From Sphaerisporangium album (GTDB taxonomy: Bacteria; Actinomycetota; Actinomycetes; Streptosporangiales; Streptosporangiaceae): a DNA stretch of 64,000 nucleotides. The translations under genes were made by a program, and so were the position numbers. The stretch is taken from assembly GCF_003323745.1 (NCBI RefSeq), contig NZ_QOIL01000016.1, forward strand, positions 62,001 to 126,000, given 5' to 3'. Within the stretch, counting starts at the first letter, position 1. Each line of letters begins with the position of its first letter. The notes beneath the pieces were generated by a model, which was not told the DNA's origin, did not search any database, and was given only the letters and a program-made list of their open reading frames with translations. Below, one piece after another: positions 1-64,000 of the stretch.

Positions 1-1239
1 GCCGATCGCGGCCAGCAAAGCGCGCCGCACGCTTCGCTGCCCGGCCTCCAGATGGGCGATCGCCTCGACCCCGCCGTACCCCGCCGCGAGTGCCGCGACG
101 TCCGCCGCCGGGAGTGTGTGAGCGGTTCGGTCCATGGTGGTGACGGCCTTCTGGACGTGGGTGATCAATTTCATGAGATCGGCGCAGTAGACGCTCGGGT
201 TGGCGAATCCGGTGCCGGTGCGATAGCGGTGCGCGTAGAGGCCGCCGCCGCATGTACTCACCACAGGACAGGACCGGCATTCGGCGCACAGCCCGGCGAG
301 ACCGGTTTGGCGGCCGTGGATGCCCGGATGCAGGCCGACCGTGTCCAGCGAGTGGTCACTGACGTTGAAGCCCGTGGCGGGCGCGCCGTCATAGGAGGTT
401 TTTAGGGAGTCGGCCTGCTCGTAGGTGCCTTCGGTCTCGATCACGACGAGGTCGCTCGGCTCCAGGCCCAGCGACTCGGTGAGGCTGGTCTCGGAACCGA
501 TGGTCCGGAGCGCGGACTCGAAGAGCCGTACCTTCATCATCCGGCCGTCGGCCAGCCACCGGTCGAAGATCCGAACGAGCCAGTCGCCATAGGCCCCGGG
601 GGGACCGGGGGGCGGGGCGTCCCACGTGGCATGGGGCAGCAGGAAGTCCACCCGCGGGGGGTGCAGTGCGGCGAGCGCCTCGTAGACGGCCAGAGGGTCG
701 TTGGCGACGTCGATGGTGCAGAGCAGGCCGGCGTACAGCTCGGGACCGCGCCGTCGCACGAGATCGATGGCGCGCAGGACCTTGTCGTAACTGCTGCGGC
801 CGTCGGCGTACAGGCGGTGCCGGTCGTTCGCGACGCGGTCGCCGTCGAGGGATATGCCGATCTTGACCCCGTGTGCGGCGAAGAGGTCGCAGAACGCCTC
901 ATCGAGTAGGACGCCATTGGTGTGAATACGCAGGTCCAGCGCGCAGACTCCGTCGAGGGCGCGGATCAGCTCGCGCGAGATCCGCTCCAGCCGGTGACGG
1001 CCGGCCAGAAGAGGTTCCCCGCCGTGCAGCACCACCGTGACGCCCGGCAGGCCGTGACGCTTCGCGTGGTCGGCGATTCTGCTCGCCGACCACGCGATGG
1101 TCTCGTCGGACATGACCTTCGGACGGGCTCGCCAGCTTTGGTCGGCGTGTTCGTACACATAGCAGTGGTCGCACGCGAGGTCACATCGGCTGGCGACCTT
1201 GAGGACGAACTGCCGGAACGGAACGGCGGGCCCGGCCAC
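1..1239 (-). CDS. fxsB: FxsB-type radical SAM/SPASM peptide maturase (partial, C-terminus beyond left edge)
   Basis: Reading the minus strand from a GTG at 1239 gives 413 codons without a stop, running off the window. The product has the radical SAM cluster motif CDLACDHC near residue 20, the HGGEPLL motif, the ISLDG segment, and a SPASM-like Cys set (CAECRSC, then CGGG, then a later Cys) near residues 325-365. It continues past SPASM, as in the longer FxsB forms. FxsB enzymes install a crosslink in FxSxx-COOH peptides using S-adenosylmethionine and Fe-S clusters. The precursor gene lies 7 bp upstream, so the two are surely co-transcribed. The frame stays open upstream of the GTG but would run into fxsA, so GTG 1239 is the sensible start. 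Family assignment rests on motifs plus the adjacent FxS peptide; the reaction on this precursor is inferred. Confidence 0.9.
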   Translation of the reverse strand, partial: MAGPAVPFRQFVLKVASRCDLACDHCYVYEHADQSWRARPKVMSDETIAWSASRIADHAKRHGLPGVTVVLHGGEPLLAGRHRLERISRELIRALDGVCALDLRIHTNGVLLDEAFCDLFAAHGVKIGISLDGDRVANDRHRLYADGRSSYDKVLRAIDLVRRRGPELYAGLLCTIDVANDPLAVYEALAALHPPRVDFLLPHATWDAPPPGPPGAYGDWLVRIFDRWLADGRMMKVRLFESALRTIGSETSLTESLGLEPSDLVVIETEGTYEQADSLKTSYDGAPATGFNVSDHSLDTVGLHPGIHGRQTGLAGLCAECRSCPVVSTCGGGLYAHRYRTGTGFANPSVYCADLMKLITHVQKAVTTMDRTAHTLPAADVAALAAGYGGVEAIAHLEAGQRSVRRALLAAIG

Positions 1240-1246
1240 GGAAATG

Positions 1247-1420
1247 CTAGATCGAGGACTGGAAGGCGGCGACGGTCACCTGCTTGGCCGGGGACTCGGG
1301 AAGGATGCGCTTCAGCAGCCCCGCGTCGGCCAGAGAACCCACCCGTGAAAGGGGCATATCGCGCAGGTCCACTAGATCTGTTGAGATTCCGGACTCGGCA
1401 CCCTCAGATATGTTGTTCAT
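1247..1420 (-). CDS. fxsA: FxSxx-COOH RiPP precursor peptide
   Basis: This 57-residue peptide ends exactly in FQSSI, the F-x-S-x-x C-terminus that defines FxSxx-COOH precursors. The N-terminal part is acidic and leader-like (MNNISEGAE, then DLVDLRDMPL), and the core would be the last few residues after AKQVTV. The start is ATG 1420, with the purine-rich GGATGGA about 4-6 nt upstream; a TTG 12 nt further upstream is less likely. The maturase gene follows 7 bp after the stop. The product is expected to be crosslinked by FxsB and perhaps trimmed. Its biological role is unknown. Confidence 0.9.
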   Translation of the reverse strand: MNNISEGAESGISTDLVDLRDMPLSRVGSLADAGLLKRILPESPAKQVTVAAFQSSI

Positions 1421-1941
1421 GGTTCCATCCAAATTAGCCCGGAACCCCAGGGTAGGCTGGGGCGATCGGTAACCGGCCGATTACAATGGGTATCACTAGT
1501 CTCGCAAACCATCCCCGCCCAGGATCCCAAGGCGAGCCCCCAATATTGGATTGTAGCGGTTAAGTTGCGACCCCTTGCCGGGTGTATAGGGGTAGATAGT
1601 GTCAGGTCTCGCCCTTTTCCTCCATTGATGTCCATCGGTGCGGTGAATTCTGATGGTAGGCCGGTTTGGTGGCAATCGCGTGCGATGTCCTTTATTGCCG
1701 AAATAGCACTATTGTTCGAGTGGATGCTCCGGCCCGTGCTGCTCGGGTGAGACCTTCTGTGTCGTGCGGCGATATCGGTGGGGCTTGATTCTAGCGGTGA
1801 GCCTCCAAACGATCGCGGTGTCGGGGCGGCCCTGGAAACCGCGACGGTAGTCGGAAACGGTTGGGAAGGTAGCTTTTCTGTATCGGCGGAGATCGGGTTG
1901 GTCGCCGTTCTTGACACGAATCGTCTCAGCGGTTCCAGTGA
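1421..1941. other. Intergenic region between fxsA and the SLATT gene
   Basis: About 520 bp of lower-GC sequence with no convincing gene separates two divergent genes and should hold both promoters. In the fxsA leader there is a 6-bp inverted repeat CCCCAG/CTGGGG (1445-1450 with 1457-1462) and ATCGG/CCGAT around 1465-1481. I see no clear -35/-10 pair. Short open frames such as 1565-1750 lack a ribosome site and resemble nothing known to me. Confidence 0.5.
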
Positions 1942-2826
1942 ATGGATATGGGCAGCCACCCGGAGGCGGATTTCCCGGCGCTCTACCGTGCGGCCGATCG
2001 AGGGGCGATTGTCGGGCAGCGCAGGCTTCTCGCCGCCACGGGCGTACGTCTCGCATCCCTCGTCCTCGCCGCGATCTTCGGCTCTTTCAGCCTCGACACC
2101 GGGCGCCTGGACGCGGCGGCCATGGTGGCCGCCTGCGCTCTCGCGTCCGCGCTGGTCAGTGAGGTGTACCTCCTGACCATGCGCCCCGACCGCCAGTGGT
2201 ACGAGGCGCGGGCGGCGGCTGAGTCGGCCAAGACGCTCGCCTGGCGTTATCTCGTCGGGGGTGAGCCGTTCGGGCACGGGCCGGGCGACGACGCGGTGGA
2301 CCTGCTGCTGTCGCGCAGGTACTCCGAGATCATCAACGGGATCAAGGGCTTCGCCCTGGTTCCTCTGCCGGAGGAGGGTTCCCAGGTCACAGCCATGATG
2401 CGCGAGATCAGGGCACTGCCGCTTGAGGAGCGCAAGCACCGTTACCTGACGGGCCGGATCAACGACCAGCGCGCCTGGTACGGCCGCAAGGCCAGGCACC
2501 ACGACCACCGGTCCGGACAGTGGTCGATCGCGCTGGCGGTGATGGAGGCCGTCGGATTGATCGCGGCCGTCCTCAACGCCGTTCAGGCTATAAATCTGGA
2601 TTTGCCGGGAATTGTGGGAGCAATGGCCGCGGCCGGTATCGCCTGGCTCCAGACGCGGCAACACCAGCAGCTCGCCACCTCGTATTCGATCGCCGCGATG
2701 GAGCTCGGCGATATCGTCTCGCGGGTGGAATGGCCGCGCACCGAGGGCGAGTGGGCGCATTTCGTCGACGAGTCGGAGGAGGCCATTTCACGGGAGCACA
2801 TGCTGTGGTGGGGGTCGCGGAGCTGA
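1942..2826 (+). CDS. SLATT/DUF4231 domain membrane protein
   Basis: The 294-residue protein has two hydrophobic hairpins: residues about 32-74 (VRLASLVLAAIFGSF, then MVAACALASALVSEVYLL) and about 193-232 (WSIALAVMEAVGLIAAVL, then LPGIVGAMAAAGIAWLQ). The segment RQWYEARAAAESAKTLAWRY and the later RINDQRAWY are typical of DUF4231/SLATT-type proteins. SLATT domains are predicted membrane-associated effectors of nucleotide- or ligand-sensing conflict systems, usually beside SMODS or SLOG sensors. Here no sensor gene is adjacent, so a defence role is only a guess. No strong ribosome site precedes ATG 1942; ATG 1948 is an alternative. Confidence 0.75.
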   Translation: MDMGSHPEADFPALYRAADRGAIVGQRRLLAATGVRLASLVLAAIFGSFSLDTGRLDAAAMVAACALASALVSEVYLLTMRPDRQWYEARAAAESAKTLAWRYLVGGEPFGHGPGDDAVDLLLSRRYSEIINGIKGFALVPLPEEGSQVTAMMREIRALPLEERKHRYLTGRINDQRAWYGRKARHHDHRSGQWSIALAVMEAVGLIAAVLNAVQAINLDLPGIVGAMAAAGIAWLQTRQHQQLATSYSIAAMELGDIVSRVEWPRTEGEWAHFVDESEEAISREHMLWWGSRS

Positions 2827-2922
2827 GCGGGCCGATCGAGGCGGCGCCCGGCGGCGGGGCTCGGTGAGACGTCGTGCGCGTACCTGACGGGGGGTGACAG
2901 GTATGGGGGGCAGAGTGGCGGT

Positions 2923-3282
2923 ATGACGACGAAAGCAGCGTTCATCGCGGTGACCCTGGACTGTGCCGAGCCCAAGGTGCTGGCGGACTTCTACTCGAAG
3001 ATCACGGGGTACGAGAGCCTGTACGCCGACGGCGATTACGCCTACATCGGGGACGGCACGCACTCGATCGGGTTCCAGCGGGTCGACGACCGGGTGCCCG
3101 CCTCGTGGCCGGGGCCGGCGAAGCAGTTCCATCTCGACTTCCGGGTGCCGGACGTCGACAAGGCCGTCCAGGAGTACGTCGAGCTGGGAGCCGCCAAGCC
3201 GGAGTTCCAGCCAGGGCAGGGCTGGGTCGTCCTCGCCGACCCGGAGGGGCATCTGTTCTGCGTGTGCCCGGAACGGTCCTGA
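2923..3282 (+). CDS. VOC family (glyoxalase/bleomycin-resistance fold) protein
   Basis: This 119-residue single-domain protein opens with the beta strand AFIAVTLDC, then PKVLADFYSKITGYE, and ends with LADPEGHLFCVCPERS, the standard layout of the actinobacterial Glyoxalase_6-like branch. VOC proteins bind a metal or a small ligand in a paired beta-alpha-beta-beta-beta fold and act as dioxygenases, isomerases or drug-binding proteins. Substrate cannot be assigned. It stands alone and converges with the copper ATPase gene, one base separating the two stops. Confidence 0.85.
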   Translation: MTTKAAFIAVTLDCAEPKVLADFYSKITGYESLYADGDYAYIGDGTHSIGFQRVDDRVPASWPGPAKQFHLDFRVPDVDKAVQEYVELGAAKPEFQPGQGWVVLADPEGHLFCVCPERS

Positions 3283-3283
3283 G

Positions 3284-5500
3284 TCAGTCGTCCGGGCCGG
3301 TCAGGCGGGCGCGGCGGAGGAACTGGGCGTTGACGGCGACGACGATGGTGGACAGGCTCATCAGGATCGCGCCGACGGCGGGGGACAGGGTGATGCCCAC
3401 GGGGGCGAGGACGCCGGCCGCCAGGGGGATCGCGACGAGGTTGTAGCCGGTCGCCCAGGCGAGGTTCTGCAGCATCTTGCGGTACGCCGCGCGGGACAGG
3501 CGGATCACGGCGACGACCGCGCGCGGGTCGTCCCGGGCGAGGACGACCCCCGCCGACTCGATCGCCACGTCGGTGCCGGCGCCGATCGCGATGCCGACGT
3601 CCGCCCTGGCCAGCGCGGGGGCGTCGTTCACGCCGTCGCCGACCATGGCCACGCGCAGGCCGCGCGCCTGGAGCTCGGCGACCTTGGCCTCCTTGTCCTC
3701 GGGCAGGACCTCGGCGAAGTACTCGTCCACGCCGAGCTCGGCGGCGACGGCCCGCGCCACCTGCTCGGCGTCGCCCGTGATCATGATGACGCGCTTGCCC
3801 TCGCGGTGCAGCGCCCGGACGGCCTCGCGGGACTCGGGCCGGACGGCGTCCTCCAGGGCGATGGCCCCGGCGACCCGGCCGTCCACCACGACGTACAGCA
3901 CGGTCGCGCCGCGCTCACGCCATTCCTCCACGCTTTCGCGGCGCGGCTCGCCGGGGCCTTCCCCGCGGCCCTCGTGAAGGCGTTCCCCGCCGGGCCCGTG
4001 GGCGTCGTCGTGGAGTTCTTCGAGGCCGAGTTCGCGGAGCAGGGCGGGGCCGCCGACGGCGACGGTGTGGCCGTCCACGGTGGCCTGGACGCCGCGGCCC
4101 GTGCGGGAGCGGAAGTCCTTGGCGGCGGGCAGGGGGCCGCGGGCGCGGGCCGCGGCGACGACGGCGCGGGCCAGGGGGTGTTCGCTCTCGCTCTCGGCGG
4201 CCCCCGCCAGGCGCAGCAGGGCGCCGGTGTCGCCGTCCACGGCCACGACGCCGCTGACCTCGGGCTCGCCCTTGGTCAGCGTGCCCGTCTTGTCGAACAG
4301 GACGGCGTCCACGGTGCGCATGCCTTCCAGGGCGGTGCGGTCCTTGACCAGGATGCCGTTCCTGGCGCTCACCGCCGTCGAGATCGCGATCACGAGGGGG
4401 ATGGCCAGGCCCAGCGCGTGGGGGCAGGCGATCACCAGGACGGTCACCGTCCGCTCGACCGCCTCGCCGGGGTCTCCGGCGATCAGCCAGGCGGCGAACG
4501 TGAGCACGCCCGCGGCCGTCGCGACGTAGAAGAGCAGGGCCGCGGCGCGGTCGGCCAGCGCCTGGGCCCGCGAACGTGAGGCCTGCGCCTGTTCGACCAG
4601 GCGGCGGATGCCCGCGAGCGCGGTGTCCTCGCCGACCGCGTCCACCTTGACGCGGACGGCCGAGTCGAGGGCGACGGTCCCGGCGACCACGCGGTCGCCG
4701 GACGACTTCGGCACCGGACGCGACTCGCCGGTCAGCATCGACTCGTCGAACTCGGCCTCGCCGTCGAGGATCACCCCGTCGGCCGGTACCCGCGAACCCG
4801 GACGTACCAGCACGATCTCACCGGGCCGCAGCGCGCTGACGGGGACGAGCTCCGTGCCGTCGTCGACGACGCGCTCGGCCTCGTCGGGGAGCAGCGCCGC
4901 GAGGGCGTCCAGGGCGTTGGACGCCTGGCCGAGCGCGCGCATCTCCAGCCAGTGCCCGAGCAGCATGATGTCGATCAGCAGCGCCAGTTCCCACCAGAAA
5001 TCGAGCCCGAAGAAGCCCAGGGCCGTGGCGGCGCTCGCGCCGAAGGCGACGGTGATGGCGAGCGAGATCAGCAGCATCATCCCCGGCGCCCGGCTCCGGA
5101 TCTCCTCTACGGCGCCCGTCAGGAAGGGACGGCCGCCGTAGAGGAACACCGCCGTGCCGAGGACGGGCGCCACGAGCTGGGAGCCCGGGAAGGACGGCGG
5201 CGTGAACCCGAGCCACATCTGCACCATGTGGCTGTAGAGGATGACGGGGATCGAGAGGACGACGCTGATCCAGAGCCGATCCCGGAACTGGGCGGCATGG
5301 TCGCCGTGTCCAGCATGGCCGGTATGTCCATCGTGTGGACCGGCGGCACTGTGGTCGTTGTGTCCCATATGTCCACTATGGGGGCGGCTGTCGTCGGCGT
5401 CATGGCGACCGTGCGGTGCGTGGCCCGGGTCGCCGGCGGTGCCGGCGGGATGGGGGGAGGCCCCGGCGTGTGCCGCGGGCCCGGTGTGGTCGTCTCGCAT
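3284..5500 (-). CDS. P1B-type heavy-metal ATPase with CPH motif (CopB-like copper exporter)
   Basis: The protein is 738 residues from ATG 5500. It has a His-rich N-terminus (about 70 residues with many HxxH/HGH pairs) instead of an HMA domain, eight predicted membrane spans, the TGES actuator motif, CPH in the ion-transport helix, the phosphorylation motif DKTGTLTKG, the SEHPL motif and GDGVNDAPAL. CPH marks the P1B-3 class, linked to copper or silver export. ATG 5500 is preceded by AAGGGAG at 6 nt; an upstream in-frame ATG at 5563 would translate through a CsoR-like palindrome (5519-5533) and lacks a ribosome site. No CsoR gene is in the window. An odd insert rich in G, E, R and H after the nucleotide-binding region (LHDDAHGPGGERLHEGRGEG) is not typical. 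Confidence 0.92.
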   Translation of the reverse strand: MRDDHTGPAAHAGASPHPAGTAGDPGHAPHGRHDADDSRPHSGHMGHNDHSAAGPHDGHTGHAGHGDHAAQFRDRLWISVVLSIPVILYSHMVQMWLGFTPPSFPGSQLVAPVLGTAVFLYGGRPFLTGAVEEIRSRAPGMMLLISLAITVAFGASAATALGFFGLDFWWELALLIDIMLLGHWLEMRALGQASNALDALAALLPDEAERVVDDGTELVPVSALRPGEIVLVRPGSRVPADGVILDGEAEFDESMLTGESRPVPKSSGDRVVAGTVALDSAVRVKVDAVGEDTALAGIRRLVEQAQASRSRAQALADRAAALLFYVATAAGVLTFAAWLIAGDPGEAVERTVTVLVIACPHALGLAIPLVIAISTAVSARNGILVKDRTALEGMRTVDAVLFDKTGTLTKGEPEVSGVVAVDGDTGALLRLAGAAESESEHPLARAVVAAARARGPLPAAKDFRSRTGRGVQATVDGHTVAVGGPALLRELGLEELHDDAHGPGGERLHEGRGEGPGEPRRESVEEWRERGATVLYVVVDGRVAGAIALEDAVRPESREAVRALHREGKRVIMITGDAEQVARAVAAELGVDEYFAEVLPEDKEAKVAELQARGLRVAMVGDGVNDAPALARADVGIAIGAGTDVAIESAGVVLARDDPRAVVAVIRLSRAAYRKMLQNLAWATGYNLVAIPLAAGVLAPVGITLSPAVGAILMSLSTIVVAVNAQFLRRARLTGPDD

Positions 5501-5518
5501 GGCCGCTCCCTTGTCGCA

Positions 5519-5533
5519 TACCCCGGTAGGGTA
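5519..5533. promoter_or_regulatory. CsoR-like operator upstream of the copper ATPase
   Basis: TACCC-CGGTA-GGGTA is a perfect 5-5-5 inverted repeat lying 19 bp upstream of ATG 5500. It matches the G/C-tract palindrome (TACCCC...GGGGTA) bound by CsoR copper-sensing repressors. Copper-responsive derepression of the ATPase is inferred. Confidence 0.5.
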
Positions 5534-5765
5534 CCTCCAGAACGACTCGCGTCGCTCCCCCATTCCCCCCGCAAGGGAAGAAGTCCGGTTCCGTCAGGCC
5601 GCCACGGCCTGGCGGCACGACGCCGAACGTAATTCGGCATAGCGGTCGTGGGGATTAGGGACCGAGGTACCCAATTTGTCCTTAAGCTGACGGGGTGCTC
5701 CCACTGATGCCCTCAGACGTGCTTCCCTCTGCCCACGGGGAACCCCGCCCAGGCGGTCGCCCGTG

Positions 5766-6638
5766 ATGTGGCTGGGCGTCTCGATCGCGCTGGTCGGCGC
5801 GCTCGGGTACGCCGGGGGCGCGGCGATCCAGCAGTACGAGGCGGTCCGCGGGGGGGCCACGCTCAAGCTGGTCAAACGGCCGCGCTGGTGGATCGGCGGC
5901 GCCATCGGCTTCGTCGGCGCCGCCCTGCACGCGCTCGCGCTGAGCTTCGCGCCGCTGGTGCTGATCCAGCCGGTCAGCGTGACCACGCTCGTCTTCGCCG
6001 TCCCGCTGGCGGCGGTGCTGCACGGCAGGCGTCCTCACCGGGCCGAGGTGCTCGGCTCGGTCGCCGTGTCCGTCGGCCTTTTAGGCATCATGCTGCTGAT
6101 CCCGCAGAGCCACACGCGCCCGGAGCTCTCCACGCCCGGAGCGCTGTCCTTCCTGGGCTGCGTGGGCGTGGTCGTGGCGGCGTGCGAGCTGTTCGCCCGG
6201 CGCGCCCGGGGCACCGCCAAGGCGCTGCTGTCGGCGATCGGCGCGGGGGTGGTGACGGCGGCGGTGTCCACGTTCGTCCGGGTCGTGGGCGGAACGTTCG
6301 ACGGCGATCTGTCCCACCTGTTCCACTGGTTCACGCTGGCGATCCCCGTGCTCCTGGTGTGCGCGATCGTCCTGTTGCAGCGGTCCTACGCCGTCGGCCA
6401 TTTCAGCGTGGCGTACGCCGGGGTGCAGGTCGTCGACCCCGTGACGTCCGTGCTGGCGGGCGTGATCCTGCTCGGGGAGCCGGTGCCGACCGATCCGGGG
6501 AGCATCATCCCCGCGCTGGTCTCGGCCGCCGTCCTCATCGGCGGGACGATCACGCTCGGCCGCCTCAGCCCCGACCTCACCTGCGCGCCGCCGATCGACG
6601 CCCCCGTCCCGGTCAGGACGCGGGCGGCCGCCAGGTGA
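5766..6638 (+). CDS. DMT-superfamily (NIPA/EamA-like) membrane protein
   Basis: A 290-residue integral membrane protein with about nine hydrophobic helices, beginning MWLGVSIALVGALGYAGGAA. The loop QPVSVTTLVFAVPLAAVLH and the late VVDPVTSVLAGVILLGEPV are the paired EamA-type signatures (the conserved acidic residue in LGEPV). Actinomycete relatives are annotated as DMT-family transporters related to NIPA magnesium transporters; substrate unknown. GTG 5763 directly precedes ATG 5766 and either could start. The 3' end overlaps the convergent monooxygenase gene by 26 bp. Confidence 0.85.
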   Translation: MWLGVSIALVGALGYAGGAAIQQYEAVRGGATLKLVKRPRWWIGGAIGFVGAALHALALSFAPLVLIQPVSVTTLVFAVPLAAVLHGRRPHRAEVLGSVAVSVGLLGIMLLIPQSHTRPELSTPGALSFLGCVGVVVAACELFARRARGTAKALLSAIGAGVVTAAVSTFVRVVGGTFDGDLSHLFHWFTLAIPVLLVCAIVLLQRSYAVGHFSVAYAGVQVVDPVTSVLAGVILLGEPVPTDPGSIIPALVSAAVLIGGTITLGRLSPDLTCAPPIDAPVPVRTRAAAR

Positions 6639-7755
6639 ACACGTCCTCGAACTGACGCAGGGCGTTCCTCTCGCCGAGGCGCCCGGCGAGGGCCATGGCC
6701 GTCTCCCTGGCCCGGACGGCGAGGGGGTTCGACCAGAGGGTCAGGCGGCAGATCGCCCGCGACCTACGCATGATCTTCGTCGTGCGCGCGAGCCTGGCGG
6801 CGGTGTAGGGCCTCAGGTCCACGGATGACGCCCGGCCCGTGACGTGGGCGAGGACGACCGCGTCCTCGATCGCCTGGCACGCGCCCTGGCCGAGGTTCGG
6901 GGTCATGGCGTGCGCCGCGTCGCCGAGCAGGGCCACCCGCCCCGCGTGGAGGGCGGGCAGGGGCGAGGGCAGGCAGTAGAGGTCGCGTTCGAGGATCTGG
7001 TCCTCCCGTGCCGCGTCGAGCAGCGCGGGGATCGGGTCGTGCCACGTCCCGAAGAGCCGGGTCAGCTTCCGCCTCGGCCCGCCGCCGCCGGCGCCCGCCC
7101 GTCCCGCCGGCGCGGTGGCGTAGCAGTAGACCAGGTCGTCCACCAGCGGCATGACGCCGAAGACCTGGCCAGGACCCCAGGTCTCGCTGCCGCGCACGTC
7201 CCCCTCGGGGCGCGCGACGACGGCCCGCCAGCTCGTCGCGCCCACGTGGACCGGCCCCGGGTGGCCGGGGAAGAGGGCGTGGCGCACGGCCGAGTTGACG
7301 CCGTCGGCGGCCACGACCAGGTCGGCCTCAAGGTCTCCGGCGCTCGTGGTGACGCGTCCCGTGCGCGGGTCGGCCGCGTGGACGGTCGTGCCGAGGCGCA
7401 GCGCGTCCGAGGGGAGCGCGCTCGCGAGCAGGTCGACCAGGGTGGCGCGCAGGAGGAGGACGGTGGGGTCGCCGAACCGGGCCGTCGCGGCCTCGGCGGT
7501 GGTCCTGAGCAGCCAGCGGCCGTCCGGCGTGCGCAGCCCGGCCTCGCCCTGCATGGCGGCGAGCGCGCGGACCTTGTCGCCCACGCCGATCGTGTCCAGC
7601 CCTTTGAGGGCGTTGGGGGCGATGGCGATGCCCGAGCCGACCGGTTCCAGGGACGGGGCTCGCTCGCAGACCGTGACGGACCATCCCTTCCGGGACAGGG
7701 CGGCCGCGGCGGTCAGGCCGCCGATGCCGCCGCCGATGATCACCGCGTGGGACAT
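6613..7755 (-). CDS. FAD-dependent (class A) monooxygenase
   Basis: The 380-residue protein starts with the Rossmann fingerprint VIIGGGIGGLTAAAALS, followed by E for ribose binding (CERAP). It has the DG-type segment VVAADGVNSAVRH and the GD motif LLGDAAHAMTPNLGQGACQAIEDA. These are the signatures of salicylate/PHBH-type flavin monooxygenases, which hydroxylate aromatic or related substrates with NAD(P)H and oxygen. AGGAGG lies close to ATG 7755. It is divergent from a TetR gene across three operator-like palindromes, so that TetR protein probably represses it in the absence of an inducer, perhaps its substrate. Confidence 0.92.
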   Translation of the reverse strand: MSHAVIIGGGIGGLTAAAALSRKGWSVTVCERAPSLEPVGSGIAIAPNALKGLDTIGVGDKVRALAAMQGEAGLRTPDGRWLLRTTAEAATARFGDPTVLLLRATLVDLLASALPSDALRLGTTVHAADPRTGRVTTSAGDLEADLVVAADGVNSAVRHALFPGHPGPVHVGATSWRAVVARPEGDVRGSETWGPGQVFGVMPLVDDLVYCYATAPAGRAGAGGGGPRRKLTRLFGTWHDPIPALLDAAREDQILERDLYCLPSPLPALHAGRVALLGDAAHAMTPNLGQGACQAIEDAVVLAHVTGRASSVDLRPYTAARLARTTKIMRRSRAICRLTLWSNPLAVRARETAMALAGRLGERNALRQFEDVFTWRPPAS

Positions 7756-7767
7756 GGCCCCTCCTTG

Positions 7768-7816
7768 ACTACACCTGTAGTTACTACGGATGTGGTCAGG
7801 CTACTACGCCTGTAGT
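7768..7816. promoter_or_regulatory. Triple TetR operator between the monooxygenase and its regulator
   Basis: Three copies of an ACTAC-n4-GTAGT palindrome: ACTACACCTGTAGT at 7768-7781, an imperfect copy ACTACGGATGTGGT at 7783-7796, and ACTACGCCTGTAGT at 7803-7816. They fill the space between two divergent starts. The last copy ends 8 bp before the TetR start codon, suggesting autorepression as well as control of the monooxygenase. Confidence 0.7.
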
Positions 7817-7824
7817 CTGGTCCC

Positions 7825-8475
7825 GTGCGCAGGGAGGAAGTCGTCGCAGAGGCTGCCATAACGCTGCTGGTCGAGAGGGGGATGCGCGGCCTGACCCACC
7901 GCGCCGTGGACGAGGCCGCCGGGCTGCCGCTGGGGTCGACGTCCAATCTGGCGCGCACCCGGGCGGCGCTGCTCGCGCTCACGCTGGCCCACCTCACCGA
8001 GCTGGAGGAGCGCCAGTTCGTCCTGCCGCTCGCCGCGGATCCGTCTTCCCGGGCCGCCGGCGCGCCCGGCGGCGCCGAGTCGTCTCCGTGGCCGGACGCC
8101 CCCGGCGGCCATCCGGGGATGCCCGCCGGGCCGGAGGAGCTCGCCGCGCTGATGGCCTGGCTGCTGCACACCCAGCTCACGGCCGGCCGCCGCACCACGC
8201 TGGCCCGCTACGAGCTCGCCCTGGAGGCCACGCGCCGCCCGGAGCTGCGCGAGGTGTACGACCGGGCGGGGCGGCGCTTCCGGGAGCTGGCCGTCGCGGT
8301 GCTCACCGCCGCCGGCTCGCCGGACCCGGTCCGGCACGGCCGGCAGCTCGTCGCGTACGGCGAAGGGGTGATCTTCGACGCGGTGGCGGGCGCCGGGGGG
8401 ACGCCCGCGCTCGCGGACCTGCGGGCCGGCATGCGGGAGGTCCTGCGCGGCATGCTCGGCCCACGACCCCGCTGA
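7825..8475 (+). CDS. TetR family transcriptional regulator
   Basis: A 216-residue protein with an N-terminal helix-turn-helix (AEAAITLLVERGMRGLTHRA, then VDEAAGLPLGSTSNLARTRAALLAL), the pattern of the PF17940-like TetR group. The C-terminal ligand domain is Ala/Arg rich, with a Gly/Pro-rich insert near residues 75-105. The start is GTG 7825. No ribosome site sits upstream because an operator occupies that space, so the transcript may be leaderless. It is divergent from the flavin monooxygenase and probably controls it. Confidence 0.9.
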   Translation: MRREEVVAEAAITLLVERGMRGLTHRAVDEAAGLPLGSTSNLARTRAALLALTLAHLTELEERQFVLPLAADPSSRAAGAPGGAESSPWPDAPGGHPGMPAGPEELAALMAWLLHTQLTAGRRTTLARYELALEATRRPELREVYDRAGRRFRELAVAVLTAAGSPDPVRHGRQLVAYGEGVIFDAVAGAGGTPALADLRAGMREVLRGMLGPRPR

Positions 8476-8510
8476 GGCCCTGCCGTCAGGCCGCGTCCCT
8501 TGGGAACCGG

Positions 8511-8580
8511 CCTGGTCAGAGGCCTGGCATCTCCTCCAGGCCGCGTCTGGTCAGAGGCCCAGTATCTCCTCCAGGCGGCG
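8511..8580. repeat. 35-bp tandem duplication over the end of the GNAT gene
   Basis: Two head-to-tail 35-bp copies, 8511-8545 and 8546-8580, differ at only a few bases. The second holds the last codons and stop of the GNAT gene; on the minus strand the distal copy repeats the end as RGLEEMPGL-stop against the real RRLEEILGL-stop. It looks like replication slippage that left a spare, out-of-use gene end. Confidence 0.8.
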
Positions 8581-9141
8581 CCTGGCCGGGGGCCACTCGT
8601 CGTCCAGGATGCCGAAGTAGACCGTGTCGCGCCACGTCCCGTCCGGGCGCGGGCGGTGCCGCCGCAGGGTGCCCTCGTAGACGCCGCCGATGCGGCGGAT
8701 CGCGTCCTGTGAACGGGTGTTGAGGCAGTCCGTCTTGAGCAGGACCCGGTTGTGGCCGAGCACCTCGAAGGCGTGGGCGAGCAGCATCAGCTTGCACTCG
8801 GTGTTGACGGCGGTCCGCCAGTGCGCCCTGCCGTACCACGTCCAGCCGATCTCCAGGCTGTGGTCGAACCCGGGCACGTCGTGGTAGGTCGTCCAGCCGA
8901 TCGCGCGGCCGGTCTCGCGCAGGACGACCGCGAACGGGACGACGCCGGGGTTCTCCAGAAGGCTCAGCGCGACCTGCCGCAGTCGCTCCTCGGTGCGCGG
9001 CGTGGCCACGGGCATCCAGCGCCACACCTCGTCGTCCCCGCCGCCGGAGACGAACAGGTCGGGGACGTGTTCGAGGCCGAGGGGGACGAGCCGTACGGTG
9101 CGGCCTTCCATGACGAGGGGGCCGGGCATCTTCGCGGTCAT
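8551..9141 (-). CDS. GNAT family N-acetyltransferase (RimJ/RimL-like)
   Basis: A 196-residue acetyltransferase of the RimJ/RimL (Acetyltransf_3) branch: GRTVRLVPLGLEHVPDLF at the start, AIGWTTYHDV, LEIGWTWYGRAHWRTAVNTECK, then LGHNRVLLKTDCLNTRSQDAIRRIGGVYEG, the classic end of this fold. It would transfer an acetyl group from acetyl-CoA to an amine or protein N-terminus. The frame is open far upstream, but conserved sequence begins near ATG 9141 (ATG 9129 possible). The stop lies inside a 35-bp tandem duplication. Confidence 0.88.
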   Translation of the reverse strand: MTAKMPGPLVMEGRTVRLVPLGLEHVPDLFVSGGGDDEVWRWMPVATPRTEERLRQVALSLLENPGVVPFAVVLRETGRAIGWTTYHDVPGFDHSLEIGWTWYGRAHWRTAVNTECKLMLLAHAFEVLGHNRVLLKTDCLNTRSQDAIRRIGGVYEGTLRRHRPRPDGTWRDTVYFGILDDEWPPARRRLEEILGL

Positions 9142-9252
9142 GCGCAGAAGTGTCGTGGCGCGGGTGGCCTGGGGAACAGGGCCACTAATGGGTGGTTGCG
9201 GGTGACCACTTCGCTGGGTACGCGGGGGTGCGGGGGAGCCGGTCGACACACA

Positions 9253-9268
9253 TACCGGCCGGTCGGTA
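9253..9268. promoter_or_regulatory. TetR-type operator upstream of the acyl-CoA dehydrogenase operon
   Basis: TACCGGCCGGTCGGTA is a near-perfect 16-bp palindrome 32 bp upstream of the kinase start. It matches TACCGACTGGTCGGTC in front of the TetR gene at 14557, so that regulator probably binds both sites. Confidence 0.65.
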
Positions 9269-9300
9269 CGCTTCGAGGACCGGCACGATTGAGGAGCGCG

Positions 9301-10296
9301 ATGCCCGCGAACATCGAGACGAGCCCGCCGGGCCTGGACCTCGACCGCCTCAAGGACCACCTCGCCTCGCACGGCCTGTCCGGGGGCCCGCTCGCGGCCG
9401 AGGTCATCCACGGGGGCAAGTCCAACCTGACCTACCTCGTGCGCGACGGCGACCGCCGCTTCGTCGTGCGGCGCCCGCCGCTCGGGCACGTGCTCGCCAC
9501 GGCGCACGACATGGGCCGCGAGTTCCGCGTGATGACCGCGCTGCGCGACACCGGCGTGCCCGTGCCGCGCACCTACCACCTGTGCGACGACCCCGAGGTC
9601 GTCGGCGCCCCGTTCTACGTCATGGAGTACGTCGACGGCGGGCAGCCGCCGGTGACGCCCGCCATCGAGGCCGAGCTGGCGGCCGTCCTCGCCCGGCTGC
9701 ACGAGGTGGACCCCTCCGGGGTCGGGCTGGCCGACTTCGGACGGCCGGACGGCTTCCTGGAGCGCCAGGTCCGGCGGTGGAAGCGCCAGCTCGACGCCTC
9801 GCGCAGCCGCGAGCTGCCCGGCATCGACCGCCTGTACGCCCTGCTGGCCGACGACATGCCCGTCACGCAGCGCCACGCGATCGTCCACGGCGACTTCAAG
9901 CTGGGCAACACCCTCATCGCCGGCGGCCGGGTGCGCGCCGTGCTGGACTGGGAGATGTCCACGCTCGGCGACCCGCTCACCGATCTCGCGCTCTTCCTCC
10001 TCTACGCCGACTTCGAGGCGCTCGACATCGGCGAGGGCGGGGCTGCCGGGGAGGCGGGCGAGCACATGCCGTCCGGCGAGCTGGCCGGGACGTACGCGCG
10101 CGGCACCGGCCTCGACCTGTCCCGCCTCGGCTGGTACGTCGGCCTGGCCTGCTTCAAGCTCGCGGTGATCGCCGAGGGCATCCACTTCCGATACACGCGG
10201 GGCCTGACCGTCGGGGAGGGGTTCGAGGAGGTCGGCGGGCACGTCGCGCCGCTCGTGGCCCACGGGCTGCGCGCGCTGGAGTCCCAGGAGGGCTGA
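9301..10296 (+). CDS. Phosphotransferase (APH-fold, ACAD10/LvaA-like acyl kinase)
   Basis: A 331-residue APH/choline kinase-fold protein. The loop HGGKSNLTYLV, VHGDFKLGNTLI (catalytic Asp and metal-binding Asn) and LDWEMSTLGDPLTDLA (DxE magnesium motif) are all intact. This branch corresponds to the kinase half of human ACAD10/ACAD11 and to LvaA, which phosphorylate the 4-hydroxyl of 4-hydroxyacyl-CoA. GAGGAG precedes ATG 9301. The stop overlaps the start of an acyl-CoA dehydrogenase gene (TGATG), a split version of the kinase-dehydrogenase fusion. The actual acyl substrate is not known. Confidence 0.88.
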   Translation: MPANIETSPPGLDLDRLKDHLASHGLSGGPLAAEVIHGGKSNLTYLVRDGDRRFVVRRPPLGHVLATAHDMGREFRVMTALRDTGVPVPRTYHLCDDPEVVGAPFYVMEYVDGGQPPVTPAIEAELAAVLARLHEVDPSGVGLADFGRPDGFLERQVRRWKRQLDASRSRELPGIDRLYALLADDMPVTQRHAIVHGDFKLGNTLIAGGRVRAVLDWEMSTLGDPLTDLALFLLYADFEALDIGEGGAAGEAGEHMPSGELAGTYARGTGLDLSRLGWYVGLACFKLAVIAEGIHFRYTRGLTVGEGFEEVGGHVAPLVAHGLRALESQEG

Positions 10297-11507
10297 TGGA
10301 TTTCGCGTTCGACACCACCACCGAGGAGCTCCGCGAGCGGCTGTCCGCCTTCATGGACGAGTGCGTGTACCCGGCGGAGGAGGCGTTCGAGCGGCAGGCC
10401 GCCGAGAGCGGCTGGAGCTCCCCGCCGATGATGGAGGACCTCAAGCAGGAGGCACGCCGGCGCGGCCTGTGGAACCTGTTCCTGCCCGGAGAGCACGGCG
10501 CGGGCCTGACGAACCTCCAGTACGCTCCGCTGGCCGAGATCATGGGCCGCAGCCCGCGCATCGCGCCCACCGCCACCAACTGCGCCGCGCCGGACACCGG
10601 CAACATGGAAGTGCTGGCGATGTTCGGCAGCGAGTGGCAGCGCAAGACGTGGCTGGAGCCGCTGCTGAACGGCGAGATCCGCTCGGCGTTCGCGATGACC
10701 GAGCCGGACGTCGCGTCCTCCGACGCCACGAACATCTCCACGTCGATCGTGCGCGACGGCGGCGAGTACGTCATCAATGGACGCAAGTGGTTCGCCTCCG
10801 GGGCGATGAACCCGCGCTGCGCCGTCTTCATCGTCATGGGCAAGACCTCCCAGGAGGGGTCGCCGCACCGGCAGCAGAGCATGGTGCTGGTGCCGCGCGA
10901 CACGCCGGGGCTGACCGTCCGGCGGGGCATGAGCGTGTTCGGGTACACCGACGCCGACCACGGCGGGCACGCCGAGCTGCTGTTCGAGGACGTCCGCGTC
11001 CCGGTGGACAACCTCATCGGCGAGGAGGGCGGCGGGTTCGGCATCGCGCAGGCGCGGCTCGGCCCCGGGCGCATCCACCACTGCATGCGGCTGATCGGCA
11101 TGGCCGAGCGGGCGATCGAGCTGATGTGCGCGCGCGCCCTGTCGCGCACGACGTTCGGGACGCCGGTGGCCCGGCAGGGCGTCGTCCAGGACTGGATCGC
11201 CGAGTCCCGGGTGCGCGTCGAGCAGCTGCGCCTGCTGGTGCTCAAGACCGCCTGGCTGATGGACACGGTGGGCAACCGGGGCGCGCACACCGAGATCCAG
11301 GCCATCAAGATCGCCACCCCGCGTGAGGTGGAGTGGATCCTCGACAAGGCGATCCAGGTGCACGGCGCCGGGGGCGTCAGCCAGGACTTCCCGCTGGCGG
11401 GCCTGTGGGCGGGAGCCCGCTCGCTGCGGCTGGCGGACGGGCCGGACGAGGTGCACAAGCGGTCCCTGGCGTACCGGGAGCTCAAGAAGCACATGCCCGC
11501 CGAGTGA
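10296..11507 (+). CDS. Acyl-CoA dehydrogenase (ACAD10/11-like)
   Basis: A 403-residue flavoprotein: FAMTEPDVASSDATNI (FAD/substrate loop), INGRKWFASGA, ARLGPGRIHHCMRLIGMAERA, SRTTFGTPVARQGVVQDWIAE and QVHGAGGVSQDFPLAG, with a canonical C-terminus. The segment GRIHHCMR and the genetic coupling to an APH-type kinase place it with the ACAD10/ACAD11 group, which removes a phosphorylated 4-hydroxyl to give an enoyl-CoA. Its start codon overlaps the kinase stop, so the two should be made in step. It could instead be an ordinary medium-chain dehydrogenase. Confidence 0.92.
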   Translation: MDFAFDTTTEELRERLSAFMDECVYPAEEAFERQAAESGWSSPPMMEDLKQEARRRGLWNLFLPGEHGAGLTNLQYAPLAEIMGRSPRIAPTATNCAAPDTGNMEVLAMFGSEWQRKTWLEPLLNGEIRSAFAMTEPDVASSDATNISTSIVRDGGEYVINGRKWFASGAMNPRCAVFIVMGKTSQEGSPHRQQSMVLVPRDTPGLTVRRGMSVFGYTDADHGGHAELLFEDVRVPVDNLIGEEGGGFGIAQARLGPGRIHHCMRLIGMAERAIELMCARALSRTTFGTPVARQGVVQDWIAESRVRVEQLRLLVLKTAWLMDTVGNRGAHTEIQAIKIATPREVEWILDKAIQVHGAGGVSQDFPLAGLWAGARSLRLADGPDEVHKRSLAYRELKKHMPAE

Positions 11508-11549
11508 GGAGGGCCGGGGTCGTGTCCGAGCGATTTGGAGGCAAATTTC

Positions 11550-12727
11550 GTGACAGTCGATGAGGCGGGCCTCGCCGAGCGCGCCCGCGCGTTCCTCGCC
11601 GCCCAGGACCCGGAGGCCCTGCCCCCGGCCGAGTTCCTCGGGGCGCGCTTCGACGCGGGCCTCGCCTGGGTGCACTTCCCCGAAGGGCTCGGCGGCCTCG
11701 GCCTGCCCCGTGAGTGGCAGTCCGCCGTCGACCGCGAGCTCGCCGGCACCCCGCAGCAGGACTACGGCAAGCTGGCCATCGGCCTCGGCATGGCGGCGCC
11801 CACCATCCTCGTCTTCGGCACCGACGAGCAGAAGAAGCGCTTCCTGCGCCCGCTGTGGACCGGCGAGGAGATCTGGTGCCAGCTCTTCAGCGAGCCCGGC
11901 GCCGGGTCCGACCTCGCCACCCTGGCCACCCGTGCGGTGCGCGATGGGGACGAATGGGTGGTGGACGGGCAGAAGGTGTGGACGTCGGGCGCCCACCACG
12001 CCCGCTGGGCCATCCTCGTCGCCCGCACCGACCCGGACGTGCCCAAACACCAGGGCCTGACGTACTTCGTCTGCGACATGCACGCGCCCGGCGTCGAAGT
12101 GCGCCCCCTGCGCCAGATCACCGGCGAGGCCGAGTTCAACGAGGTCTTCCTCACCGGCGTGCGGCTCCCCGACACGCTCAGGCTGGGGGCCGTCGGCGAC
12201 GGCTGGCGCGTCGCCCAGACCACGCTGATGAACGAGCGCGTCGCCATCGGCGGCTCGCCGGTGCGGCGCGGCGGGGGCATGGTCGGCGCGGTCCTGCAGA
12301 CCTGGCGCGAGCGGCCGGAGGTCCGCACCCACGCGCTGCACCAGCGCCTGCTCGGCCTGTGGGTCGAGGCGGAGGTCACCCGCCTGGCGGGGGCGCGGCT
12401 GCGCGAACAGCTCGCCGCCGGAGCCCCCGGGCCCGAAGGGTCGGGCATGAAGCTCGCGTTCGCCCGGCTCAACCAGGAGCTTTCCGGCCTCGACGTCGAG
12501 ATGCGCCGCGAGGAGGGGCTGGCGTACGACGACTGGACGTTCCGGCGCTCGGAGTCCGTCGACTTCTTCGGCCGCGGTCCCGGCTACCGCTACCTGCGCG
12601 CCAAGGGCAACTCGATCGAGGGCGCACGTCCGAGATCCTCCGCACGATCATCGCCGAGCGGGTGCTGGGCCTGCCCGCCGAACCCCGCGCCGACAAGAAC
12701 GTCCCGTGGAAGGACCTGCCGAGATGA
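11550..12727 (+). pseudogene. Acyl-CoA dehydrogenase with a -1 frameshift near its C-terminus
   Basis: GTG 11550 has GGAGG 8 nt upstream. About 358 residues of a long acyl-CoA dehydrogenase follow (LFSEPGAGSDLATLATRA, VDGQKVWTSGAHHA, RQITGEAEFNEVFL), then the frame breaks at the universally conserved IEGGTSEI motif. The DNA reads GAGGGCGCACGTCC where GAGGGCGGCACGTCC is expected, so one G is missing near 12624. The remaining 34 codons (TSEILRTIIAERVLGLP to DLPR) lie in the next frame and end at 12727, overlapping the next start by ATGA. If real, the protein would read on out of frame through the next gene to 14156. Otherwise it is a sequencing error. It pairs with the next gene like heteromeric FadE subunits of steroid side-chain degradation. 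Confidence 0.85.
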
Positions 12728-13869
12728 CCTTGCTGTACTCCGAGGTCGAGGAGGAACTGCGGGCCGCGGTGCGCGGCCTGCTGGCCGACAGGTACCCGCC
12801 CGCCACGGTGCTCGCCAGGGCCGAGACCGCCTCGCCGTACGACGCCGCCCTGTGGAAGTCGCTGGCCCGGGACATCGGCGCGGCCGGGCTGCTGATCCCC
12901 GAGCAGTACGGCGGCGCGGGCGCCTCCGCCCGGGAGGCCGCCGTCGTGCTGGAGGAGCTCGGGCGCGCGGTCACGCCCGTGCCGTTCCTGACCAGCTCCG
13001 TCATGGCGACGCGCGCCCTGCTCGCCGCCCGGTCGGACGCGGCGGAGGAGCTTCTCGCCGCGCTCGCCTCGGGGGACGCCACGGCCGCGCCGGCGGTGTC
13101 CTTCGCCCTCCCTCCGTACGCGGTGCCCTTCCACGCGCCCGAAGGGGTGGGGGCGCTGTGGCCGGTGCGGGCCATGGGCGGCGTGCTGAGCGGGCGAGTC
13201 CCGGCCGTCGCGGGCGCCGAGACCGCCGACGTGCTTCTCGTCCCGGCGGGACGGACGCTGTACGCGGTCGCCGCCGCAGACGTCCGGGTGGAGCCGGTCG
13301 TGTCGCTCGACCTGACCCGCCCGATCGCCACCGTGACGCTGGAGGGCGCCCCCGCCACGCCCGTCTCCGCCGGTCTCGCGCCGCTGCGCGCCGCGCTGGA
13401 ACTCGGCGCGGGGCTGCTGGCCTCCGAGCAACTCGGGGTGGCCGAATGGTGCCTTTCGACGACGGTCGCCTACGTCAAGGAGCGGCACCAGTTCGCCCGC
13501 CCCATCGGCTCGTTCCAGGCGCTCAAGCACCGGCTCGCCGACCTGTGGACGCAGATCGTGCAGGCGCGCGCGGCCGCCCGCAACGCCGCGGACGCGCTGG
13601 CCACCGCCATGGAACGCTCGGACGACCGCGCCGCCGCGGACGAGGCGACGACGGCGGTCGCGGTCGCGCAGGCGTGGTGCGGGACGGTCGCGGTGCGCGC
13701 GGCCGAGGAGTGCGTGCAGATGCACGGCGGCCTCGGCATGACCTGGGAGCATCCCGTGCACCTCTACCTCAAGCGCGCGAAGGCGGACGAGATCGCGCTC
13801 GGCACGCCGGGCGACCACCGCGACGCCCTGGCCGCCCTCGCCGGCATCCCTGCGCCGCCCGGCTCCTGA
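12724..13869 (+). CDS. Acyl-CoA dehydrogenase, probable partner subunit
   Basis: A 381-residue acyl-CoA dehydrogenase-like protein from ATG 12724, which overlaps the previous stop. The middle FAD-binding region is degenerate (no SEPGAGSD loop), while the C-terminal domain is good: VAYVKERHQFARPIGSFQALKHRLADLW and EECVQMHGGLGMTWEHPVHLYLKRAK. Such pairs, one member with a poor FAD site, form alpha2-beta2 enzymes in steroid or branched side-chain catabolism (FadE-type pairs). It is the last gene of the operon. Confidence 0.88.
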   Translation: MTLLYSEVEEELRAAVRGLLADRYPPATVLARAETASPYDAALWKSLARDIGAAGLLIPEQYGGAGASAREAAVVLEELGRAVTPVPFLTSSVMATRALLAARSDAAEELLAALASGDATAAPAVSFALPPYAVPFHAPEGVGALWPVRAMGGVLSGRVPAVAGAETADVLLVPAGRTLYAVAAADVRVEPVVSLDLTRPIATVTLEGAPATPVSAGLAPLRAALELGAGLLASEQLGVAEWCLSTTVAYVKERHQFARPIGSFQALKHRLADLWTQIVQARAAARNAADALATAMERSDDRAAADEATTAVAVAQAWCGTVAVRAAEECVQMHGGLGMTWEHPVHLYLKRAKADEIALGTPGDHRDALAALAGIPAPPGS

Positions 13870-13924
13870 CGGCCTGTCGACGAGGAGCGGTTCACGAGGG
13901 ACGTGCGCGTGTGCGGATCCCGGG

Positions 13925-14557
13925 TCAGCCCGACGCCGGCCCGGGACCGTCGACCGGGCGCAGCGAGGTGAGCAGCAGCCCGGCGAAGTGGCGCCCGATG
14001 TCCACCCCCGACAGCGGCCCCTCGGCGTGGTACCACAGCCCCAGGTGGTGGACGGAGCCGAAGAAGAAGTCGACCACCAGGTCGGCGGGCACGTCGTCGC
14101 GGAAGACCCGGGTGCGCTGCCCCTCGGCCACCAGGTCGCGGAACCGCTCGTGGTAGCGGCGGCGCTCGGCCCGCACGGCCTGCTGCGTCTCGGGCGCGAG
14201 CTGGTGCATCGAGCGGAAGAAGATCTTGGAGTCGTCGAGGTTCTCGATGGTGGTCGCGATGACGTCCACGGCGGCGTCGTACACGCGCGTGGCGACCGGC
14301 CCCGGCGCGTCCGCGAACCGGTCGAGGCGTTCGGTCTGCATGCGCAGCACGCGGGCGTAGATCTCGCGCAGCAGGTCATCCTTCGACCCGAAATAGTGGT
14401 ACATCGCGCCCTTGGTGACCCCGGCGGCCGCCACGATCTCCTGCACCGACGTGCCCTCGAACCCCTTGTCGGCGAACAGCCGCGTCGCCGCCCCGAGCAG
14501 CCGCTGGCGCACGGGCTCGTCCTTCTCCCGGGGCGTTCCCGCCGCCGAGCCGTTCAT
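13925..14557 (-). CDS. TetR family regulator of the acyl-CoA dehydrogenase operon
   Basis: A 210-residue TetR protein with helix-turn-helix ATRLFADKGFEGTSVQEIVA, then GVTKGAMYHYFGSKDDLLREI. ATG 14557 has GGAGG 8 nt upstream; the longer open frame to 14671 would overlap the operator. The ligand domain resembles fatty-acyl-CoA-sensing TetR proteins (KstR2/FadR type). It lies at the 3' end of the operon on the opposite strand, and identical operator cores at 9253 and 14595 tie it to that operon and to itself. Confidence 0.9.
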   Translation of the reverse strand: MNGSAAGTPREKDEPVRQRLLGAATRLFADKGFEGTSVQEIVAAAGVTKGAMYHYFGSKDDLLREIYARVLRMQTERLDRFADAPGPVATRVYDAAVDVIATTIENLDDSKIFFRSMHQLAPETQQAVRAERRRYHERFRDLVAEGQRTRVFRDDVPADLVVDFFFGSVHHLGLWYHAEGPLSGVDIGRHFAGLLLTSLRPVDGPGPASG

Positions 14558-14594
14558 CTCGCAGGCCTCCCTGAATGTCGGTCCGCCCTCAGCG

Positions 14595-14610
14595 TACCGA
14601 CTGGTCGGTC
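14595..14610. promoter_or_regulatory. TetR autoregulatory operator
   Basis: TACCGACTGGTCGGTC is an inverted repeat with core ACCGAC/GTCGGT, 38 bp upstream of the TetR start. It shares TACCG-n-C-n-GGTCGGT with the site at 9253-9268. Confidence 0.65.
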
Positions 14611-14710
14611 GGCTGGCTGTGACATTCGTCTCCCGAGTGCCCAGGAATGCCTCCTGACGGACATTCCACACGTCCTCGCTGTGGCGTCGGTGGCGTACTT
14701 ACATAACCTT

Positions 14711-14739
14711 TTGACAGGTTGGAGCCCCGGGTTGGGTAT
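14711..14739 (+). promoter_or_regulatory. Possible sigma-70-type promoter for the NERD gene
   Basis: A perfect TTGACA at 14711-14716 is followed after 17 bp by GGGTAT (14734-14739), a weak -10. The start codon at 14785 is 45 bp downstream. Only the -35 is convincing. Confidence 0.35.
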
Positions 14740-14784
14740 CCATCAAACGTAATCCGACTGAGCCCGAAATCGTGGGGGTTTCAG

Positions 14785-15549
14785 GTGCCCAATGGGTCCA
14801 TCTACGTGCCGCAGGACGACAAGTTCAAATGGGGCTCACCATCGGTGATGTACGAGCTCCGCTGGCGCGAGACCAGGTCAGAACGCCGCCGTAGGCGTCA
14901 CATCATGGCCGGAGCCGGTTTCGTCCTCATCACCGCGCTCGCGTTCTACCGGTCCTTCCCGGTCCCCTTCCTCATCGGCGTCCTCGGCGGCGGAGCCGTG
15001 TGGGGCGTCGACGCCTTCATCTCCTGGCGGATGTTCGAGGCCACCGCCGTCTGGCGCGGCAAACGGAGCGGCGCCGTCCGCACCGGCAGGCTCCTGCGCC
15101 GCGGGCTCGGCAAGCACGGGTACCGCGTCCTCGACGGCCGCGCCGTGCCGGGCAAGGCGTCCATCGACCACCTCGTCATCGGGCCGGGCGGCGTCTGGAT
15201 CGTCGACAACGAGGCATGGCCCCCCGACACGCACATCGCGGCGTACGGCGGCAAGCTGTTCTTCGGCGAGCGGTCCGGCGCGTCGGTGTCCAAACCGCTC
15301 GTCGAGGCCGCCGCGTCCATGGGCGAGCTGCTCTCGAAGGAGTCGGGCATACCCGTCGACATCTCGCCGCTGCTCGTCGTCCACGGCGGTCGCGTGACCG
15401 GACCCGCGGTGAGCGCCGAAGGGCTCACACTGTTCCTCCCCCGCAAGGCCTCCAAGTGGATCCTCGGCGACGCGCACGCCGAGCTGACCGACGAGCAGGT
15501 GGAGGTCCTGGCCCGCACGGCCGCGCGCATCCTGCGCCGCATGGTCTGA
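14785..15549 (+). CDS. NERD-domain membrane protein
   Basis: A 254-residue protein from GTG 14785, with GGGGG 7 nt upstream. After a basic segment (RSERRRRRH) come two membrane helices (about residues 40-80), then a nuclease-related NERD domain: TGRLLRRGLGKHGYRVLDGR, then IDHLVIGPGGVWIVDNEAWP. NERD domains are relatives of restriction-endonuclease-fold nucleases whose core usually ends in D/E-x-K. Here the Lys position reads Glu (VDNEAW), so nuclease activity is doubtful. It stands alone; role unknown. Confidence 0.8.
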   Translation: MPNGSIYVPQDDKFKWGSPSVMYELRWRETRSERRRRRHIMAGAGFVLITALAFYRSFPVPFLIGVLGGGAVWGVDAFISWRMFEATAVWRGKRSGAVRTGRLLRRGLGKHGYRVLDGRAVPGKASIDHLVIGPGGVWIVDNEAWPPDTHIAAYGGKLFFGERSGASVSKPLVEAAASMGELLSKESGIPVDISPLLVVHGGRVTGPAVSAEGLTLFLPRKASKWILGDAHAELTDEQVEVLARTAARILRRMV

Positions 15550-15599
15550 CCCGCGCCCGGGACGCGTGCTCTGACCCGCGCGCGCCCGGGTCGCGTGCT
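15546..15599. repeat. Imperfect tandem duplication at the NERD gene end
   Basis: CTGACCCGCGC plus CCCGGG plus CGCGTGCT occurs twice, at 15546-15570 and 15571-15599, the second with a 4-bp CGCG insertion. The first copy begins at the stop codon, as in the GNAT and alaS repeats in this window. Confidence 0.6.
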
Positions 15600-15774
15600 C
15601 TCGCCGCGCGGCCCGGGCGCTGCGAGGGATGTTTCCAGCGCGTCCTCACCGAGGCTGGCTATATTTGTGCCCGGCGACGAGATCGTCGTGCTTGATTCCG
15701 CGCCGTGCCTCGCTCGGTCCCGTCTCGCGGCGCACACGCCGGGGATCGGATGAGTGAAAGGCAGGCACACGCAC

Positions 15775-16872
15775 ATGGAGCCGACGAGGCCGGGCACACA
15801 GGCTGATTCCGAGTACGTCCAGTTGCTGGCGCCGGACGGCACGTTGCGCCACCACCCGGACTACGAGCTGAGCCTCACCCCGGCCGAGGTCACGGCCCTC
15901 TACCGCGACCTCGTGCTCGTCCGCCGCTTCGACAAGGAGGCGGTCGCCCTGCAACGCCAGGGGCAGCTCGGCCTCTGGGCCTCCTGCCTCGGCCAGGAGG
16001 CCGCCCAGATCGGGTCGGGCCGGGCGCTCACCGACGCCGACATGGCCTTCCCCACCTACCGCGAGCACGGCGTGGCCTGGTGCCGCGGCGTCGACCCGGT
16101 GGACCTGCTCGGCATGTTCCGCGGTGTCAACCACGGCGGCTGGGACCCCGCCGAGCACAACTTCCACCTGTACACGATCGTCATCGGCAGCCAGACCCTG
16201 CACGGTGTGGGGTACGCGATGGGCATCCAGCGCGACGCCGCGGAGGCGGCCGTCCTCGCCTACCTCGGGGACGGCGCCACCTCGCAGGGGGACGTGAACG
16301 AGGCGTTCGTGTGGGCGGGGGCGTTCAACGCGCCGGTGGTGTTCTTCTGCCAGAACAACCAGTGGGCGATCTCGGCGCCGATGGAGCGGCAGTCGCGCAT
16401 CCCGCTGCACCGCCGCGCGGACGGTTTCGGATTCCCCGGCGTCCGGGTGGACGGCAACGACGTGTTCGCCTGCCTCGCCGTGACGCGCAAGGCCCTGGCC
16501 GCCGCCCGCTCCGGCGCCGGCCCCATGCTCATCGAGGCGTACACCTACCGCATGGGCGCCCACACCACCTCCGACGACCCGACCCGCTACCGCCTGCGCG
16601 AGGAACTGGAGACCTGGAGGTCGCGCGACCCCCTCGCCCGGGTCAGGGCGTACCTCATGGCCAACGACCTCGCCGACGAACAGTTCTTCCACGAGATCGA
16701 CGCCGAGGCCGACGACCTCGGCCGGGACGTCCGCAAGCGCTGCCTGGAGATGCCCGACCCGGACCCGATGGCCATGTTCGACCACGTCTACGTCGACCAC
16801 CACCGCCTCGTCGAGGAGGAACGCCTCCAGTACGCCGCGTATCTGGAAGGGTTCGGTGACTCTTCGGAGTGA
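15775..16872 (+). CDS. Thiamine-pyrophosphate-dependent dehydrogenase E1 component, alpha subunit
   Basis: A 365-residue E1-alpha of the pyruvate/branched-chain 2-oxoacid dehydrogenase type: LYRDLVLVRRFDKEAVALQRQG at the start, the TPP motif from GDGATSQGD to FFCQNN, and the phosphorylation-loop-like segment YRMGAHTTSDDPTRYR. It would decarboxylate a 2-oxo acid and pass the acyl group to a lipoyl E2. The frame allows GTG 15754. No E1-beta, E2 or E3 gene follows; the neighbour is a convergent VWA gene, so its partners must be elsewhere. Confidence 0.9.
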   Translation: MEPTRPGTQADSEYVQLLAPDGTLRHHPDYELSLTPAEVTALYRDLVLVRRFDKEAVALQRQGQLGLWASCLGQEAAQIGSGRALTDADMAFPTYREHGVAWCRGVDPVDLLGMFRGVNHGGWDPAEHNFHLYTIVIGSQTLHGVGYAMGIQRDAAEAAVLAYLGDGATSQGDVNEAFVWAGAFNAPVVFFCQNNQWAISAPMERQSRIPLHRRADGFGFPGVRVDGNDVFACLAVTRKALAAARSGAGPMLIEAYTYRMGAHTTSDDPTRYRLREELETWRSRDPLARVRAYLMANDLADEQFFHEIDAEADDLGRDVRKRCLEMPDPDPMAMFDHVYVDHHRLVEEERLQYAAYLEGFGDSSE

Positions 16873-16905
16873 TTCCGGTCATGGCCGCGGCCGCCGGGCG
16901 GTCCC

Positions 16906-18279
16906 TCACAGGTCTTCGATGAACGCCGCGAGCTGGGTCAGGTTGCGGCATTCGATCATCTCGACCACGCCGCCGTACGGCGTCGCCACCGAGTCGCCCG
17001 TGTCCCACTGGGCGCGCGGCTCGGGGTTCAGCCAGTACGCGTGCCGAGCCTCGCCCGCCAGGCGCTTCAGGGTGGCGAGGGCGGGGGGCTGGTAGTTCGA
17101 GCGGGCGTCGCCGAGGATCAGCAGGGACGTCTTCGGGCCGATCGCGTCGCCGTACTTCTCGGCGAACCGCTCGAACGCGCGCCCGTAGTCGCTGCGGCCG
17201 AACCGCGTGATGTCGGCCTCCCGGGTCATCCGCGTGATCGCGTCCACCACGTCGGCGCCGGGCGCGAAGAAGCGGGTGATCTCGTCGACCGTGTCCACGA
17301 AAGCGAACGCGCGCACCTTGGCGAACTGCTCGCGCAGCGCGTACGTCAGCAGCAGCGTGAAGTGGGAGAACGCCGACACCGAGTCGCTGGCGTCGCACAG
17401 GACCACGAGCTCCGGCTTGTGGGGGCGCCGCGGGCGCATGGGGGTCGCCAGCGGGACGCCGCCCGTGCCGAGCGACGCCCGGACCGTGCGCCTGAAATCC
17501 AGCCTGCCCCTTCTGCCCAGCTTGTGCTTCATCGTGAGCCGGGTGGCCAGGCGGCGCGCCAGCGGGTACACCTCGCGGCGCAACGCGGCCAGATCGGCCT
17601 TGGTGACCCTGAGGAAGTCCACCTGGTCGGGAGGCGGCTTCACGGCGGCGCGGGCGATCTTCTCGATGCCGGAGTCCTCGGCGATCCTCCTGCGCACGTC
17701 CGAGGCCACGGCGTCCTCGAACGCGGCGAGGCCGTCCTCCAGGCGGCGCCGGGCGACCTTCTCGGCCATCCCGCCGCGCTCCTGGCCGCCCAGGACGTCG
17801 CCCAGCATGCCGGCCATGAGCGTGCCGGGGGACAGGGCGCGCAGCACCGAGTAGGAGAACCACGCCTGGCGCCCCGGACCGGCGGGCTGGCGGCCGAACC
17901 GCTCGACCATCGCGCGGACGAACCTGGTGAACTCCGGATCACCGGCCGCGGCGGCGCCGTCAACGACGAAACCGGCCAGCCGCCGCCTCAGCTCGGGCAC
18001 ATCGGCGCTCGCGGCGTCCGGTCCGTCCTCGCGCGGCGGGACGGCGGAGGCGGCGCCGGTCACGGGCGGGAACCACAGGTCGAACAGCGCGTCGAAGGCC
18101 GGCCGGTGCGCGGGACGCTTGACCAGCGTGGCCGCGTACGCCTCACGCAGCGTCTCGCGCTCGGCGAGGTCGACGACGCCGATGGCCCGCGCCGCGTCCA
18201 GCCCCTCGGCCACCGACACGGGCATCCCGGCCGCCCGCAACGCCCGGACGAACGCGGCGTGCCGCTCAAGCAACCCCAC
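16906..18279 (-). CDS. VWA domain (CoxE-like) protein
   Basis: A 457-residue protein. The C-terminal half is a von Willebrand A domain with a MIDAS loop CDASDSVSAFS, then the conserved Thr/Asp-rich strands; the N-terminal half is the helical CoxE-type region (LLERHAAFVRALRAAGMPVSVAEGLDA). CoxE-like VWA proteins work with MoxR AAA+ ATPases to load metals or remodel partner enzymes. A MoxR gene lies 84 bp upstream on the same strand, giving a two-gene chaperone module. The client is unknown. Confidence 0.88.
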   Translation of the reverse strand: MGLLERHAAFVRALRAAGMPVSVAEGLDAARAIGVVDLAERETLREAYAATLVKRPAHRPAFDALFDLWFPPVTGAASAVPPREDGPDAASADVPELRRRLAGFVVDGAAAAGDPEFTRFVRAMVERFGRQPAGPGRQAWFSYSVLRALSPGTLMAGMLGDVLGGQERGGMAEKVARRRLEDGLAAFEDAVASDVRRRIAEDSGIEKIARAAVKPPPDQVDFLRVTKADLAALRREVYPLARRLATRLTMKHKLGRRGRLDFRRTVRASLGTGGVPLATPMRPRRPHKPELVVLCDASDSVSAFSHFTLLLTYALREQFAKVRAFAFVDTVDEITRFFAPGADVVDAITRMTREADITRFGRSDYGRAFERFAEKYGDAIGPKTSLLILGDARSNYQPPALATLKRLAGEARHAYWLNPEPRAQWDTGDSVATPYGGVVEMIECRNLTQLAAFIEDL

Positions 18280-18363
18280 CCGGCCACCTCCTTCTGGAAC
18301 CGTCGACCCCGGGGACCTTCGGACTCGCGGACGGTCGAACCAGGGACGGCCGGACCGGTCGCG

Positions 18364-19230
18364 TCAGCCGGCGGCCAGTCCGAGTTCCTTGGCCGCGCGG
18401 GCCTGGTCGGACGCGTGCTTGAGCACCACGCCGAGCGTGCCGGCGGTCGTACGCTCGTCCAGGTCGGCGCTGCCGAGCGCGAGCAGCGTGCGCGCCCAGT
18501 CGACGGTCTCGGCGATCGACGGCGACTTCTTCAGCTCCAGCGCCCGCAGCGCGGCCACCGTACGGGCCAGCTTCTCCGCCAGGGCGGCCTCGATGCCCGG
18601 CACCTGGGCGAGCACGATGTCCCGCTCGCGCTCCGGTGAGGGGTAGTCCAGGTGCAGGTAGAGGCAGCGCCTCTTCAACGCCTCCGACAGCTCCCGCGTC
18701 GCGTTCGACGTCAGCACGACGTACGGCCTGGTCACGGCCGTGATCGTGCCCAGCTCGGGGATCGTCACCTGGTAGTCGGAAAGGATCTCCAGCAGCAGGC
18801 CCTCGACCTCGACGTCCGCCTTGTCGATCTCGTCGATCAGCAGCACGGTCGGCTCCGCCCGGCGGATGGCCCGCAGCAGCGGCCGCTCCAGCAGGAACTC
18901 CTCGCTGAAGATGTCGTCGTGCGTCTCGTCCCACCCCTGTCCGCCGGACGCCTGAATCCGCAGGAGCTGCTTCTTGTAGTTCCACTCGTACAGCGCCCGC
19001 GCCTCGTCGAGCCCCTCGTAGCACTGCAGGCGGATCAGCTCGGCGCCGGTCACCGCCGCGACGGCCTTGGCGAGCTGCGTCTTCCCCACCCCTGCGGGCC
19101 CCTCGGCGAGCAACGGCTTGCCCAGCGCCGCCGCGAGGAAGACGGGCGTCGCGACGCCGTCCCCGGCGAGGTAGCCCACTCCGGCGAGCCGCTCCCTGGC
19201 CTCGGCGGGCGAGCTGAACCACGACGCCAT
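18364..19230 (-). CDS. MoxR-type AAA+ ATPase
   Basis: A 288-residue AAA+ protein: Walker A AEGPAGVGKTQLAKA, Walker B VLLIDEIDKAD, sensor 1 VVLTSNATRELSEALKRRC with the arginine finger. It begins at ATG 19230 with GGGAG 5 nt upstream (GTG 19236 possible). MoxR ATPases form rings that act as chaperones with VWA partners; here the partner gene follows. Confidence 0.92.
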   Translation of the reverse strand: MASWFSSPAEARERLAGVGYLAGDGVATPVFLAAALGKPLLAEGPAGVGKTQLAKAVAAVTGAELIRLQCYEGLDEARALYEWNYKKQLLRIQASGGQGWDETHDDIFSEEFLLERPLLRAIRRAEPTVLLIDEIDKADVEVEGLLLEILSDYQVTIPELGTITAVTRPYVVLTSNATRELSEALKRRCLYLHLDYPSPERERDIVLAQVPGIEAALAEKLARTVAALRALELKKSPSIAETVDWARTLLALGSADLDERTTAGTLGVVLKHASDQARAAKELGLAAG

Positions 19231-19326
19231 CGGCACTCCCGTCCTCGACCCGAACGATGTTCTAGCCTAACCCGCCCGATGCGTACGATGACGCCCACAG
19301 GGTGCGCTAATCTTGTCCTGCTTCCA

Positions 19327-19400
19327 GCGCCGCTAGCTCAGTTGGTTAGAGCAGCTGACTCTTAATCAGCGGGTCCGGGGTTCGAGTCCCTGGCGGCGCA
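19327..19400 (+). tRNA. tRNA-Lys(CTT)
   Basis: A 74-nt cloverleaf: acceptor GCGCCGC pairs with GCGGCGC, D-arm GCTC/GAGC, anticodon stem GCTGA/TCAGC with loop CTCTTAA (anticodon CTT), T-arm CGGGG-TTCGAGT-CCCTG, discriminator A. No CCA is encoded. A strong hairpin terminator follows. Confidence 0.97.
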
Positions 19401-19406
19401 CTCAGG

Positions 19407-19446
19407 ATCTCTGGGCAGCCTCCATGATGTGAGGCTGCCCAGAGAT
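19407..19446. terminator. Perfect 16-bp hairpin after tRNA-Lys
   Basis: ATCTCTGGGCAGCCTC (19407-19422) pairs perfectly with 19431-19446 around an 8-nt loop. It can terminate the tRNA transcript and, on the other strand, the long biosynthetic operon ending at 19482. No T-tract follows, which is usual in actinomycetes. Confidence 0.85.
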
Positions 19447-19481
19447 GGTCCGCCCCTGCTGGAGCCTTTCGGCCCGAGGGG

Positions 19482-20057
19482 TCAGGCGCGGAAGCCGCCG
19501 TAGCCGCCGCGGAAGAAGACCAGAGGTCCGCCGTCGTCGTTGACGTCGAGGTGCCGCACCTTCGCGACGACGATCATGTGGTCACCTGCCAGGTGTTCGC
19601 CGTCGATCGAGCAGTCGATCCAGGCCAGGGTGCCGTCGATGATCGGGTTGCCGCCGGGGGAGCTGGACCATTCGATTCCGGCGAACTTGTCCCCGCCCTT
19701 GCCGGCCAGTTGCCGGCACACCCCTTGGTGGTGCTCGGCGAGCACGTTGATGGTCAGGGTTTCGGCGTGCCGGATTCGAGGCCAGCTGGTGCTGGTGTGC
19801 GCGACGCAGAAGGCGACCAGGGGCGGGTCCAGCGACACGGAGGTGAACGAGTTGGCGGCCAGGCCGCAGGGCTCGCCGGTGCCCGGTTCGAGCGCCGTGA
19901 TCGCCACCACACCGGTGGGCAGTCTGCCGAGCACCGACCGAAGCCGCTGCCTGTCCACATGCCCGTCGCCGTACGGGTGGCCCGTGGACATGCCGGCCCC
20001 ATCGAGCCTTCCGCCCGGCAAACCCACACCCACACTTTGGCTCATCGAGCGCATCAT
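19482..20057 (-). CDS. Flavin reductase (NAD(P)H:flavin oxidoreductase, FlaRed-like)
   Basis: A 191-residue FMN-binding split-barrel protein: LRSVLGRLPTGVVAITA, GLAANSFTSVSLDPPLVAFCV and the terminal VRHLDVNDDGGPLVFFRGGYGGF are standard for the HpaC/ActVB-like flavin reductases of two-component monooxygenases. It supplies reduced flavin by diffusion. The gene starts 11 bp after the previous stop (ATG 20057; 20054 and 20045 are alternatives) and is the last of the 17-gene operon. Its obvious client is the LLM monooxygenase three genes upstream. Confidence 0.92.
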   Translation of the reverse strand: MMRSMSQSVGVGLPGGRLDGAGMSTGHPYGDGHVDRQRLRSVLGRLPTGVVAITALEPGTGEPCGLAANSFTSVSLDPPLVAFCVAHTSTSWPRIRHAETLTINVLAEHHQGVCRQLAGKGGDKFAGIEWSSSPGGNPIIDGTLAWIDCSIDGEHLAGDHMIVVAKVRHLDVNDDGGPLVFFRGGYGGFRA

Positions 20058-20068
20058 CGCCTCAGCTC

Positions 20069-21091
20069 TCAAAGGGGTGGGCGCAGCGCCCTGCCGCATC
20101 GGCGCGTCACTGCTTGGGCACCTCGCAACCGCTTCGGCCGACCGGCGTCGAGGCCGGCTCTGACCGTCTTCACTCCAAGGCTCTGCGCGATCCGCCTTGG
20201 TTCGTGAAATGTCAGGCATGCGTACAACGCCCGTCTGCCGGGGCCGTCCTCGCCGGGCAGCCCGACCTCGTACACCTCCAGCTCGTCCCGGTAGGTCAGA
20301 AGGGTGACGGCTCCCTCCGCGGCTCCCTCTTCACCGCCGGCGGTGGCGTGCACGACGGACACGCTCACCTCGTCGCACTCGTCCCACTGATCCATCCGAT
20401 AGCGGACGAGCGCCGGGTGGTCGACCATGCCCATGCGCTTGTTGTGCTCCGCGATCAGCGCGCACGCGGTGCCGCGGTACTCCTGCCACGGCACCGTTTC
20501 CGCCTTGATCTGATGCTCGGCGATCTGGCGCTCGCCGTGGCGGATCGTCTGCCGTACGTTGCGGGGGACGTCGGCGAGCGAGCCGAGAACGATCTCCTCC
20601 GGGTACACGAAGTCGTCGTACTCGACCAGCCACTCCATCGGACCGAAGATCGCCTCGGCGAGCCGTTGCTGCCGTTCGTCGAGATAGCCGAGGAACAGTT
20701 CGCGTCCGTCAAGCTCGGAGATCGACGCACACCCGTCGAGCACCGAGCGGAACACCTCCGGCTCGTCCACGCACCGCAGGCTGCCCCGGATCTCCAGGCG
20801 CCCGCCGACCAGGGCGCTCTTGGCCTGGATCGGTGACTCGTCAAGCCCCCACTCCTTGGGCGAGTGGATCTGGTCCGACCACTCGGTGCCGAGCCCCAGG
20901 AAGACGGGCACCGCCGCGCACAGCCGTGAACCGTCCCGCACGATGACGTAGCGCGGCTCCCAGCGGGGATCGTCCGAGTGCTGGACCAGCCTGCCGCGGC
21001 ACCCAAGGGCCCCTACGTTCGCGTCGAGTTCGTAGAGCTCGTCGGCCCCCACGTCCCCGAGATCGTCCGCCACCACCACCGAAAGCGCCAT
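20069..21091 (-). CDS. GNAT-fold (BioF2-like, PF13480) acyltransferase
   Basis: A 340-residue protein of the FemAB/BioF2-like acyltransferase type: RYVIVRDGSRLCAAVPVFL in the N-terminal half, LADVPRNVRQTIRHGERQI mid-way and YEVGLPG, then LYACLTFHEP and RAGLDAGRPKRLRGAQAV at the end, the usual finish of PF13480 proteins. Such enzymes pass acyl or aminoacyl groups to amines. Starting 2 bp after the KAS III stop, it belongs to the operon and could acylate or condense the scaffold. Substrates unknown. Confidence 0.75.
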   Translation of the reverse strand: MALSVVVADDLGDVGADELYELDANVGALGCRGRLVQHSDDPRWEPRYVIVRDGSRLCAAVPVFLGLGTEWSDQIHSPKEWGLDESPIQAKSALVGGRLEIRGSLRCVDEPEVFRSVLDGCASISELDGRELFLGYLDERQQRLAEAIFGPMEWLVEYDDFVYPEEIVLGSLADVPRNVRQTIRHGERQIAEHQIKAETVPWQEYRGTACALIAEHNKRMGMVDHPALVRYRMDQWDECDEVSVSVVHATAGGEEGAAEGAVTLLTYRDELEVYEVGLPGEDGPGRRALYACLTFHEPRRIAQSLGVKTVRAGLDAGRPKRLRGAQAVTRRCGRALRPPL

Positions 21092-21093
21092 CG

Positions 21094-22068
21094 CTACCCC
21101 GCCCGATACTCGAGTGCGGTCACCGACCAGCTGAAACCGGCGCCACTGGTCGCCAGCAACACCAGATCCCCGGTGTCCAGCGCACCCCCGTCCCACAACC
21201 GGCGCAGTGCGATCAGCGTGTCGGAGCACCCCATGTGGCCGAGCTCCGAGTGGTTGTAGACGCTGCGTTCCGGTGGCAGATCCAGTGTCGTCAGGAGGCG
21301 GTCCTGGATGTTCTTGTCGTTCTGGTTGATGAGCAGGAAGCGCACGTCGTCCTGCTTCCTGCCGATCTCGTCGAGCGTGTCCCCGACGAGCGTGACGAAG
21401 TTGTTCACGTATGTGTCGGAGAGTCCTTTCCGGTGCCCACGCCGGCGGGTGTAGACGCCCGTGTCGTGGTAGTCGCCGATGAAGTAGTCGCACCACTGCG
21501 GGTCGGTCCGGGCCGACGAGCCGAGGTACGCGAACGAGTGGTGTGAACCGCCCACGAGCACGGCGGACGCCGCGTCTCCGAAGTTGAACAGGCCTTTGGA
21601 GTCGGGGTCGCGGCGGTCCACCGCGTGGGCGAACCGTTCGGCCGCGACCACCAGGACGCGCTCGTCGGAGCCGGGGGTGAGCCCGTCGACGGCGATGCGC
21701 ATCCCGACGGTCAGCGCGTTGCAGAAGTTGGTGACCTCGAAACAGTGCGCCCGGGTGATGCCCAGCTCGTCGGCCACCTTGGCGGCGGGCGACCAGGCGG
21801 GGGCGTCCCAGTAGCCGGCTCCCGCGTAGATCACCCGGCTGATCGATCCGGGATCGGTCCCCGTGCGGTCGAGGGTGGTGGCGGCGGCGTCGACCGCCAG
21901 CTCCCACGCCTGCTCGTCCGGTCCCAGCACGGGGAACTCCTGGCAGTGCGTGATCTCCAGGATCTCGGGTATCGAGACGCCGGACCACTCGTGCATCTGC
22001 TGGACCGTCATCCGGCCCTGGGGGAACGCGACCTCGAAGTCGACGAGCCCGCCCCGTGACATGGTCAT
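21094..22068 (-). CDS. KAS III (FabH)-like acyltransferase with altered active site
   Basis: A 324-residue thiolase-fold protein with both FabH-like halves and the nucleophile C116 (EVTNFCNAL). Hand alignment with FabH shows the usual His of PHQAN replaced by N248 (LLINQND) and the usual Asn of GNTS replaced by H278 (LGHMG). Decarboxylative condensation needs the normal His/Asn pair, so this is more likely an acyl-transferring enzyme like CerJ/ChlB3 or one with new chemistry. ATG 22068 overlaps the LLM stop by ATGA. A second such protein is encoded at 27082. Confidence 0.85.
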   Translation of the reverse strand: MTMSRGGLVDFEVAFPQGRMTVQQMHEWSGVSIPEILEITHCQEFPVLGPDEQAWELAVDAAATTLDRTGTDPGSISRVIYAGAGYWDAPAWSPAAKVADELGITRAHCFEVTNFCNALTVGMRIAVDGLTPGSDERVLVVAAERFAHAVDRRDPDSKGLFNFGDAASAVLVGGSHHSFAYLGSSARTDPQWCDYFIGDYHDTGVYTRRRGHRKGLSDTYVNNFVTLVGDTLDEIGRKQDDVRFLLINQNDKNIQDRLLTTLDLPPERSVYNHSELGHMGCSDTLIALRRLWDGGALDTGDLVLLATSGAGFSWSVTALEYRAG

Positions 22069-23123
22069 CGGCTCTCGCCGCCGGTCTGGGACGCCTGCCG
22101 CAGCCGGTCCAGCCTGGTCAGCCCCGACAGCACCGAATCCGCCGGCAGGCCGAAGTCGATGAGGCACGCCACCTCGTCCACTCCGGCGGCGCGGAACTGC
22201 TCGATGACGCCCTGCGCCTTGGACACGGTGCCCAGCAGGCCGTGGTCGTAGTAGCGGTCGAAGGCCTGCCCCACCAGGAACTCGGTGTCCTCGGCCGACA
22301 ACCGGGAGAGGTCCACCTTGCGCCGCCCGTCCAGCTGGGACGCCGTCAGCAGCCCCAGCGAGCTTCGCATGTACTCCGACAGGGGCGGACGGACCATCTC
22401 GCGGGCCGTGTCCTCGTCGTCGTCCAGGTAGGTGTGGATCATCAGCGCGACATGCCCCGGCCACTCGTCGGCGTCCGGACGGTCGATGAGCGCCTTCCGG
22501 TACTCGGCGATCTTCATGGCGAGGGTGTCGAGATCCTGGTCGAGCAGGTGGGTGAGCACACCGGCGCCCAGCCGGCCGGCCTGGCGGAAGGTCTCCACCC
22601 CGCCCGCGCTCGTCACCCAGATCGGCAGGTCGCGCTGGATCGGCTGGGGATAGATCCGCACGTCCACCGGCTCGCCCACACCGTTCGTCACCGTCAGGGC
22701 GTCACCCCGCCAGAGGCTCCGCACCGTCTCGACGTACTCCCCGAGCAGCCGCTTACGGTCGGCATAGTTCTCCGGCCTGAGCGAGTAGTCGTTGGCGTGC
22801 CAGCCGGACGCGAAAGAAATGCCAACCCGTCCGCCGGAGATGTTGTCGACGACCGCCCACTCCTCGGCGATCCTGAGCGGATGGTGCAGTGGCGCGACGA
22901 CGCTGCCCGCGCGGATCCCGACCCGGTTCGTGACGGCGGCGATGGCGGCGCTCGTCACGGAGGGGTTGGGGTACAGCCCGCCGAACGGATGGAAGTGACG
23001 CTCGGGGGTCCACACCGCGCTGAATCCATGGGTGTCGGCGAATTGGGCGCCCTCCAGGAGGAGCCTGTACCTGCCCTCACCCGGGGTGCTGTCGTCGGCG
23101 AAATAGAAAAGACTGAAATCCAT
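22065..23123 (-). CDS. LLM-class flavin-dependent monooxygenase (MupA/Atu3640 natural-product group)
   Basis: A 352-residue luciferase-like TIM-barrel protein: MDFSLFYFAD, then FSAVWTPERHFHPFGGLYPNPSVTSAA and VGIRAGSVVAPLHHPLRIAEEWAVVDNISGGRVGISFASGWH, the pattern of the stand-alone or embedded LLM enzymes in NRPS/PKS clusters. They use reduced flavin to hydroxylate carrier-bound intermediates or amines. AAAGAGG lies 6 nt before ATG 23123. The flavin reductase in the same operon completes a two-component oxygenase. Confidence 0.92.
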   Translation of the reverse strand: MDFSLFYFADDSTPGEGRYRLLLEGAQFADTHGFSAVWTPERHFHPFGGLYPNPSVTSAAIAAVTNRVGIRAGSVVAPLHHPLRIAEEWAVVDNISGGRVGISFASGWHANDYSLRPENYADRKRLLGEYVETVRSLWRGDALTVTNGVGEPVDVRIYPQPIQRDLPIWVTSAGGVETFRQAGRLGAGVLTHLLDQDLDTLAMKIAEYRKALIDRPDADEWPGHVALMIHTYLDDDEDTAREMVRPPLSEYMRSSLGLLTASQLDGRRKVDLSRLSAEDTEFLVGQAFDRYYDHGLLGTVSKAQGVIEQFRAAGVDEVACLIDFGLPADSVLSGLTRLDRLRQASQTGGESR

Positions 23124-23148
23124 CTTGACCTCTTTCAAGTCGCGAAGT

Positions 23149-24393
23149 TCAGGCGTCGGCGGCCGTTACCGAGGCTTCCACTGGTCCGATCCGGGTGCGC
23201 TGTGCCCAGCGGGCGATCGGCGCCGCGATCATTCCCGCGACGAGGAACACGCCGGCCCACACCAGCAGGCCCATGCCGCCGATCGCCGCAAGCACCGTGG
23301 TGACGGCCACGGGCGCGATCATGGAGCCGAGCTGCGTGGACATCTCGAACAATCCCTGGTACTGCCCCTGGGCGCCTTCGGGAGCGAGTCCGTAGCTCAA
23401 CGACCACGCGCCCGCACTGTGCAGCATCTCGCCGAAGACGTGGACCAGCGTCCCGACCAGGAGAAGCGCGCACGCCACCCACACCGGCTGCCCGGCGGAC
23501 GCGGCGAAGATCGCGCAACAGGCGGCGAGCGCCAGGCTGGCCCTCCGCCAGGCCCGTACGCCGCCGGTGACGTCCTCGCTCCCCTTGCTCGCACGGACCT
23601 GGAACAGGATGACGACCGCCGTGTTGACGAGCAGCATCACCGTGAGGAAGAACGGCGGCGCCGTCGTCTGCTGACTGATCCATACCGGCATGGCGACCAC
23701 GAGGACCGCGTCGCTCATGACCAGCACGCTGTTGACCAAGGACACCGCGGCGTACGGGAGGTCGCGCAGGACCCCCCACGACGGCCCCTCCTTCGGGCCG
23801 GCTCCGGTCGCCGGCACCGAAGGCACCCGCAGGAAGGCCAGACCGGCCGTGGTGTAAAGGACGCCGGCCGTGATGAGCAGGCCCATGTAGCCGGCCCGGG
23901 AGTCGAAGAGCAGGCCCAGGCCGCCCGCGACCGATCCCAGGGCCACCCCGATGTTGGCCGTCGAGCGCATGTGGGCCAGCGCGTGCGACCGCGCCGCACC
24001 CGGCAGCAGGCCGGCCAGCAACGCCCCGCGAGCCGCGTGGGACGCGGACTCGAACCCGAGGACGACGGCGGCGGCCACCACCAGTCCGACGAACCCGGAG
24101 ACGAGCGCGTAACCGCAGGCGGCGACGCCCAGCAACGCCAGCATCGTGATGGTCACGGCGCGCGGCCCTCTGACGTCCGCCAGCCGTCCGGCAGGGACGC
24201 TGGACAACATCCCGACCGCGGCGCCCAGGGTCAGCGCGAGCCCCACCCGCTCGGGTGCGATGCCGATCACCCGGGTGAAGTACAGCACGCTGATGGTCAT
24301 GAGGATGCCGTGCGCCGTCGTCTTGGCCAGATTACTGATCGCCAGTAGTCGAACGATCCCGGCGGGAGGGATCACGTCCTTGAGGAATGACAT
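23149..24393 (-). CDS. MFS transporter (probable product exporter)
   Basis: A 414-residue major facilitator with 12 predicted helices and the motif-A loop GRLADVRGPRAVTIT between helices 2 and 3. Sitting inside the biosynthetic operon, 16 bp after the adenylation gene, it most likely exports the product and may confer self-resistance. Substrate is inferred only from context. Confidence 0.88.
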   Translation of the reverse strand: MSFLKDVIPPAGIVRLLAISNLAKTTAHGILMTISVLYFTRVIGIAPERVGLALTLGAAVGMLSSVPAGRLADVRGPRAVTITMLALLGVAACGYALVSGFVGLVVAAAVVLGFESASHAARGALLAGLLPGAARSHALAHMRSTANIGVALGSVAGGLGLLFDSRAGYMGLLITAGVLYTTAGLAFLRVPSVPATGAGPKEGPSWGVLRDLPYAAVSLVNSVLVMSDAVLVVAMPVWISQQTTAPPFFLTVMLLVNTAVVILFQVRASKGSEDVTGGVRAWRRASLALAACCAIFAASAGQPVWVACALLLVGTLVHVFGEMLHSAGAWSLSYGLAPEGAQGQYQGLFEMSTQLGSMIAPVAVTTVLAAIGGMGLLVWAGVFLVAGMIAAPIARWAQRTRIGPVEASVTAADA

Positions 24394-24409
24394 GGGGAAT
24401 GCGGACCAA

Positions 24410-25951
24410 TCATCCGGTTCCGGACATTACGTCGTCCCGCAACGAGTTCCGGTCGACCTTGCCGTTGGCGTTGAGAGGGAGAGAATCACGGTGATGCAGC
24501 CGCCGGGGCACCATGTGGATGGGGAGGCGCTCCCGCAGCCAGCGGACGAACTGCCGCTCGGGCACCTCGGTCCCCGTGTAGAAGCCCACCGGCTGGACGG
24601 TCTCGCCGTCGCGGATCGCGATGACCACCGCGTGGATCACGTCCGGATGCCGCAAGATCGCGGCCTCGATCTCGCCGAGCTCGACCCGGTAGCCCCGGAT
24701 CTTCACCTGGTGGTCGAGCCGGGCGAGGTGGACGAACTCCTCGTTCTCCCACCGCACACGGTCACCCGTGCGGTAGTAGTGATCCGGTCCGGGCGCGGCC
24801 CCCTCGTCCGGCACGTACCGGTCCCCGTTCCAGACCAGGAACCGGCCCCGGTTGTCCTCGGGATCCACGTATCCGGCGAACCGCTGCACCCCCCGGACGC
24901 ACAGCTCCCCTTCCAGGGCCGGCGCGCCGTCCTCGCCGACGATCACGTGGTCGAGATACTCGTAGACCGGTCCGATCGGCACGGTGTCGTTGGACGTCGA
25001 CGGCCACTGCCCCGGATCCGCCGGCAGCCGGTACTCCGTGCACGCCACGGTCAGCTCCGTGGGACCGTACACGTTGTCGATACGCGCCTGCGGCGCGACG
25101 GCCCGCCACGCCGTGGCCTGGTTGTAGGTGAGCTGCTCCCCGATGAAGATGCTCTGCCGGAGCGCGGTCGGTCGTCCCGTCGGCAGGTTGTCGAGGTTGG
25201 CGCTGACCGAGACGATCGAGGGCACCGAGAACCAGTGGGTGATGGCGTTGTCGACCAGGTAGTCCACCGGGCTCAGCAACTCGCTCCGGGCCGGTGAGAC
25301 CAGCGTCGCCCCGCCGCCCCACGTGACGAAGAGATCGAAGACCGACGGGTCGAAGGTCAGGTCGAACGTGTGGGAGACCCGGCACCCCGGCCCGACCTCG
25401 TACCGGGCGATGTTGCGCGCGACGTACGGCGAGGCGTTGGCGTGGGTGATCGGGACACCTTTCGGCCTTCCCGTCGAGCCCGAGGTGAACAGGACGTAGG
25501 CCACGTCGCCGGGCGTGGTCGCCGGCTCGGGAAGCGGTCCCGGCCGTGCGCCGAGCACGTCGGAGTCCTGGAGCCGCACCACCGTTTCCACGGTGCCGCC
25601 GACGCCGGCGAGCTGGCTCTCACCGTTCTCGTCCGCGATCAACACGTCGCACTTGATGGCGCGGCAGATGATCTCGTTGCGGTACACCGGGTGACCGGGG
25701 TTGAGCGGCACGACGGCGGCGCCGAGCCGCTGGGCCGCCAGGTAACCGGCGAACGCCGCCAGGCTGCGGTTGGCGAGGAGCGCCACCCGTTCCGGTACGG
25801 CACCGTGTGCCTCCAGGATGCCCGTGGCGACCGCCTCGGCGCAGCGGTGCAGTTCCCGGTAGGTCAGCACCTCGCCGCCGACTTCGAGTGCCGGCCCGTC
25901 CGGAACCCGCTCGACCGATCGGGCGAACCACTCGTACAGCGTCTGAGGCAT
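24410..25951 (-). CDS. Stand-alone amino acid adenylation enzyme
   Basis: A 513-residue AMP-forming A domain: A3 YVLFTSGSTGRPKGVP, A5 NVYGPTE, A7 YRTGD, A8 LDHQVKIRGYRVELGEIEA and A10 NGKVDRNSL with the catalytic Lys. A hand-read specificity code is roughly D-P-F-S-I-I-V-V-A-K; D235 points to an alpha-amino acid, but the code matches none that I know. It has no carrier domain, so it should load the separate carrier protein encoded at 33718. ATG 25951 overlaps the FkbH-like stop by ATGA. Confidence 0.93.
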   Translation of the reverse strand: MPQTLYEWFARSVERVPDGPALEVGGEVLTYRELHRCAEAVATGILEAHGAVPERVALLANRSLAAFAGYLAAQRLGAAVVPLNPGHPVYRNEIICRAIKCDVLIADENGESQLAGVGGTVETVVRLQDSDVLGARPGPLPEPATTPGDVAYVLFTSGSTGRPKGVPITHANASPYVARNIARYEVGPGCRVSHTFDLTFDPSVFDLFVTWGGGATLVSPARSELLSPVDYLVDNAITHWFSVPSIVSVSANLDNLPTGRPTALRQSIFIGEQLTYNQATAWRAVAPQARIDNVYGPTELTVACTEYRLPADPGQWPSTSNDTVPIGPVYEYLDHVIVGEDGAPALEGELCVRGVQRFAGYVDPEDNRGRFLVWNGDRYVPDEGAAPGPDHYYRTGDRVRWENEEFVHLARLDHQVKIRGYRVELGEIEAAILRHPDVIHAVVIAIRDGETVQPVGFYTGTEVPERQFVRWLRERLPIHMVPRRLHHRDSLPLNANGKVDRNSLRDDVMSGTG

Positions 25952-27069
25952 CACAGCGCCGCCCCCTGTGAGCTCCGCGCGAACCACTCGACCAGGTCCG
26001 GTTCGGGACGGGCCAGATTCACGGCGCGCACCAGGATCGTGTCCGGCGCGGGCCGGCGCTGCGGCAGCAGGTGGAGGCGTTCCACGCCGTCGGTCCCCGC
26101 GGGCAGGGCCGCCGCGCAGGGGCACGCGTCGTCGCCGAATCCGGCGAACCGGTAGGCGACCTCCATCATGCGGTTGCGGTCGGTGCGCCGGAAGTCGGCC
26201 GTGAGATGCGCTCCCGCCGAAGCGGCCTGGTCGGAGAGCCAGTTCAGCAACACCGAACCGGCGCCGAAGGCGACGACGCGGCATGACGTCGCCAGCAGCT
26301 TGAGGTGCCAGACCTCGGAGTGCTTCTCTATCAGGACGACGCCGACCGCTCCGTGTGACCCGAACCGGTCGGTCATGGTCACGACGAGCACCTCGTGGCG
26401 GGGGTCCGACAGCAGGTCCCGCAACGCCTCGTACGAGTAGTGCACGCCGGTCGCGTTCATCTGGCTGGTGCGCAGGGTGAGCTCTTCTGCGCGGCCGAGG
26501 TCCTCCTCGTCCGCCCGGCGTACGCGCATCTCCAGGTCGAGGGTGCGGAGGAATTCCTCGTCCGGCCCCGGGAAGTCCGACCGTGCCGTTTCGCGGGCGA
26601 AGTTGGCCTGGTACATGGCGCGGCGGTGCCGGGAGTCCCCGGTCACCTTGGCGGGGTTGAACTCGGGCAGGTCGAGGAGGGTCGTGGCGACCTCGGCCGG
26701 GTAGCAGCGGACTTCGGGCAGCCGTAGGGCCACCTCCGCGCGCTCGGTCGCCTGGTCGTCGATGAACGCGATGGTGTTGTGCGCGAACTGCAGCCGGTCG
26801 GCGATCGCGGTGATCGACGCGGACTTCGAACCCCAGCCGATCTGCGGCAGGACCATGTACTCGGCCACGCCGAGCTTCTCCAGCCACCCCCACGCGTGGT
26901 CGTGGTCGTTGCGGCTCGCCACCGACTGCAGAATTCCCCGCTCGTCGAGTCCGACGATGACCCGGCGGATCTCGTCGCTGAGCCGGACCTCTCCGTCCTC
27001 CAGCAACACCCCGTGCCACAGAGTGTTGTCCAGGTCCCACACCAGGCACTTGACCGTATCGGAACCCAT
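25951..27069 (-). CDS. FkbH-like HAD-IIIC glyceryl transferase/phosphatase
   Basis: A 372-residue protein with the HAD motif VWDLDNTLW (nucleophile D12), SRNDHDHA and FIDDQATERAEV, followed by the C-terminal GNAT-like domain with LATSCRVVAFGAG. FkbH-type enzymes take 1,3-bisphosphoglycerate, remove phosphate and place a glyceryl group on an ACP, the first step to hydroxymalonyl- and methoxymalonyl-ACP extender units. AAGGAGG lies 8 nt before ATG 27069. The acyl-CoA dehydrogenase, ACP and 3-hydroxyacyl dehydrogenase needed for the later steps follow upstream in the operon. Confidence 0.93.
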   Translation of the reverse strand: MGSDTVKCLVWDLDNTLWHGVLLEDGEVRLSDEIRRVIVGLDERGILQSVASRNDHDHAWGWLEKLGVAEYMVLPQIGWGSKSASITAIADRLQFAHNTIAFIDDQATERAEVALRLPEVRCYPAEVATTLLDLPEFNPAKVTGDSRHRRAMYQANFARETARSDFPGPDEEFLRTLDLEMRVRRADEEDLGRAEELTLRTSQMNATGVHYSYEALRDLLSDPRHEVLVVTMTDRFGSHGAVGVVLIEKHSEVWHLKLLATSCRVVAFGAGSVLLNWLSDQAASAGAHLTADFRRTDRNRMMEVAYRFAGFGDDACPCAAALPAGTDGVERLHLLPQRRPAPDTILVRAVNLARPEPDLVEWFARSSQGAAL

Positions 27070-27081
27070 CTCACGGCCTCC

Positions 27082-28041
27082 TTAGATTTCCCACAGGGTC
27101 ACAGCCCACGCGGCGACCGGACTGTTGTTGAGGACCAGGACGTGGTCACCGGGTGAAACGTCGCCACTGCTCATCAGGCGATCCAGATTGAGCACCACGT
27201 CCATCGCGCCGAGGTGCCCGTACTCCGTCAGGTGGGCACGGCACAGCGGATGGATGGGCATCCCCAGCAGCGTCCCGTAGAACTCGTACGCCGACGCGGT
27301 GACGTTCTGCATCAGTACGGCGGCGACCTGCTCCTTGCCGATGCCCGCCTCGGCCAGCACCTCGTCCACCATGCGGCCGATCCGCATCCGGCTGTGCATG
27401 GCGAGCTCGAACCCGTACCGGTCGGGCGACGCACATATTTCGCGCCACTCGTACCAGGGCGCCTGCTTGTACTCGACTTTGAACAGGTCGTGGAAACCGC
27501 CGTCGGTCTCCATGCGGTGGGCCCGCAGCACCGGCCGGCCTTCCCGCACCATCGTCATCGCGTACGCGCCATCGCCGATCACCGTGACCGGGTACCGGAT
27601 GCGGTCGACTCCGGTCGGCAGACTGCTGTGCGTGATCAGCACGCTGTCGCGGCGGGGATCGGCCAGCAGGAGGTCACGGGCGAGCGCCCACGCCGCGCTG
27701 GATCCGGTGCACCCGAGACCGTCCACGGTGAACGCGAACGACGACAGCTTGTTCTCGGCCTGAACCCGGCACACGTCCGACCCCAGCAGCACGTCGGGCG
27801 ACCGGGGGCCGACCATCATCAGCAGGTCCGGCTCTCCGGCCGTCCGGGCGAGCAGCTCGCCGCAGGCCCGGGCGGCCAGCCCGCCGTTGTCGGCGTCGGG
27901 GAAGACGCCCACGGTGCGGATACCGCACTCGTCGACGAATCTGGACTCGTCGTGACCGAGCAGGTCGAGTTCCGGGAGGGCCTTGACCTCCAGCCGCTCC
28001 TCGGGCAGCACGCAGTGGATCGCGCCGATGCCGATGTTCAT
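27082..28041 (-). CDS. Second KAS III-like protein with altered active site
   Basis: A 319-residue thiolase-fold protein, only distantly similar to the one at 21094. The nucleophile C111 is present (DGLGCTGSS). At the FabH His position it has Q245 (LMQNVT), and at the Asn position H276 (YGHLGAMD). The same GH-x-G change appears in both paralogs, so the loss of His and gain of His looks selected rather than random. It probably transfers an acyl or aminoacyl group between carriers or to a small acceptor. ATG 28041 overlaps the FkbI-like stop. Confidence 0.82.
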   Translation of the reverse strand: MNIGIGAIHCVLPEERLEVKALPELDLLGHDESRFVDECGIRTVGVFPDADNGGLAARACGELLARTAGEPDLLMMVGPRSPDVLLGSDVCRVQAENKLSSFAFTVDGLGCTGSSAAWALARDLLLADPRRDSVLITHSSLPTGVDRIRYPVTVIGDGAYAMTMVREGRPVLRAHRMETDGGFHDLFKVEYKQAPWYEWREICASPDRYGFELAMHSRMRIGRMVDEVLAEAGIGKEQVAAVLMQNVTASAYEFYGTLLGMPIHPLCRAHLTEYGHLGAMDVVLNLDRLMSSGDVSPGDHVLVLNNSPVAAWAVTLWEI

Positions 28042-29147
28042 GTCCACAGCTCCCGCGCCTGCCGGGCCAGCAGGAGCTGGCTGATCTCGCTGCTGCCCTC
28101 GATGATCTCCATCAGCTTGGCGTCGCGGTAGGCGCGGGCCACCACGTGCCCGTCCCTGGCCGCGGCCGAGGCGAGAACCTGGACCGCGGACGCCGCCCCC
28201 TTGGCTGCCTGCGTCGCCGCGAAGTGCTTGGCCGCGACCGCGGCGCCGACCTGCTCGGGGGAGCCGTCGTCCCAGCGGCGGCTGGCGTGCTCGCACATCA
28301 GCGTGGACGCCTGCTCGGCGACGTGCAGTTCGGCCAGGTGCCGGGCGACGAGCTGGTGGTCGGCCAGCGGTTTGCCGAACTGCTCCCGCGTGCCGGCGTG
28401 CCGGACCGCGGCGGCCAGGCACGCGCGCAGGATGCCGACGCACCCCCACGCCACCGAGAGCCGGCCGTGGGTGAGCACCGAGGTCACCAGCCATTCCATC
28501 GGCAGGCCGGCGCCCCCCAGCATGTGGTCGGCGGGCAACGTGACGGCGTCCAGCTCCACCTCGGCGTGTCCGGCGGCCCGGCAGCCCAGCGGGTCGCCGA
28601 CCGGGGTCACCGTCACGCCGGGCGCGTCGGCCGGCACGACCACCACCGCGCCGCCGTCGCCGTGGCGGCCGAACACCACGATCAGATCGGCGTACGCGGC
28701 ACCGGTGACCCACACCTTCGTCCCGGAGACCTCCACGCGGTCACCGGAGAGCGTGACGCTCGTGGTCATCGCCGACAGGTCGCTGCCGGCGCCGATCTCG
28801 CTGAAGGCGATCGCGGCCGTCGCCCCGGAGGCCAGACGCCGCACGAACGCCTCCTTCTGCCGGTCGTCGCCGAGCCGGCGGATCGCCCAGGCCGCCATGC
28901 CCTGCGAGGTCATCAGGCTGCGCAGAGACGAGCACAGGCCACCGGCGTGGGCGGTCAGCGCCCCGAGCTCGCCGCTGGTCAGCCCCATCCCGCCGAACTC
29001 GGCCGGAACGTCGGGGCACAGCACGCCTTGGGCGGCCAGGTGCCGCACGACGTCACCCGGCAGGCGGCCGGCACGGTCCCACTCGTCGGCCCGCGTGCCC
29101 ACGGCCTGGGTGACCAGCTCCGCGGCTACGGCGTACGGATCAGCCAT
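28038..29147 (-). CDS. FkbI-like acyl-CoA (acyl-ACP) dehydrogenase
   Basis: A 369-residue acyl-CoA dehydrogenase: AFSEIGAGSDLSAMTT, VSGTKVWVTGA, GTREQFGKPLADHQLVARHLAE and MEIIEGSSEISQLLLARQARELW with the catalytic Glu. In FkbI-type pathways it oxidises the aldehyde/hydroxyl form of the glyceryl-ACP-derived C3 unit toward (hydroxy)malonyl-ACP. It overlaps the ACP gene by 8 bp and the KAS III-like gene by 4 bp, so it is tightly coupled to the extender-unit cassette. Confidence 0.92.
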   Translation of the reverse strand: MADPYAVAAELVTQAVGTRADEWDRAGRLPGDVVRHLAAQGVLCPDVPAEFGGMGLTSGELGALTAHAGGLCSSLRSLMTSQGMAAWAIRRLGDDRQKEAFVRRLASGATAAIAFSEIGAGSDLSAMTTSVTLSGDRVEVSGTKVWVTGAAYADLIVVFGRHGDGGAVVVVPADAPGVTVTPVGDPLGCRAAGHAEVELDAVTLPADHMLGGAGLPMEWLVTSVLTHGRLSVAWGCVGILRACLAAAVRHAGTREQFGKPLADHQLVARHLAELHVAEQASTLMCEHASRRWDDGSPEQVGAAVAAKHFAATQAAKGAASAVQVLASAAARDGHVVARAYRDAKLMEIIEGSSEISQLLLARQARELWT

Positions 29148-29415
29148 CGCCGTTTCCCCGAAGCCGTAAAACGAGATCGGTGATGGCGTTGACGGTGCGG
29201 AAGTTGTCGAGCTTGAGGTCCTCACCCTGCACGGACACACCGAAGGTGCTCTCCACGTGCACGACGAGCTGCATGGCGAACAGCGACGAGACCAGGCCGG
29301 ACCCGAACAAGTCGAGGTCGGCGGTCACCGACGCCTTGGTCTGCCGCTCAACGAACCCCAACAGGTCGGCGGAGATCGCCTCCGCCGCCACGGCCTGCTC
29401 GGTTGACGAACTCAT
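29140..29415 (-). CDS. FkbJ-like acyl carrier protein for the extender unit
   Basis: A 91-residue carrier protein; the phosphopantetheine Ser is S44 in FGSGLVSSLFAMQLV, the variant of the DSL motif seen in FkbJ-type carriers. It holds glyceryl and then (hydroxy/methoxy)malonyl groups for the cassette. ATG 29415 overlaps the 3-hydroxyacyl dehydrogenase stop (ATGA). Confidence 0.92.
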   Translation of the reverse strand: MSSSTEQAVAAEAISADLLGFVERQTKASVTADLDLFGSGLVSSLFAMQLVVHVESTFGVSVQGEDLKLDNFRTVNAITDLVLRLRGNGDG

Positions 29416-30272
29416 GACGCTCCTTGGTGCTCGTAGAACCCACGGCCGGTCTTGCGGCCGAACTCGCCGGCTTTGACTTTCGCCACCAGCAGGTCGCAGG
29501 GGCGGTAGCCCTCGTCCCCGGTGCGCTCCAGCAGCACGTACAGCGAGTCGACGACGTTGTCCAGGCCGATGAGGTCGGCGGTGGACAGCGGGCCGGTCCG
29601 GTGACCGAGGCAACCGGTGAACGCGGCGTCGACCGCCTCCGGGGTGGCGACGCCGTCCTGGACGATGCGGGCCGCCTCGTTGATGGCCCGCTGGAGGATG
29701 CGGTTGATGACGAAGCCCGGGCCGTCGCCGACCAGCACCGGCGTCGTGCCGAGGTCGGCGAGCATCCTCTGCGCCGCCTCGATCGCCGCGTCGGCCGAGC
29801 GCGGACCGCGGATCAGCTCGACCGTGCGGATCAGGTAGGGCGGGTTCATGAAGTGGATGCCGACCAGGTCCTCGGGACGCGCCACGTACTGGGCGAGCTC
29901 GTCGATCGGGATGGCCGACGTGTTCGACACGACGAGCGTCCCCGGCGAGACGGCCGCGGTCGCCGCGGTCAACGCCTCGGCCTTCGGCTCCAGACGTTCG
30001 GTCACCGCCTCGATCACGGCGCTGGCGCCCGCCACCCGGCCGACGTCCGTGGTCGTCTCCAGCTCACCGGCCGGAGTGTCCGCCGGCAACTTGCCCATGA
30101 GCTGGCACAGGCGCAGCTGCTGGGCGACGCTCGCCCTGGCGCGGACGAGCTTCTCCTCGTCGATGTCGACCAGGACGACCGGAAAGCCGTAGCCCACGGC
30201 CAGCGTGGCGATACCGGTGCCCATCACGCCGGCGCCGAGGACGGCCAGCCGGCCCTTGGTGTGATCGCTCAT
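29412..30272 (-). CDS. FkbK-like 3-hydroxyacyl-CoA dehydrogenase
   Basis: A 286-residue dehydrogenase with the NAD motif LAVLGAGVMGTGIATLAV, VSNTSAIPI, the catalytic GIHFMNPPYLIRTVELI and GFVINRILQRAINEA. In the FkbG-K pathway this enzyme oxidises glyceryl-ACP before the acyl-CoA dehydrogenase acts. ATG 30272 overlaps the KS-ACP-TR stop. Confidence 0.93.
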   Translation of the reverse strand: MSDHTKGRLAVLGAGVMGTGIATLAVGYGFPVVLVDIDEEKLVRARASVAQQLRLCQLMGKLPADTPAGELETTTDVGRVAGASAVIEAVTERLEPKAEALTAATAAVSPGTLVVSNTSAIPIDELAQYVARPEDLVGIHFMNPPYLIRTVELIRGPRSADAAIEAAQRMLADLGTTPVLVGDGPGFVINRILQRAINEAARIVQDGVATPEAVDAAFTGCLGHRTGPLSTADLIGLDNVVDSLYVLLERTGDEGYRPCDLLVAKVKAGEFGRKTGRGFYEHQGAS

Positions 30273-33200
30273 CGTTCGGTTTCACTCTCCTCGTCCCGGG
30301 CGACCAGGTCGCCCACCAGCTTCATGACCAGGTCGTCGCGCCGGGCCAGGAACTCGATGCCGCGGCGCAGCGTCTGACCCGTCAGCCGCGGATCGAGACC
30401 CTTACGGCTCAGCCACGGCTGCCATCCGGCGGCCTGGACGGCCAGCTCGTCGTCGTCGTGCCCTTCGAGCTCCAGCAGGGCGGCCGCGGACAGGATGGGA
30501 TTGCCGGTCTCCAGCGCCAGCCGGCGCACCCGCTGCTGCCAGTCCGCCAGCGGCATCGGCTCGGTGGGCAGGCCCGCGGCCCCGAGCAGGGCGAAGAGCC
30601 TGCGCATGCTGACCCCGCGCTCCGCGACCAGGTGGTAGGCGCGGCCGATCGAGCCCGGGGACAACGCCAGCTCGACGATCGCGTTCGCGACCAGGTCCAC
30701 CGGTGACATCATCAGCACCCGGTCGTCCTGCGGATGCCCGCCCACGGCCAGGCCGCTGATCAACGCGAAGTAGATCAGGTCCTTGTCGTTGCCCGCGCCG
30801 GTCCGGCTCGACGACATGATCAGGCCCGGACGGAACACCCGCACCCGCATGCCGTCCTCTTCCGCGCGGGTGAGGAGACGCTCGCAGACCCACTTGCCGG
30901 CGCCGTAACTGCCCGCCTGCGGGTCGAGCGACTGGGCCCGCGTCTCCAGGTACCGGTTGGCCGATCCCATCGCCGGGCCGGCCGCCGCCAGGGAGGAGAC
31001 GTAGCTGAAGTCGCGGATGCCATGGCCCCGTGCCCATGTGAGCAGGTCTGCCATGGGCAGGACGTTCTCCTCGCGGAGGGTGCGGTACGGCTCGGTGAAC
31101 ACCACCTTCGCGGCGCAGTGCACGATGTGGCCCACTCGGCGCCCGAGTTCTCCGTCCCGGTAGACCTCCCCGGCCTTGGCGAGGTCGCGCAGGTCGGCGG
31201 GCACCACGTGGACCCGTTCGGCATCCGGTTCCGGCAGCGTGAACTTCTGGGCCGCCGCGCGCAGGCGGTCCATGCCCGCGGCCTCGTCGTCGGCGCGGAC
31301 CACGCAGTAGATCCGGCCGGTGGTGTGGTCCAGGAGCTCCCGCAGCAGGAAGGCGCCGAGGAAGCCGGTCGCACCGGTGAGGAGGAAGTCCTTCCCCCGC
31401 GACCGGGCCGACGCGACCGACCCCAGCGGCAGCTTCAGGTCCGCGTCGATGAACTCGTCGTCGCCCCGGTCGAGCTCGTCGCCGAGGCCGGTGTTCGGGG
31501 TGCCGGACATGTCCTTCTGGGCGCGGACCAGTTCGGCCAGGCGGCGGACGGTGACCTTGCTGCCACCGGCGCGGTGGACGTTCACCATGCAGCCGAAGCG
31601 GTTCTCGATCTCCAGGGCCAGTTGCACCGCCAGCAGCGACGTCCCGCCGAGCGCGCCGAAGTGGTCGTCCAGGCCGATCGCCGGGACGCCGAACAGGTCC
31701 CGCCAGATGGCGAGCAGCCCCGCCTCGACGTCGTCCCCGGCCGTGTCCGCCACGGGTGCGGCGGAGGCGGCCGAGGCGGCCGAGGCGGCGGCGCCGGCTC
31801 CGGGGGCCAGCGAAACGCGATCCAGCGCCCAGTAGCGCTGCCGGGTGAACGGGTAGCTGGGAAGAGCGATACGGCGGCCGGTGTCGGGCGACAGCGGCGT
31901 CCAGTCCACCGGAACACCCTGGAGCCACGCCTCGGTGAGCGCCGCCTCCACTTCGTCGCGCAGATCCGGCGCGTCCTCGCGCAGGACGTGCCGGTCCTCC
32001 CCGGGCTGCGGCCCTGTGCCGACGAGGATGACGAACCGGTCGGCCGGCACCGCCGCGGTATCGGTGAACGTCTCGGTGCCGGCCGGCAGAGCGGCCAGCA
32101 GGAGTTCACGGATGTCCGCGGGGATCGCCGAGTCCGCACCGATGACGAGCGCGGCGCGGCGGGCGGGGCTGCGCCGGGACTTCACGAGCGGCGGACGGGG
32201 CAACCGCAGCGCCGCGGCCAGGCGACCCGGCTCGGCGGTCACCACGCGGCGCTCCTCGAAGTCGCGCCGGCCCACACGCAGCGTGTACATCACATCGGCC
32301 GGCGGGAGCTCGCTCCGCTCCAGGGCATCGGCGAGCTTGCGGGACAGCGCGTCCAGCTCGGTCCGGTTCCGGGCGGAAAGCTGGAGCCGGACCTTCTCGC
32401 GCCGCGGTGCGGCGGCACGCGTCCGCGCGGGCGGCGGGCCCAGCACGGCCGCCGCGTTGGAGCCGCCCATGCCCACCGAGTTGACCAGCACATAGCAGTC
32501 GTCGGTGGAGTGGCCGAGTTCGGTGGAGATGGTGAACGGGCTCTCGGCGAGCACGCCGGGCTCGCGCGGCCGCTCGAACGCGGGGTGCGGCGGCAGCACT
32601 CCGGTGCCGGCGATGTGCACGGCCTTGATGAAGCCCGCGATGCCCGCCGTGGGACCGGTGTGCCCGATGTTCGACATGACCGAGCCGAGGCGGCAGTACC
32701 CGGTTCCCGCGCTGGTCCTGCGCAGCGCGGTGGTGAGCGCCGCCAGTTCGACCTGGTCGCCCAGCGGGGTGGCGGTGCCGTGCGCCTCGACGTAGCGGAG
32801 TCGCTCCGCGCTGATCCCGGAGACGTTCAGGGCGCCGCTCACGACTCGGGTGATCCCGGCGGGGCTCGGCGCGACATAGCCGATCTTGTCCGGTCCGTCG
32901 TTGCCGACGGCGCTGCCGTACAGCACGGCCAGCACCTCGTCCCCGTCGGCCAGGGCGTCGGCGAGCCGGCGCAGCACCACGACGCCCACGCCGGACCCGT
33001 GGTTGGTGCCGTTGGAGCGGTGGTCGAAGGAGCGGCACTGCCCGTCGTCGGACAACGCGCGCCCGGGTTTGTGGCGGTAGCCGAGCAGCGGTTCCTGGAC
33101 GGCGGAGCCGCCGGCCAGCGCGATGTCGCACTCACCGGCCAGAAGGCTCAGGGCCGCGTAGTTCAGCGCGTACAGGGACGACGAACAGCCGGTCTGAACG

Positions 33201-33721
33201 CTCAGAGCGGGTCCGCGCAGGCCCAGTTTGTACGCCGTGCGCGAGGGCAGGAAGTCGACTTCGCCGCCCAAAGTCAGGTCCAGGTCTCCCACCGCGGCGG
33301 CCACGCCCTCGGTGCGGGCCTTCGCGGCGAAGAGCGCGGCCGAGTACGGTCCCACACCGCTACCGGCGAACACGCCCACCGTCTTGGCGTCCGCGCTGGA
33401 GATGTGCCCGGCTCGTTCAAGCGCCTCCCAGGCCACCTCCAGGAAGATGCGGTGCTGCGGGTCGATCAGCTCGGCCTCGCGGGGCGTGTAGCCGAAGAAG
33501 TCCGCGGCGAACTCCGCGGCGCCGGGGAGCCGCGTGCCGACCCGGACGTAGTCGCTTCCGCGGAGTGTCTCCTCGTCGACACCGGAGGCGCGAAGCAGGT
33601 CGTCCGGCAACGGGCGCATCGAGATGACGCCGTTGTCGATGTTCGACCAGAACTCCTCGGGCGTCCACGCGTCCGGGAACCGGCAACCGACGCCGACGAC
33701 GGCGATCGCGGTATCGCTCAT
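30269..33721 (-). CDS. AT-less polyketide synthase: KS-ACP-thioester reductase
   Basis: An 1150-residue protein. Residues 1-428 are a ketosynthase with an intact C179-H314-H354 triad (TGCSSS, EAHGTATPLG, NIGHT). Residues about 440-635 are linker, ending in LPSYPFTRQRYW, the post-AT motif, but no acyltransferase domain lies between. Residues about 664-735 are an ACP (LGGTSLLAVQ, S695). Residues about 775-1130 are a thioester reductase (LLTGATGFLGAFLLREL; Y939-x3-K943). No KR, DH or C domain is present. It should condense one carrier-bound acyl or aminoacyl group with one extender unit and release an aldehyde or alcohol. The extender must arrive in trans, presumably from the adjacent (hydroxy/methoxy)malonyl-ACP cassette. 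The start overlaps the carrier-protein stop by ATGA. Confidence 0.93.
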   Translation of the reverse strand: MSDTAIAVVGVGCRFPDAWTPEEFWSNIDNGVISMRPLPDDLLRASGVDEETLRGSDYVRVGTRLPGAAEFAADFFGYTPREAELIDPQHRIFLEVAWEALERAGHISSADAKTVGVFAGSGVGPYSAALFAAKARTEGVAAAVGDLDLTLGGEVDFLPSRTAYKLGLRGPALSVQTGCSSSLYALNYAALSLLAGECDIALAGGSAVQEPLLGYRHKPGRALSDDGQCRSFDHRSNGTNHGSGVGVVVLRRLADALADGDEVLAVLYGSAVGNDGPDKIGYVAPSPAGITRVVSGALNVSGISAERLRYVEAHGTATPLGDQVELAALTTALRRTSAGTGYCRLGSVMSNIGHTGPTAGIAGFIKAVHIAGTGVLPPHPAFERPREPGVLAESPFTISTELGHSTDDCYVLVNSVGMGGSNAAAVLGPPPARTRAAAPRREKVRLQLSARNRTELDALSRKLADALERSELPPADVMYTLRVGRRDFEERRVVTAEPGRLAAALRLPRPPLVKSRRSPARRAALVIGADSAIPADIRELLLAALPAGTETFTDTAAVPADRFVILVGTGPQPGEDRHVLREDAPDLRDEVEAALTEAWLQGVPVDWTPLSPDTGRRIALPSYPFTRQRYWALDRVSLAPGAGAAASAASAASAAPVADTAGDDVEAGLLAIWRDLFGVPAIGLDDHFGALGGTSLLAVQLALEIENRFGCMVNVHRAGGSKVTVRRLAELVRAQKDMSGTPNTGLGDELDRGDDEFIDADLKLPLGSVASARSRGKDFLLTGATGFLGAFLLRELLDHTTGRIYCVVRADDEAAGMDRLRAAAQKFTLPEPDAERVHVVPADLRDLAKAGEVYRDGELGRRVGHIVHCAAKVVFTEPYRTLREENVLPMADLLTWARGHGIRDFSYVSSLAAAGPAMGSANRYLETRAQSLDPQAGSYGAGKWVCERLLTRAEEDGMRVRVFRPGLIMSSSRTGAGNDKDLIYFALISGLAVGGHPQDDRVLMMSPVDLVANAIVELALSPGSIGRAYHLVAERGVSMRRLFALLGAAGLPTEPMPLADWQQRVRRLALETGNPILSAAALLELEGHDDDELAVQAAGWQPWLSRKGLDPRLTGQTLRRGIEFLARRDDLVMKLVGDLVARDEESETER

Positions 33722-34080
33722 AACCGGCCCCCGCCCGCCGGGGTGGCGGCCGCCCGCCTGGCGGCGAGCAGCGACCGCTGCCCGGACTCCGCGGCCACGG
33801 GTCGCTCGGTGGCGGTGGGCTCGGCGGCCGCGGGCTTGTCGGCCAGCAGGTCGGCCTGCGCTCGCACCGTTCCGTGCTGGAACAGTTCGGAGAGCTTCAC
33901 CGGACGCACCGCCAGCGGCTGCAGCTCTTCCCACAACATGACGAGCAGCAGCGAGTTCCCACCCGCCTCCAGGAAGTTCACGTCCAGCGGCACGCTCTCC
34001 GCGGAGTCGGTGCCGAGGACGTCGGCCCACGCCTTGCGCACCTGAGCGACGAGCTCGTCACTTGTCTCGGAGATGTTCAC
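33718..34080 (-). CDS. Stand-alone (peptidyl) carrier protein
   Basis: A 120-residue protein whose first 75 residues form a carrier domain with Ser43 in FLEAGGNSLLLVMLW. The remaining 45 residues are an Ala/Thr/Glu/Arg-rich tail, perhaps a flexible docking tail toward the KS protein made from the next gene. It starts at GTG 34080, overlapping the previous stop (GTGA), and its last sense codon is the rare TTA, directly before the TGA that overlaps the KS start. It is the most likely acceptor for the adenylation enzyme. Confidence 0.9.
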   Translation of the reverse strand: MNISETSDELVAQVRKAWADVLGTDSAESVPLDVNFLEAGGNSLLLVMLWEELQPLAVRPVKLSELFQHGTVRAQADLLADKPAAAEPTATERPVAAESGQRSLLAARRAAATPAGGGRL

Positions 34081-34964
34081 TTGATATCGCCTCGTTTCGT
34101 TGTTACCGAGCTCGCTGTGCGGGATCGGACTTCTTCGATCACCACGCTGATGTCTCGTTCGCTCAGGCCGCTGTGCACGGCCGCCGACAGGTGTCTCCGC
34201 GCCGCGGCGACAAGCCCCGAAGGGTCGGCGCCGGCGGCCAGGATGAGTGCCAGATCCTTCTCCGCCAGTCCGAGGGAGAACTGCGTGGGGAATTCGTCGT
34301 CACCGATTCGGTCGCGAATCCGTTCCACGAACGGGCCCACCGCGCTGGTACCGAGCAGGCCCAGCGTGTCCTCGGTCGTCAGGCCGAGCCGGTCGCCCAG
34401 CGCGAGCGCCTCAGCGATCATCGTGAACGACGTAATCGTGATCATGTTCGCGACGAGCTTGCCCGCGGCCCCGGAACCGAGAGGTCCGAGGTGGGTGACC
34501 GAGCCGAGCACGGCCAGCACGTCGGCGCACCGTGACACGTCGGCTTCCTCACCCCCCACCAGGATCCGCAGCTTGCCGGCCGTCGCCTGGGGGAGGCTTC
34601 CGACGACGGGCGCGTCCACGAGCCGGATGCCCGGCCGCAGGCGGTCCCGGAGTTCGGTGACGGCGTCCGGGCCGATGGTGGACATCTCCAGCACCACGGT
34701 GCCGGGGGCCATGTCCTGGCCGGCTCCCTTCTCGCCGAGCAGCACCCCGCCGACCGCGTCGGCGTCGCGCAGCATGGTGATGACCAGATCCGCGTCCCTC
34801 GCCGCCTCCGCCGGAGTGCCGGCGATGTGGGCTCCGGCATCGGCGGCCCACGCGCATTTCTCCGGGGTACGGTTCCAGACCGTCACCCGATGACCGGCGT
34901 CGACGAGCCGGCGGGCCATGGGCACGCCCATGCGGCCCTGTCCAAGGAAGGCAATGGTCGACAT
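34077..34964 (-). CDS. NAD(P)-dependent beta-hydroxyacid dehydrogenase (3-HIBADH/imine-reductase-like)
   Basis: A 295-residue 6PGDH-fold enzyme: MSTIAFLGQGRMGVPMARRL, VLEMSTIGPDA, the substrate loop DAPVVGSLPQATAGKLRILVGG and GAAGKLVANMI with the catalytic Lys. It would oxidise a beta-hydroxy acid or, as in related imine reductases, reduce an imine. Given the aldehyde-releasing TR domain and RidA nearby, imine chemistry is attractive but unproven. Confidence 0.85.
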   Translation of the reverse strand: MSTIAFLGQGRMGVPMARRLVDAGHRVTVWNRTPEKCAWAADAGAHIAGTPAEAARDADLVITMLRDADAVGGVLLGEKGAGQDMAPGTVVLEMSTIGPDAVTELRDRLRPGIRLVDAPVVGSLPQATAGKLRILVGGEEADVSRCADVLAVLGSVTHLGPLGSGAAGKLVANMITITSFTMIAEALALGDRLGLTTEDTLGLLGTSAVGPFVERIRDRIGDDEFPTQFSLGLAEKDLALILAAGADPSGLVAAARRHLSAAVHSGLSERDISVVIEEVRSRTASSVTTKRGDIK

Positions 34965-34973
34965 GGCGCCCGG

Positions 34974-35846
34974 TCAGCCTTCCGAGCCGTGGGCGGTACG
35001 GTCGCGGGGTGCTCCCGCGGTCGCCTCTACCTGCGCCTCCGCCTGCGCGCGCAAGGAATCATCGAAACTCATGTGCCCGCCCGGGCGGGCGTACCGGCGC
35101 GGTAGGACGCCGGCGGTCCGGCGCAGGATGGTGACGCTGTTCTGCGTGAGCTTGTGGGGCTCCAGGAGGTTCACCACTTCGAACTCGCCGGGCCTTTCAC
35201 GCTGGAGCGTGGCCAGGTACCTCAGGAACGCCTCGCCTTCCGGGTAGGTCATCAGATAGTGCATGACCACGAGGCCCCCGTCCGGATTGATCAGATCCCA
35301 GAAGTTGTCGAAGAAGTACAGGCACTCCCACGCGTCGATCCAGGCGAAATCAATGGGCAGGAAATCCTCGGGGAGATGTTCGGCGCACGCCCGCAGATCC
35401 GCGTTCACAACCGTCACGAGATGGTCGAGCTCCAGCTCGCGCAGCACGTCCCACACCTTCGACGACGACGACTCGGGAATCGAGAGATCGTCGACGGCGA
35501 CGAGCCTGGGGAGATAGGGGGCACCGTAGAACCCGGGCGCCAGCAGGGCCGGCGGGGAATCCATCCACGTCTCGTCCAGGGGGACGCCGCCGTCGAGGTA
35601 GGGCCGGGTCTTCGCGGCGAGCGCCGGTGACTCCGCCCGGACCTCGTCGGCGATCTCGCCGAGGGCTCCGGCCAGAAATGGGGTGGTGTACCCCATCCCG
35701 ACTTCCAGCACCCGCTGCGGACGTACGAGCTTGAGCAACGCGGCGAGCAGCGGGCCCACCGCCTCGGTCCCCATCACGGGGACGCATAAGGACTCGACCG
35801 CGCGGCGGAACCGCTCATCGGTGGTGCGAGTGACGGACAACGTCAC
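34974..35846 (-). CDS. Class I SAM-dependent methyltransferase
   Basis: A 290-residue methyltransferase with motif I RVLEVGMGYTTPFLAG, an acidic strand DFAWIDAWECLYFF and PDGGLVVMHYLM, as in Methyltransf_24-type O-methyltransferases. It starts at GTG 35846, overlapping the RidA stop. It is the only candidate in the operon for O-methylating the hydroxymalonyl unit (the FkbG role), but it is longer than FkbG proteins and could act on the finished product instead. Confidence 0.82.
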   Translation of the reverse strand: MTLSVTRTTDERFRRAVESLCVPVMGTEAVGPLLAALLKLVRPQRVLEVGMGYTTPFLAGALGEIADEVRAESPALAAKTRPYLDGGVPLDETWMDSPPALLAPGFYGAPYLPRLVAVDDLSIPESSSSKVWDVLRELELDHLVTVVNADLRACAEHLPEDFLPIDFAWIDAWECLYFFDNFWDLINPDGGLVVMHYLMTYPEGEAFLRYLATLQRERPGEFEVVNLLEPHKLTQNSVTILRRTAGVLPRRYARPGGHMSFDDSLRAQAEAQVEATAGAPRDRTAHGSEG

Positions 35847-36268
35847 TCCCCGGCGCCCGGACGGGCCATGACCGCCATGACCTCGACCTCGATGACCGCC
35901 TCGGGAAGGAACAGGCGCGAGACCTCCACGGTGGTGCTGGTCGGAGGCTCCTCGGTCGGCAGGTACTTACGGCGGATCTCGCCGTACTCGCTGCGCCTGT
36001 CCATGTCGGTCAGGTAGGTCCGGATGTTCACGATGTCCCGGAAGGTCGCGCCGTGCGCCTCGAGAATCTTGCCGATGATCTCGAAAATGCGCTCGGACTG
36101 CCCGCGCATATCGCCAGGAGCGACGAGGTCGAGCCCGGTGTCGTCGACGGCGACCTGGCCGGACAACATCAGAACAACGCTGTCACCGATCTCCAGGCGG
36201 GCGACGTGGGAGTACCGGCCCTGAGGCGGCTCGGGGACGCCGGCGGGGTTGTCGATGATCTTACGCAA
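35843..36268 (-). CDS. RidA (YjgF/YER057c/UK114) family protein
   Basis: A 141-residue RidA-fold protein: YSHVARLEIGDSVVLMLSGQVAVDD, then FEIIGKILEAHGATFRDIVNIRTYLTDM and the C-terminal PEAVIEVEVMAVM. RidA proteins hydrolyse reactive enamines or imines; pathway-specific members occur in natural-product clusters. The start is TTG 36268 with a strong GGAGG 7 nt upstream. It implies a reactive imine or enamine intermediate in this pathway. Confidence 0.92.
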   Translation of the reverse strand: MRKIIDNPAGVPEPPQGRYSHVARLEIGDSVVLMLSGQVAVDDTGLDLVAPGDMRGQSERIFEIIGKILEAHGATFRDIVNIRTYLTDMDRRSEYGEIRRKYLPTEEPPTSTTVEVSRLFLPEAVIEVEVMAVMARPGAGE

Positions 36269-36296
36269 TTTCCTGCCTCCAGTTATCGCGACGTGC

Positions 36297-37553
36297 TTAT
36301 CGCGCCGTGCTGTAAACGAGGTCGCGGGCGCTGCGATCCACCCGCCTGCCGTCTATCTCGAATTGGTAGGAGATCCTGCTCATGATCGTCTCGATCGTGG
36401 CTGCCAGCGCCTCGTGGTCCGGCACGTCCCCTACCACCAGGTCCAGGTCATGGGTCCACACCCCTCCGACCTCGGTACCGGGCCTGACCAGGGGATATCG
36501 GTGGACGACACCGGGAACGTCCTTGAGCGCGTCCGCCCCGCACACCGCCGATACGGTGCCGGACTCGGTGGGCGCGGGCGTCGTGAACTGGAAGTAAACC
36601 CGGTCCAGATCCACGGGATGGATTTCAACCCGCTCGCCACGGGCGATTCTGCCGGCGACGTCTATCAGGTCGATCGCGGCCGCGCGGCGGGCGAGTTCGG
36701 GAATATAGCCGCCTACGCGACCGTTCACCTCGATGATCCGCGGGCCGTCCGGGGTCAGTTTGATTTCGGTGTGAAGGATTCCCGATTCGACGCCCAGGGC
36801 CTTGATGGCCTGGTCCGCCAGCACTTCGACGCTTTCTCGGGCGGCTGTGTCGAGCCGGGGCGGCCAGAATTGGCCGCATTCCCGGAACGGTGGCACGAGC
36901 CGCAGTTTACCGGTGATCGCGAGATGGCATCGCTCGCCGTTCTGAACGACGGTCTCGACCGACACATAATCGCCGAACGGTTCCGGGACGTCAATGCCGC
37001 GTAAGTATTTCTCGACGACGACCGTGCCTTCTTCGCGCAGTATGGGGCCGATATGTGAACGACCGGCCTCCAATTCGTCGATCAAGACCGTGTTCCGGCT
37101 GCTCACGCCTCGCGCCGGTTTAATGACGACCGGTAATCGGACCCGTTCCACGGCGGAATCCCATTCGTCGGCCCGGGATATGACAATGGAGCCGGTTTCG
37201 TCGACACCGGCGGCGCGGAGCCGCCGCCGCTGCACGTGCTTGTTCGTCAGGCGCTCCACCAGGCCGGCGTCGTGGAAACGCAGCCCGAGGGCCGACGCGA
37301 GCACGGATGTCGCCTGGAGCATGGGTTCGCTGAACGTCACCACGCCGGTCACGCCATGACCGCGAAGCCGTTCTACCAGGTCGACGTCCTCCAGGTCGTG
37401 AACGGCGGCACACGTCTCGGCGAACAGCGGACGCACCCGCTGGGCGTGGGCGGACCCGGCCAACACGAGAATAAGGGCCTGTGGCTCCGTGAATCCTTGA
37501 AGGATCTCAGTTGGCGATACGGCACCCTGATCGTAAACCACGACTATCGACAC
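36297..37553 (-). CDS. ATP-grasp carboxylate-amine ligase
   Basis: A 418-residue ATP-grasp protein: RLTNKHVQRRRLRAAGV, LPVVIKPARGVSSRNTVLI (ATP-binding Lys), VVVEKYLRGID and the metal-binding IEVNGRVGGYIPELARRAA. Such enzymes couple a carboxylate to an amine through an acyl phosphate. GTG 37553 has GGAG 8 nt upstream; the longer ATG 37595 start lacks a ribosome site and lies in small CATGCCAA repeats. One Leu (VEKYLRG, 37002-37004) is encoded by TTA. As first gene of the operon it may join the PKS-derived acid or an amino acid to another amine. Confidence 0.88.
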   Translation of the reverse strand: MSIVVVYDQGAVSPTEILQGFTEPQALILVLAGSAHAQRVRPLFAETCAAVHDLEDVDLVERLRGHGVTGVVTFSEPMLQATSVLASALGLRFHDAGLVERLTNKHVQRRRLRAAGVDETGSIVISRADEWDSAVERVRLPVVIKPARGVSSRNTVLIDELEAGRSHIGPILREEGTVVVEKYLRGIDVPEPFGDYVSVETVVQNGERCHLAITGKLRLVPPFRECGQFWPPRLDTAARESVEVLADQAIKALGVESGILHTEIKLTPDGPRIIEVNGRVGGYIPELARRAAAIDLIDVAGRIARGERVEIHPVDLDRVYFQFTTPAPTESGTVSAVCGADALKDVPGVVHRYPLVRPGTEVGGVWTHDLDLVVGDVPDHEALAATIETIMSRISYQFEIDGRRVDRSARDLVYSTAR

Positions 37554-37874
37554 AGGCCGAACTCCGTCTTCTACCGCTGATATCCACGCCGACATGCCAA
37601 CATGCCAACATGACGCTGTGTGAGCAGCGCCTGGCGAAACCACCCGGATGAAGCCCTACCCCCCACGAACCCCGTAAGCCGGTCCCATTCACGCCTAAGA
37701 CGACAATGACCGGGAACCGCCAGACAGTCTGCACTCTTACGACAGCCTGTGTCTAGTCCCGACGACCAGATTGACATGTCGCACTGTGCATTGCCGAATA
37801 CGCGGTACCCGTCCGGGCGCGTCCGCAGGGGTGGTGTAAGAGTTTCCGCTGGTAGTCGGCGTGGCGCGGCAAAT

Positions 37875-37905
37875 GAGACGGCCGTCTCGTGATCGCTTCG
37901 TGATT
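37875..37905. promoter_or_regulatory. Palindrome plus 11-bp-spaced direct repeats upstream of the operon
   Basis: GAGACGGCCGTCTC (37875-37888) is a perfect 14-bp palindrome. It runs into CGTGATC-GCTT-CGTGATT (37888-37905), heptamers repeated with 11-bp period. That spacing is known for SARP activator sites; the palindrome suits a dimeric repressor. No regulator gene lies in the operon, so the binding proteins are unknown. Confidence 0.4.
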
Positions 37906-38009
37906 GCGACAAATGCAAGTAAGAAGACGGTGTCGTGAACGACAGTGTCGCCCCCCACGAGCCGGCCGGCCGGTGGGGCGGATCGGCGGGGCGGCGGCGC
38001 ACCCGTCCG

Positions 38010-38034
38010 CCACCCTCCACGCGATGGAGGGTGG
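38010..38034. terminator. Perfect 10-bp hairpin in the operon upstream region
   Basis: CCACCCTCCA (38010-38019) pairs with TGGAGGGTGG (38025-38034) around CGCGA. With no gene ending nearby, it could be a leader hairpin of the SRPBCC gene or an insulator rather than a terminator. Confidence 0.35.
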
Positions 38035-38264
38035 CCGAAGGTGTTCCCCGGGGGCGTCCCGGAACCCGAGAACGGTTTCCCCGCCGTGGGCGGGGCATCG
38101 GCATCACGTTTCCGCGATCAGTGTTAGCCCAGGTCAGGGGGGTACGGCTTGTGGGTATACGAGGGTTCGCCGTAGGCCGGGCCTGACGGGCGCCTTGGGG
38201 GGCGTGATCCGGGGAGCGTCGGCGGTGGGCCCGATCCGAGGGAACCCAGCCATGTGAGGTTCAC

Positions 38265-39185
38265 ATGAGCGAGAAGAATCACCGTACGCACGAGCGCCTG
38301 GCGACCACGCTGGGATGGGCCAGCCTCGGCCTGGGCGTGGCGCAGCTCGCCGCGCCGGGCGCGATCAGCCGTCTCAGCGGCCTCGACGACTCGCCCTGGG
38401 CGGGCAAGGCGATACGGCTCGTCGGCATTCGGGAACTGCTCCACGCGGCCGCCCTTCTGGGCACCCGCAGGCCCGCTCCCATGACGTGGACCCGTGTCGC
38501 GGGCGACGCCATGGACTTGACGATGCTGGGGCGCGCCATGGCCAACCGTGACGGGCCCAGGCGCCGCCGGGTCGCCGCGGCCTCGGCGGCTGTGGCCGGC
38601 ATCACGCTCGCCGACATGTACACCGCGATGCGCGCGAACCGCCCGATGCCGGGTGCCGGCCCCGAACCCATCACGAACCTGCGCGCGTCCATCACGGTCA
38701 ACCGCCCGCGCCAGGAGGTCTACCGGTTCTGGCGCAGCCTGGAGAACCTTCCCCGCTTCATGATCCACCTGGAGTCGGTGGAGACCATCGGGGGCGGGTA
38801 CTCGCACTGGAAGGTCCGCGGCCCGGCGCACAAGGTCATCGAATGGGACGCGGAGATCGTCGAGGACCGCGAGGAACAGCTCATCGCCTGGCGCTCGATC
38901 GAGGGCGCGACCGTCCGTAACAGCGGGTGGGTCCGCTTCACCGACGCCCCCGGCGGGCGCGGGACGGAGGTCCGCGTGCGGATCGACTACGAGGCGCCGG
39001 CGGGCAAGCTCGGCCTCGCGTTCGCGCGACTGCTGGGGGAGCACCCCGAGCAGCAGGTGCGCGACGATCTACGCCGGTTCAAGCAGGTCATGGAGACCGG
39101 CGAGGTGACCCGTTCCGAGGGCAGCCCGGAGGGCACCCGCGCGCAGCGGCAGCTCTTCCAGCGTCCGGCCCAGCCGGTGAGATGA
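38265..39185 (+). CDS. SRPBCC (polyketide cyclase/dehydrase-like) membrane-linked protein
   Basis: A 306-residue protein. Residues about 1-125 hold hydrophobic segments ([35 protein letters not shown]); residues about 140-280 are a START/SRPBCC domain ([24 protein letters not shown], then [22 protein letters not shown], the Cyclase/dehydrase pattern). It lies 10 bp ahead of a zinc alcohol dehydrogenase, a pairing common in actinomycete stress gene groups. Substrate unknown; it is not obviously part of the biosynthetic operon, which points the other way. Confidence 0.85.
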
Positions 39186-39195
39186 GGAGGATCCG

Positions 39196-40371
39196 ATGAA
39201 AGCGAACTGCTGGATGGGCCGCAACACCGTCGAGGTGCAGGAGGTTCCGGATCCTCGGATCCTGAACCCCAGGGACGCCATCGTCCGCATCACCTCCAGC
39301 GCGATCTGCGGCTCGGACCTGCACCTGTACGACGGGTACATCCCGACCATGAAGAAGGGCGACGTCCTCGGCCACGAGTTCATGGGAGAGGTCGTGGAGG
39401 TCGGCCCGCGGGTGTCGACGCTGCGCGTGGGGGACCGCGTCGTCGTCCCGTTCCCGATCGCGTGCGGGGACTGCCTGGCCTGCGCGCACGGCATGTACTC
39501 GGTGTGCGAGAACTCCAACCCGAACGCGGGCCTCGCCGAGAAGCTCATGGGACACGCTCCCGCGGGCATCTTCGGCTACTCCCACATGCTGGGCGGCTAT
39601 CCGGGCGGCCAGGCGCAGTACGCGCGCGTGCCGTACGCCGACTTCGGGCCGATCAAGATCGAGGACGATCTTCCGGACGAGCAGGTGCTGTTCCTGTCCG
39701 ACATCTTCCCCACCGGCTGGATGGGCGCGGAGATGTGCGACATCAAGCCCGGCGACGTCATCGCCGTCTGGGGCGCGGGCCCGGTGGGTCAGTTCGCGGT
39801 CGCGAGCGCGTACCTGCTGGGCGCCGAGCGGGTCATCTGCATCGACCGCTTCCCGTACCGGCTCGACATCGCGGCGCGGGCGGGCGCCGAGACGCTCGAC
39901 TACGAGGAGGTCGACGTCCTGGACGCGCTCCGCGACCTGACCGCCGGACGCGGCCCCGACGCGTGCATCGACGCCGTGGGCATGGAGGCGCACTACCCCG
40001 TCCCGGCGATCCAGGCCTACGACCGCGCCAAGCAGGCGACCCGCATGGAGACCGACCGGCCGTACGCGCTGCGCGAGGCCATCCTCGCCTGCCGCAACGG
40101 CGGGACCGTCTCGGTGATCGGCGTCTACGGCGGCCTGGTGGACAAGTTCCCGATGGGCTCGTTCATGAACCGGTCGCTCACGATGAAGACGGGCCAGTGC
40201 CACGTCCAGCGCTACCTGGAGCCCCTGCTCAACAAGATTCGGGAGGGCGCGATCGACCCCAGCTTCGTCATCAGCCATCACCTGCCCCTGGAAGAGGCTC
40301 CGCGGGGGTACGAGATGTTCAAGAACAAGGAGAACCACTGCAACAAGGTCGTTCTGCGCCCCTGGGCGTAG
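39196..40371 (+). CDS. Zinc-dependent alcohol dehydrogenase (formaldehyde dehydrogenase-like)
   Basis: A 391-residue MDR enzyme: catalytic zinc ligands in [13 protein letters not shown] and [12 protein letters not shown], structural zinc [18 protein letters not shown] motif [15 protein letters not shown] and acidic ICIDRFPYR. It has the insert of the glutathione-independent formaldehyde dehydrogenase branch. AGGAGG precedes ATG 39196, and the SRPBCC stop is 10 bp upstream. Confidence 0.93.
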
Positions 40372-40421
40372 GGCGCTCACCCGCGGGATGGTGGCCCAGC
40401 GGCGCCGGCGAGGAGGGCTCC

Positions 40422-40841
40422 GTGCCAGATGCCACCGAAGTCAAGAGGAGGCTGTTCCGGGCGTTCAACGACCATGACATGGACGGGGTGCTGGCCTGCT
40501 ACAGCCCGGACGCGGTACTGGTCACGCCGGCGGGCGTGGCGGAGGGCCACGAGCAGATCTCCTGGTACTACGAGCACTTCCTGGAGGCCTTCACCGACCT
40601 CTGCATCACCCCCTGGCACATGTACCAGTGCGGTGACGTGACGGTCCATGAATGGACGCTCATGGGCACCCACAATGGGCCGTTCCTCGCTCCGAGCGGC
40701 GCCGTGCTGGAGGCGACCGGGCGCCAGATCGTCGTCCGGGGCGCGGGAGTGTGCGCCATAGCCAGGGGAAAGATCATCACGAACCGGGAGTACTACGACC
40801 AGCTCGAACTGTACGCCCAACTCGGCCGGCCCCCTGGCTGA
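40422..40841 (+). CDS. SnoaL-like (NTF2-fold) protein
   Basis: A 139-residue NTF2-fold protein from GTG 40422, preceded by GAGGAGGG. It reads KRRLFRAFNDHDMDGVLACYSPDAVLVTPAG, then the central YYEHFLEAFTDLCITP and a final REYYDQLELYAQLG, the pattern of SnoaL-type ester cyclases and their relatives. It follows the alcohol dehydrogenase by 50 bp, probably in one transcript. Function unknown. Confidence 0.85.
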   Translation: MPDATEVKRRLFRAFNDHDMDGVLACYSPDAVLVTPAGVAEGHEQISWYYEHFLEAFTDLCITPWHMYQCGDVTVHEWTLMGTHNGPFLAPSGAVLEATGRQIVVRGAGVCAIARGKIITNREYYDQLELYAQLGRPPG

Positions 40842-40996
40842 CGCCGCCTGCCCGGCGCCGCACGAGGAGGCACGACGTCTACGGCGCGGATGCGGGGTCG
40901 AAGGGCTTCACGCCTGGCGCGGGCCTGGCATAGCACTCGACTCGGGGGTTGATGTGATGGGTGGACTTCGGGTCGGTTCGGGGCTTGATTTGGGGC

Positions 40997-42445
40997 ATGG
41001 AGAAGATCCCCCCTGTCCGGCACGGCGGGTCCAGCCGTCGTGCGTTCCTTTCCGCCTCCGCCGTCACCGCCGTCGCCGCCCCCCTGCTCGCGGGGCCCGC
41101 CGCCGCGGCCGCGGACGCGGGAACCGGCCTGGCCCCGGGGCCGGGACGGGCGGTCGCGCCGCAGCGGCCCGACAAGGAGTTGCGCAGGCTGCTCGGTGAG
41201 ATCGACCGCCGCCGCGTCGAGGCCACGGTGAGACGGCTGGTCGCGTTCGGGACGCGGCACACGCTGTCCAGCCAGGACGACCCGGTGCGGGGCATCGGCG
41301 CGGCGACCGCCTGGGTGTTCGCGCAGTTGGAGGCGGTCGCGGCGACCTCGGGCGGCCGGATGACCGTGCGGCGGCAGTCGTTCGTCCAGCCCGTCTCGCC
41401 GCAGGTGCCCACCCCGACCACCATCACCAACGTCATCGCCACACTGAGCGGGGACGCCTCGCCCGAGCGGGTCTATGTGGTCTCCGGGCATATCGACTCC
41501 CGGGTCACCGACGTCATGAACTTCACCGCCGACGCCCCGGGCGCCGACGACGACGCCTCGGGGGTCGCGGTGGTGATGGAGCTGGCCCGCGTGTTCGCCA
41601 CCCGCCGCACCGAGGGCACCCTGGTCTTCGCCGTGGTCGCGGGCGAGGAGCAGGGGTTGTACGGCTCGGCGTACATGGCCGCGCAGATGAAGGCGGCGGG
41701 CACGGACGTACAGGGCATGTTCAGCAACGACATCGTGGGCGCCAGCTCGGGCTGGGACGGCACCCGGCCCGACCCGCGCACCGTCCGCCTGTTCGTGGAG
41801 GGCGTGCCGACGACCGAGACGCCTGCCGAGGCGTCGGCCCGGCAGTCCGTCGGCGGCGAGAACGACGGGCCCTCGCGCCAGCTCGGCCGGTTCGTCCAGG
41901 AGGTCGCGCAGAACGACTCGACCGGGATGGACGTGCGGGTGATCTGGCGGCGCGACCGGTACCTGCGGGGCAGCGACCACATCTCGTTCCTGCGGCAGGG
42001 CTACCCGGCGGCGCGGTTCACCGAGCCGAGGGAGAACTTCGCCCACGAGCACCAGGACGTCCGCGTGCAGGACGGGGTGCAGTACGGCGACCTCGTCGAG
42101 TTCGTGGACTTCGACTACATCGCCCGGGTCGCCAAGGTGAACGCCGCCACGTTGTGGACGCTGGCGCAGGCCCCGGGGACGCCGAAGAACCTGAAGATCA
42201 TCTCGGCGGCGCTCACCAACGACACCACCCTGCGGTGGGACCGCGGCACCGAGCCGGACCTGGCCGGGTACGAGGTGGTCTGGCGGGAGACCACGGCCGC
42301 GTCCTGGACCCACGTCATCGACGTCGGCGACGTCACCACGGTGACGATCGACATGTCCAAGGACAACGTCCAGTTCGGCCTGCGCGCGGTGGACACCGCC
42401 GGCCACCGCAGCCCCGTCGCGTTCCCGAAGGTCTCCTCCTCGTAG
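40997..42445 (+). CDS. Secreted M28 family metallopeptidase with C-terminal FN3-like domain
   Basis: A 482-residue protein. A Tat signal (SSRRAFLSASAVTAVAAP, cleavage after about AAAA) precedes the peptidase domain with M28 zinc ligands H in VSGHIDSR, D in GADDDASG, EE in VAGEEQG, D in FSNDIVG and H in GSDHISF. A C-terminal fibronectin-like domain (TPKNLKIISAALTNDTTLRWD) follows. It should act as an extracellular aminopeptidase. GTG 40961 is an alternative, but ATG 40997 gives a normal Tat n-region. Confidence 0.9.
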   Translation: MEKIPPVRHGGSSRRAFLSASAVTAVAAPLLAGPAAAAADAGTGLAPGPGRAVAPQRPDKELRRLLGEIDRRRVEATVRRLVAFGTRHTLSSQDDPVRGIGAATAWVFAQLEAVAATSGGRMTVRRQSFVQPVSPQVPTPTTITNVIATLSGDASPERVYVVSGHIDSRVTDVMNFTADAPGADDDASGVAVVMELARVFATRRTEGTLVFAVVAGEEQGLYGSAYMAAQMKAAGTDVQGMFSNDIVGASSGWDGTRPDPRTVRLFVEGVPTTETPAEASARQSVGGENDGPSRQLGRFVQEVAQNDSTGMDVRVIWRRDRYLRGSDHISFLRQGYPAARFTEPRENFAHEHQDVRVQDGVQYGDLVEFVDFDYIARVAKVNAATLWTLAQAPGTPKNLKIISAALTNDTTLRWDRGTEPDLAGYEVVWRETTAASWTHVIDVGDVTTVTIDMSKDNVQFGLRAVDTAGHRSPVAFPKVSSS

Positions 42446-42454
42446 CGCGGACCT

Positions 42455-42482
42455 GGCGCGGAGGCACGCCCCCCTCCGCGCC
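42455..42482 (+). terminator. Hairpin after the M28 peptidase gene
   Basis: GGCGCGGAGG (42455-42464) pairs perfectly with CCTCCGCGCC (42473-42482), loop of 8 nt, 10 bp after the stop codon. No T-tract. Confidence 0.7.
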
Positions 42483-42613
42483 GGCGGCGGGTAAATCGGT
42501 TCGCGAGGCTCCGCGGCGACTCTAGTCTTAGGAGCGGGGCCGGATCTTCCGCCCCTTTTCTGAGAGCCCCGCCCGTCCGGCGGGGGGCGTGTCGCGCTGG
42601 GGAGGGACCCCTG

Positions 42614-45283
42614 ATGGAGTCGGTCGAGATTCGGCGGCGTTGGCTGCGGTTCTTCGAGGAGCGCGGGCACGCCGTGGTGCCGTCGGCATCGCTGATCGCC
42701 GACGACCCCACGCTGCTGCTGGTGCCCGCGGGCATGGTCCCGTTCAAGCCGTACTTCCTCGGCGAGGCCAAGCCGCCGCATCCCCGGCTCGTGAGCGTGC
42801 AGAAGTGCGTGCGGACGCCGGACATCGAAGAGGTCGGCAAGACCACCCGGCACGGCACCTTCTTCCAGATGTGCGGGAACTTCTCCTTCGGCGACTACTT
42901 CAAGGAAGGCGCCATCCAGTACGCCTGGGAGCTGCTCACGAACTCCGTGGCGGACGGCGGCTACGGTCTGGACCCGGACCGCATCTGGATCACCGTCTAC
43001 CTCGACGACGACGAGGCCGAGCGCATCTGGCGCGAGAAGATCGGCATTCCGGCCGAGCGCATCCAGCGCCTGGGCATGGGCCCCAATTTCTGGTCCATGG
43101 GAGTCCCCGGCCCGTGCGGGCCCTGCTCGGAGATCAACTACGACCGCGGCCCCGAGTTCGGCCCCGAGGGCGGCCCGGCCGTCAACGACGAGCGGTACGT
43201 CGAGATCTGGAACCTCGTCTTCATGCAGTACGAGCGCGGGCCGGGCGAGGGCAAGGAGGACTACCCGATCCTCGGCGAGCTGCCGTCCAAGAACATCGAC
43301 ACCGGGCTCGGCCTCGAACGCCTCGCGATGATCCTGCAGGGCGTGCACAACATGTACGAGATCGACACGTCCCGGGTCGTGATCGACCGCGCCACCGAGC
43401 TGACCGGCGTCCGCTATGGCGCCGCCCGGGCCTCCGACGTCTCGCTGCGCGTCGTCAGCGACCACATGCGCACGTCCGTGATGCTCATCGGCGACGGCGT
43501 CGTCCCCGGCAACGAGGGGCGCGGGTACGTGCTGCGCCGCATCATGCGCCGCGCGATCCGCAACATGCGGCTGCTCGGCGCCACGGGCCCGGTCGTCCTG
43601 GACCTGGTCGACACGGTCATCAGGTCGATGGGCGAGCAGTACCCCGAGCTCCTCGCCGAGCGCAGGCGCATCGAGGCCGTCGCCCTCGCCGAGGAGGCCG
43701 CGTTCCTCAAGACGCTGAAGGCCGGAACCGCGATCCTCGACACCGCCGTCACCGAGACCAAGGCGTCCGGCGGCGGCGTGCTCGCGGGCGACAAGGCGTT
43801 CCAGCTTCACGACACCTGGGGCTTCCCGATCGACCTCACCCTGGAGATGGCCGCCGAGCAGGGGCTGTCCGTGGACGAGGACGGCTTCCGCCGCCTGATG
43901 AAGGAGCAGCGCGAGCGCGCGAAGGCCGACGCCCGGGCGAAGAAGACCGGCCACGCCGACCTGTCCGCCTACCGCGAGGTGGCCGACGCCTCCGGCTTCA
44001 CCGAGTTCACCGGGTACACCTCCACCGAGGGCGAGTCCACCGTCGTCGGCCTGCTCGTGGACGGCGTCCCGTCGCCCGCCGCGGTCGAGGGGGACACCGT
44101 CGAGGTCGTCCTCGACCGCACCCCGTTCTACGCCGAGGGCGGCGGCCAGCTCGCCGACCAGGGCCGTATCAGGCTGGACTCCGGCGCCGTCATCGAGGTC
44201 CGCGACGTCCAGCAGCCGGTGCCGGGTGTCAGCGTGCACAAGGGCGTCGTGCAGGTCGGCGAGGTGACGCTCGGCGCGTCCGCCTTCGCCGCCATCGACA
44301 TCGGCCGCCGCCGCGCGATCGCCCGCGCCCACAGCGCCACGCACCTCACGCACCAGGCCCTGCGCGACGCGCTCGGCCCGACGGCCTCGCAGGCGGGCTC
44401 GGAGAACTCGCCCGGCCGCTTCCGCTTCGACTTCGGCTCCCCGTCCGCCGTACCCGGAACGGTGCTCGCCGACGTCGAGCAGAAGATCAACGAGGTGCTC
44501 GCCCGCGAGCTCGACGTCGAGGCCGAGGTCATGAGCATCGACGAGGCGAAGCGGCAGGGCGCCATCGCGGAGTTCGGCGAGAAGTACGGCGAGCGCGTGC
44601 GCGTCGTGACCATCGGCGACTTCTCCAAGGAACTGTGCGGCGGCACGCACGTCCGCAACACGGCCCAGCTCGGCCTGGTGAAGCTGCTCGGCGAGTCCTC
44701 GATCGGCTCCGGCGTGCGGCGCATCGAGGCGCTGGTCGGCCTGGACGCCTACAACTTCCTCGCCCGGGAGCACACCGTGGTCGCCCAGCTCCAGGAGCTG
44801 GTCAAAGGCCGCTCCGAGGAGCTCCCGGAGCGCGTCTCCACCATGCTCGGCAGGCTCAGGGACGCCGAGAAGGAGATCGAGAAGTTCCGTGCCGAGAAGG
44901 TCCTGCAGGCGGGCGCGGGCCTCGCCGCGGGCGCGCAGGACGTCAAGGGCGTCGCGGTCGTCGTCGGCCGCGCCCCTGACGGCACGGACGCCGACGACCT
45001 GCGCAAGCTGGTGCTCGACGTGCGCGACCGCATCCTCGGGGGCCGCCCGGCCGTCGTGGCGCTGTTCTCCACGGCGAACGGCCGTCCGCTGACGGTCGTC
45101 GCCACCAACGAGGCCGCCCGCGAGCGCGGCCTGAGGGCCGGAGACCTGGTCCGGACGGCCGCGAAGACGCTGGGCGGCGGCGGTGGGGGCAAGCCGGACA
45201 TCGCCCAGGGCGGCGGCCAGGACCCCGAGGCCGTCGGCGACGCCATGGCGGCCGTCGAACGCCTGATCGCCGAGACGGCCTGA
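42614..45283 (+). CDS. alaS: Alanyl-tRNA synthetase
   Basis: An 889-residue class II synthetase of full length. The N-terminal aminoacylation domain ([40 protein letters not shown]), the editing domain with HSATH and CGGTHV zinc/editing motifs, and the C-Ala domain ending [13 protein letters not shown] are all intact. It attaches alanine to tRNA-Ala and clears mischarged Ser/Gly. A GC hairpin (42566-42585) lies in the leader. Its stop codon sits in an 8-bp tandem repeat. The usual neighbours (ruvX, mltG) are absent here. Confidence 0.97.
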
Positions 45284-45328
45284 CGGCCTGACGGCCTGAC
45301 GGCCTGACGGCCTGACGGCCTGACGGCC
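45274..45328. repeat. Octanucleotide tandem repeat (GACGGCCT)n across the alaS stop
   Basis: Six full copies of GACGGCCT plus GACGGCC, perfect. The first copy supplies the last codons and the TGA of alaS. Because 8 is not a multiple of 3, copy-number change would not alter the protein unless the first unit is lost; it would alter the 3' UTR. Confidence 0.9.
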
Positions 45329-45435
45329 GACAGGACGCCGACCACCTGCCGACCGCCGCGAGAAGGGCCGACCACCGGGACGCCTTGATCGCGGCGGGGG
45401 CTCCGGCGGCCGAGGCCGACCGCCGGGGCGGGTGG

Positions 45436-46308
45436 CTACGGCTTGCGCGCGACCCCGCCGGCGCAGGCGATCTCCCGCGTCTCGCCCCCGGGGTCCGGCC
45501 GCCACCGCGTCACCGGGACGACGCCGGGCTCCAGCAGCGTCAGGCCGTCGAAGTAGGCGGCGATCAGCTCCGGGCTTCGTGGCGTGTACGGAACGACGCC
45601 CGGTCCGGCGCCGTGCCGTCGCATCGCCTCGACGTACGCCGGGTCGGTGTCGGCGCCGTCGTACAGCGCCAGGTAGCTGCCCGAGGGCAGGGCGTCCATG
45701 AGCCGGTTCACGATCGACCGCGCCTCGTCGTGGTCGGGGACCAGGCCGAGGATGCCCATCAACATGAGCGCGGTGGGCCGGCCGAAGTCCAGCGTCCGTG
45801 CGGCCTCGCTCAGGACGCGGCCGGGGTCGCGGACGTCGGCCTCGATGTAGTCGGTCGCCCCCTCGGGCGTGCTGGTCAGCAGCGCGTGGGCGTGCACCAG
45901 CACCAAGGGGTCGTTGTCCACGTAGACGACGCGCGCGTCCGGGGCCACCCGCTGGGCGACCTCGTGGGTGTTGTCGACGGCGGGCAGGCCGCTGCCGATG
46001 TCCAGGAACTGCCGGATTCCCGCCTCGCCGGCCAGGTGGCGCACGACACGGGTCAGCATCTCGCGGGACCGCAGGGCGATCTCGGCCATGTCGGGGAAGA
46101 CCGCCCGGACCCGGTCGCCGGCCTGGCGGTCGACGGGGTAGTTGTCCTTCCCGCCCAGCAGGTAGTTCCAGATGCGGGCCGAGTGCGGCACGGACGCGTC
46201 GACGCGCGGCGGCACGGGCCTTTCGGCGGAGTCGTCGGTGTCTGCGCTGTGGTCGGTGTCGTCGGTGTCGTCGGACAAGGGACCTGGTACGGCCGGCTCG
46301 TCGAGCAT
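45436..46308 (-). CDS. SAM-dependent methyltransferase, DUF574 (PF04672) family
   Basis: A 290-residue protein of the actinomycete-specific DUF574 family: ARIWNYLLGGKDNYPVDR, FLDIGSGLPAVDNTHEVAQ, VVYVDNDPLVLVHAHALL and YIEADVRDP. The N-terminal 35 residues are acidic (DDTDDTDHSADTDDS). It binds SAM; members are numerous in Streptomyces and Actinomadura and mostly of unknown target. The start could be GTG 46326; ATG 46308 has GGGAG upstream. Confidence 0.9.
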   Translation of the reverse strand: MLDEPAVPGPLSDDTDDTDHSADTDDSAERPVPPRVDASVPHSARIWNYLLGGKDNYPVDRQAGDRVRAVFPDMAEIALRSREMLTRVVRHLAGEAGIRQFLDIGSGLPAVDNTHEVAQRVAPDARVVYVDNDPLVLVHAHALLTSTPEGATDYIEADVRDPGRVLSEAARTLDFGRPTALMLMGILGLVPDHDEARSIVNRLMDALPSGSYLALYDGADTDPAYVEAMRRHGAGPGVVPYTPRSPELIAAYFDGLTLLEPGVVPVTRWRPDPGGETREIACAGGVARKP

Positions 46309-46500
46309 GGTGGTGTCTCCCGTCACCCGCTGGCTTCGCTCAGAGGGTACGCCCCACGGTCGCCGGGGAAAGATCGGGATGGGCCTCGACGAATCGCCGC
46401 AGGCCGGGCGATGGTTCGTCCCACCGTGCGGCCGAGACCGTGCCGACCCCGCCCGGTCGTGCGAGCGGGATCGGCCGGTCGTCGGACCTCGCCGTTCCGG

Positions 46501-47052
46501 TTACTTCTTCGGTGGTTTGACGAGGGTGTTGTGGAAGGAACGGACCAGCCACCGGCCGCCGGTCTTGACCACGAGGCTGGTGTTCCACGAGGTCGTGTTC
46601 GGATGGCAGCTCGTCTCGGCGCGGTAGAACACGCACCCCTTGCGGATGATGTAGGCCAGCGTGGGGGACAGCATCTGGACCTTTTCCTCCAGCGTGATGA
46701 TGCGGCTGTCCTTCAACTGGGCGCCGAGATACCGCTGGAACCGCACGCCGATCTCGCGGCCCGTGTGGATGTGCTCGCCGGTGACGTTGACGAAGTCGGC
46801 ATCCGGCGTGTACGTCGCGCCGTACGCGTGCCCGTCCCCCCGCGCCCAGGCCTCGGCCTGGCGCTGCCACAGCTGCGCGAGGGCGGTGAGGTCGGGATCG
46901 GTGGCGCCCGCCGTCATGGGGGAGTGGACCGGCGCCGCGCGGACGTCGCCGGTCGGGGCGTGCGCCGGCGTGGCCGCGCCGGTCAGCGCCAGTCCGAGCC
47001 CGCTCATGACGACCAGGCGGATCGGTCCCCTCGCGTACGTGTGGATGCCCAT
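46501..47052 (-). CDS. Secreted SgcJ/EcaC-like (NTF2-fold) protein A
   Basis: A 183-residue protein with a signal peptide (PIRLVVMSGLGLALTGAA, cleavage near AHA) and an NTF2-fold domain: LTALAQLWQRQAEAWARGDGHAYGATYTPDADFVNVTGEHIHT, the SgcJ/EcaC/DUF4440-type pattern. Two Cys (GCVFYRAETSC) may form a disulfide. It is a paralog of the next gene upstream (47105), with the same closing RSFHNTLVKP. Function unknown. Confidence 0.85.
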   Translation of the reverse strand: MGIHTYARGPIRLVVMSGLGLALTGAATPAHAPTGDVRAAPVHSPMTAGATDPDLTALAQLWQRQAEAWARGDGHAYGATYTPDADFVNVTGEHIHTGREIGVRFQRYLGAQLKDSRIITLEEKVQMLSPTLAYIIRKGCVFYRAETSCHPNTTSWNTSLVVKTGGRWLVRSFHNTLVKPPKK

Positions 47053-47104
47053 CTGTGCCCCCGTCCGAGATTGATGCCAGATGCATCTGATGTGGTGTGG
47101 AGTG

Positions 47105-47746
47105 TCATGGGGTGGGAGGGCTCACGGCTTCGCCGGGGCCGTCCGGGAGCGCCGGCGGCCGTTCCCGGGTGGCGGGGAGGACGCCCCTGAACGGCCGGCG
47201 CGTCTGGTCGTGCGGTTGGACGAGGGTGTTGTGGAAGGACGTGATCAGCCACTGGCCGGCGTCCTTGACGGCGACGCTGGTGTTGATCGAAAGGGTGTCG
47301 GGCCGGCAGGACCTCTCGGCGCCGTACAGGACGCAGTCCTTCCGCACGATGATCGCCATCGTCGGCGAGACGAGCCGTACCCGCTCGTCCAATCTCAGGA
47401 TGTGCGTGTTCTTGAGGTCGTTGTTGAAGTAGAACTGGAGTCTGGCGGCGATGACAGGTCGGTTGCGCAGATGCTCGCCTTTTATGTTCACGAGATCGGC
47501 GTCCGCGGTGTAGATCCTGGCGTACGCGGCGCCGTCCCCCCGGGCCCAGGCCTCGGCCTGCCGCTCCCAGATGCGCCTCAGGGCCACCAGATCGGAATCG
47601 GCGGCGGTGGCCGGCGTTCGCGAGGCGGCCGCCGGGTTGTCCGCCGACGTGGCGCCGACCGGCCGAGGGCCTGTCAGGAGCGCGGCCCCGAGCCCGCCGA
47701 CGACGGCCAGGTGGACGGTTCTCCTGGTGTATCGACGAATGTCCAT
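47105..47746 (-). CDS. Secreted SgcJ/EcaC-like (NTF2-fold) protein B
   Basis: A 213-residue paralog of the neighbouring protein. It has signal peptide VHLAVVGGLGAALLTGPRP, domain LRRIWERQAEAWARGDGAAYARIYTADADLVNIKGEHL, the Cys pair DCVLYGAERSC and the end TSFHNTLVQP, plus a 35-residue Pro/Arg-rich tail missing from the partner. The tandem pair arose by duplication; both are exported. Confidence 0.85.
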   Translation of the reverse strand: MDIRRYTRRTVHLAVVGGLGAALLTGPRPVGATSADNPAAASRTPATAADSDLVALRRIWERQAEAWARGDGAAYARIYTADADLVNIKGEHLRNRPVIAARLQFYFNNDLKNTHILRLDERVRLVSPTMAIIVRKDCVLYGAERSCRPDTLSINTSVAVKDAGQWLITSFHNTLVQPHDQTRRPFRGVLPATRERPPALPDGPGEAVSPPTP

Positions 47747-48013
47747 GCATGCCCCCGTTCAACGTGCACCTGGAGCAAACGTATAGGCGATTCTCCTTAT
47801 CGATGGTCGAGACGATCACGCGCCCGGTTATGACTCGGCAACCTGTGCATACAGGCGGGATTCGTCGCGGGCGCGCGGGCGGTTTCTTCTGATTGCTGCG
47901 TGGCTTGTCTATGGGTATTCCCCGGAATGCCGGTTTTGGCACTTCGCTTGCGATTTTCCCCAGATTGTTCCGCGAGGGGCCGGGGAAGGATGCCGGGCGA
48001 GGGGGAGTGACAT

Positions 48014-48904
48014 ATGCACATAGCCGTACTCGGAATGGGGCACATGGGGCGAGCCGTGGCAATGCGTCTGCTCGACCACGAACTCAACGTAACCGTATGG
48101 AACCGGACGCAGGGCAAGGCCGCGCAGGTGGTCCAGGCCGGCGCGTCCGAGGCCTCCACGCCGGAGGAAGCCGCCAAGGGCGCCGACGCGGTGCTCATGT
48201 CGCTGGCCGACGACGCGGCCGTCATGGAGGTGGCCGGACGGCTCACCGAGATGGGATCCGGCGAGGACGGGCCGATCCTGGCCGACCTGAGCACCGTCTC
48301 CCCGCGCACCTCCCGCGCGGTCAGGGACCTGGTCCCCGGTGGCCGTTTCCTGGCCGCCCCCATCATCGGAGCCCCGCAGACCATCGGCCACGGCAAGGCC
48401 ACGTGCCTGCTCGCGGGCGACCGGCGCCTGGCCGACCGGCTGGAGCCCGTGTGGACGAGCCTGTTCCTCGGCCGGCAGTACTGCGGCGAGGACCCCGGCG
48501 CCGCCACCACCTTCAAGCTCCTCAACAACTACCTCCTGATCTCGGCGATGGCCGTCATGGCCGAGGTCGTGGCCACCGCCGAGGCCGCCGGTCTCGACAC
48601 CGGCCTGCTGCGCGAGGCCCTCCACCAGTGGCCCACCGTCCCGCCCTGCCTCTTCAACCGGATCGACGACACCATCGGCGGCGACCACCACGGGTGGTTC
48701 AGCACCCGGCTCGGCGCCAAGGACGTACGGCTCGTCGCCGAGGTCGCGGAGGAGAACGGCCTGCCCCTGCCCATCGCACGGCTCGTCGAGCGGCGCTTCG
48801 AGGAGGCGGCGCGGCACACGTCGAGCGAGGCCGACATCGCCGCCATCGTCGAGCTGGTCCGTGCCGGCCGCGGCCCCCGCCCGGGACTGCCCGTCCATGC
48901 CTGA
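48014..48904 (+). CDS. NAD(P)-binding 6PGDH/imine-reductase-like oxidoreductase
   Basis: A 296-residue protein: MHIAVLGMGHMGRAVAMRLL, VWNRTQGKA (NADPH-type Arg/Thr), LADLSTVSPRTSRA, AAPIIGAPQTIGHGKATCLLAGD and KLLNNYLLISAMAVMAE. The catalytic Lys region is FKLLNN. This is the actinomycete NADPH beta-hydroxyacid dehydrogenase/imine reductase branch. An SDR gene overlaps its 3' end (ATGCCTGA), so the two form an operon. Confidence 0.88.
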   Translation: MHIAVLGMGHMGRAVAMRLLDHELNVTVWNRTQGKAAQVVQAGASEASTPEEAAKGADAVLMSLADDAAVMEVAGRLTEMGSGEDGPILADLSTVSPRTSRAVRDLVPGGRFLAAPIIGAPQTIGHGKATCLLAGDRRLADRLEPVWTSLFLGRQYCGEDPGAATTFKLLNNYLLISAMAVMAEVVATAEAAGLDTGLLREALHQWPTVPPCLFNRIDDTIGGDHHGWFSTRLGAKDVRLVAEVAEENGLPLPIARLVERRFEEAARHTSSEADIAAIVELVRAGRGPRPGLPVHA

Positions 48905-49658
48905 GCGCGGCGGCCCCGCGTCCCGTCCGATGACGGCGCTGGTCACCGGGGCGAACCAGGGGATCGGGCGCGAGATCGCCGCCGGGCTCGCGGCGCGCGG
49001 CATGACCGTGCTGCTCGGCGCCAGGGACCCGCGCCGCGGTGAGGAGGCGGCCGAGGCCCTGCGGTCCACCGGCGGGGACGTGCGGGTGATCCAGCTCGAC
49101 GTCACCGACGGCACGTCCGTGAAGGCCGCGGCGCAGTACGTGGACGGCCGCTTCGGCGTGCTCGACGTCCTGGTCAACAACGCCGGCATCCTCGGCGACC
49201 GCGCCGGGCAGGCTCCGGGCACCGCCGAGCTGGACGTCGTCAGGGACGTGTTCGAGACGAACGTCTTCGGCGTGATCAGCGTGACCACCGCGATGATCCC
49301 GCTGCTGATCCGGTCCCCGGCGGGACGCGTCGTCAACGTCACCAGCGGCCTCGGATCGCTGACGCTGATGGGCGACCCCGCCGGTCCGTTCGCCGGGCGG
49401 CCCGCCTCGGTGGCCTACGTCCCGTCCAAGACCGCGCTCAACTCGCTGACCGTGCAGTACGCCCGGGAGCTGCGCGCGCACGGGATCCTGGTCAACGCGG
49501 CGGACCCGGGGCCGTGCGCGACCGGCTTCACCTCGGGCGTGCCCGGCCTCACGCGCACCGCCGCCGAGGGCGCCGCGATCGCCGTCCACCTCGCCACCCT
49601 CCCCGCCGACGGCCCCACGGGGGGCTGCTTCGGCGACCAGGGGGCGGTTCCCTGGTAG
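48897..49658 (+). CDS. Short-chain dehydrogenase/reductase
   Basis: A 253-residue SDR: TALVTGANQGIGREIA, VLVNNAGILGD, VTSGLGSL for the catalytic Ser and VAYVPSKTALNSL for Tyr-x3-Lys. It resembles carbonyl-reductase-like SDRs acting on ketones or quinones with NADPH. It overlaps the preceding oxidoreductase gene by 8 bp, and a strong hairpin follows. Confidence 0.92.
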   Translation: MPERGGPASRPMTALVTGANQGIGREIAAGLAARGMTVLLGARDPRRGEEAAEALRSTGGDVRVIQLDVTDGTSVKAAAQYVDGRFGVLDVLVNNAGILGDRAGQAPGTAELDVVRDVFETNVFGVISVTTAMIPLLIRSPAGRVVNVTSGLGSLTLMGDPAGPFAGRPASVAYVPSKTALNSLTVQYARELRAHGILVNAADPGPCATGFTSGVPGLTRTAAEGAAIAVHLATLPADGPTGGCFGDQGAVPW

Positions 49659-49682
49659 TGAGCTCGCGGAGTGATCCCTGAG

Positions 49683-49719
49683 GTATCCGGGCCGTTCCCT
49701 TGCGGGGCGGCCCGGATAC
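49683..49719 (+). terminator. Hairpin after the SDR gene
   Basis: GTATCCGGGCCG (49683-49694) pairs perfectly with CGGCCCGGATAC (49708-49719), a 12-bp stem with a 13-nt loop, 25 bp after the SDR stop. No T-tract. Confidence 0.8.
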
Positions 49720-49817
49720 GCCCGAAGCAGTGACGAATCTCCACCGATCCGTGACCGTGGCCTGGAATCGTGGTGCGCCCGGCGAGCCGGTCGCCGGGGC
49801 GGACACGGAGATGGACA

Positions 49818-50690
49818 GTGCTCGATCACAAAGCGCGGCGCATCGCCCTCAGGCTCTCCGGCTTCGGCATGGCCTTCGGGCTGTTCGCCAGCGTGAACCC
49901 GGCATCTGCGGCACCCGCGCGGGCCGTGACGGTCGCGACCGACATCGTCGAGTACACCTGCAAGACCGAGGGCGTGACCGAGACCCAGAACGTGAAGGTC
50001 CGCGTCGAGCTGACGATGCCGACCGGCGCCAAGGTGGGGGAGCCGCTGACCATCGGCTGGCGGGGGACCTACGTGGGCACCGGCGTGACGGCCCCCGCCG
50101 AAGGACTCGACGTCGCCACCAACCTCTACGCCTACGCGTCGATCAGCGAATTCCAGGCACTGACCTCGGGCACGGGCGTGAGCAGTGTCAGCACCGTGGC
50201 TCCGGGCCAGGTCATCCCGCTGCCGACCACCAAGGTCGACATCACGACGACACCGTCCTACGCGGACACGGGGATCGTGCGAGCAGGCGGCATCAACTTC
50301 GGGCCGGGCCCGACCGAGCCGGTCGTCAACTGCGACGTGCTGAACAAGGAAGACCTCACCACCTACACGCTGGTGGTGACCGAGGAGGGCGGCTCCGCGA
50401 GCCCCTCCCCGACGCCCACGCCGACCCCGACCCCCACCCCCTCGGCCACGCCGACGCCCACCGACACCGCGCCCGAGGCGGACGACGGCGTTCAGGTGGG
50501 CGGGGGCGCGAACGGCAAGGTGACCCGGACCCCGCAGGGCGGGGCAGGGACCGGTGGCGGCGGCGAGGCGGGGCCCGACGGGCGTGTCCTCGTGACCACC
50601 GGCCTTCTGCTCATCCTGCTGGCCGGAGCCGGCGGCCTCACCCTGCGCCGCACCGGCGCCCGGCGTCATCGAGCAGGCTCGGCGGGCTGA
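49818..50690 (+). CDS. Secreted membrane-tethered surface protein (DUF6801-like)
   Basis: A 290-residue protein from GTG 49818 with GGAG 7 nt upstream. Signal peptide LRLSGFGMAFGLFASVNPASA, then a beta-rich domain (TDIVEYTCKTEGVTETQNVKVRVELTM... with two Cys), a PTPTPTPTP wall-spanning linker near residues 195-215, a Gly-rich stretch and a C-terminal membrane helix (VLVTTGLLLILLAGAGGLTL) with a basic tail. There is no LPxTG. The beta domain resembles DUF6801-type actinomycete surface proteins, with low certainty. It opens the surface-protein locus. Confidence 0.8.
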   Translation: MLDHKARRIALRLSGFGMAFGLFASVNPASAAPARAVTVATDIVEYTCKTEGVTETQNVKVRVELTMPTGAKVGEPLTIGWRGTYVGTGVTAPAEGLDVATNLYAYASISEFQALTSGTGVSSVSTVAPGQVIPLPTTKVDITTTPSYADTGIVRAGGINFGPGPTEPVVNCDVLNKEDLTTYTLVVTEEGGSASPSPTPTPTPTPTPSATPTPTDTAPEADDGVQVGGGANGKVTRTPQGGAGTGGGGEAGPDGRVLVTTGLLLILLAGAGGLTLRRTGARRHRAGSAG

Positions 50691-50815
50691 GAACGAGACC
50701 CGGCACGAGAAGGAGACCCGGCACGCGGAGACCGGGCCCCGGACGTCGAGACCTCGACCGCGCGTGCTGATGAGGCGCGCCGGTACGCCGTGACGTGGCC
50801 CGCCTGGTCCGCGGG

Positions 50816-51400
50816 TCAGGGCCTCGGTCTCCTGCGGCGGGTCGCCAGGCGGATGAGGACCGCGCCGCCGAGCAGCGTGGCCGCGCCGCCGACCAGTGTG
50901 ATCACCAGCGTGGCCGGGTCGGCGCCCGTGAAGGGCAGTCTGCCCGGGGCGGGCCCGCCCGGCCGGGCAGGAGCGCCCGGCTGGACGGGGGCCGTGCCGC
51001 CGGTGGAGACGCCGCCCGGCTGTTCCGCTCCGGCCGGGCCGGTGCCGTGGCCCGCGCGAGAGTCCTCGCCCCCGCCGTGGGAGTCGTTCGCGCCCTCGGT
51101 GTACTCGAAGGTCCCGCCCCCGGAGACGGTCACCCCGCCGCCGGACTCGCCGGCCGGTTCCTCGACGGCCACGACGCCGGCGGGCCCTCCCTTGGGGTCG
51201 ACCGGGGTGGCCGGTTCGCGGCCAGAAGGCGGCGGGTCGCCCTTCGGAGGAAGGACGCGCACCGACACCTCGGTGGACGAGGAGGGCGTGCGCTCCGGGG
51301 CGGGGGCGGGTTCGGCGGGCGACGTCGCCAGGCCGGCGCAGAAGACCAGCGCGATCGCCGGCTCGACGCCGAGCAGGAACGGCGTGAAACGTCTACCCAT
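50816..51400 (-). CDS. Small LPxTG sortase-anchored surface protein
   Basis: A 194-residue protein with an N-terminal signal (FTPFLLGVEPAIALVFCAGLA), a Pro/Gly/Glu-rich disordered middle, and a classic sorting signal LPFTG followed by a hydrophobic helix (TLVITLVGGAATLLGGAVLI) and RRRRPRP. It should be attached to the cell wall by sortase. It is divergent from the DUF916-like gene. Small LPxTG proteins (CscD) accompany DUF916 and WxL proteins in Firmicutes Csc clusters. ATG 51403 is equally possible. Confidence 0.88.
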   Translation of the reverse strand: MGRRFTPFLLGVEPAIALVFCAGLATSPAEPAPAPERTPSSSTEVSVRVLPPKGDPPPSGREPATPVDPKGGPAGVVAVEEPAGESGGGVTVSGGGTFEYTEGANDSHGGGEDSRAGHGTGPAGAEQPGGVSTGGTAPVQPGAPARPGGPAPGRLPFTGADPATLVITLVGGAATLLGGAVLIRLATRRRRPRP

Positions 51401-51403
51401 CAT

Positions 51404-51777
51404 TCCCCCAAATATCCCCGGTAATGGTTAATTGACGATTGGCTTGATATCTTTGCTCTTCCGGGTTTTTACCCCTTTGGTCGCCGTGTCCACCGCGACG
51501 AACGTCCATCTCCCTGAATCTCTCCGTCCTTTCTGGACGTAGATTTCATTACCAGCCAGAAGCGGATGGTGTGCGCGGACATACGAACGTGTGACGGTTC
51601 AAATGGCATTTAGGGGTGGCATCTCCGGCCCTTGGCTGGTTTCGCGGACGACACGTCAGTTCTTCGGACGATCATTCTTGACACTCTGAGTGAGCATTCG
51701 GACACTGTCTGCAAATGATCACTGTGGGTGGCGAGGGTTACGCGCATGCAACTGGTCGTATTCGTTCGGGCGTCCAG
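51404..51777. other. Divergent promoter region of the surface-protein locus
   Basis: About 370 bp of lower-GC DNA between the LPFTG gene and the DUF916-like gene. TTGACA at 51678-51683 is followed at 17 bp by GACACT, a weak plus-strand promoter. An in-frame ATG at 51715 exists, but signal-peptide logic favours GTG 51778. Nothing else is recognised. Confidence 0.45.
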
Positions 51778-52731
51778 GTGAACGGCGCCGCAGCCCGCCG
51801 CCTCGGCAGACGTCTGAGCGGTGTCCTTGGCGCTGTGTGCCTGGTCGGAGCCTGGTGTCCGCCCGTCCTGGCCCAGGCCAGGCCCACGCCCGACTTCTCC
51901 ATGCAGGTCAGCCCGACCCGCCTGGTGGTCCCGGCCGGCGCGGCCTCCGTCACCCAGCGTTTCCGGGTGTCGAACCGCGGCGCGGCCCCCTTCAAGGTGA
52001 CCGTCGCGCGGGCCGACTTCACCATGGACCTGAGCGGCATGATGAACTTCAGCGCCAGGACTCCCTTCGCCGCGGCCTCCTGGGTGAGCGTGGAGCCGGC
52101 CCGGTTCACGATGGCGCCCGGGACGACCCGTCAGGTGACCGTCCGCGTCGCGGTGCCCCACGACCCCGAACCGGGCGACCACCACCTCGCGGTGCTCTTC
52201 CGGGTGCCCGCCGGCCGCAACGCCCAGAACATCAGGATCAACCGGGTCATCGCCGCGCCGGTGTTCATCACCGTGCCCGGCACCGTCGACCGGACGGCCG
52301 GGATCGCGGGACTCGACGCGCCCGGTTTCGTCACGCGCGGCCCCGTGCCGATCACCACGAAGATCAGCGACCTCGGTACCGTGCACCGCGACTTCCGGGG
52401 CCCGCAGCGCCTGCGCGTGAACGTCGGCGGCGACGCGGTGGACTTCCCCGACTTCACGGTGCTGCGCGGCGCGACCCGGCAGGTGACCACACAGTGGAAC
52501 CCGCCGCTGATGTGCGTGTGCCACGCGACCGTGTCCGTCCCCGCCCCCGCCGGCGTCAACCGCACCGCCACCGTGAGGATCATCGTCTTCCCCCTGGACC
52601 TGCTGGCGCTCCTGGCCTCCCTGATCGTCGTGGCGCTGACGACCGGCTGGTTCGTGCGACGTCGTTACCGGGCGAAGGTGCTCGCGGCCGCCGCGGCCCT
52701 CCAGAAGACCCAGGAAGGTCATCATGACTAG
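51778..52731 (+). CDS. DUF916/WxLIP-like membrane-anchored surface protein
   Basis: A 317-residue protein. A signal peptide (RRLSGVLGAVCLVGAWCPPVLAQA) leads to two Ig-like beta domains: FSMQVSPTRLVVPAGAASV, then FRVSNRGAAPFKVTV, and the second from about residue 165. A C-terminal membrane helix (LDLLALLASLIVVALTTGWFV) and basic tail RRRYRAK follow. This is the layout of DUF916 (WxL-interacting) proteins: signal, peptidoglycan-binding Ig domain, second domain, C-terminal helix. The assignment is by architecture and context. Its stop overlaps the start of the giant gene by 8 bp. GTG 51778 is chosen for the signal peptide. Confidence 0.75.
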   Translation: MNGAAARRLGRRLSGVLGAVCLVGAWCPPVLAQARPTPDFSMQVSPTRLVVPAGAASVTQRFRVSNRGAAPFKVTVARADFTMDLSGMMNFSARTPFAAASWVSVEPARFTMAPGTTRQVTVRVAVPHDPEPGDHHLAVLFRVPAGRNAQNIRINRVIAAPVFITVPGTVDRTAGIAGLDAPGFVTRGPVPITTKISDLGTVHRDFRGPQRLRVNVGGDAVDFPDFTVLRGATRQVTTQWNPPLMCVCHATVSVPAPAGVNRTATVRIIVFPLDLLALLASLIVVALTTGWFVRRRYRAKVLAAAAALQKTQEGHHD

Positions 52732-55700
52732 GAGGAACCGCGGGCCGGCGCGCGTGCCGCGCCGCGTCCGGGTGAGCTGGACGCCGCGCGTGCGCCGCGG
52801 CGTCGCGCGCGTGGCTCTGGCCGGCCTGCTCGGCTCCGTGCTGACCGGTCCCGTGAACGGGCTGACGGCCGTCCCCGCGAACGCCGCGGGCAGCACGCTG
52901 TTCGCCCAGACGTTCAAGGAAAACACGATCAACGCGGACTACCCCGTGAGCATCCCCGCGCTGCCCACCGGGACGACGAACCCGGTGTGCCTGACCGCGC
53001 GGGGCAGCACCGGCAGCACGGGCCTGCGCAGCTGCACGAGCAGCACCGACGCCCCAGGGTCCGGCGCGCTGCGCCTGACCACCACGACGACCGGCCAGGA
53101 GGGCGGCCTGTTCGGAGCCACCAGCGTCCCCACCTCCCAGGGCCTGGACGTGACGTTCAACCTGTACCAGTACGGCGGTACGGGGGCGGACGGCATCGCC
53201 TTCGTGCTGGCGGCCGTGGACCCCGCCAACCCCCTGTCCCCGGCGAACATCGGGCAGTCCGGCGGCGCGCTCGGCTACAGCCCGGCGCGCACCGGCAGCA
53301 ACGTCGGCCTGGCCAACGCCTACCTCGGCTTCGGCTTCGACGTGTACGGCAACTTCAGCAACAGCATCTACGAGGGCACGGGCTGCACCGACCCGGCGTA
53401 CATCAGCACCGGGGGACGCGTGCCCGGCCAGGTCGTCGTGCGCGGCCCGGGGGCCGGGCTGGTCGGCTACTGCGCGATCAACAGCACCGCCACCAACACA
53501 TCCTCCCCGGCGCTGACGCTGCGGTCGAGCGGGACCAGCCGCTCGGCGGCCACGGTCCCGGTCGAGGTGGCCATCAACCCCACCGCCACGAACTTCACCA
53601 CGGCCTCGGGCATCGCGGTCGCCGCCGGCACGTACAAGGTGGTGTTCACGCCGATCGGCGGGACGGCCAGGACCCTGCAGGGCACGCTGCCCACCGTGTC
53701 CTCGACGCTGTACCCGTCCATGACCTGGCTGAACTCCAGCGGCATCCCGCGCCAGCTCGCGTTCGGCTGGGTGGGGTCCACCGGCTCGGTGACCGACTTC
53801 CACGAGGTCGACACCGTGAACGTGGTGAGCTTCAGCCCCGTCCCCGACCTGAACGTCACCCAGACCAGCTACAACGGCGCCTCCCCGCAGCCGGGCGACC
53901 CGGTGAACTACACGGTGGTCGCGAGCGTCAGCGGCACGGGCGCGACGGAGACCAGCCCCGTCTCGATCACCGAGACGCTGCCCACCGGTGTGGTCCCGGT
54001 CGGGGCGTTCGGCACGGGCTGGGTGTGCCAGGCGCCGTCCGGGCAGAAGATCACCTGTACGAACGGCGACACGCCCTTCGCGGCGGGGACGACCCTGCCC
54101 ATGCTGGAGATCGTCGGCATCGTGACGGGCGGCAGCGTCACGCCCGCCCTCATCCAGGGGTCCTCGACGGCCACGGCCTCGTCCAACGACGCGAACCCGG
54201 CCATCGCGACGACGACCACGGCGGGGACGCCGCCGGCGACGCCGTCGGGCATCACCCTCAGCAGCACCTCCGGCACGATATCCGGGGGCAGCACGGTCAC
54301 GGTCAGCGGCGGCAACCTGGCCGGGGCGACCGCGATCGAGATCGGTACCACGGCCCAGCAGAAGGCCGGTACTCCGGTCGTACTGCTGCCCTGCGCCTCC
54401 GGCCCGGCCGCCGGATGTTTCACCGTCAACGCCAACGGCACGCTGACCATCAACTCCATGCCGTCGCGGTCCTCGGCCGACACGGTGACCGTGACGGTCG
54501 TGACCCACGGGGTCGCCGGGGCGGCGTCCTACGTCTACACCAGCGCACCCGGGGTCCCGGCCGCGCCCACGGCGACCGCCGGCGTCAGGAGCGCCACCGT
54601 GACCTGGACGGCCCCGGCGAGCAACGGCAGCCCCATCACGAGCTACATCGTCACGCCCTACCTCAACGGGGTGGCGCAGGCTCCGCAGACGTTCGACGCC
54701 ACCACGACCACCCGGACCCTGACCGGGCTGACCGCGGGAGCCTCCTACACCTTCACGGTCGCAGCCGTGAACGCCGTCGGCACCGGCGCGGCCGGCGCCC
54801 AGTCGAACGCCGTGGTGCCCTACACCGTCCCGGGGCAGCCGGCCATCACGTCGGTCACGGCGGGCGACGCGACCGCCACGCTGACCTGGACGGCCCCGTC
54901 CAGCACCGGCGGCAGCCCGATCACCGGGTACATCGTCACGCCCTACATCGGCAACGTGGCCCAGACGCCGCAGACCTTCACCGGCACGGCGACGACGCAG
55001 ACCGTCACCGGCCTGACGCCCGGCACCGCGTACACCTTCACCGTCACCGCGCAGAACATCGCCGGGCCGGGCCCCGCGTCGGCGCGGTCGACCGCCGTCA
55101 CGCCCAACGCCGCACCGACGCTGACCTTCCCCGCGCCGCCCTCGGGAGAGGTGGGGGTGGCCTACAGCGCCCCGCTGACCTTCACCGGGGGCACCGGGCC
55201 GTTCACCTGGTCGGTCAGCGCGGGCGGTCTGCCGCCGGGTGTGACGCTCAACGCGTCGACCGGCCTGCTGTCGGGCACGCCCACGACGGCGGGGACGTAC
55301 ACCTTCACGGTCAGGGTGACCGACGCCGCCGGCCAGAGCGACGCGCGTGCGGTGACCCTGGTGGTCGCGCCGCCTCCCACGCTGACCTTCCCCGCGCCGC
55401 CCGCCGGGCAGGTCGGGGTCCCCTACAGCGCCCCGCTGACCTTCACCGGGGGCACCGGGCCGTTCACCTGGTCGGTCAGCGCGGGCGGTCTGCCGCCGGG
55501 TGTGACGCTCAACGCGTCGACCGGCCTGCTGTCGGGCACGCCCACGACGGCGGGGACGTACACCTTCTCGGTGCGCATCACCGACTCCTTCAACCAGACC
55601 GACACCCGCGCGGTCACCCTGGTCGTCGGGGCCGGTCCGCTGGTCGTCACCAAGACCGCCGACACGACCACGGCCGCCCCGGGTGCGACCGTCCACTACA

Positions 55701-58700
55701 CGGTGACCGTGAACAACACCGGTACGACCGCGTTCACCGGGGTCACCTTCACCGACTCCCTGGCGAACGTCCTGGACGACGCCACGTACAACGGCGACGT
55801 CGCCGCCACGACCGGGACGGCGTCCTTCGGCGCCTCGAACGTGACCTGGACCGGCAACCTGGCCGGCGGGGCCACGGCGACGATCACCTACTCGGTGACG
55901 CTCAAGCCGCTGGGCTCGGGCGACGGCGTCATGACCAACGGCGTCACCTCCACCACGCTCGGCGCCAACTGCCCGGCCGGGAACACCGACACCCGGTGCC
56001 GCACCACCGTCGCCCTGATGGCCCTGACGATCACCAAGACGGCGAGCGTGCCCACGGCGACGCCGGGCGACACGGTCCGGTACACGGTGACGGTCACCAA
56101 CAGCGGCCAGGCCGTGTACCCCTCCGCGTCGTTCTCCGACTCCCTGGCGGGGGTGCTCGACGACGCGACGTACAACAACGACGCCGCCGCCACCTCGGGC
56201 ACGGTCTCCTTCACCAGCCCGACCCTGGCGTGGACCGGCACCCTGGCGGTCGGCGGATCGGTGATCGTGACCTACACGGTGACGGTGAGGACGCCGGATC
56301 CGGGCGACCGCAACCTGACCAACACCGTCGTGTCGCCGGCGGCGGGGAGCAACTGTTCCGCCGGGGGCGCCGACCCGCGCTGCACGGCGGCCGTCACGGC
56401 GTTGATCCCGCAGCTGACCGTCACCAGCGCCACGGACGTCAGCACGACGGTGCCCACAGGGGTGGTGCGCTACACGGTGACGGCCACCAACACCGGGCAG
56501 ACGCCGTACACCGACGCGAACTTCACGTTCGACCTGTCGGGTGCGCTGGCCAATGCCACCTACAACGCCGACGCGACGGCGACCTCGGGGAACCTGGTGT
56601 TCCACCCCGACGGGACGGTGACCTGGCACGGCCCGCTGGCCATCGGGGCGAGCGTGACGGCGACGGCGTCGGTGACGGTGAACAACCCGCCGACGGGCGG
56701 GCCGGCCCTGACCAGCACGGTGAGTTCCACCACGCCCGGCACGACCTGCCCCGTCGGCACGGGCAACCCGGCCTGCTCCACCACGGTCACCATCTTGACC
56801 CCGCAGCTCTCCATCACGGCCACGGCCGACACCGCGACCGCCACGCCGGGGCAGACCATCACCTACACCGTGACGATCGCCAACACCGGCCAGACGCCCT
56901 ACACGGGGGCGAGCGTGGTCACCTCGCTCGCCGGGGTGCTGACCGACGCGGACTACACCGACAACGCCACGGCCACCTCCGGCACGGTGGCGTACTCCAG
57001 CCCGAACCTCACCTGGGCCGGGGACCTACCGGTCGGCGGCACCGCCGTGGTCACCTACACCGTCACGGTCAGGAACCCCGACCCCGGTGACAAGGTGATC
57101 GTGACCCAGGTGAGCTCGACCACCCTGGGCAGCACCTGCCCGCCCGGAGGGGGCGGCGCGGGCTGCGCCAACCAGGTCGTCGTGCTGGTCCCCGGCCTGA
57201 CCGTCACCAACACCGCCACGTCCGCGACCGCCGTTGAGGGCGCGACCGTCGGCTACACCATCACGGTGGCCAACACCGGCCAGACGCCCTACACGGGGAT
57301 CACGGTCACCGACGTGCTCACCGGGCTGCTCGACGACGCGACGTACAACAACAACGCCACCGCCACCAGCGGTGCCGTGTCCTACGCCGCGCCGAACCTG
57401 ACCTGGACCGGCGACCTCCCCGTCGGCGCCACCGCCACGATCACCTACACGGTCACCGTGAACAGCCCCGACACCGGCGACGGCGTCCTGACCAGCACGG
57501 TCGTGGCGCCGGCCGTAGGGAGCTACTGCCCCGTGGGCGGCACCGACCCCCGCTGCACGACGACGGTACGGCTGTCGAGGCTGTTGCTCACCCAGGCCTA
57601 CGCCGAGCCCACCACGACCCCCGGCTCGGTCATCCATCTGAGCGCGACGTTCACCAACACCGGGCAGACGCCGTACACCGGCATCAGCGTCACGGCCGGC
57701 ACCGGCGGCACCGTGGACGACGCCGTACCCAACGGTGACCAGCACGCCGACTCCGGCACGCTGGTGCTCGGCGCCACCGCCATCACCTGGACCGGGGACA
57801 TCCCGGTCGGCGGCGTCGTCACCATCACCGGCACCCTGACCGTCAAGAACCCCGACCCCGGGGACAAGGTGATCACCGGCACCCTGGTCTCCTCCGCCCC
57901 CGGCAACAACTGCCCCTCCGGCGGCACCGACCGGCGCTGCACCGCCCGGGTGGACGTGCTCATCCCGGCCCTCACCATCACCAAGACCGCCGACACCACG
58001 ACGCAGGTCCCGGGAGGAACGGTCGGCTACACGGTGACCGTCCAGAACACCGGCCAGACGCCGTACACGGGGGCGACGACGCACGACGACCTGTCCGGAC
58101 TGCTGGACGACGCCGTCTACGCCGGGAACGCGGCCGCCTCCACCGGCACCGTGGCCCTGGCCGGTCAGACCCTGACCTGGACGGGGAACCTGGCGGTCGG
58201 CGCGACCGCGACGATCACCTACAGCGTCACGGTCCGGAATCCCGATCCCGGCGCCAAACTGATGGCCAACGGCATCGACTCCACCGACGTCGGCAGCACG
58301 TGCCCGCCGAACACGGGGAACCCGGCCTGCGCCGCGAGCGTGGTCGTGCTCACGCCCGCCCTCACGATCGTCAAGACCGCCGACCGCGCGACCGCGGTCG
58401 CCGGTCAGACCGTCAGGTACAGGGTCACGGTGACCAACACCGGCCAGACCCCCTACACCGGCGCCACGTTCGCCGACGACCTGACCGGGCTCCTCGACGA
58501 CGCCGCCTACGGCAACGACGTGACGGCGACCTCCGGAACGGCCGGGTACACCGCGCCCAACGTGACCTGGACCGGAAACCTGGGGGTCGGCGCCGCGGCC
58601 ACCATCACCTACACGGTCGTGGTGGCCAATCCCTCCCTCGGCGACCAGCTCCTGGCCAGCACGGTCGGCTCGCCCACCACCGGCAACAACTGCCTGCCCC

Positions 58701-61700
58701 GGAGCGGCGACCCGCGATGCACCTTGAACATCCCGATCACCCCGACGACGCAGCTGACCTTCACCAAGACCGCGGGGGCGAGCTCGTCCCCGCGCGGAGG
58801 CGTGGTCGCCTACACGGTGACCGTCACGAACTCGGCGGCGACGCCGTACCTCGGCGCGACGTTCACCGACTCGCTGGCCCGCGTGCTGGACGACGCCGCC
58901 TACAACTCCGACGCGGCCGCCACCGCCGGGACCGTCTCCTACGCCGCGCCCGTCCTCACCTGGACCGGCAACGTGCCGGCGGGGGGGACGGTGAGGGTGA
59001 CGTACTCGGTCACCGTCCACAGCGCGCCCGGCGGCGACGACATCCTGGCCAACACCCTGACCTCGACGTCCCCCGACGGCAACTGCCCGGCGGGAGGAAC
59101 CGACCCCCGCTGCGCCGCCACGGTCACCGTCTCCAGCCTGACGCTGGTGAACACCTCGGACGTGCCGACGGCGACGCCGGGCAGCGACGTCCGGCTCACC
59201 ACTACCTTCACCAACACCGGTCAGACCCCGTACACAGGGATCAGCATCTCGTTCACGGCCGAGGACCTGCTGGACGACGTCACCCCCAACGGCGACCAGA
59301 CCAGCACATCGGGAACCATTTCGATCGGGCCTTCCGGGCTCGTGTGGACGGGTGACATCCCCGTCGGCGCCACGGTCGTGCTGTCGGCCTCGTTCACGGT
59401 GAACAATCCGGACACCGGCAACCGGAACATCTCCGCCAGGTCCATCGCGGACGTCCCCGGCAGCAACTGCCCGTCGGGCAGCGCCGACCCGCGCTGCGTC
59501 ATCAACGTTCCCGTGCTCGTCCCCGCGCTCACCATCACCAAGAGCGCGGGCGCGACGGTCGCCGTCCCCGGGGCCGTGGTCGGTTACACGATCGTCCTCA
59601 GCAACACCGGCCAGACGCCGTACACGGGGATCAGCCTCACCGACCCGCTGTCCGGTGTGCTGGACGACGCCGTCTACGACGACAACGCCGCGGCGACGGC
59701 GGGCGCGGTCGCGTTCGCGGGCTCGAACCTGATCTGGACCGGCGACGTCCCGGTCGGGGGGACGGTGACGATCACGTACTCGGTCACCGTCCTGAACCCG
59801 GACCCGGGTGACACGTTCCTGGTCAACACGGTGACCTCCGCGGCGGAGGGGAGCACCTGCGCGCCCACCGGCCGCACCTCCGCCTGCACCACCACGGTCG
59901 ACGTGCTCACCCCGGCGCTGACGATCGTGAAGACCGCCGACGCCGCCACGACGGCGCCGGGCGCCACCGTGCACTATACGATCACGGTGACCAACACGGG
60001 CCAGACTCCGTATCCGGCGGCCACGGTGACCGACTCGCTGGCGGGGGTGCTGGACGACGCCACCTACGGAGGGAACGCCGCCGCGACGAGCGGCACCGTC
60101 GCCTTCACCAGCCCCCATCTGACCTGGACCGGCGCGCTCGGTCTCGGTGCCGCGGCGACCATCACCTACTCGGTGACGGTGAACTCGCCGGACACAGGGG
60201 ACCGGAACCTCGTGAACGCCCTGGTCTCCACCACCTCCGGCTCCAACTGCGCTGCGGGCTCGGCCGACCCCCGGTGCGGGGTCACGGTGCCGATCGCGGT
60301 GCTCAGGATCGTGATGGCGACGGACGTGAGCACGACGGTTCCGACGGGGGTGGTGCGGTACACGGCGACGGTGACCAACGACGGGCGGACGCCTTATGCG
60401 GACGCCGACTTCACCTTCTCGCTGGCGGGCGCGCTGGACAACGCGAGCTACAACAACGACGCGATCGTGACCTCCGGCAGCCTGGACTTCAACCCGGACG
60501 GGTCGGTGACCTGGCACGGCCCGCTGGCGGTCGGCGAGAGCGCGACGGTGACGGCGTCGGTGACGGTGGACAACCCGCCCGGGGGCGGGCCCACGATGAC
60601 CAGTACGGTGGTCTCCACCACACCGGGCAACAACTGCCCGGTGGGCACCACGGACGCGGCCTGCTTCACGACGGTCGCCATCCTGATCCCGCAGCTGAGC
60701 GTCGCCGTGCTCGCCGACGCCGCGACGGCCACTCCGGGCGGGACCATCGGCTACACGCTCGCGATCACGAACACCGGCCAGACGCCCTACACCGGGGTCA
60801 GCGTGGTCGCCTCGCTGGCGGGCGTGCTGACCGACGCCGTCTACGACAACGACGCGGCGGCCACGGCGGGGACGGTGTCCTACACCAGCCCGAACCTGGT
60901 CTGGACCGGCGACCTCAACGTCGGGGACACCGCCATCGTGACGTACACGGTGACGGTCATGAACCCGGACCCGGGGGACAAGCAGGTGGTGACCACGGCG
61001 AGCTCGACGGCGCTGGGCAGTACCTGCCCGCCCGGCAGCACCGGGCCGCCCTGCGTCAACCAGGTGATCGTGCTCATCCCAGGACTGACCATCACCAAGA
61101 CCGCCGACACCTCCGGCGTGGTGGAGGGCGCGGGCGTCCGCTACACGATCACCGTCGGCAACACCGGGCAGACGCCGTACACCGGCGCGAGCCTGACCGA
61201 CTCGCTCGCCGGGGTGCTGGACGACGCGATGTACGACAACGACGCCACCGCCACGAGCGGGACCGTCTCCTACGTCGCGCCCGTGCTGACCTGGACCGGG
61301 GATCTGGACGTGGGGGCGACGGCCACCATCCGCTACACCGTCACCGCGCACAGCCCGGGGGCCGGCGACGGCAGCCTGACCAACACCGCCGTCTCGGCCG
61401 CCGCGGGAAGCAACTGCCCGAGCGGCGGCGAGGACCCTCGGTGTACTGCGACGACGTCCGTCATCGCGCTGAACATCGTCCTGAGCGATCTGACCAGCGC
61501 TTTCACGCTGACGGGGCCGCCCGAGACCACGGTGCGCGGTGACGGCGCGGTGACCATGACCGTGGTCACCAACAGCCCCACCGGATACACCGTCACGGTG
61601 CGGCCGGCCTCTCCCACGCTGACCTCGGCCGGCACGGGCGCGTCCATCCCCATCGGCGACCTGAAGGTCCGGGAGAGCGGCACGGGCGTCTTCACGCCGC

Positions 61701-61852
61701 TGTCGCCGGACACCCCGGTGCTCGTCCACTCCCAGCCCGTCGCGTCGGCGCACAACGGCGATCCGCTGAGCAACGACTATGAGGTGGACATTCCGTTCGT
61801 ACCGTCCGGTGCCTATTCGGCGACGCTGGACTATGTCGCCGGCACGCAATGA
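52724..61852 (+). CDS. Giant repeat surface protein: lectin, FN3, Ig and 15 DUF11 repeats
   Basis: A 3042-residue exported protein. In order: signal peptide (cleavage near residue 53, PANAA); L-type lectin-like domain (about 58-370; GADGIAFVLAAVDP, YLGFGFDVYGNF); a DUF11-like domain (376-505); an IPT-like domain (508-605); two FN3 domains (609-795); two nearly identical putative-Ig domains (800-970); 15 DUF11 repeats of about 130 residues (972-2914), each with NTGQTPYTG-type and DDATYN-type signatures and a Cys pair; and a C-terminal domain (2915-3042). There is no LPxTG or terminal helix. The last domain is homologous to the small protein at 62003, so it is probably the anchoring domain. Likely an adhesin or carbohydrate-binding fibre extending from the wall. 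Confidence 0.93.
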   Translation: MTRRNRGPARVPRRVRVSWTPRVRRGVARVALAGLLGSVLTGPVNGLTAVPANAAGSTLFAQTFKENTINADYPVSIPALPTGTTNPVCLTARGSTGSTGLRSCTSSTDAPGSGALRLTTTTTGQEGGLFGATSVPTSQGLDVTFNLYQYGGTGADGIAFVLAAVDPANPLSPANIGQSGGALGYSPARTGSNVGLANAYLGFGFDVYGNFSNSIYEGTGCTDPAYISTGGRVPGQVVVRGPGAGLVGYCAINSTATNTSSPALTLRSSGTSRSAATVPVEVAINPTATNFTTASGIAVAAGTYKVVFTPIGGTARTLQGTLPTVSSTLYPSMTWLNSSGIPRQLAFGWVGSTGSVTDFHEVDTVNVVSFSPVPDLNVTQTSYNGASPQPGDPVNYTVVASVSGTGATETSPVSITETLPTGVVPVGAFGTGWVCQAPSGQKITCTNGDTPFAAGTTLPMLEIVGIVTGGSVTPALIQGSSTATASSNDANPAIATTTTAGTPPATPSGITLSSTSGTISGGSTVTVSGGNLAGATAIEIGTTAQQKAGTPVVLLPCASGPAAGCFTVNANGTLTINSMPSRSSADTVTVTVVTHGVAGAASYVYTSAPGVPAAPTATAGVRSATVTWTAPASNGSPITSYIVTPYLNGVAQAPQTFDATTTTRTLTGLTAGASYTFTVAAVNAVGTGAAGAQSNAVVPYTVPGQPAITSVTAGDATATLTWTAPSSTGGSPITGYIVTPYIGNVAQTPQTFTGTATTQTVTGLTPGTAYTFTVTAQNIAGPGPASARSTAVTPNAAPTLTFPAPPSGEVGVAYSAPLTFTGGTGPFTWSVSAGGLPPGVTLNASTGLLSGTPTTAGTYTFTVRVTDAAGQSDARAVTLVVAPPPTLTFPAPPAGQVGVPYSAPLTFTGGTGPFTWSVSAGGLPPGVTLNASTGLLSGTPTTAGTYTFSVRITDSFNQTDTRAVTLVVGAGPLVVTKTADTTTAAPGATVHYTVTVNNTGTTAFTGVTFTDSLANVLDDATYNGDVAATTGTASFGASNVTWTGNLAGGATATITYSVTLKPLGSGDGVMTNGVTSTTLGANCPAGNTDTRCRTTVALMALTITKTASVPTATPGDTVRYTVTVTNSGQAVYPSASFSDSLAGVLDDATYNNDAAATSGTVSFTSPTLAWTGTLAVGGSVIVTYTVTVRTPDPGDRNLTNTVVSPAAGSNCSAGGADPRCTAAVTALIPQLTVTSATDVSTTVPTGVVRYTVTATNTGQTPYTDANFTFDLSGALANATYNADATATSGNLVFHPDGTVTWHGPLAIGASVTATASVTVNNPPTGGPALTSTVSSTTPGTTCPVGTGNPACSTTVTILTPQLSITATADTATATPGQTITYTVTIANTGQTPYTGASVVTSLAGVLTDADYTDNATATSGTVAYSSPNLTWAGDLPVGGTAVVTYTVTVRNPDPGDKVIVTQVSSTTLGSTCPPGGGGAGCANQVVVLVPGLTVTNTATSATAVEGATVGYTITVANTGQTPYTGITVTDVLTGLLDDATYNNNATATSGAVSYAAPNLTWTGDLPVGATATITYTVTVNSPDTGDGVLTSTVVAPAVGSYCPVGGTDPRCTTTVRLSRLLLTQAYAEPTTTPGSVIHLSATFTNTGQTPYTGISVTAGTGGTVDDAVPNGDQHADSGTLVLGATAITWTGDIPVGGVVTITGTLTVKNPDPGDKVITGTLVSSAPGNNCPSGGTDRRCTARVDVLIPALTITKTADTTTQVPGGTVGYTVTVQNTGQTPYTGATTHDDLSGLLDDAVYAGNAAASTGTVALAGQTLTWTGNLAVGATATITYSVTVRNPDPGAKLMANGIDSTDVGSTCPPNTGNPACAASVVVLTPALTIVKTADRATAVAGQTVRYRVTVTNTGQTPYTGATFADDLTGLLDDAAYGNDVTATSGTAGYTAPNVTWTGNLGVGAAATITYTVVVANPSLGDQLLASTVGSPTTGNNCLPRSGDPRCTLNIPITPTTQLTFTKTAGASSSPRGGVVAYTVTVTNSAATPYLGATFTDSLARVLDDAAYNSDAAATAGTVSYAAPVLTWTGNVPAGGTVRVTYSVTVHSAPGGDDILANTLTSTSPDGNCPAGGTDPRCAATVTVSSLTLVNTSDVPTATPGSDVRLTTTFTNTGQTPYTGISISFTAEDLLDDVTPNGDQTSTSGTISIGPSGLVWTGDIPVGATVVLSASFTVNNPDTGNRNISARSIADVPGSNCPSGSADPRCVINVPVLVPALTITKSAGATVAVPGAVVGYTIVLSNTGQTPYTGISLTDPLSGVLDDAVYDDNAAATAGAVAFAGSNLIWTGDVPVGGTVTITYSVTVLNPDPGDTFLVNTVTSAAEGSTCAPTGRTSACTTTVDVLTPALTIVKTADAATTAPGATVHYTITVTNTGQTPYPAATVTDSLAGVLDDATYGGNAAATSGTVAFTSPHLTWTGALGLGAAATITYSVTVNSPDTGDRNLVNALVSTTSGSNCAAGSADPRCGVTVPIAVLRIVMATDVSTTVPTGVVRYTATVTNDGRTPYADADFTFSLAGALDNASYNNDAIVTSGSLDFNPDGSVTWHGPLAVGESATVTASVTVDNPPGGGPTMTSTVVSTTPGNNCPVGTTDAACFTTVAILIPQLSVAVLADAATATPGGTIGYTLAITNTGQTPYTGVSVVASLAGVLTDAVYDNDAAATAGTVSYTSPNLVWTGDLNVGDTAIVTYTVTVMNPDPGDKQVVTTASSTALGSTCPPGSTGPPCVNQVIVLIPGLTITKTADTSGVVEGAGVRYTITVGNTGQTPYTGASLTDSLAGVLDDAMYDNDATATSGTVSYVAPVLTWTGDLDVGATATIRYTVTAHSPGAGDGSLTNTAVSAAAGSNCPSGGEDPRCTATTSVIALNIVLSDLTSAFTLTGPPETTVRGDGAVTMTVVTNSPTGYTVTVRPASPTLTSAGTGASIPIGDLKVRESGTGVFTPLSPDTPVLVHSQPVASAHNGDPLSNDYEVDIPFVPSGAYSATLDYVAGTQ
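55163..55567 (+). repeat. 144-bp perfect direct repeat in the Ig region
   Basis: 55163-55306 and 55424-55567 are identical over 144 bp, offset 261 bp (87 codons). The flanks of the two Ig units diverge, so this reflects recent duplication or gene conversion rather than protein-level conservation alone. Confidence 0.9.
55640..61470 (+). repeat. Fifteen DUF11 coding repeats
   Basis: About 390-bp units encode the DUF11 domains. The best conserved stretch is the AACACCGGCCAGACGCC-type sequence encoding NTGQTP, present in 10 of 15 units plus variants. Units 3 and 13 (starting TSATDVSTTVPTG and VMATDVSTTVPTG), and 4 and 14, are most alike, suggesting block duplication within the array. Confidence 0.85.
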
Positions 61853-62002
61853 AATGAACGATCGCCGCCTCGGAACGATCGAGGCGTCACCAGCCCACGG
61901 TCACGGCCGCGCATTTTGGGTGGAGGAAGAGTGAATCGAGGGTTTATTCGCGCGGTGATCCGGTGATCATGGCCAATATAACGGAATTTCGTGGGGGGCG
62001 AT

Positions 62003-62545
62003 ATGTCCAGTTTTCGAAAGTCTCGGGCCGTATTCATGGGCCTGGCGATGGCAGGCGCGACGACGGCCGCGGGCGTGCTCGGGGCCGGCGTCACACCGGC
62101 CCTGGCCGACACCGACACGGCGTCCACGGTGGTGAACGTCGTCGTGACGTCGTCCATCACGCTCACCGAGCTCACGCCGTCGTTCACGCTGACCGGCGCG
62201 CCGGGGGAGGTCGTCACCACGGGAGCCAATCCGGTCAGGATGCGCGTGACCACCAACAACTTCGCGGGATACACCGTCACGGTCGCCCCGCGCACGGCGG
62301 CCCTGACCCCGTCGATCGCGGGCAACACCGACACCATCCCGACGAACCTCCTGCAGGTCAACGGGCCCGCGCAGGGAAGCGCGTACGTCCCTCTGAGCTT
62401 CGGCACGCCGGTCGTCGTGGCCACCAAGTCCTCCGCGTCGGGGGCGGACGGCGACGTCATCGTCAACAACTACCGGATCACGATCCCGTTCGTCCGCCCC
62501 GACACCTACAGCGGAATTCTGGATTACGTGGCCACGACGCTGTAG
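62003..62545 (+). CDS. Small secreted WxL-like surface protein
   Basis: A 180-residue protein from ATG 62003 (GGGGGGCG upstream) with a signal peptide (AVFMGLAMAGATTAAGVLGAGVTPALA). The mature part, SSITLTELTPSFTLTGAPGE, then MRVTTNNFAGYTVTV and the C-terminal ILDYVATTL, matches the last 125 residues of the giant protein position by position (LTSAFTLTGPPE, VTNSPTGYTVTV, LDYVAGTQ). Gene order and fold suggest a counterpart of CscB-type WxL proteins, with GYTV and DYV where the two WxL motifs would be. Wall binding is inferred. Confidence 0.75.
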   Translation: MSSFRKSRAVFMGLAMAGATTAAGVLGAGVTPALADTDTASTVVNVVVTSSITLTELTPSFTLTGAPGEVVTTGANPVRMRVTTNNFAGYTVTVAPRTAALTPSIAGNTDTIPTNLLQVNGPAQGSAYVPLSFGTPVVVATKSSASGADGDVIVNNYRITIPFVRPDTYSGILDYVATTL

Positions 62546-62703
62546 CCGCCGTAGTCCGGGATGAAAGGGTTTCCCGGACGTGCGCGGCGCGCCGAAGGTG
62601 ATGCCGACGGAAAGAACTCTGCCGGCATCTACCATTCATCGGGGTGGAATTCACCCGCCATGGCCGGGGCGGAATGTCCCTGCACCATAAAAGGGATGGA
62701 CGC

Positions 62704-63390
62704 ATGCCTTCTACCGTCACACTTGTGCGCACGGCCGCGACGCGCGGAGCACGGCCGCCCGCCGTCCACCTCCGGTGGATGATGGCCGCCGCCCTCGCGG
62801 CGCTGCCGCTCGGAAGCACCGCCGCCGCGCACGCGGCCGCGCCCCACCCGGCCGGACCCGACAAGTCGTACGCACTGCGCATCGGCATCGAGAACGGGCA
62901 CAGCAGCGTGCGGCCCGGCGAGCACCTCACCTACACCATCGAGGTCAGCAACACCGGGGTGAAGGACTCGCCCGACCTGCTGCTCACCCAGATGCTGGCG
63001 CCCGGCGTCAAGGTCCTGTCCTCGACGCCGCAGGGCACCGTCTCGGTCGGCCGGATCGCGTGGAAGCGCGCGGTGCCCGCGGGGAAGACCGAGCGGCTCA
63101 GCGTGGCCGTCGAGATCGGGTCGTTCCCCGCGCAGCTCCAGCGGCTCGCCGCCGTCGTGTGCGCCTCGGTCAAGAAGGAGAAGCGCCCCATCGTCTGCGC
63201 CACCGACCTCGACCGTCTGCCGGCCGCCGCCCCGCAGACGCCCCAGCCCCACGCGACCGGCGGCAGGTGGTACGCCCTCGCCGCCGCCCTGGCCGTCCTG
63301 CTGGCCTTCCTCGGGCCCCGCGCCCGCCGCGCGCTCCGCTCACGCCGCGCGGCGCCCTCGTCGGCGTCCTCGGCGTCGCGTCCGGATTGA
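62704..63390 (+). CDS. Secreted DUF11-domain protein with C-terminal membrane anchor
   Basis: A 228-residue protein from ATG 62704 with AAAGGGA upstream. A signal sequence (MMAAALAALPLGSTAAAHA) precedes one DUF11-type domain (LRIGIENGHSSVRPGEHLTYTIEVSNTG), a Cys pair (VCASVKKEKRPIVC), a membrane helix (WYALAAALAVLLAFLG) and an Arg/Ser-rich tail. It resembles a single repeat of the giant protein, tethered to the membrane, and closes the surface locus. Confidence 0.85.
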   Translation: MPSTVTLVRTAATRGARPPAVHLRWMMAAALAALPLGSTAAAHAAAPHPAGPDKSYALRIGIENGHSSVRPGEHLTYTIEVSNTGVKDSPDLLLTQMLAPGVKVLSSTPQGTVSVGRIAWKRAVPAGKTERLSVAVEIGSFPAQLQRLAAVVCASVKKEKRPIVCATDLDRLPAAAPQTPQPHATGGRWYALAAALAVLLAFLGPRARRALRSRRAAPSSASSASRPD

Positions 63391-63438
63391 GGCCGGATTC
63401 GCGGGTATCCGGTCATGGCGGCTGAACAGGAGGACACC

Positions 63439-63525
63439 ATGGCAGGGACCACCGACGACGGCCAGGCGTACGACGCGTCACCGTATGTGCCCGACCTGAG
63501 GGCCGCCGCCGAAGTGCTGCGCTGA
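63439..63525 (+). CDS. 28-residue small ORF with strong ribosome site
   Basis: ATG 63439 has AGGAGG at an ideal 6-nt spacing. The peptide begins MAGTTDDGQAYDASPYVP and ends in AAAEVLR before TGA. It is acidic, with no signal peptide or Cys. It lies 48 bp after the DUF11 gene and converges with the P450. It could be a real small protein, a RiPP-like peptide, or the remnant of a truncated gene; I recognise no family. Confidence 0.45.
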   Translation: MAGTTDDGQAYDASPYVPDLRAAAEVLR

Positions 63526-63536
63526 CCGGGGCCCGG

Positions 63537-64000
63537 TCACGTCGCGTCCCAGGCGACGGGGAGCCGGTCCACGCCGTAGATGAGCATGTCGGTGCGCACC
63601 GGCACCTCCTCGGGCGCGACGGCCAGACGGAGGGTGGGGAAGCGGGTGAACAGCGCCGGGTATCCCACCCGCATCTCGACGCGGGCGAGCTGCTGGCCCA
63701 GGCACTGGTGGATGCCATGGCCGAAGGCCAGGTGCCCGGCGGTCGGCCTGCGCAGGTCGAGCAGGTCCGGGTCGGCGAACTTGCGCGGGTCGCGGTTGGC
63801 CGCCGAAATCGACACCGTCACCGTCTCGCCGGCCTTGATCGGATGCCCGTCCAGCTCGACGTCCTCCAGCGCCGTCCGGGTCGTGAACGGGGCCACGCTC
63901 AGATGGCGCAGCAGTTCCTCCACCGCCTGGTCGGCCGCCTCCGGGTCGGCGCGCAGGACGGCGAGCGGGCCGGGGTGGCACAGCAGGGCGAAGGCGCCCA
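63537..64000 (-). CDS. Cytochrome P450 (partial, N-terminus beyond right edge)
   Basis: The C-terminal 153 residues of a P450: VEELLRHLS after the I-helix region, [39 protein letters not shown] and the heme loop [20 protein letters not shown] with the Cys ligand, ending RLPVAWDAT. It resembles the CYP105/107-type actinomycete P450s. Open to the window edge in frame. Confidence 0.93.

Follow-up and report, generated by a model that had tools for sequence, protein, structure and literature searches.

The window analysed here, a 64,000-nucleotide stretch of Sphaerisporangium album DNA, carries a 17-gene operon (genes A to Q) in which a KSIII-fold protein, J, probably loads a hydroxymalonyl unit onto the AT-less module of the KS–ACP–reductase protein F, to judge from sequence comparison. 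We rate at somewhat better than even the wider reading that the operon is an amino acid/C2 hybrid assembly system, which was proposed earlier from the sequence only, and that, as we add, J loads hydroxymalonyl and a peptide-like aldehyde leaves the system. More tentatively, and with chances we would put a little short of even, J would define a new class of KSIII-fold trans-acyltransferases that load hydroxymalonyl on AT-less PKS modules in Actinomycetota and Bacteroidota, and here a ligase of the ATP-grasp type, together with a tRNA-dependent transferase, would have taken the place of a two-gene peptide synthetase and act on the same kind of warhead. For carrier-bound extenders such as hydroxymalonyl, loading by AT-type enzymes is known (excerpts of PMC6164871). 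If two phyla do share a KSIII-fold loader, this would be another solution, a new way to feed an oxygenated two-carbon building block to an assembly enzyme, and would offer a starting point for engineering and genome mining.

Operon layout

A coordinate check confirmed that the 17 genes form one operon on one strand, as the sequence-only reading had claimed: they run on the minus strand from 37553 down to 19482, with 16 junctions. Eight junctions (B/C, D/E, E/F, F/G, G/H, I/J, K/L and N/O) are 4-base ATGA/GTGA overlaps, H/I overlaps by 8 bases and P/Q by at most 151 bases, the last overlap being lost if Q starts internally, for example at 20057. The remaining gaps measure 2, 9, 12, 16, 25 and 28 bp, so that the reading was right to see no gap above about 30 bp but slightly high in counting at least ten ATGA/GTGA overlaps (8, with at most 10 overlaps of any kind). 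For most of the gene classes it had named, Pfam and NCBIfam profiles agreed. A scan for consensus promoters and terminators gave no more matches than chance.

The downstream AAA/VWA pair, the upstream M28 peptidase gene and alaS are all kept at 81–90% identity in the genus-mate G221, where different genes lie between these flanks and none of the operon genes has a match above 45% identity. Because G221 keeps both flanks with other genes between them, the operon looks like a bounded unit at the sequence level. The second alaS (42614–45283) was considered as a self-resistance gene or a supplier of charged tRNA for P; we rejected this lead as not operon-specific, because an 88% copy and the same M28 peptidase gene are found in G216 and G221, which have no P or J match. 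P may have come to use this alaS later.

The hydroxymalonyl cassette and AT-less F

In zwittermicin A biosynthesis an FkbH protein, an ACP, a 3-hydroxyacyl-CoA dehydrogenase (3HCDH) and an acyl-CoA dehydrogenase make an ACP-bound extender. The operon holds a complete cassette of the same gene types, as in the zwittermicin A hydroxymalonyl-ACP pathway: the FkbH glyceryl transferase/phosphatase K (25951–27069; TIGR01686, 359.2 bits, cut-off 146.65), the free ACP H (29140–29415; PF00550, 25.8 bits when scanned as the longer ORF 29140–29613, and NCBIfam carrier families), the 3HCDH-type protein G (29412–30272; PF02737/PF00725) and the acyl-CoA dehydrogenase-type protein I (28038–29147; PF00441/PF02771/PF02770). 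Genes G, H, I, J and K are contiguous, and the profile matches bear out the glycerate-derived extender cassette recognised earlier. F (30269–33721) also proved to be the AT-less KS–ACP–thioester reductase that had been described: its Pfam domain set lacks an AT, the KS Cys/His/His residues are intact, the GHSxG motif is absent, and TIGR01746 matches at 220.8 bits (cut-off 213.35). Pfam scans of the operon genes revealed no discrete FabD-type AT of the classical trans-AT PKS kind. The zwittermicin A PKS takes hydroxymalonyl-ACP through an AT domain, ZmaA-AT (part of PMC6164871), whereas F lacks an AT and the cassette of the operon encloses the gene of a KSIII-fold protein.

The association recurs elsewhere. 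Among 50 loci fetched with J (window excluded), the numbers with a cassette gene near J are 48 (H), 46 (G), 45 (I) and 44 (K); the six that show no K are L041, L061, L067, L075, L081, which lacks G, H and I as well, and L073, whose sequence ends just past J. GHSxG is missing from 40 of the 43 KS ORFs of J loci and an AT-like motif is present in L059, L063 and one of the two KS ORFs of L067, as scored by a motif search on ORFs some of which are cut by locus ends, without a separate control set of AT-bearing PKSs. In the 11 extended clusters the two AT motifs never occur together in one ORF.

Acyltransferase-type triads in J and O

FabH carries a catalytic Cys-His-Asn set, including His244 and Asn274. 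J (27082–28041) and O (21094–22068), the two "odd KAS III-like proteins" of the sequence-only reading, do have the KSIII fold, but alignment places in both an acyltransferase-type Cys-His-Asp triad rather than a condensing one (Cys111-His276-Asp281 in J, Cys116-His278-Asp283 in O). All 50 rows of J (49 loci plus the window) keep the Cys, and all 49 readable ones the His and Asp, with Gln where FabH has His (49/49) and His where FabH has Asn. In O the triad is kept in 9 of 9 rows (8 loci plus the window), with Asn at the first FabH place (His) and His at the second (Asn). The FabH-type catalytic Cys is therefore shared by J and O, and the FabH His/Asn pair is absent from both. The C-terminal third of J has ChlB3 as its best PDB match (E = 2.3e-9), above any FabH, and J His276 and Asp281 align on ChlB3 His296 and Asp301. 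O, which was found only alongside N (9/9), is nearer to FabHs both at full length and in its C-terminal part.

CerJ and ChlB3 are KSIII-like acyltransferases with a Cys-His-Asp triad, a feature that J shares at ChlB3 spacing; CerJ attaches malonyl to a sugar and ChlB3 carries 6-methylsalicylate, and loading of a PKS extender is not described for them in the excerpts of PMC9573744. We assign J as the probable hydroxymalonyl loader because it has an acyltransferase-type triad, travels with the hydroxymalonyl-ACP genes and neighbours KS proteins that are mostly AT-less. It could instead transfer an aminoacyl or peptidyl chain. Alternatively, J and O might be true KAS III condensing enzymes for a starter or branch unit, with the KS of F using the extender while it is still on H; full-length J and O do score best against FabH, with FabHs ranking above ChlB3 for J, and both match Pfam ACP_syn_III_C. 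We nevertheless regard this as unlikely: no readable row keeps the His or the Asn of FabH, Cys-His-Asp is conserved at ChlB3 spacing, and an extender kept on H would leave the ACP and reductase of F without a substrate.

A family of related loci

The sequence-only reading knew of no pathway with this gene set. The operon is not a lone oddity, since E to O is a block common to a family in many actinomycetes, still without a published product in the open-access literature searched, where, at the level of titles, we recognised no paper describing the set. An F-type KS–ACP–reductase with most of the block occurs in 28 of the 50 loci fetched with J, and E in 27 of these 28; the loci span at most 10 kb on each side of J, so that M, N, O, C, B and D are under-counted, and orthologues were counted by tblastn at identity and coverage cut-offs of our choosing. 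These 28 loci appear to make reactive peptide-like aldehydes or reduced forms of them. J relatives are also found in Bacteroidota, at 32–36% identity. A tree of J (short rows L073 and L088 left out; L089, without a full J, not included) places the window only loosely: the forks around it have support of 85 and 92, the smaller also holding L059, L060, L063 and L064, where neither a C-PCP-C gene nor an F-type gene passed the cut-offs used.

A pair of NRPS genes, A-PCP and C-PCP-C, lies directly upstream of E in 9 of the 11 extended clusters (Pfam domains from L041, L047 and L050 only; the C-PCP-C count, from a composition-based gene caller, agrees with tblastn). S. capoamus is an exception, with A-PCP and a longer synthetase that has its own adenylation domain. 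The first NRPS gene of the relatives has the adenylation code DAF...GTF, read by a motif-based method that gave complete codes for few proteins and missed L; we take this to be a valine code. Orthologues of C occur in 8 of the 11 extended clusters and relatives of B in 3. The window lacks both NRPS genes and is the only one of the compared clusters with an ATP-grasp ligase and a tandem-GNAT protein, A and P being absent from all 28 F-type loci and all 11 extended clusters. It is thus a natural experiment, with NRPS genes absent and other amide-forming enzymes in the operon.

The S. rimosus locus L070 resembles the window in E to K (51–67% identity) and in an L-like enzyme (50%), but has its own synthetase, which starts A-MT-PCP-C-A with the MT in the first module. 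Its 46 kb contain no orthologue of M, N, O, A or P, and no halogenase was seen among the ORFs scanned. S. rimosus makes tyrobetaine from an NRPS-PKS cluster (parts of PMC9045324, PMC11097637, PMC13098539, PMC6697067 and PMC7804863); that L070 is this cluster is a guess. Foxicin was set aside as a match: its system includes an FkbH-like domain, but the modules contain an AT.

Amide-forming candidates

A (36297–37553) is an ATP-grasp L-amino acid ligase of the BacD/BL00235 type (PF13535, 31.5 bits, cut-off 27). Its best PDB matches are the bacilysin ligase BacD (E = 9.7e-13) and other ATP-grasp L-amino acid ligases (BL00235, E = 2.5e-12), a distant relation (51 bits). P (20069–21091) has no Pfam or NCBIfam match, and its model (pLDDT 74.5) is GNAT-like, in agreement with the "GNAT-fold enzyme" read earlier. 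Foldseek refines this class: ranks 1–3 are the aminoacyl-tRNA-dependent peptide synthases Sbb17/Sba18, followed at rank 4 by a clavulanate tandem GNAT, of which there are structures both with acetyl-CoA and without it, and by FemX. On this model, P looks most like aminoacyl-tRNA-dependent transferases of the Fem-like tandem-GNAT fold; with TM-scores of just ~0.5–0.6 to Sbb17/Sba18 and FemX, its nearest solved folds, use of tRNA by P is a prediction. Amide ligation after assembly, as proposed earlier, is consistent with a BacD-like A and a FemX/Sbb17-like P, which from their sequences may add the amide bonds made by NRPS genes in the relatives.

A P match at E 1e-10 was found in 9 of 345 genomes of the order, counting that of the window, and at E 1e-20 the window's own genome was the single hit among 396 genomes of the phylum. 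P-, A- and L-like genes occur together in 5 of the 7 other P loci examined (L012–L016); the 31-kb contig of L011, which has the nearest relative of P (57%), carries no A-type ATP-grasp gene. A-like ATP-grasp genes are common elsewhere, occurring outside the cluster in 18 of 25 genomes of relatives.

L (24410–25954) is a free-standing amino-acid adenylation enzyme (PF00501/PF13193) with IdnL7 as its best PDB match (6akd, 322.9 bits). The IdnL7 selectivity residues Cys217, Ala285 and Thr318 are shared with VinM-type enzymes (excerpts of PMC11253843), and in vicenistatin biosynthesis VinM attaches L-Ala to an amino acid held on a carrier (excerpts of PMC11284099). By analogy, P and A might provide a removable amino-acid mask or self-protection, the product being a small amine or a cyclised pyrroline; a free amine with an aldehyde would cyclise, RidA would fit imine chemistry, and ~3.4 kb upstream of the operon there is a gene for an M28 peptidase. 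We think this improbable, as L has Pro, Ile and Ala in place of the three IdnL7 residues, Pfam scans found no peptidase within the operon, and the M28 gene is also present in G216 and G221, both of which lack the operon.

Flavin chemistry

N (22065–23123) is a luciferase-like FMN monooxygenase of the MupA/Atu3671 family (TIGR04020, 463.5 bits, cut-off 244.45) nearest to PuwE in the PDB (353.3 bits). It shares this LLM family with PuwE, MupA and, presumably, FbnE, but its partners and proposed substrate differ. This placement gives no specific support to the N-oxidation suggested in the sequence-only reading. The flavin reductase Q (19482–20219, start between 20219 and ~20045; PF01613, 140.4 bits) is the proposed supplier of FMNH2 for N. 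It is unlikely that the operon product is a metal chelator whose beta-keto unit N rearranges to an alpha-hydroxycarboxylate, a type of group that FbnE is proposed to make in fabrubactin (part of PMC12971057): N is in TIGR04020, and in the Umezawaea locus L044 genes of the periplasmic-binding-protein and FecCD types follow N by ~2–5 kb, but a scan of part of the window's proteins showed no recognisable gene for iron uptake, N was not seen in 15 of the 28 F-type loci as cut, and the reductase domain would free an aldehyde, not an acid.

Proposed pathway

Gene content, family membership, active-site residues, the absence of an AT and the pattern of presence and absence were observed directly, and from them we infer every activity, the order of the steps and the product as follows. 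L would activate an amino acid and load it onto E (33718–34080), a free carrier protein and putative amino-acid acceptor with weak NCBIfam carrier matches and a GGNS motif. K would place a glyceryl unit on the ACP H, where G and I would oxidise it to hydroxymalonyl-ACP, and J, as a KSIII-fold acyltransferase rather than a condensing enzyme, would pass the hydroxymalonyl group carried by H on to the ACP of AT-less F. The KS domain of this protein would then couple the group with the aminoacyl unit held by E, and its reductase domain would free an alpha-hydroxy-beta-keto aldehyde. The product is thus probably, from the sequences, a small peptide-like aldehyde; the simplest product foreseen earlier, an amino acid/C2 aldehyde with an oxygenated carbon, fits AT-less F and the hydroxymalonyl cassette.

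A and P would form amide bonds, taking over from the A-PCP and C-PCP-C proteins of the relatives, and N with Q could carry out a flavin-dependent oxidation near the new C2 unit. The aldehyde could be reduced by D (34077–34964; PF03446/PF14833), a HIBADH-type beta-hydroxyacid dehydrogenase whose nearest PDB entries include sulfolactaldehyde and tartronate semialdehyde reductases (6sm7, E = 1.7e-36; 1vpd, 8.9e-36), and methylated by C (34974–35846), a putative methyltransferase with a Methyltransf_24 score of 20.8 bits, below the cut-off of 26.3, and a COMT-like fold in its model (pLDDT 73.4; Foldseek matches mainly O-methyltransferases). O may perform a second acyl transfer, and the MFS protein M (23149–24393; PF07690, 97.9 bits) would export the product. 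The operon also encodes B (35843–36268), an imine/enamine hydrolase of the RidA type (PF01042, 79.8 bits).

Operon extent and family

The 17 genes A to Q (19482-37553, minus strand) overlap or almost touch at their ends. Pfam and NCBIfam bore out the gene list of the sequence-only reading, which was right to see an operon here. Because the genus-mate genome G221 keeps both flanking pairs (AAA/VWA and M28 peptidase/alaS, 81–90% identity) with different genes between them, the unit looks bounded. The alaS that adjoins the M28 peptidase (42614-45283, plus strand) is the second in the genome, 65% identical to the other copy; it has 88% orthologues in G216 and G221, and G214 and G223 carry a different second copy (50–51%). 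A 3042-residue protein with DUF7927/DUF11 repeats and fn3 domains, encoded at 52724-61852 (plus strand), is probably a surface protein.

Four aligned sequences of J, a KSIII-fold protein, were used to scan a named genome collection and yielded 50 loci, 28 of which contained F, the AT-less KS-ACP-reductase, at 45% or above. Within 10 kb either side of J, these 28 F-type loci held the free carrier E (27), the hydroxymalonyl-ACP cassette of 3HCDH-type G (27), free ACP H (28), acyl-CoA dehydrogenase-type I (26) and FkbH K (24), J itself (28), the adenylation enzyme L (22), the exporter M (12), the LLM monooxygenase N (13) and the second KSIII-fold protein O (6); the ATP-grasp ligase A and the tandem-GNAT protein P were found in none. 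In 11 of them, analysed as extended clusters, L (at least 50%) and K occurred in 10 each, N (at least 60%) and M (at least 44%) in 9 each, the methyltransferase C in 8, O (at least 50%) in 6, the RidA protein B in 3 and the dehydrogenase D in 2, again with neither A nor P. Among 345 genomes of the order, the window's own included, P was matched in 9 and J in 11, several of the J matches being weak. The operon had been called a biosynthetic type not previously recognised; this holds only in that no product was found, and the operon represents a variant within a family that is widespread.

In a tree of J built from 48 rows after two short ones were dropped, the window fell inside a 36-row actinobacterial group with support of 100. 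The five rows nearest by path all have C-PCP-C and LLM genes; support is only 85 and 92 at the forks around the window, the smaller of which also contains four rows without these genes. In Amycolatopsis sp. WAC 01376 (L041), the extended cluster retains F, J, L, M, N and C but has no K; G-, H- and I-like genes of lower identity lie downstream, an arrangement suggesting that the same J may work there with a different carrier-bound extender. J relatives at 32–36% occur in Bacteroidota and one MAG (L076-L082, L084, L090); genes resembling G, H, I and K are present in eight of these nine loci, all except L081, and GHSxG is missing from their KS ORFs.

J is a predicted hydroxymalonyl transferase

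FabH enzymes use a catalytic Cys, His and Asn. J keeps the Cys (50 of 50 rows), and has Gln at the His position, His at the Asn position and Asp five residues further on (each 49 of 49); in O, the corresponding positions hold Cys, Asn, His and Asp (9 of 9). PMC9573744 gives Cys113, His296 and Asp301 as the catalytic residues of ChlB3, and reports that C116S, C116A and H295N abolish malonyl transfer by CerJ, D301A retaining 0.3%. His276 and Asp281 of J align with His296 and Asp301 of ChlB3, which was also the top match of the C-terminal third of J (E 2.3e-9), above every FabH. FabHs outscored ChlB3 for full-length J, and for O they scored higher both with the whole protein and with its C-terminal part. 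At these residues J and O, earlier read as KAS III-like, depart from FabH: its His and Asn are replaced and Cys-His-Asp is present as in ChlB3; by residues both look like KSIII-like acyltransferases, and by sequence score FabHs are nearer, except for the C-terminal third of J.

The hydroxymalonyl-ACP genes accompany J: among the 50 loci, window excluded, H was nearby in 48, G in 46, I in 45 and K in 44. The KS proteins beside J appear mostly AT-less. By a motif test run with no independent control set alongside, GHSxG was absent from 40 of 43 KS ORFs (present in L059, L063 and one of two ORFs in L067); in further J stretches, it was lacking in L035 (same genome as L085), L037, L038 and L040 and present in L032 (same genome as L063). 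Pfam found no AT domain in the L040 KS protein, and none of the ORFs in the 11 extended clusters combined both AT motifs; close to the M. chokoriensis cluster, two ORFs of a separate PKS each have one. In known pathways, ACP-bound extenders are passed on by AT-type enzymes, hydroxymalonyl by ZmaA-AT and other extenders by the discrete ZmaF and OzmC (PMC6164871). Given its companions and mostly AT-less KS partners, the simplest and most likely role of J would be that of a KSIII-fold hydroxymalonyl transferase, a well-grounded functional prediction. We found no report of such an enzyme in the open-access papers searched.

Proposed amide formation and remaining enzymes

In 9 of the 11 extended clusters, an A-PCP gene and a C-PCP-C gene lie immediately 5′ of E (domains checked in L041, L047 and L050); S. 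capoamus pairs A-PCP with a longer synthetase, and S. rimosus carries a different synthetase. Among the operon genes, Pfam found no condensation domain. A is nearest to BacD, and the P model, a tandem GNAT, finds Sbb17, Sba18, a clavulanate-pathway GNAT and FemX. A-like ATP-grasp genes occur elsewhere in the genomes of 18 of 25 relatives. The relatives' two NRPS genes, which would make two amide bonds, thus have A and P, two other putative amide-forming enzymes, as counterparts in the operon, and we infer that these take over their function.

The reductase domain of F would yield an α-hydroxy-β-keto aldehyde, a product that the kinship of D with reductases of hydroxyaldehydes would fit. L resembles IdnL7 (322.9 bits) without its selectivity residues. 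N is nearest to PuwE, and O is present only alongside N (9 of 9 rows with O). The model of C (34974-35846) has a COMT-like fold; all eight aligned C sequences have His-Tyr at 194-195, which we take to be the place of the COMT-type Asp-Asn metal ligands.

A small cluster of a P-like GNAT, an adenylation enzyme and an A-like ATP-grasp recurs at five loci (L012-L016); both of those put through Pfam also have a 6PGDH-type dehydrogenase, and L012 additionally an oxidoreductase, a nucleoside hydrolase and an MFS protein. In L047 and L054, O is followed 3′ by an extra adenylation enzyme, an ornithine/DAP-decarboxylase-fold enzyme (Pfam, L047) and a small protein, a set reminiscent of carrier-bound amino acid decarboxylation.
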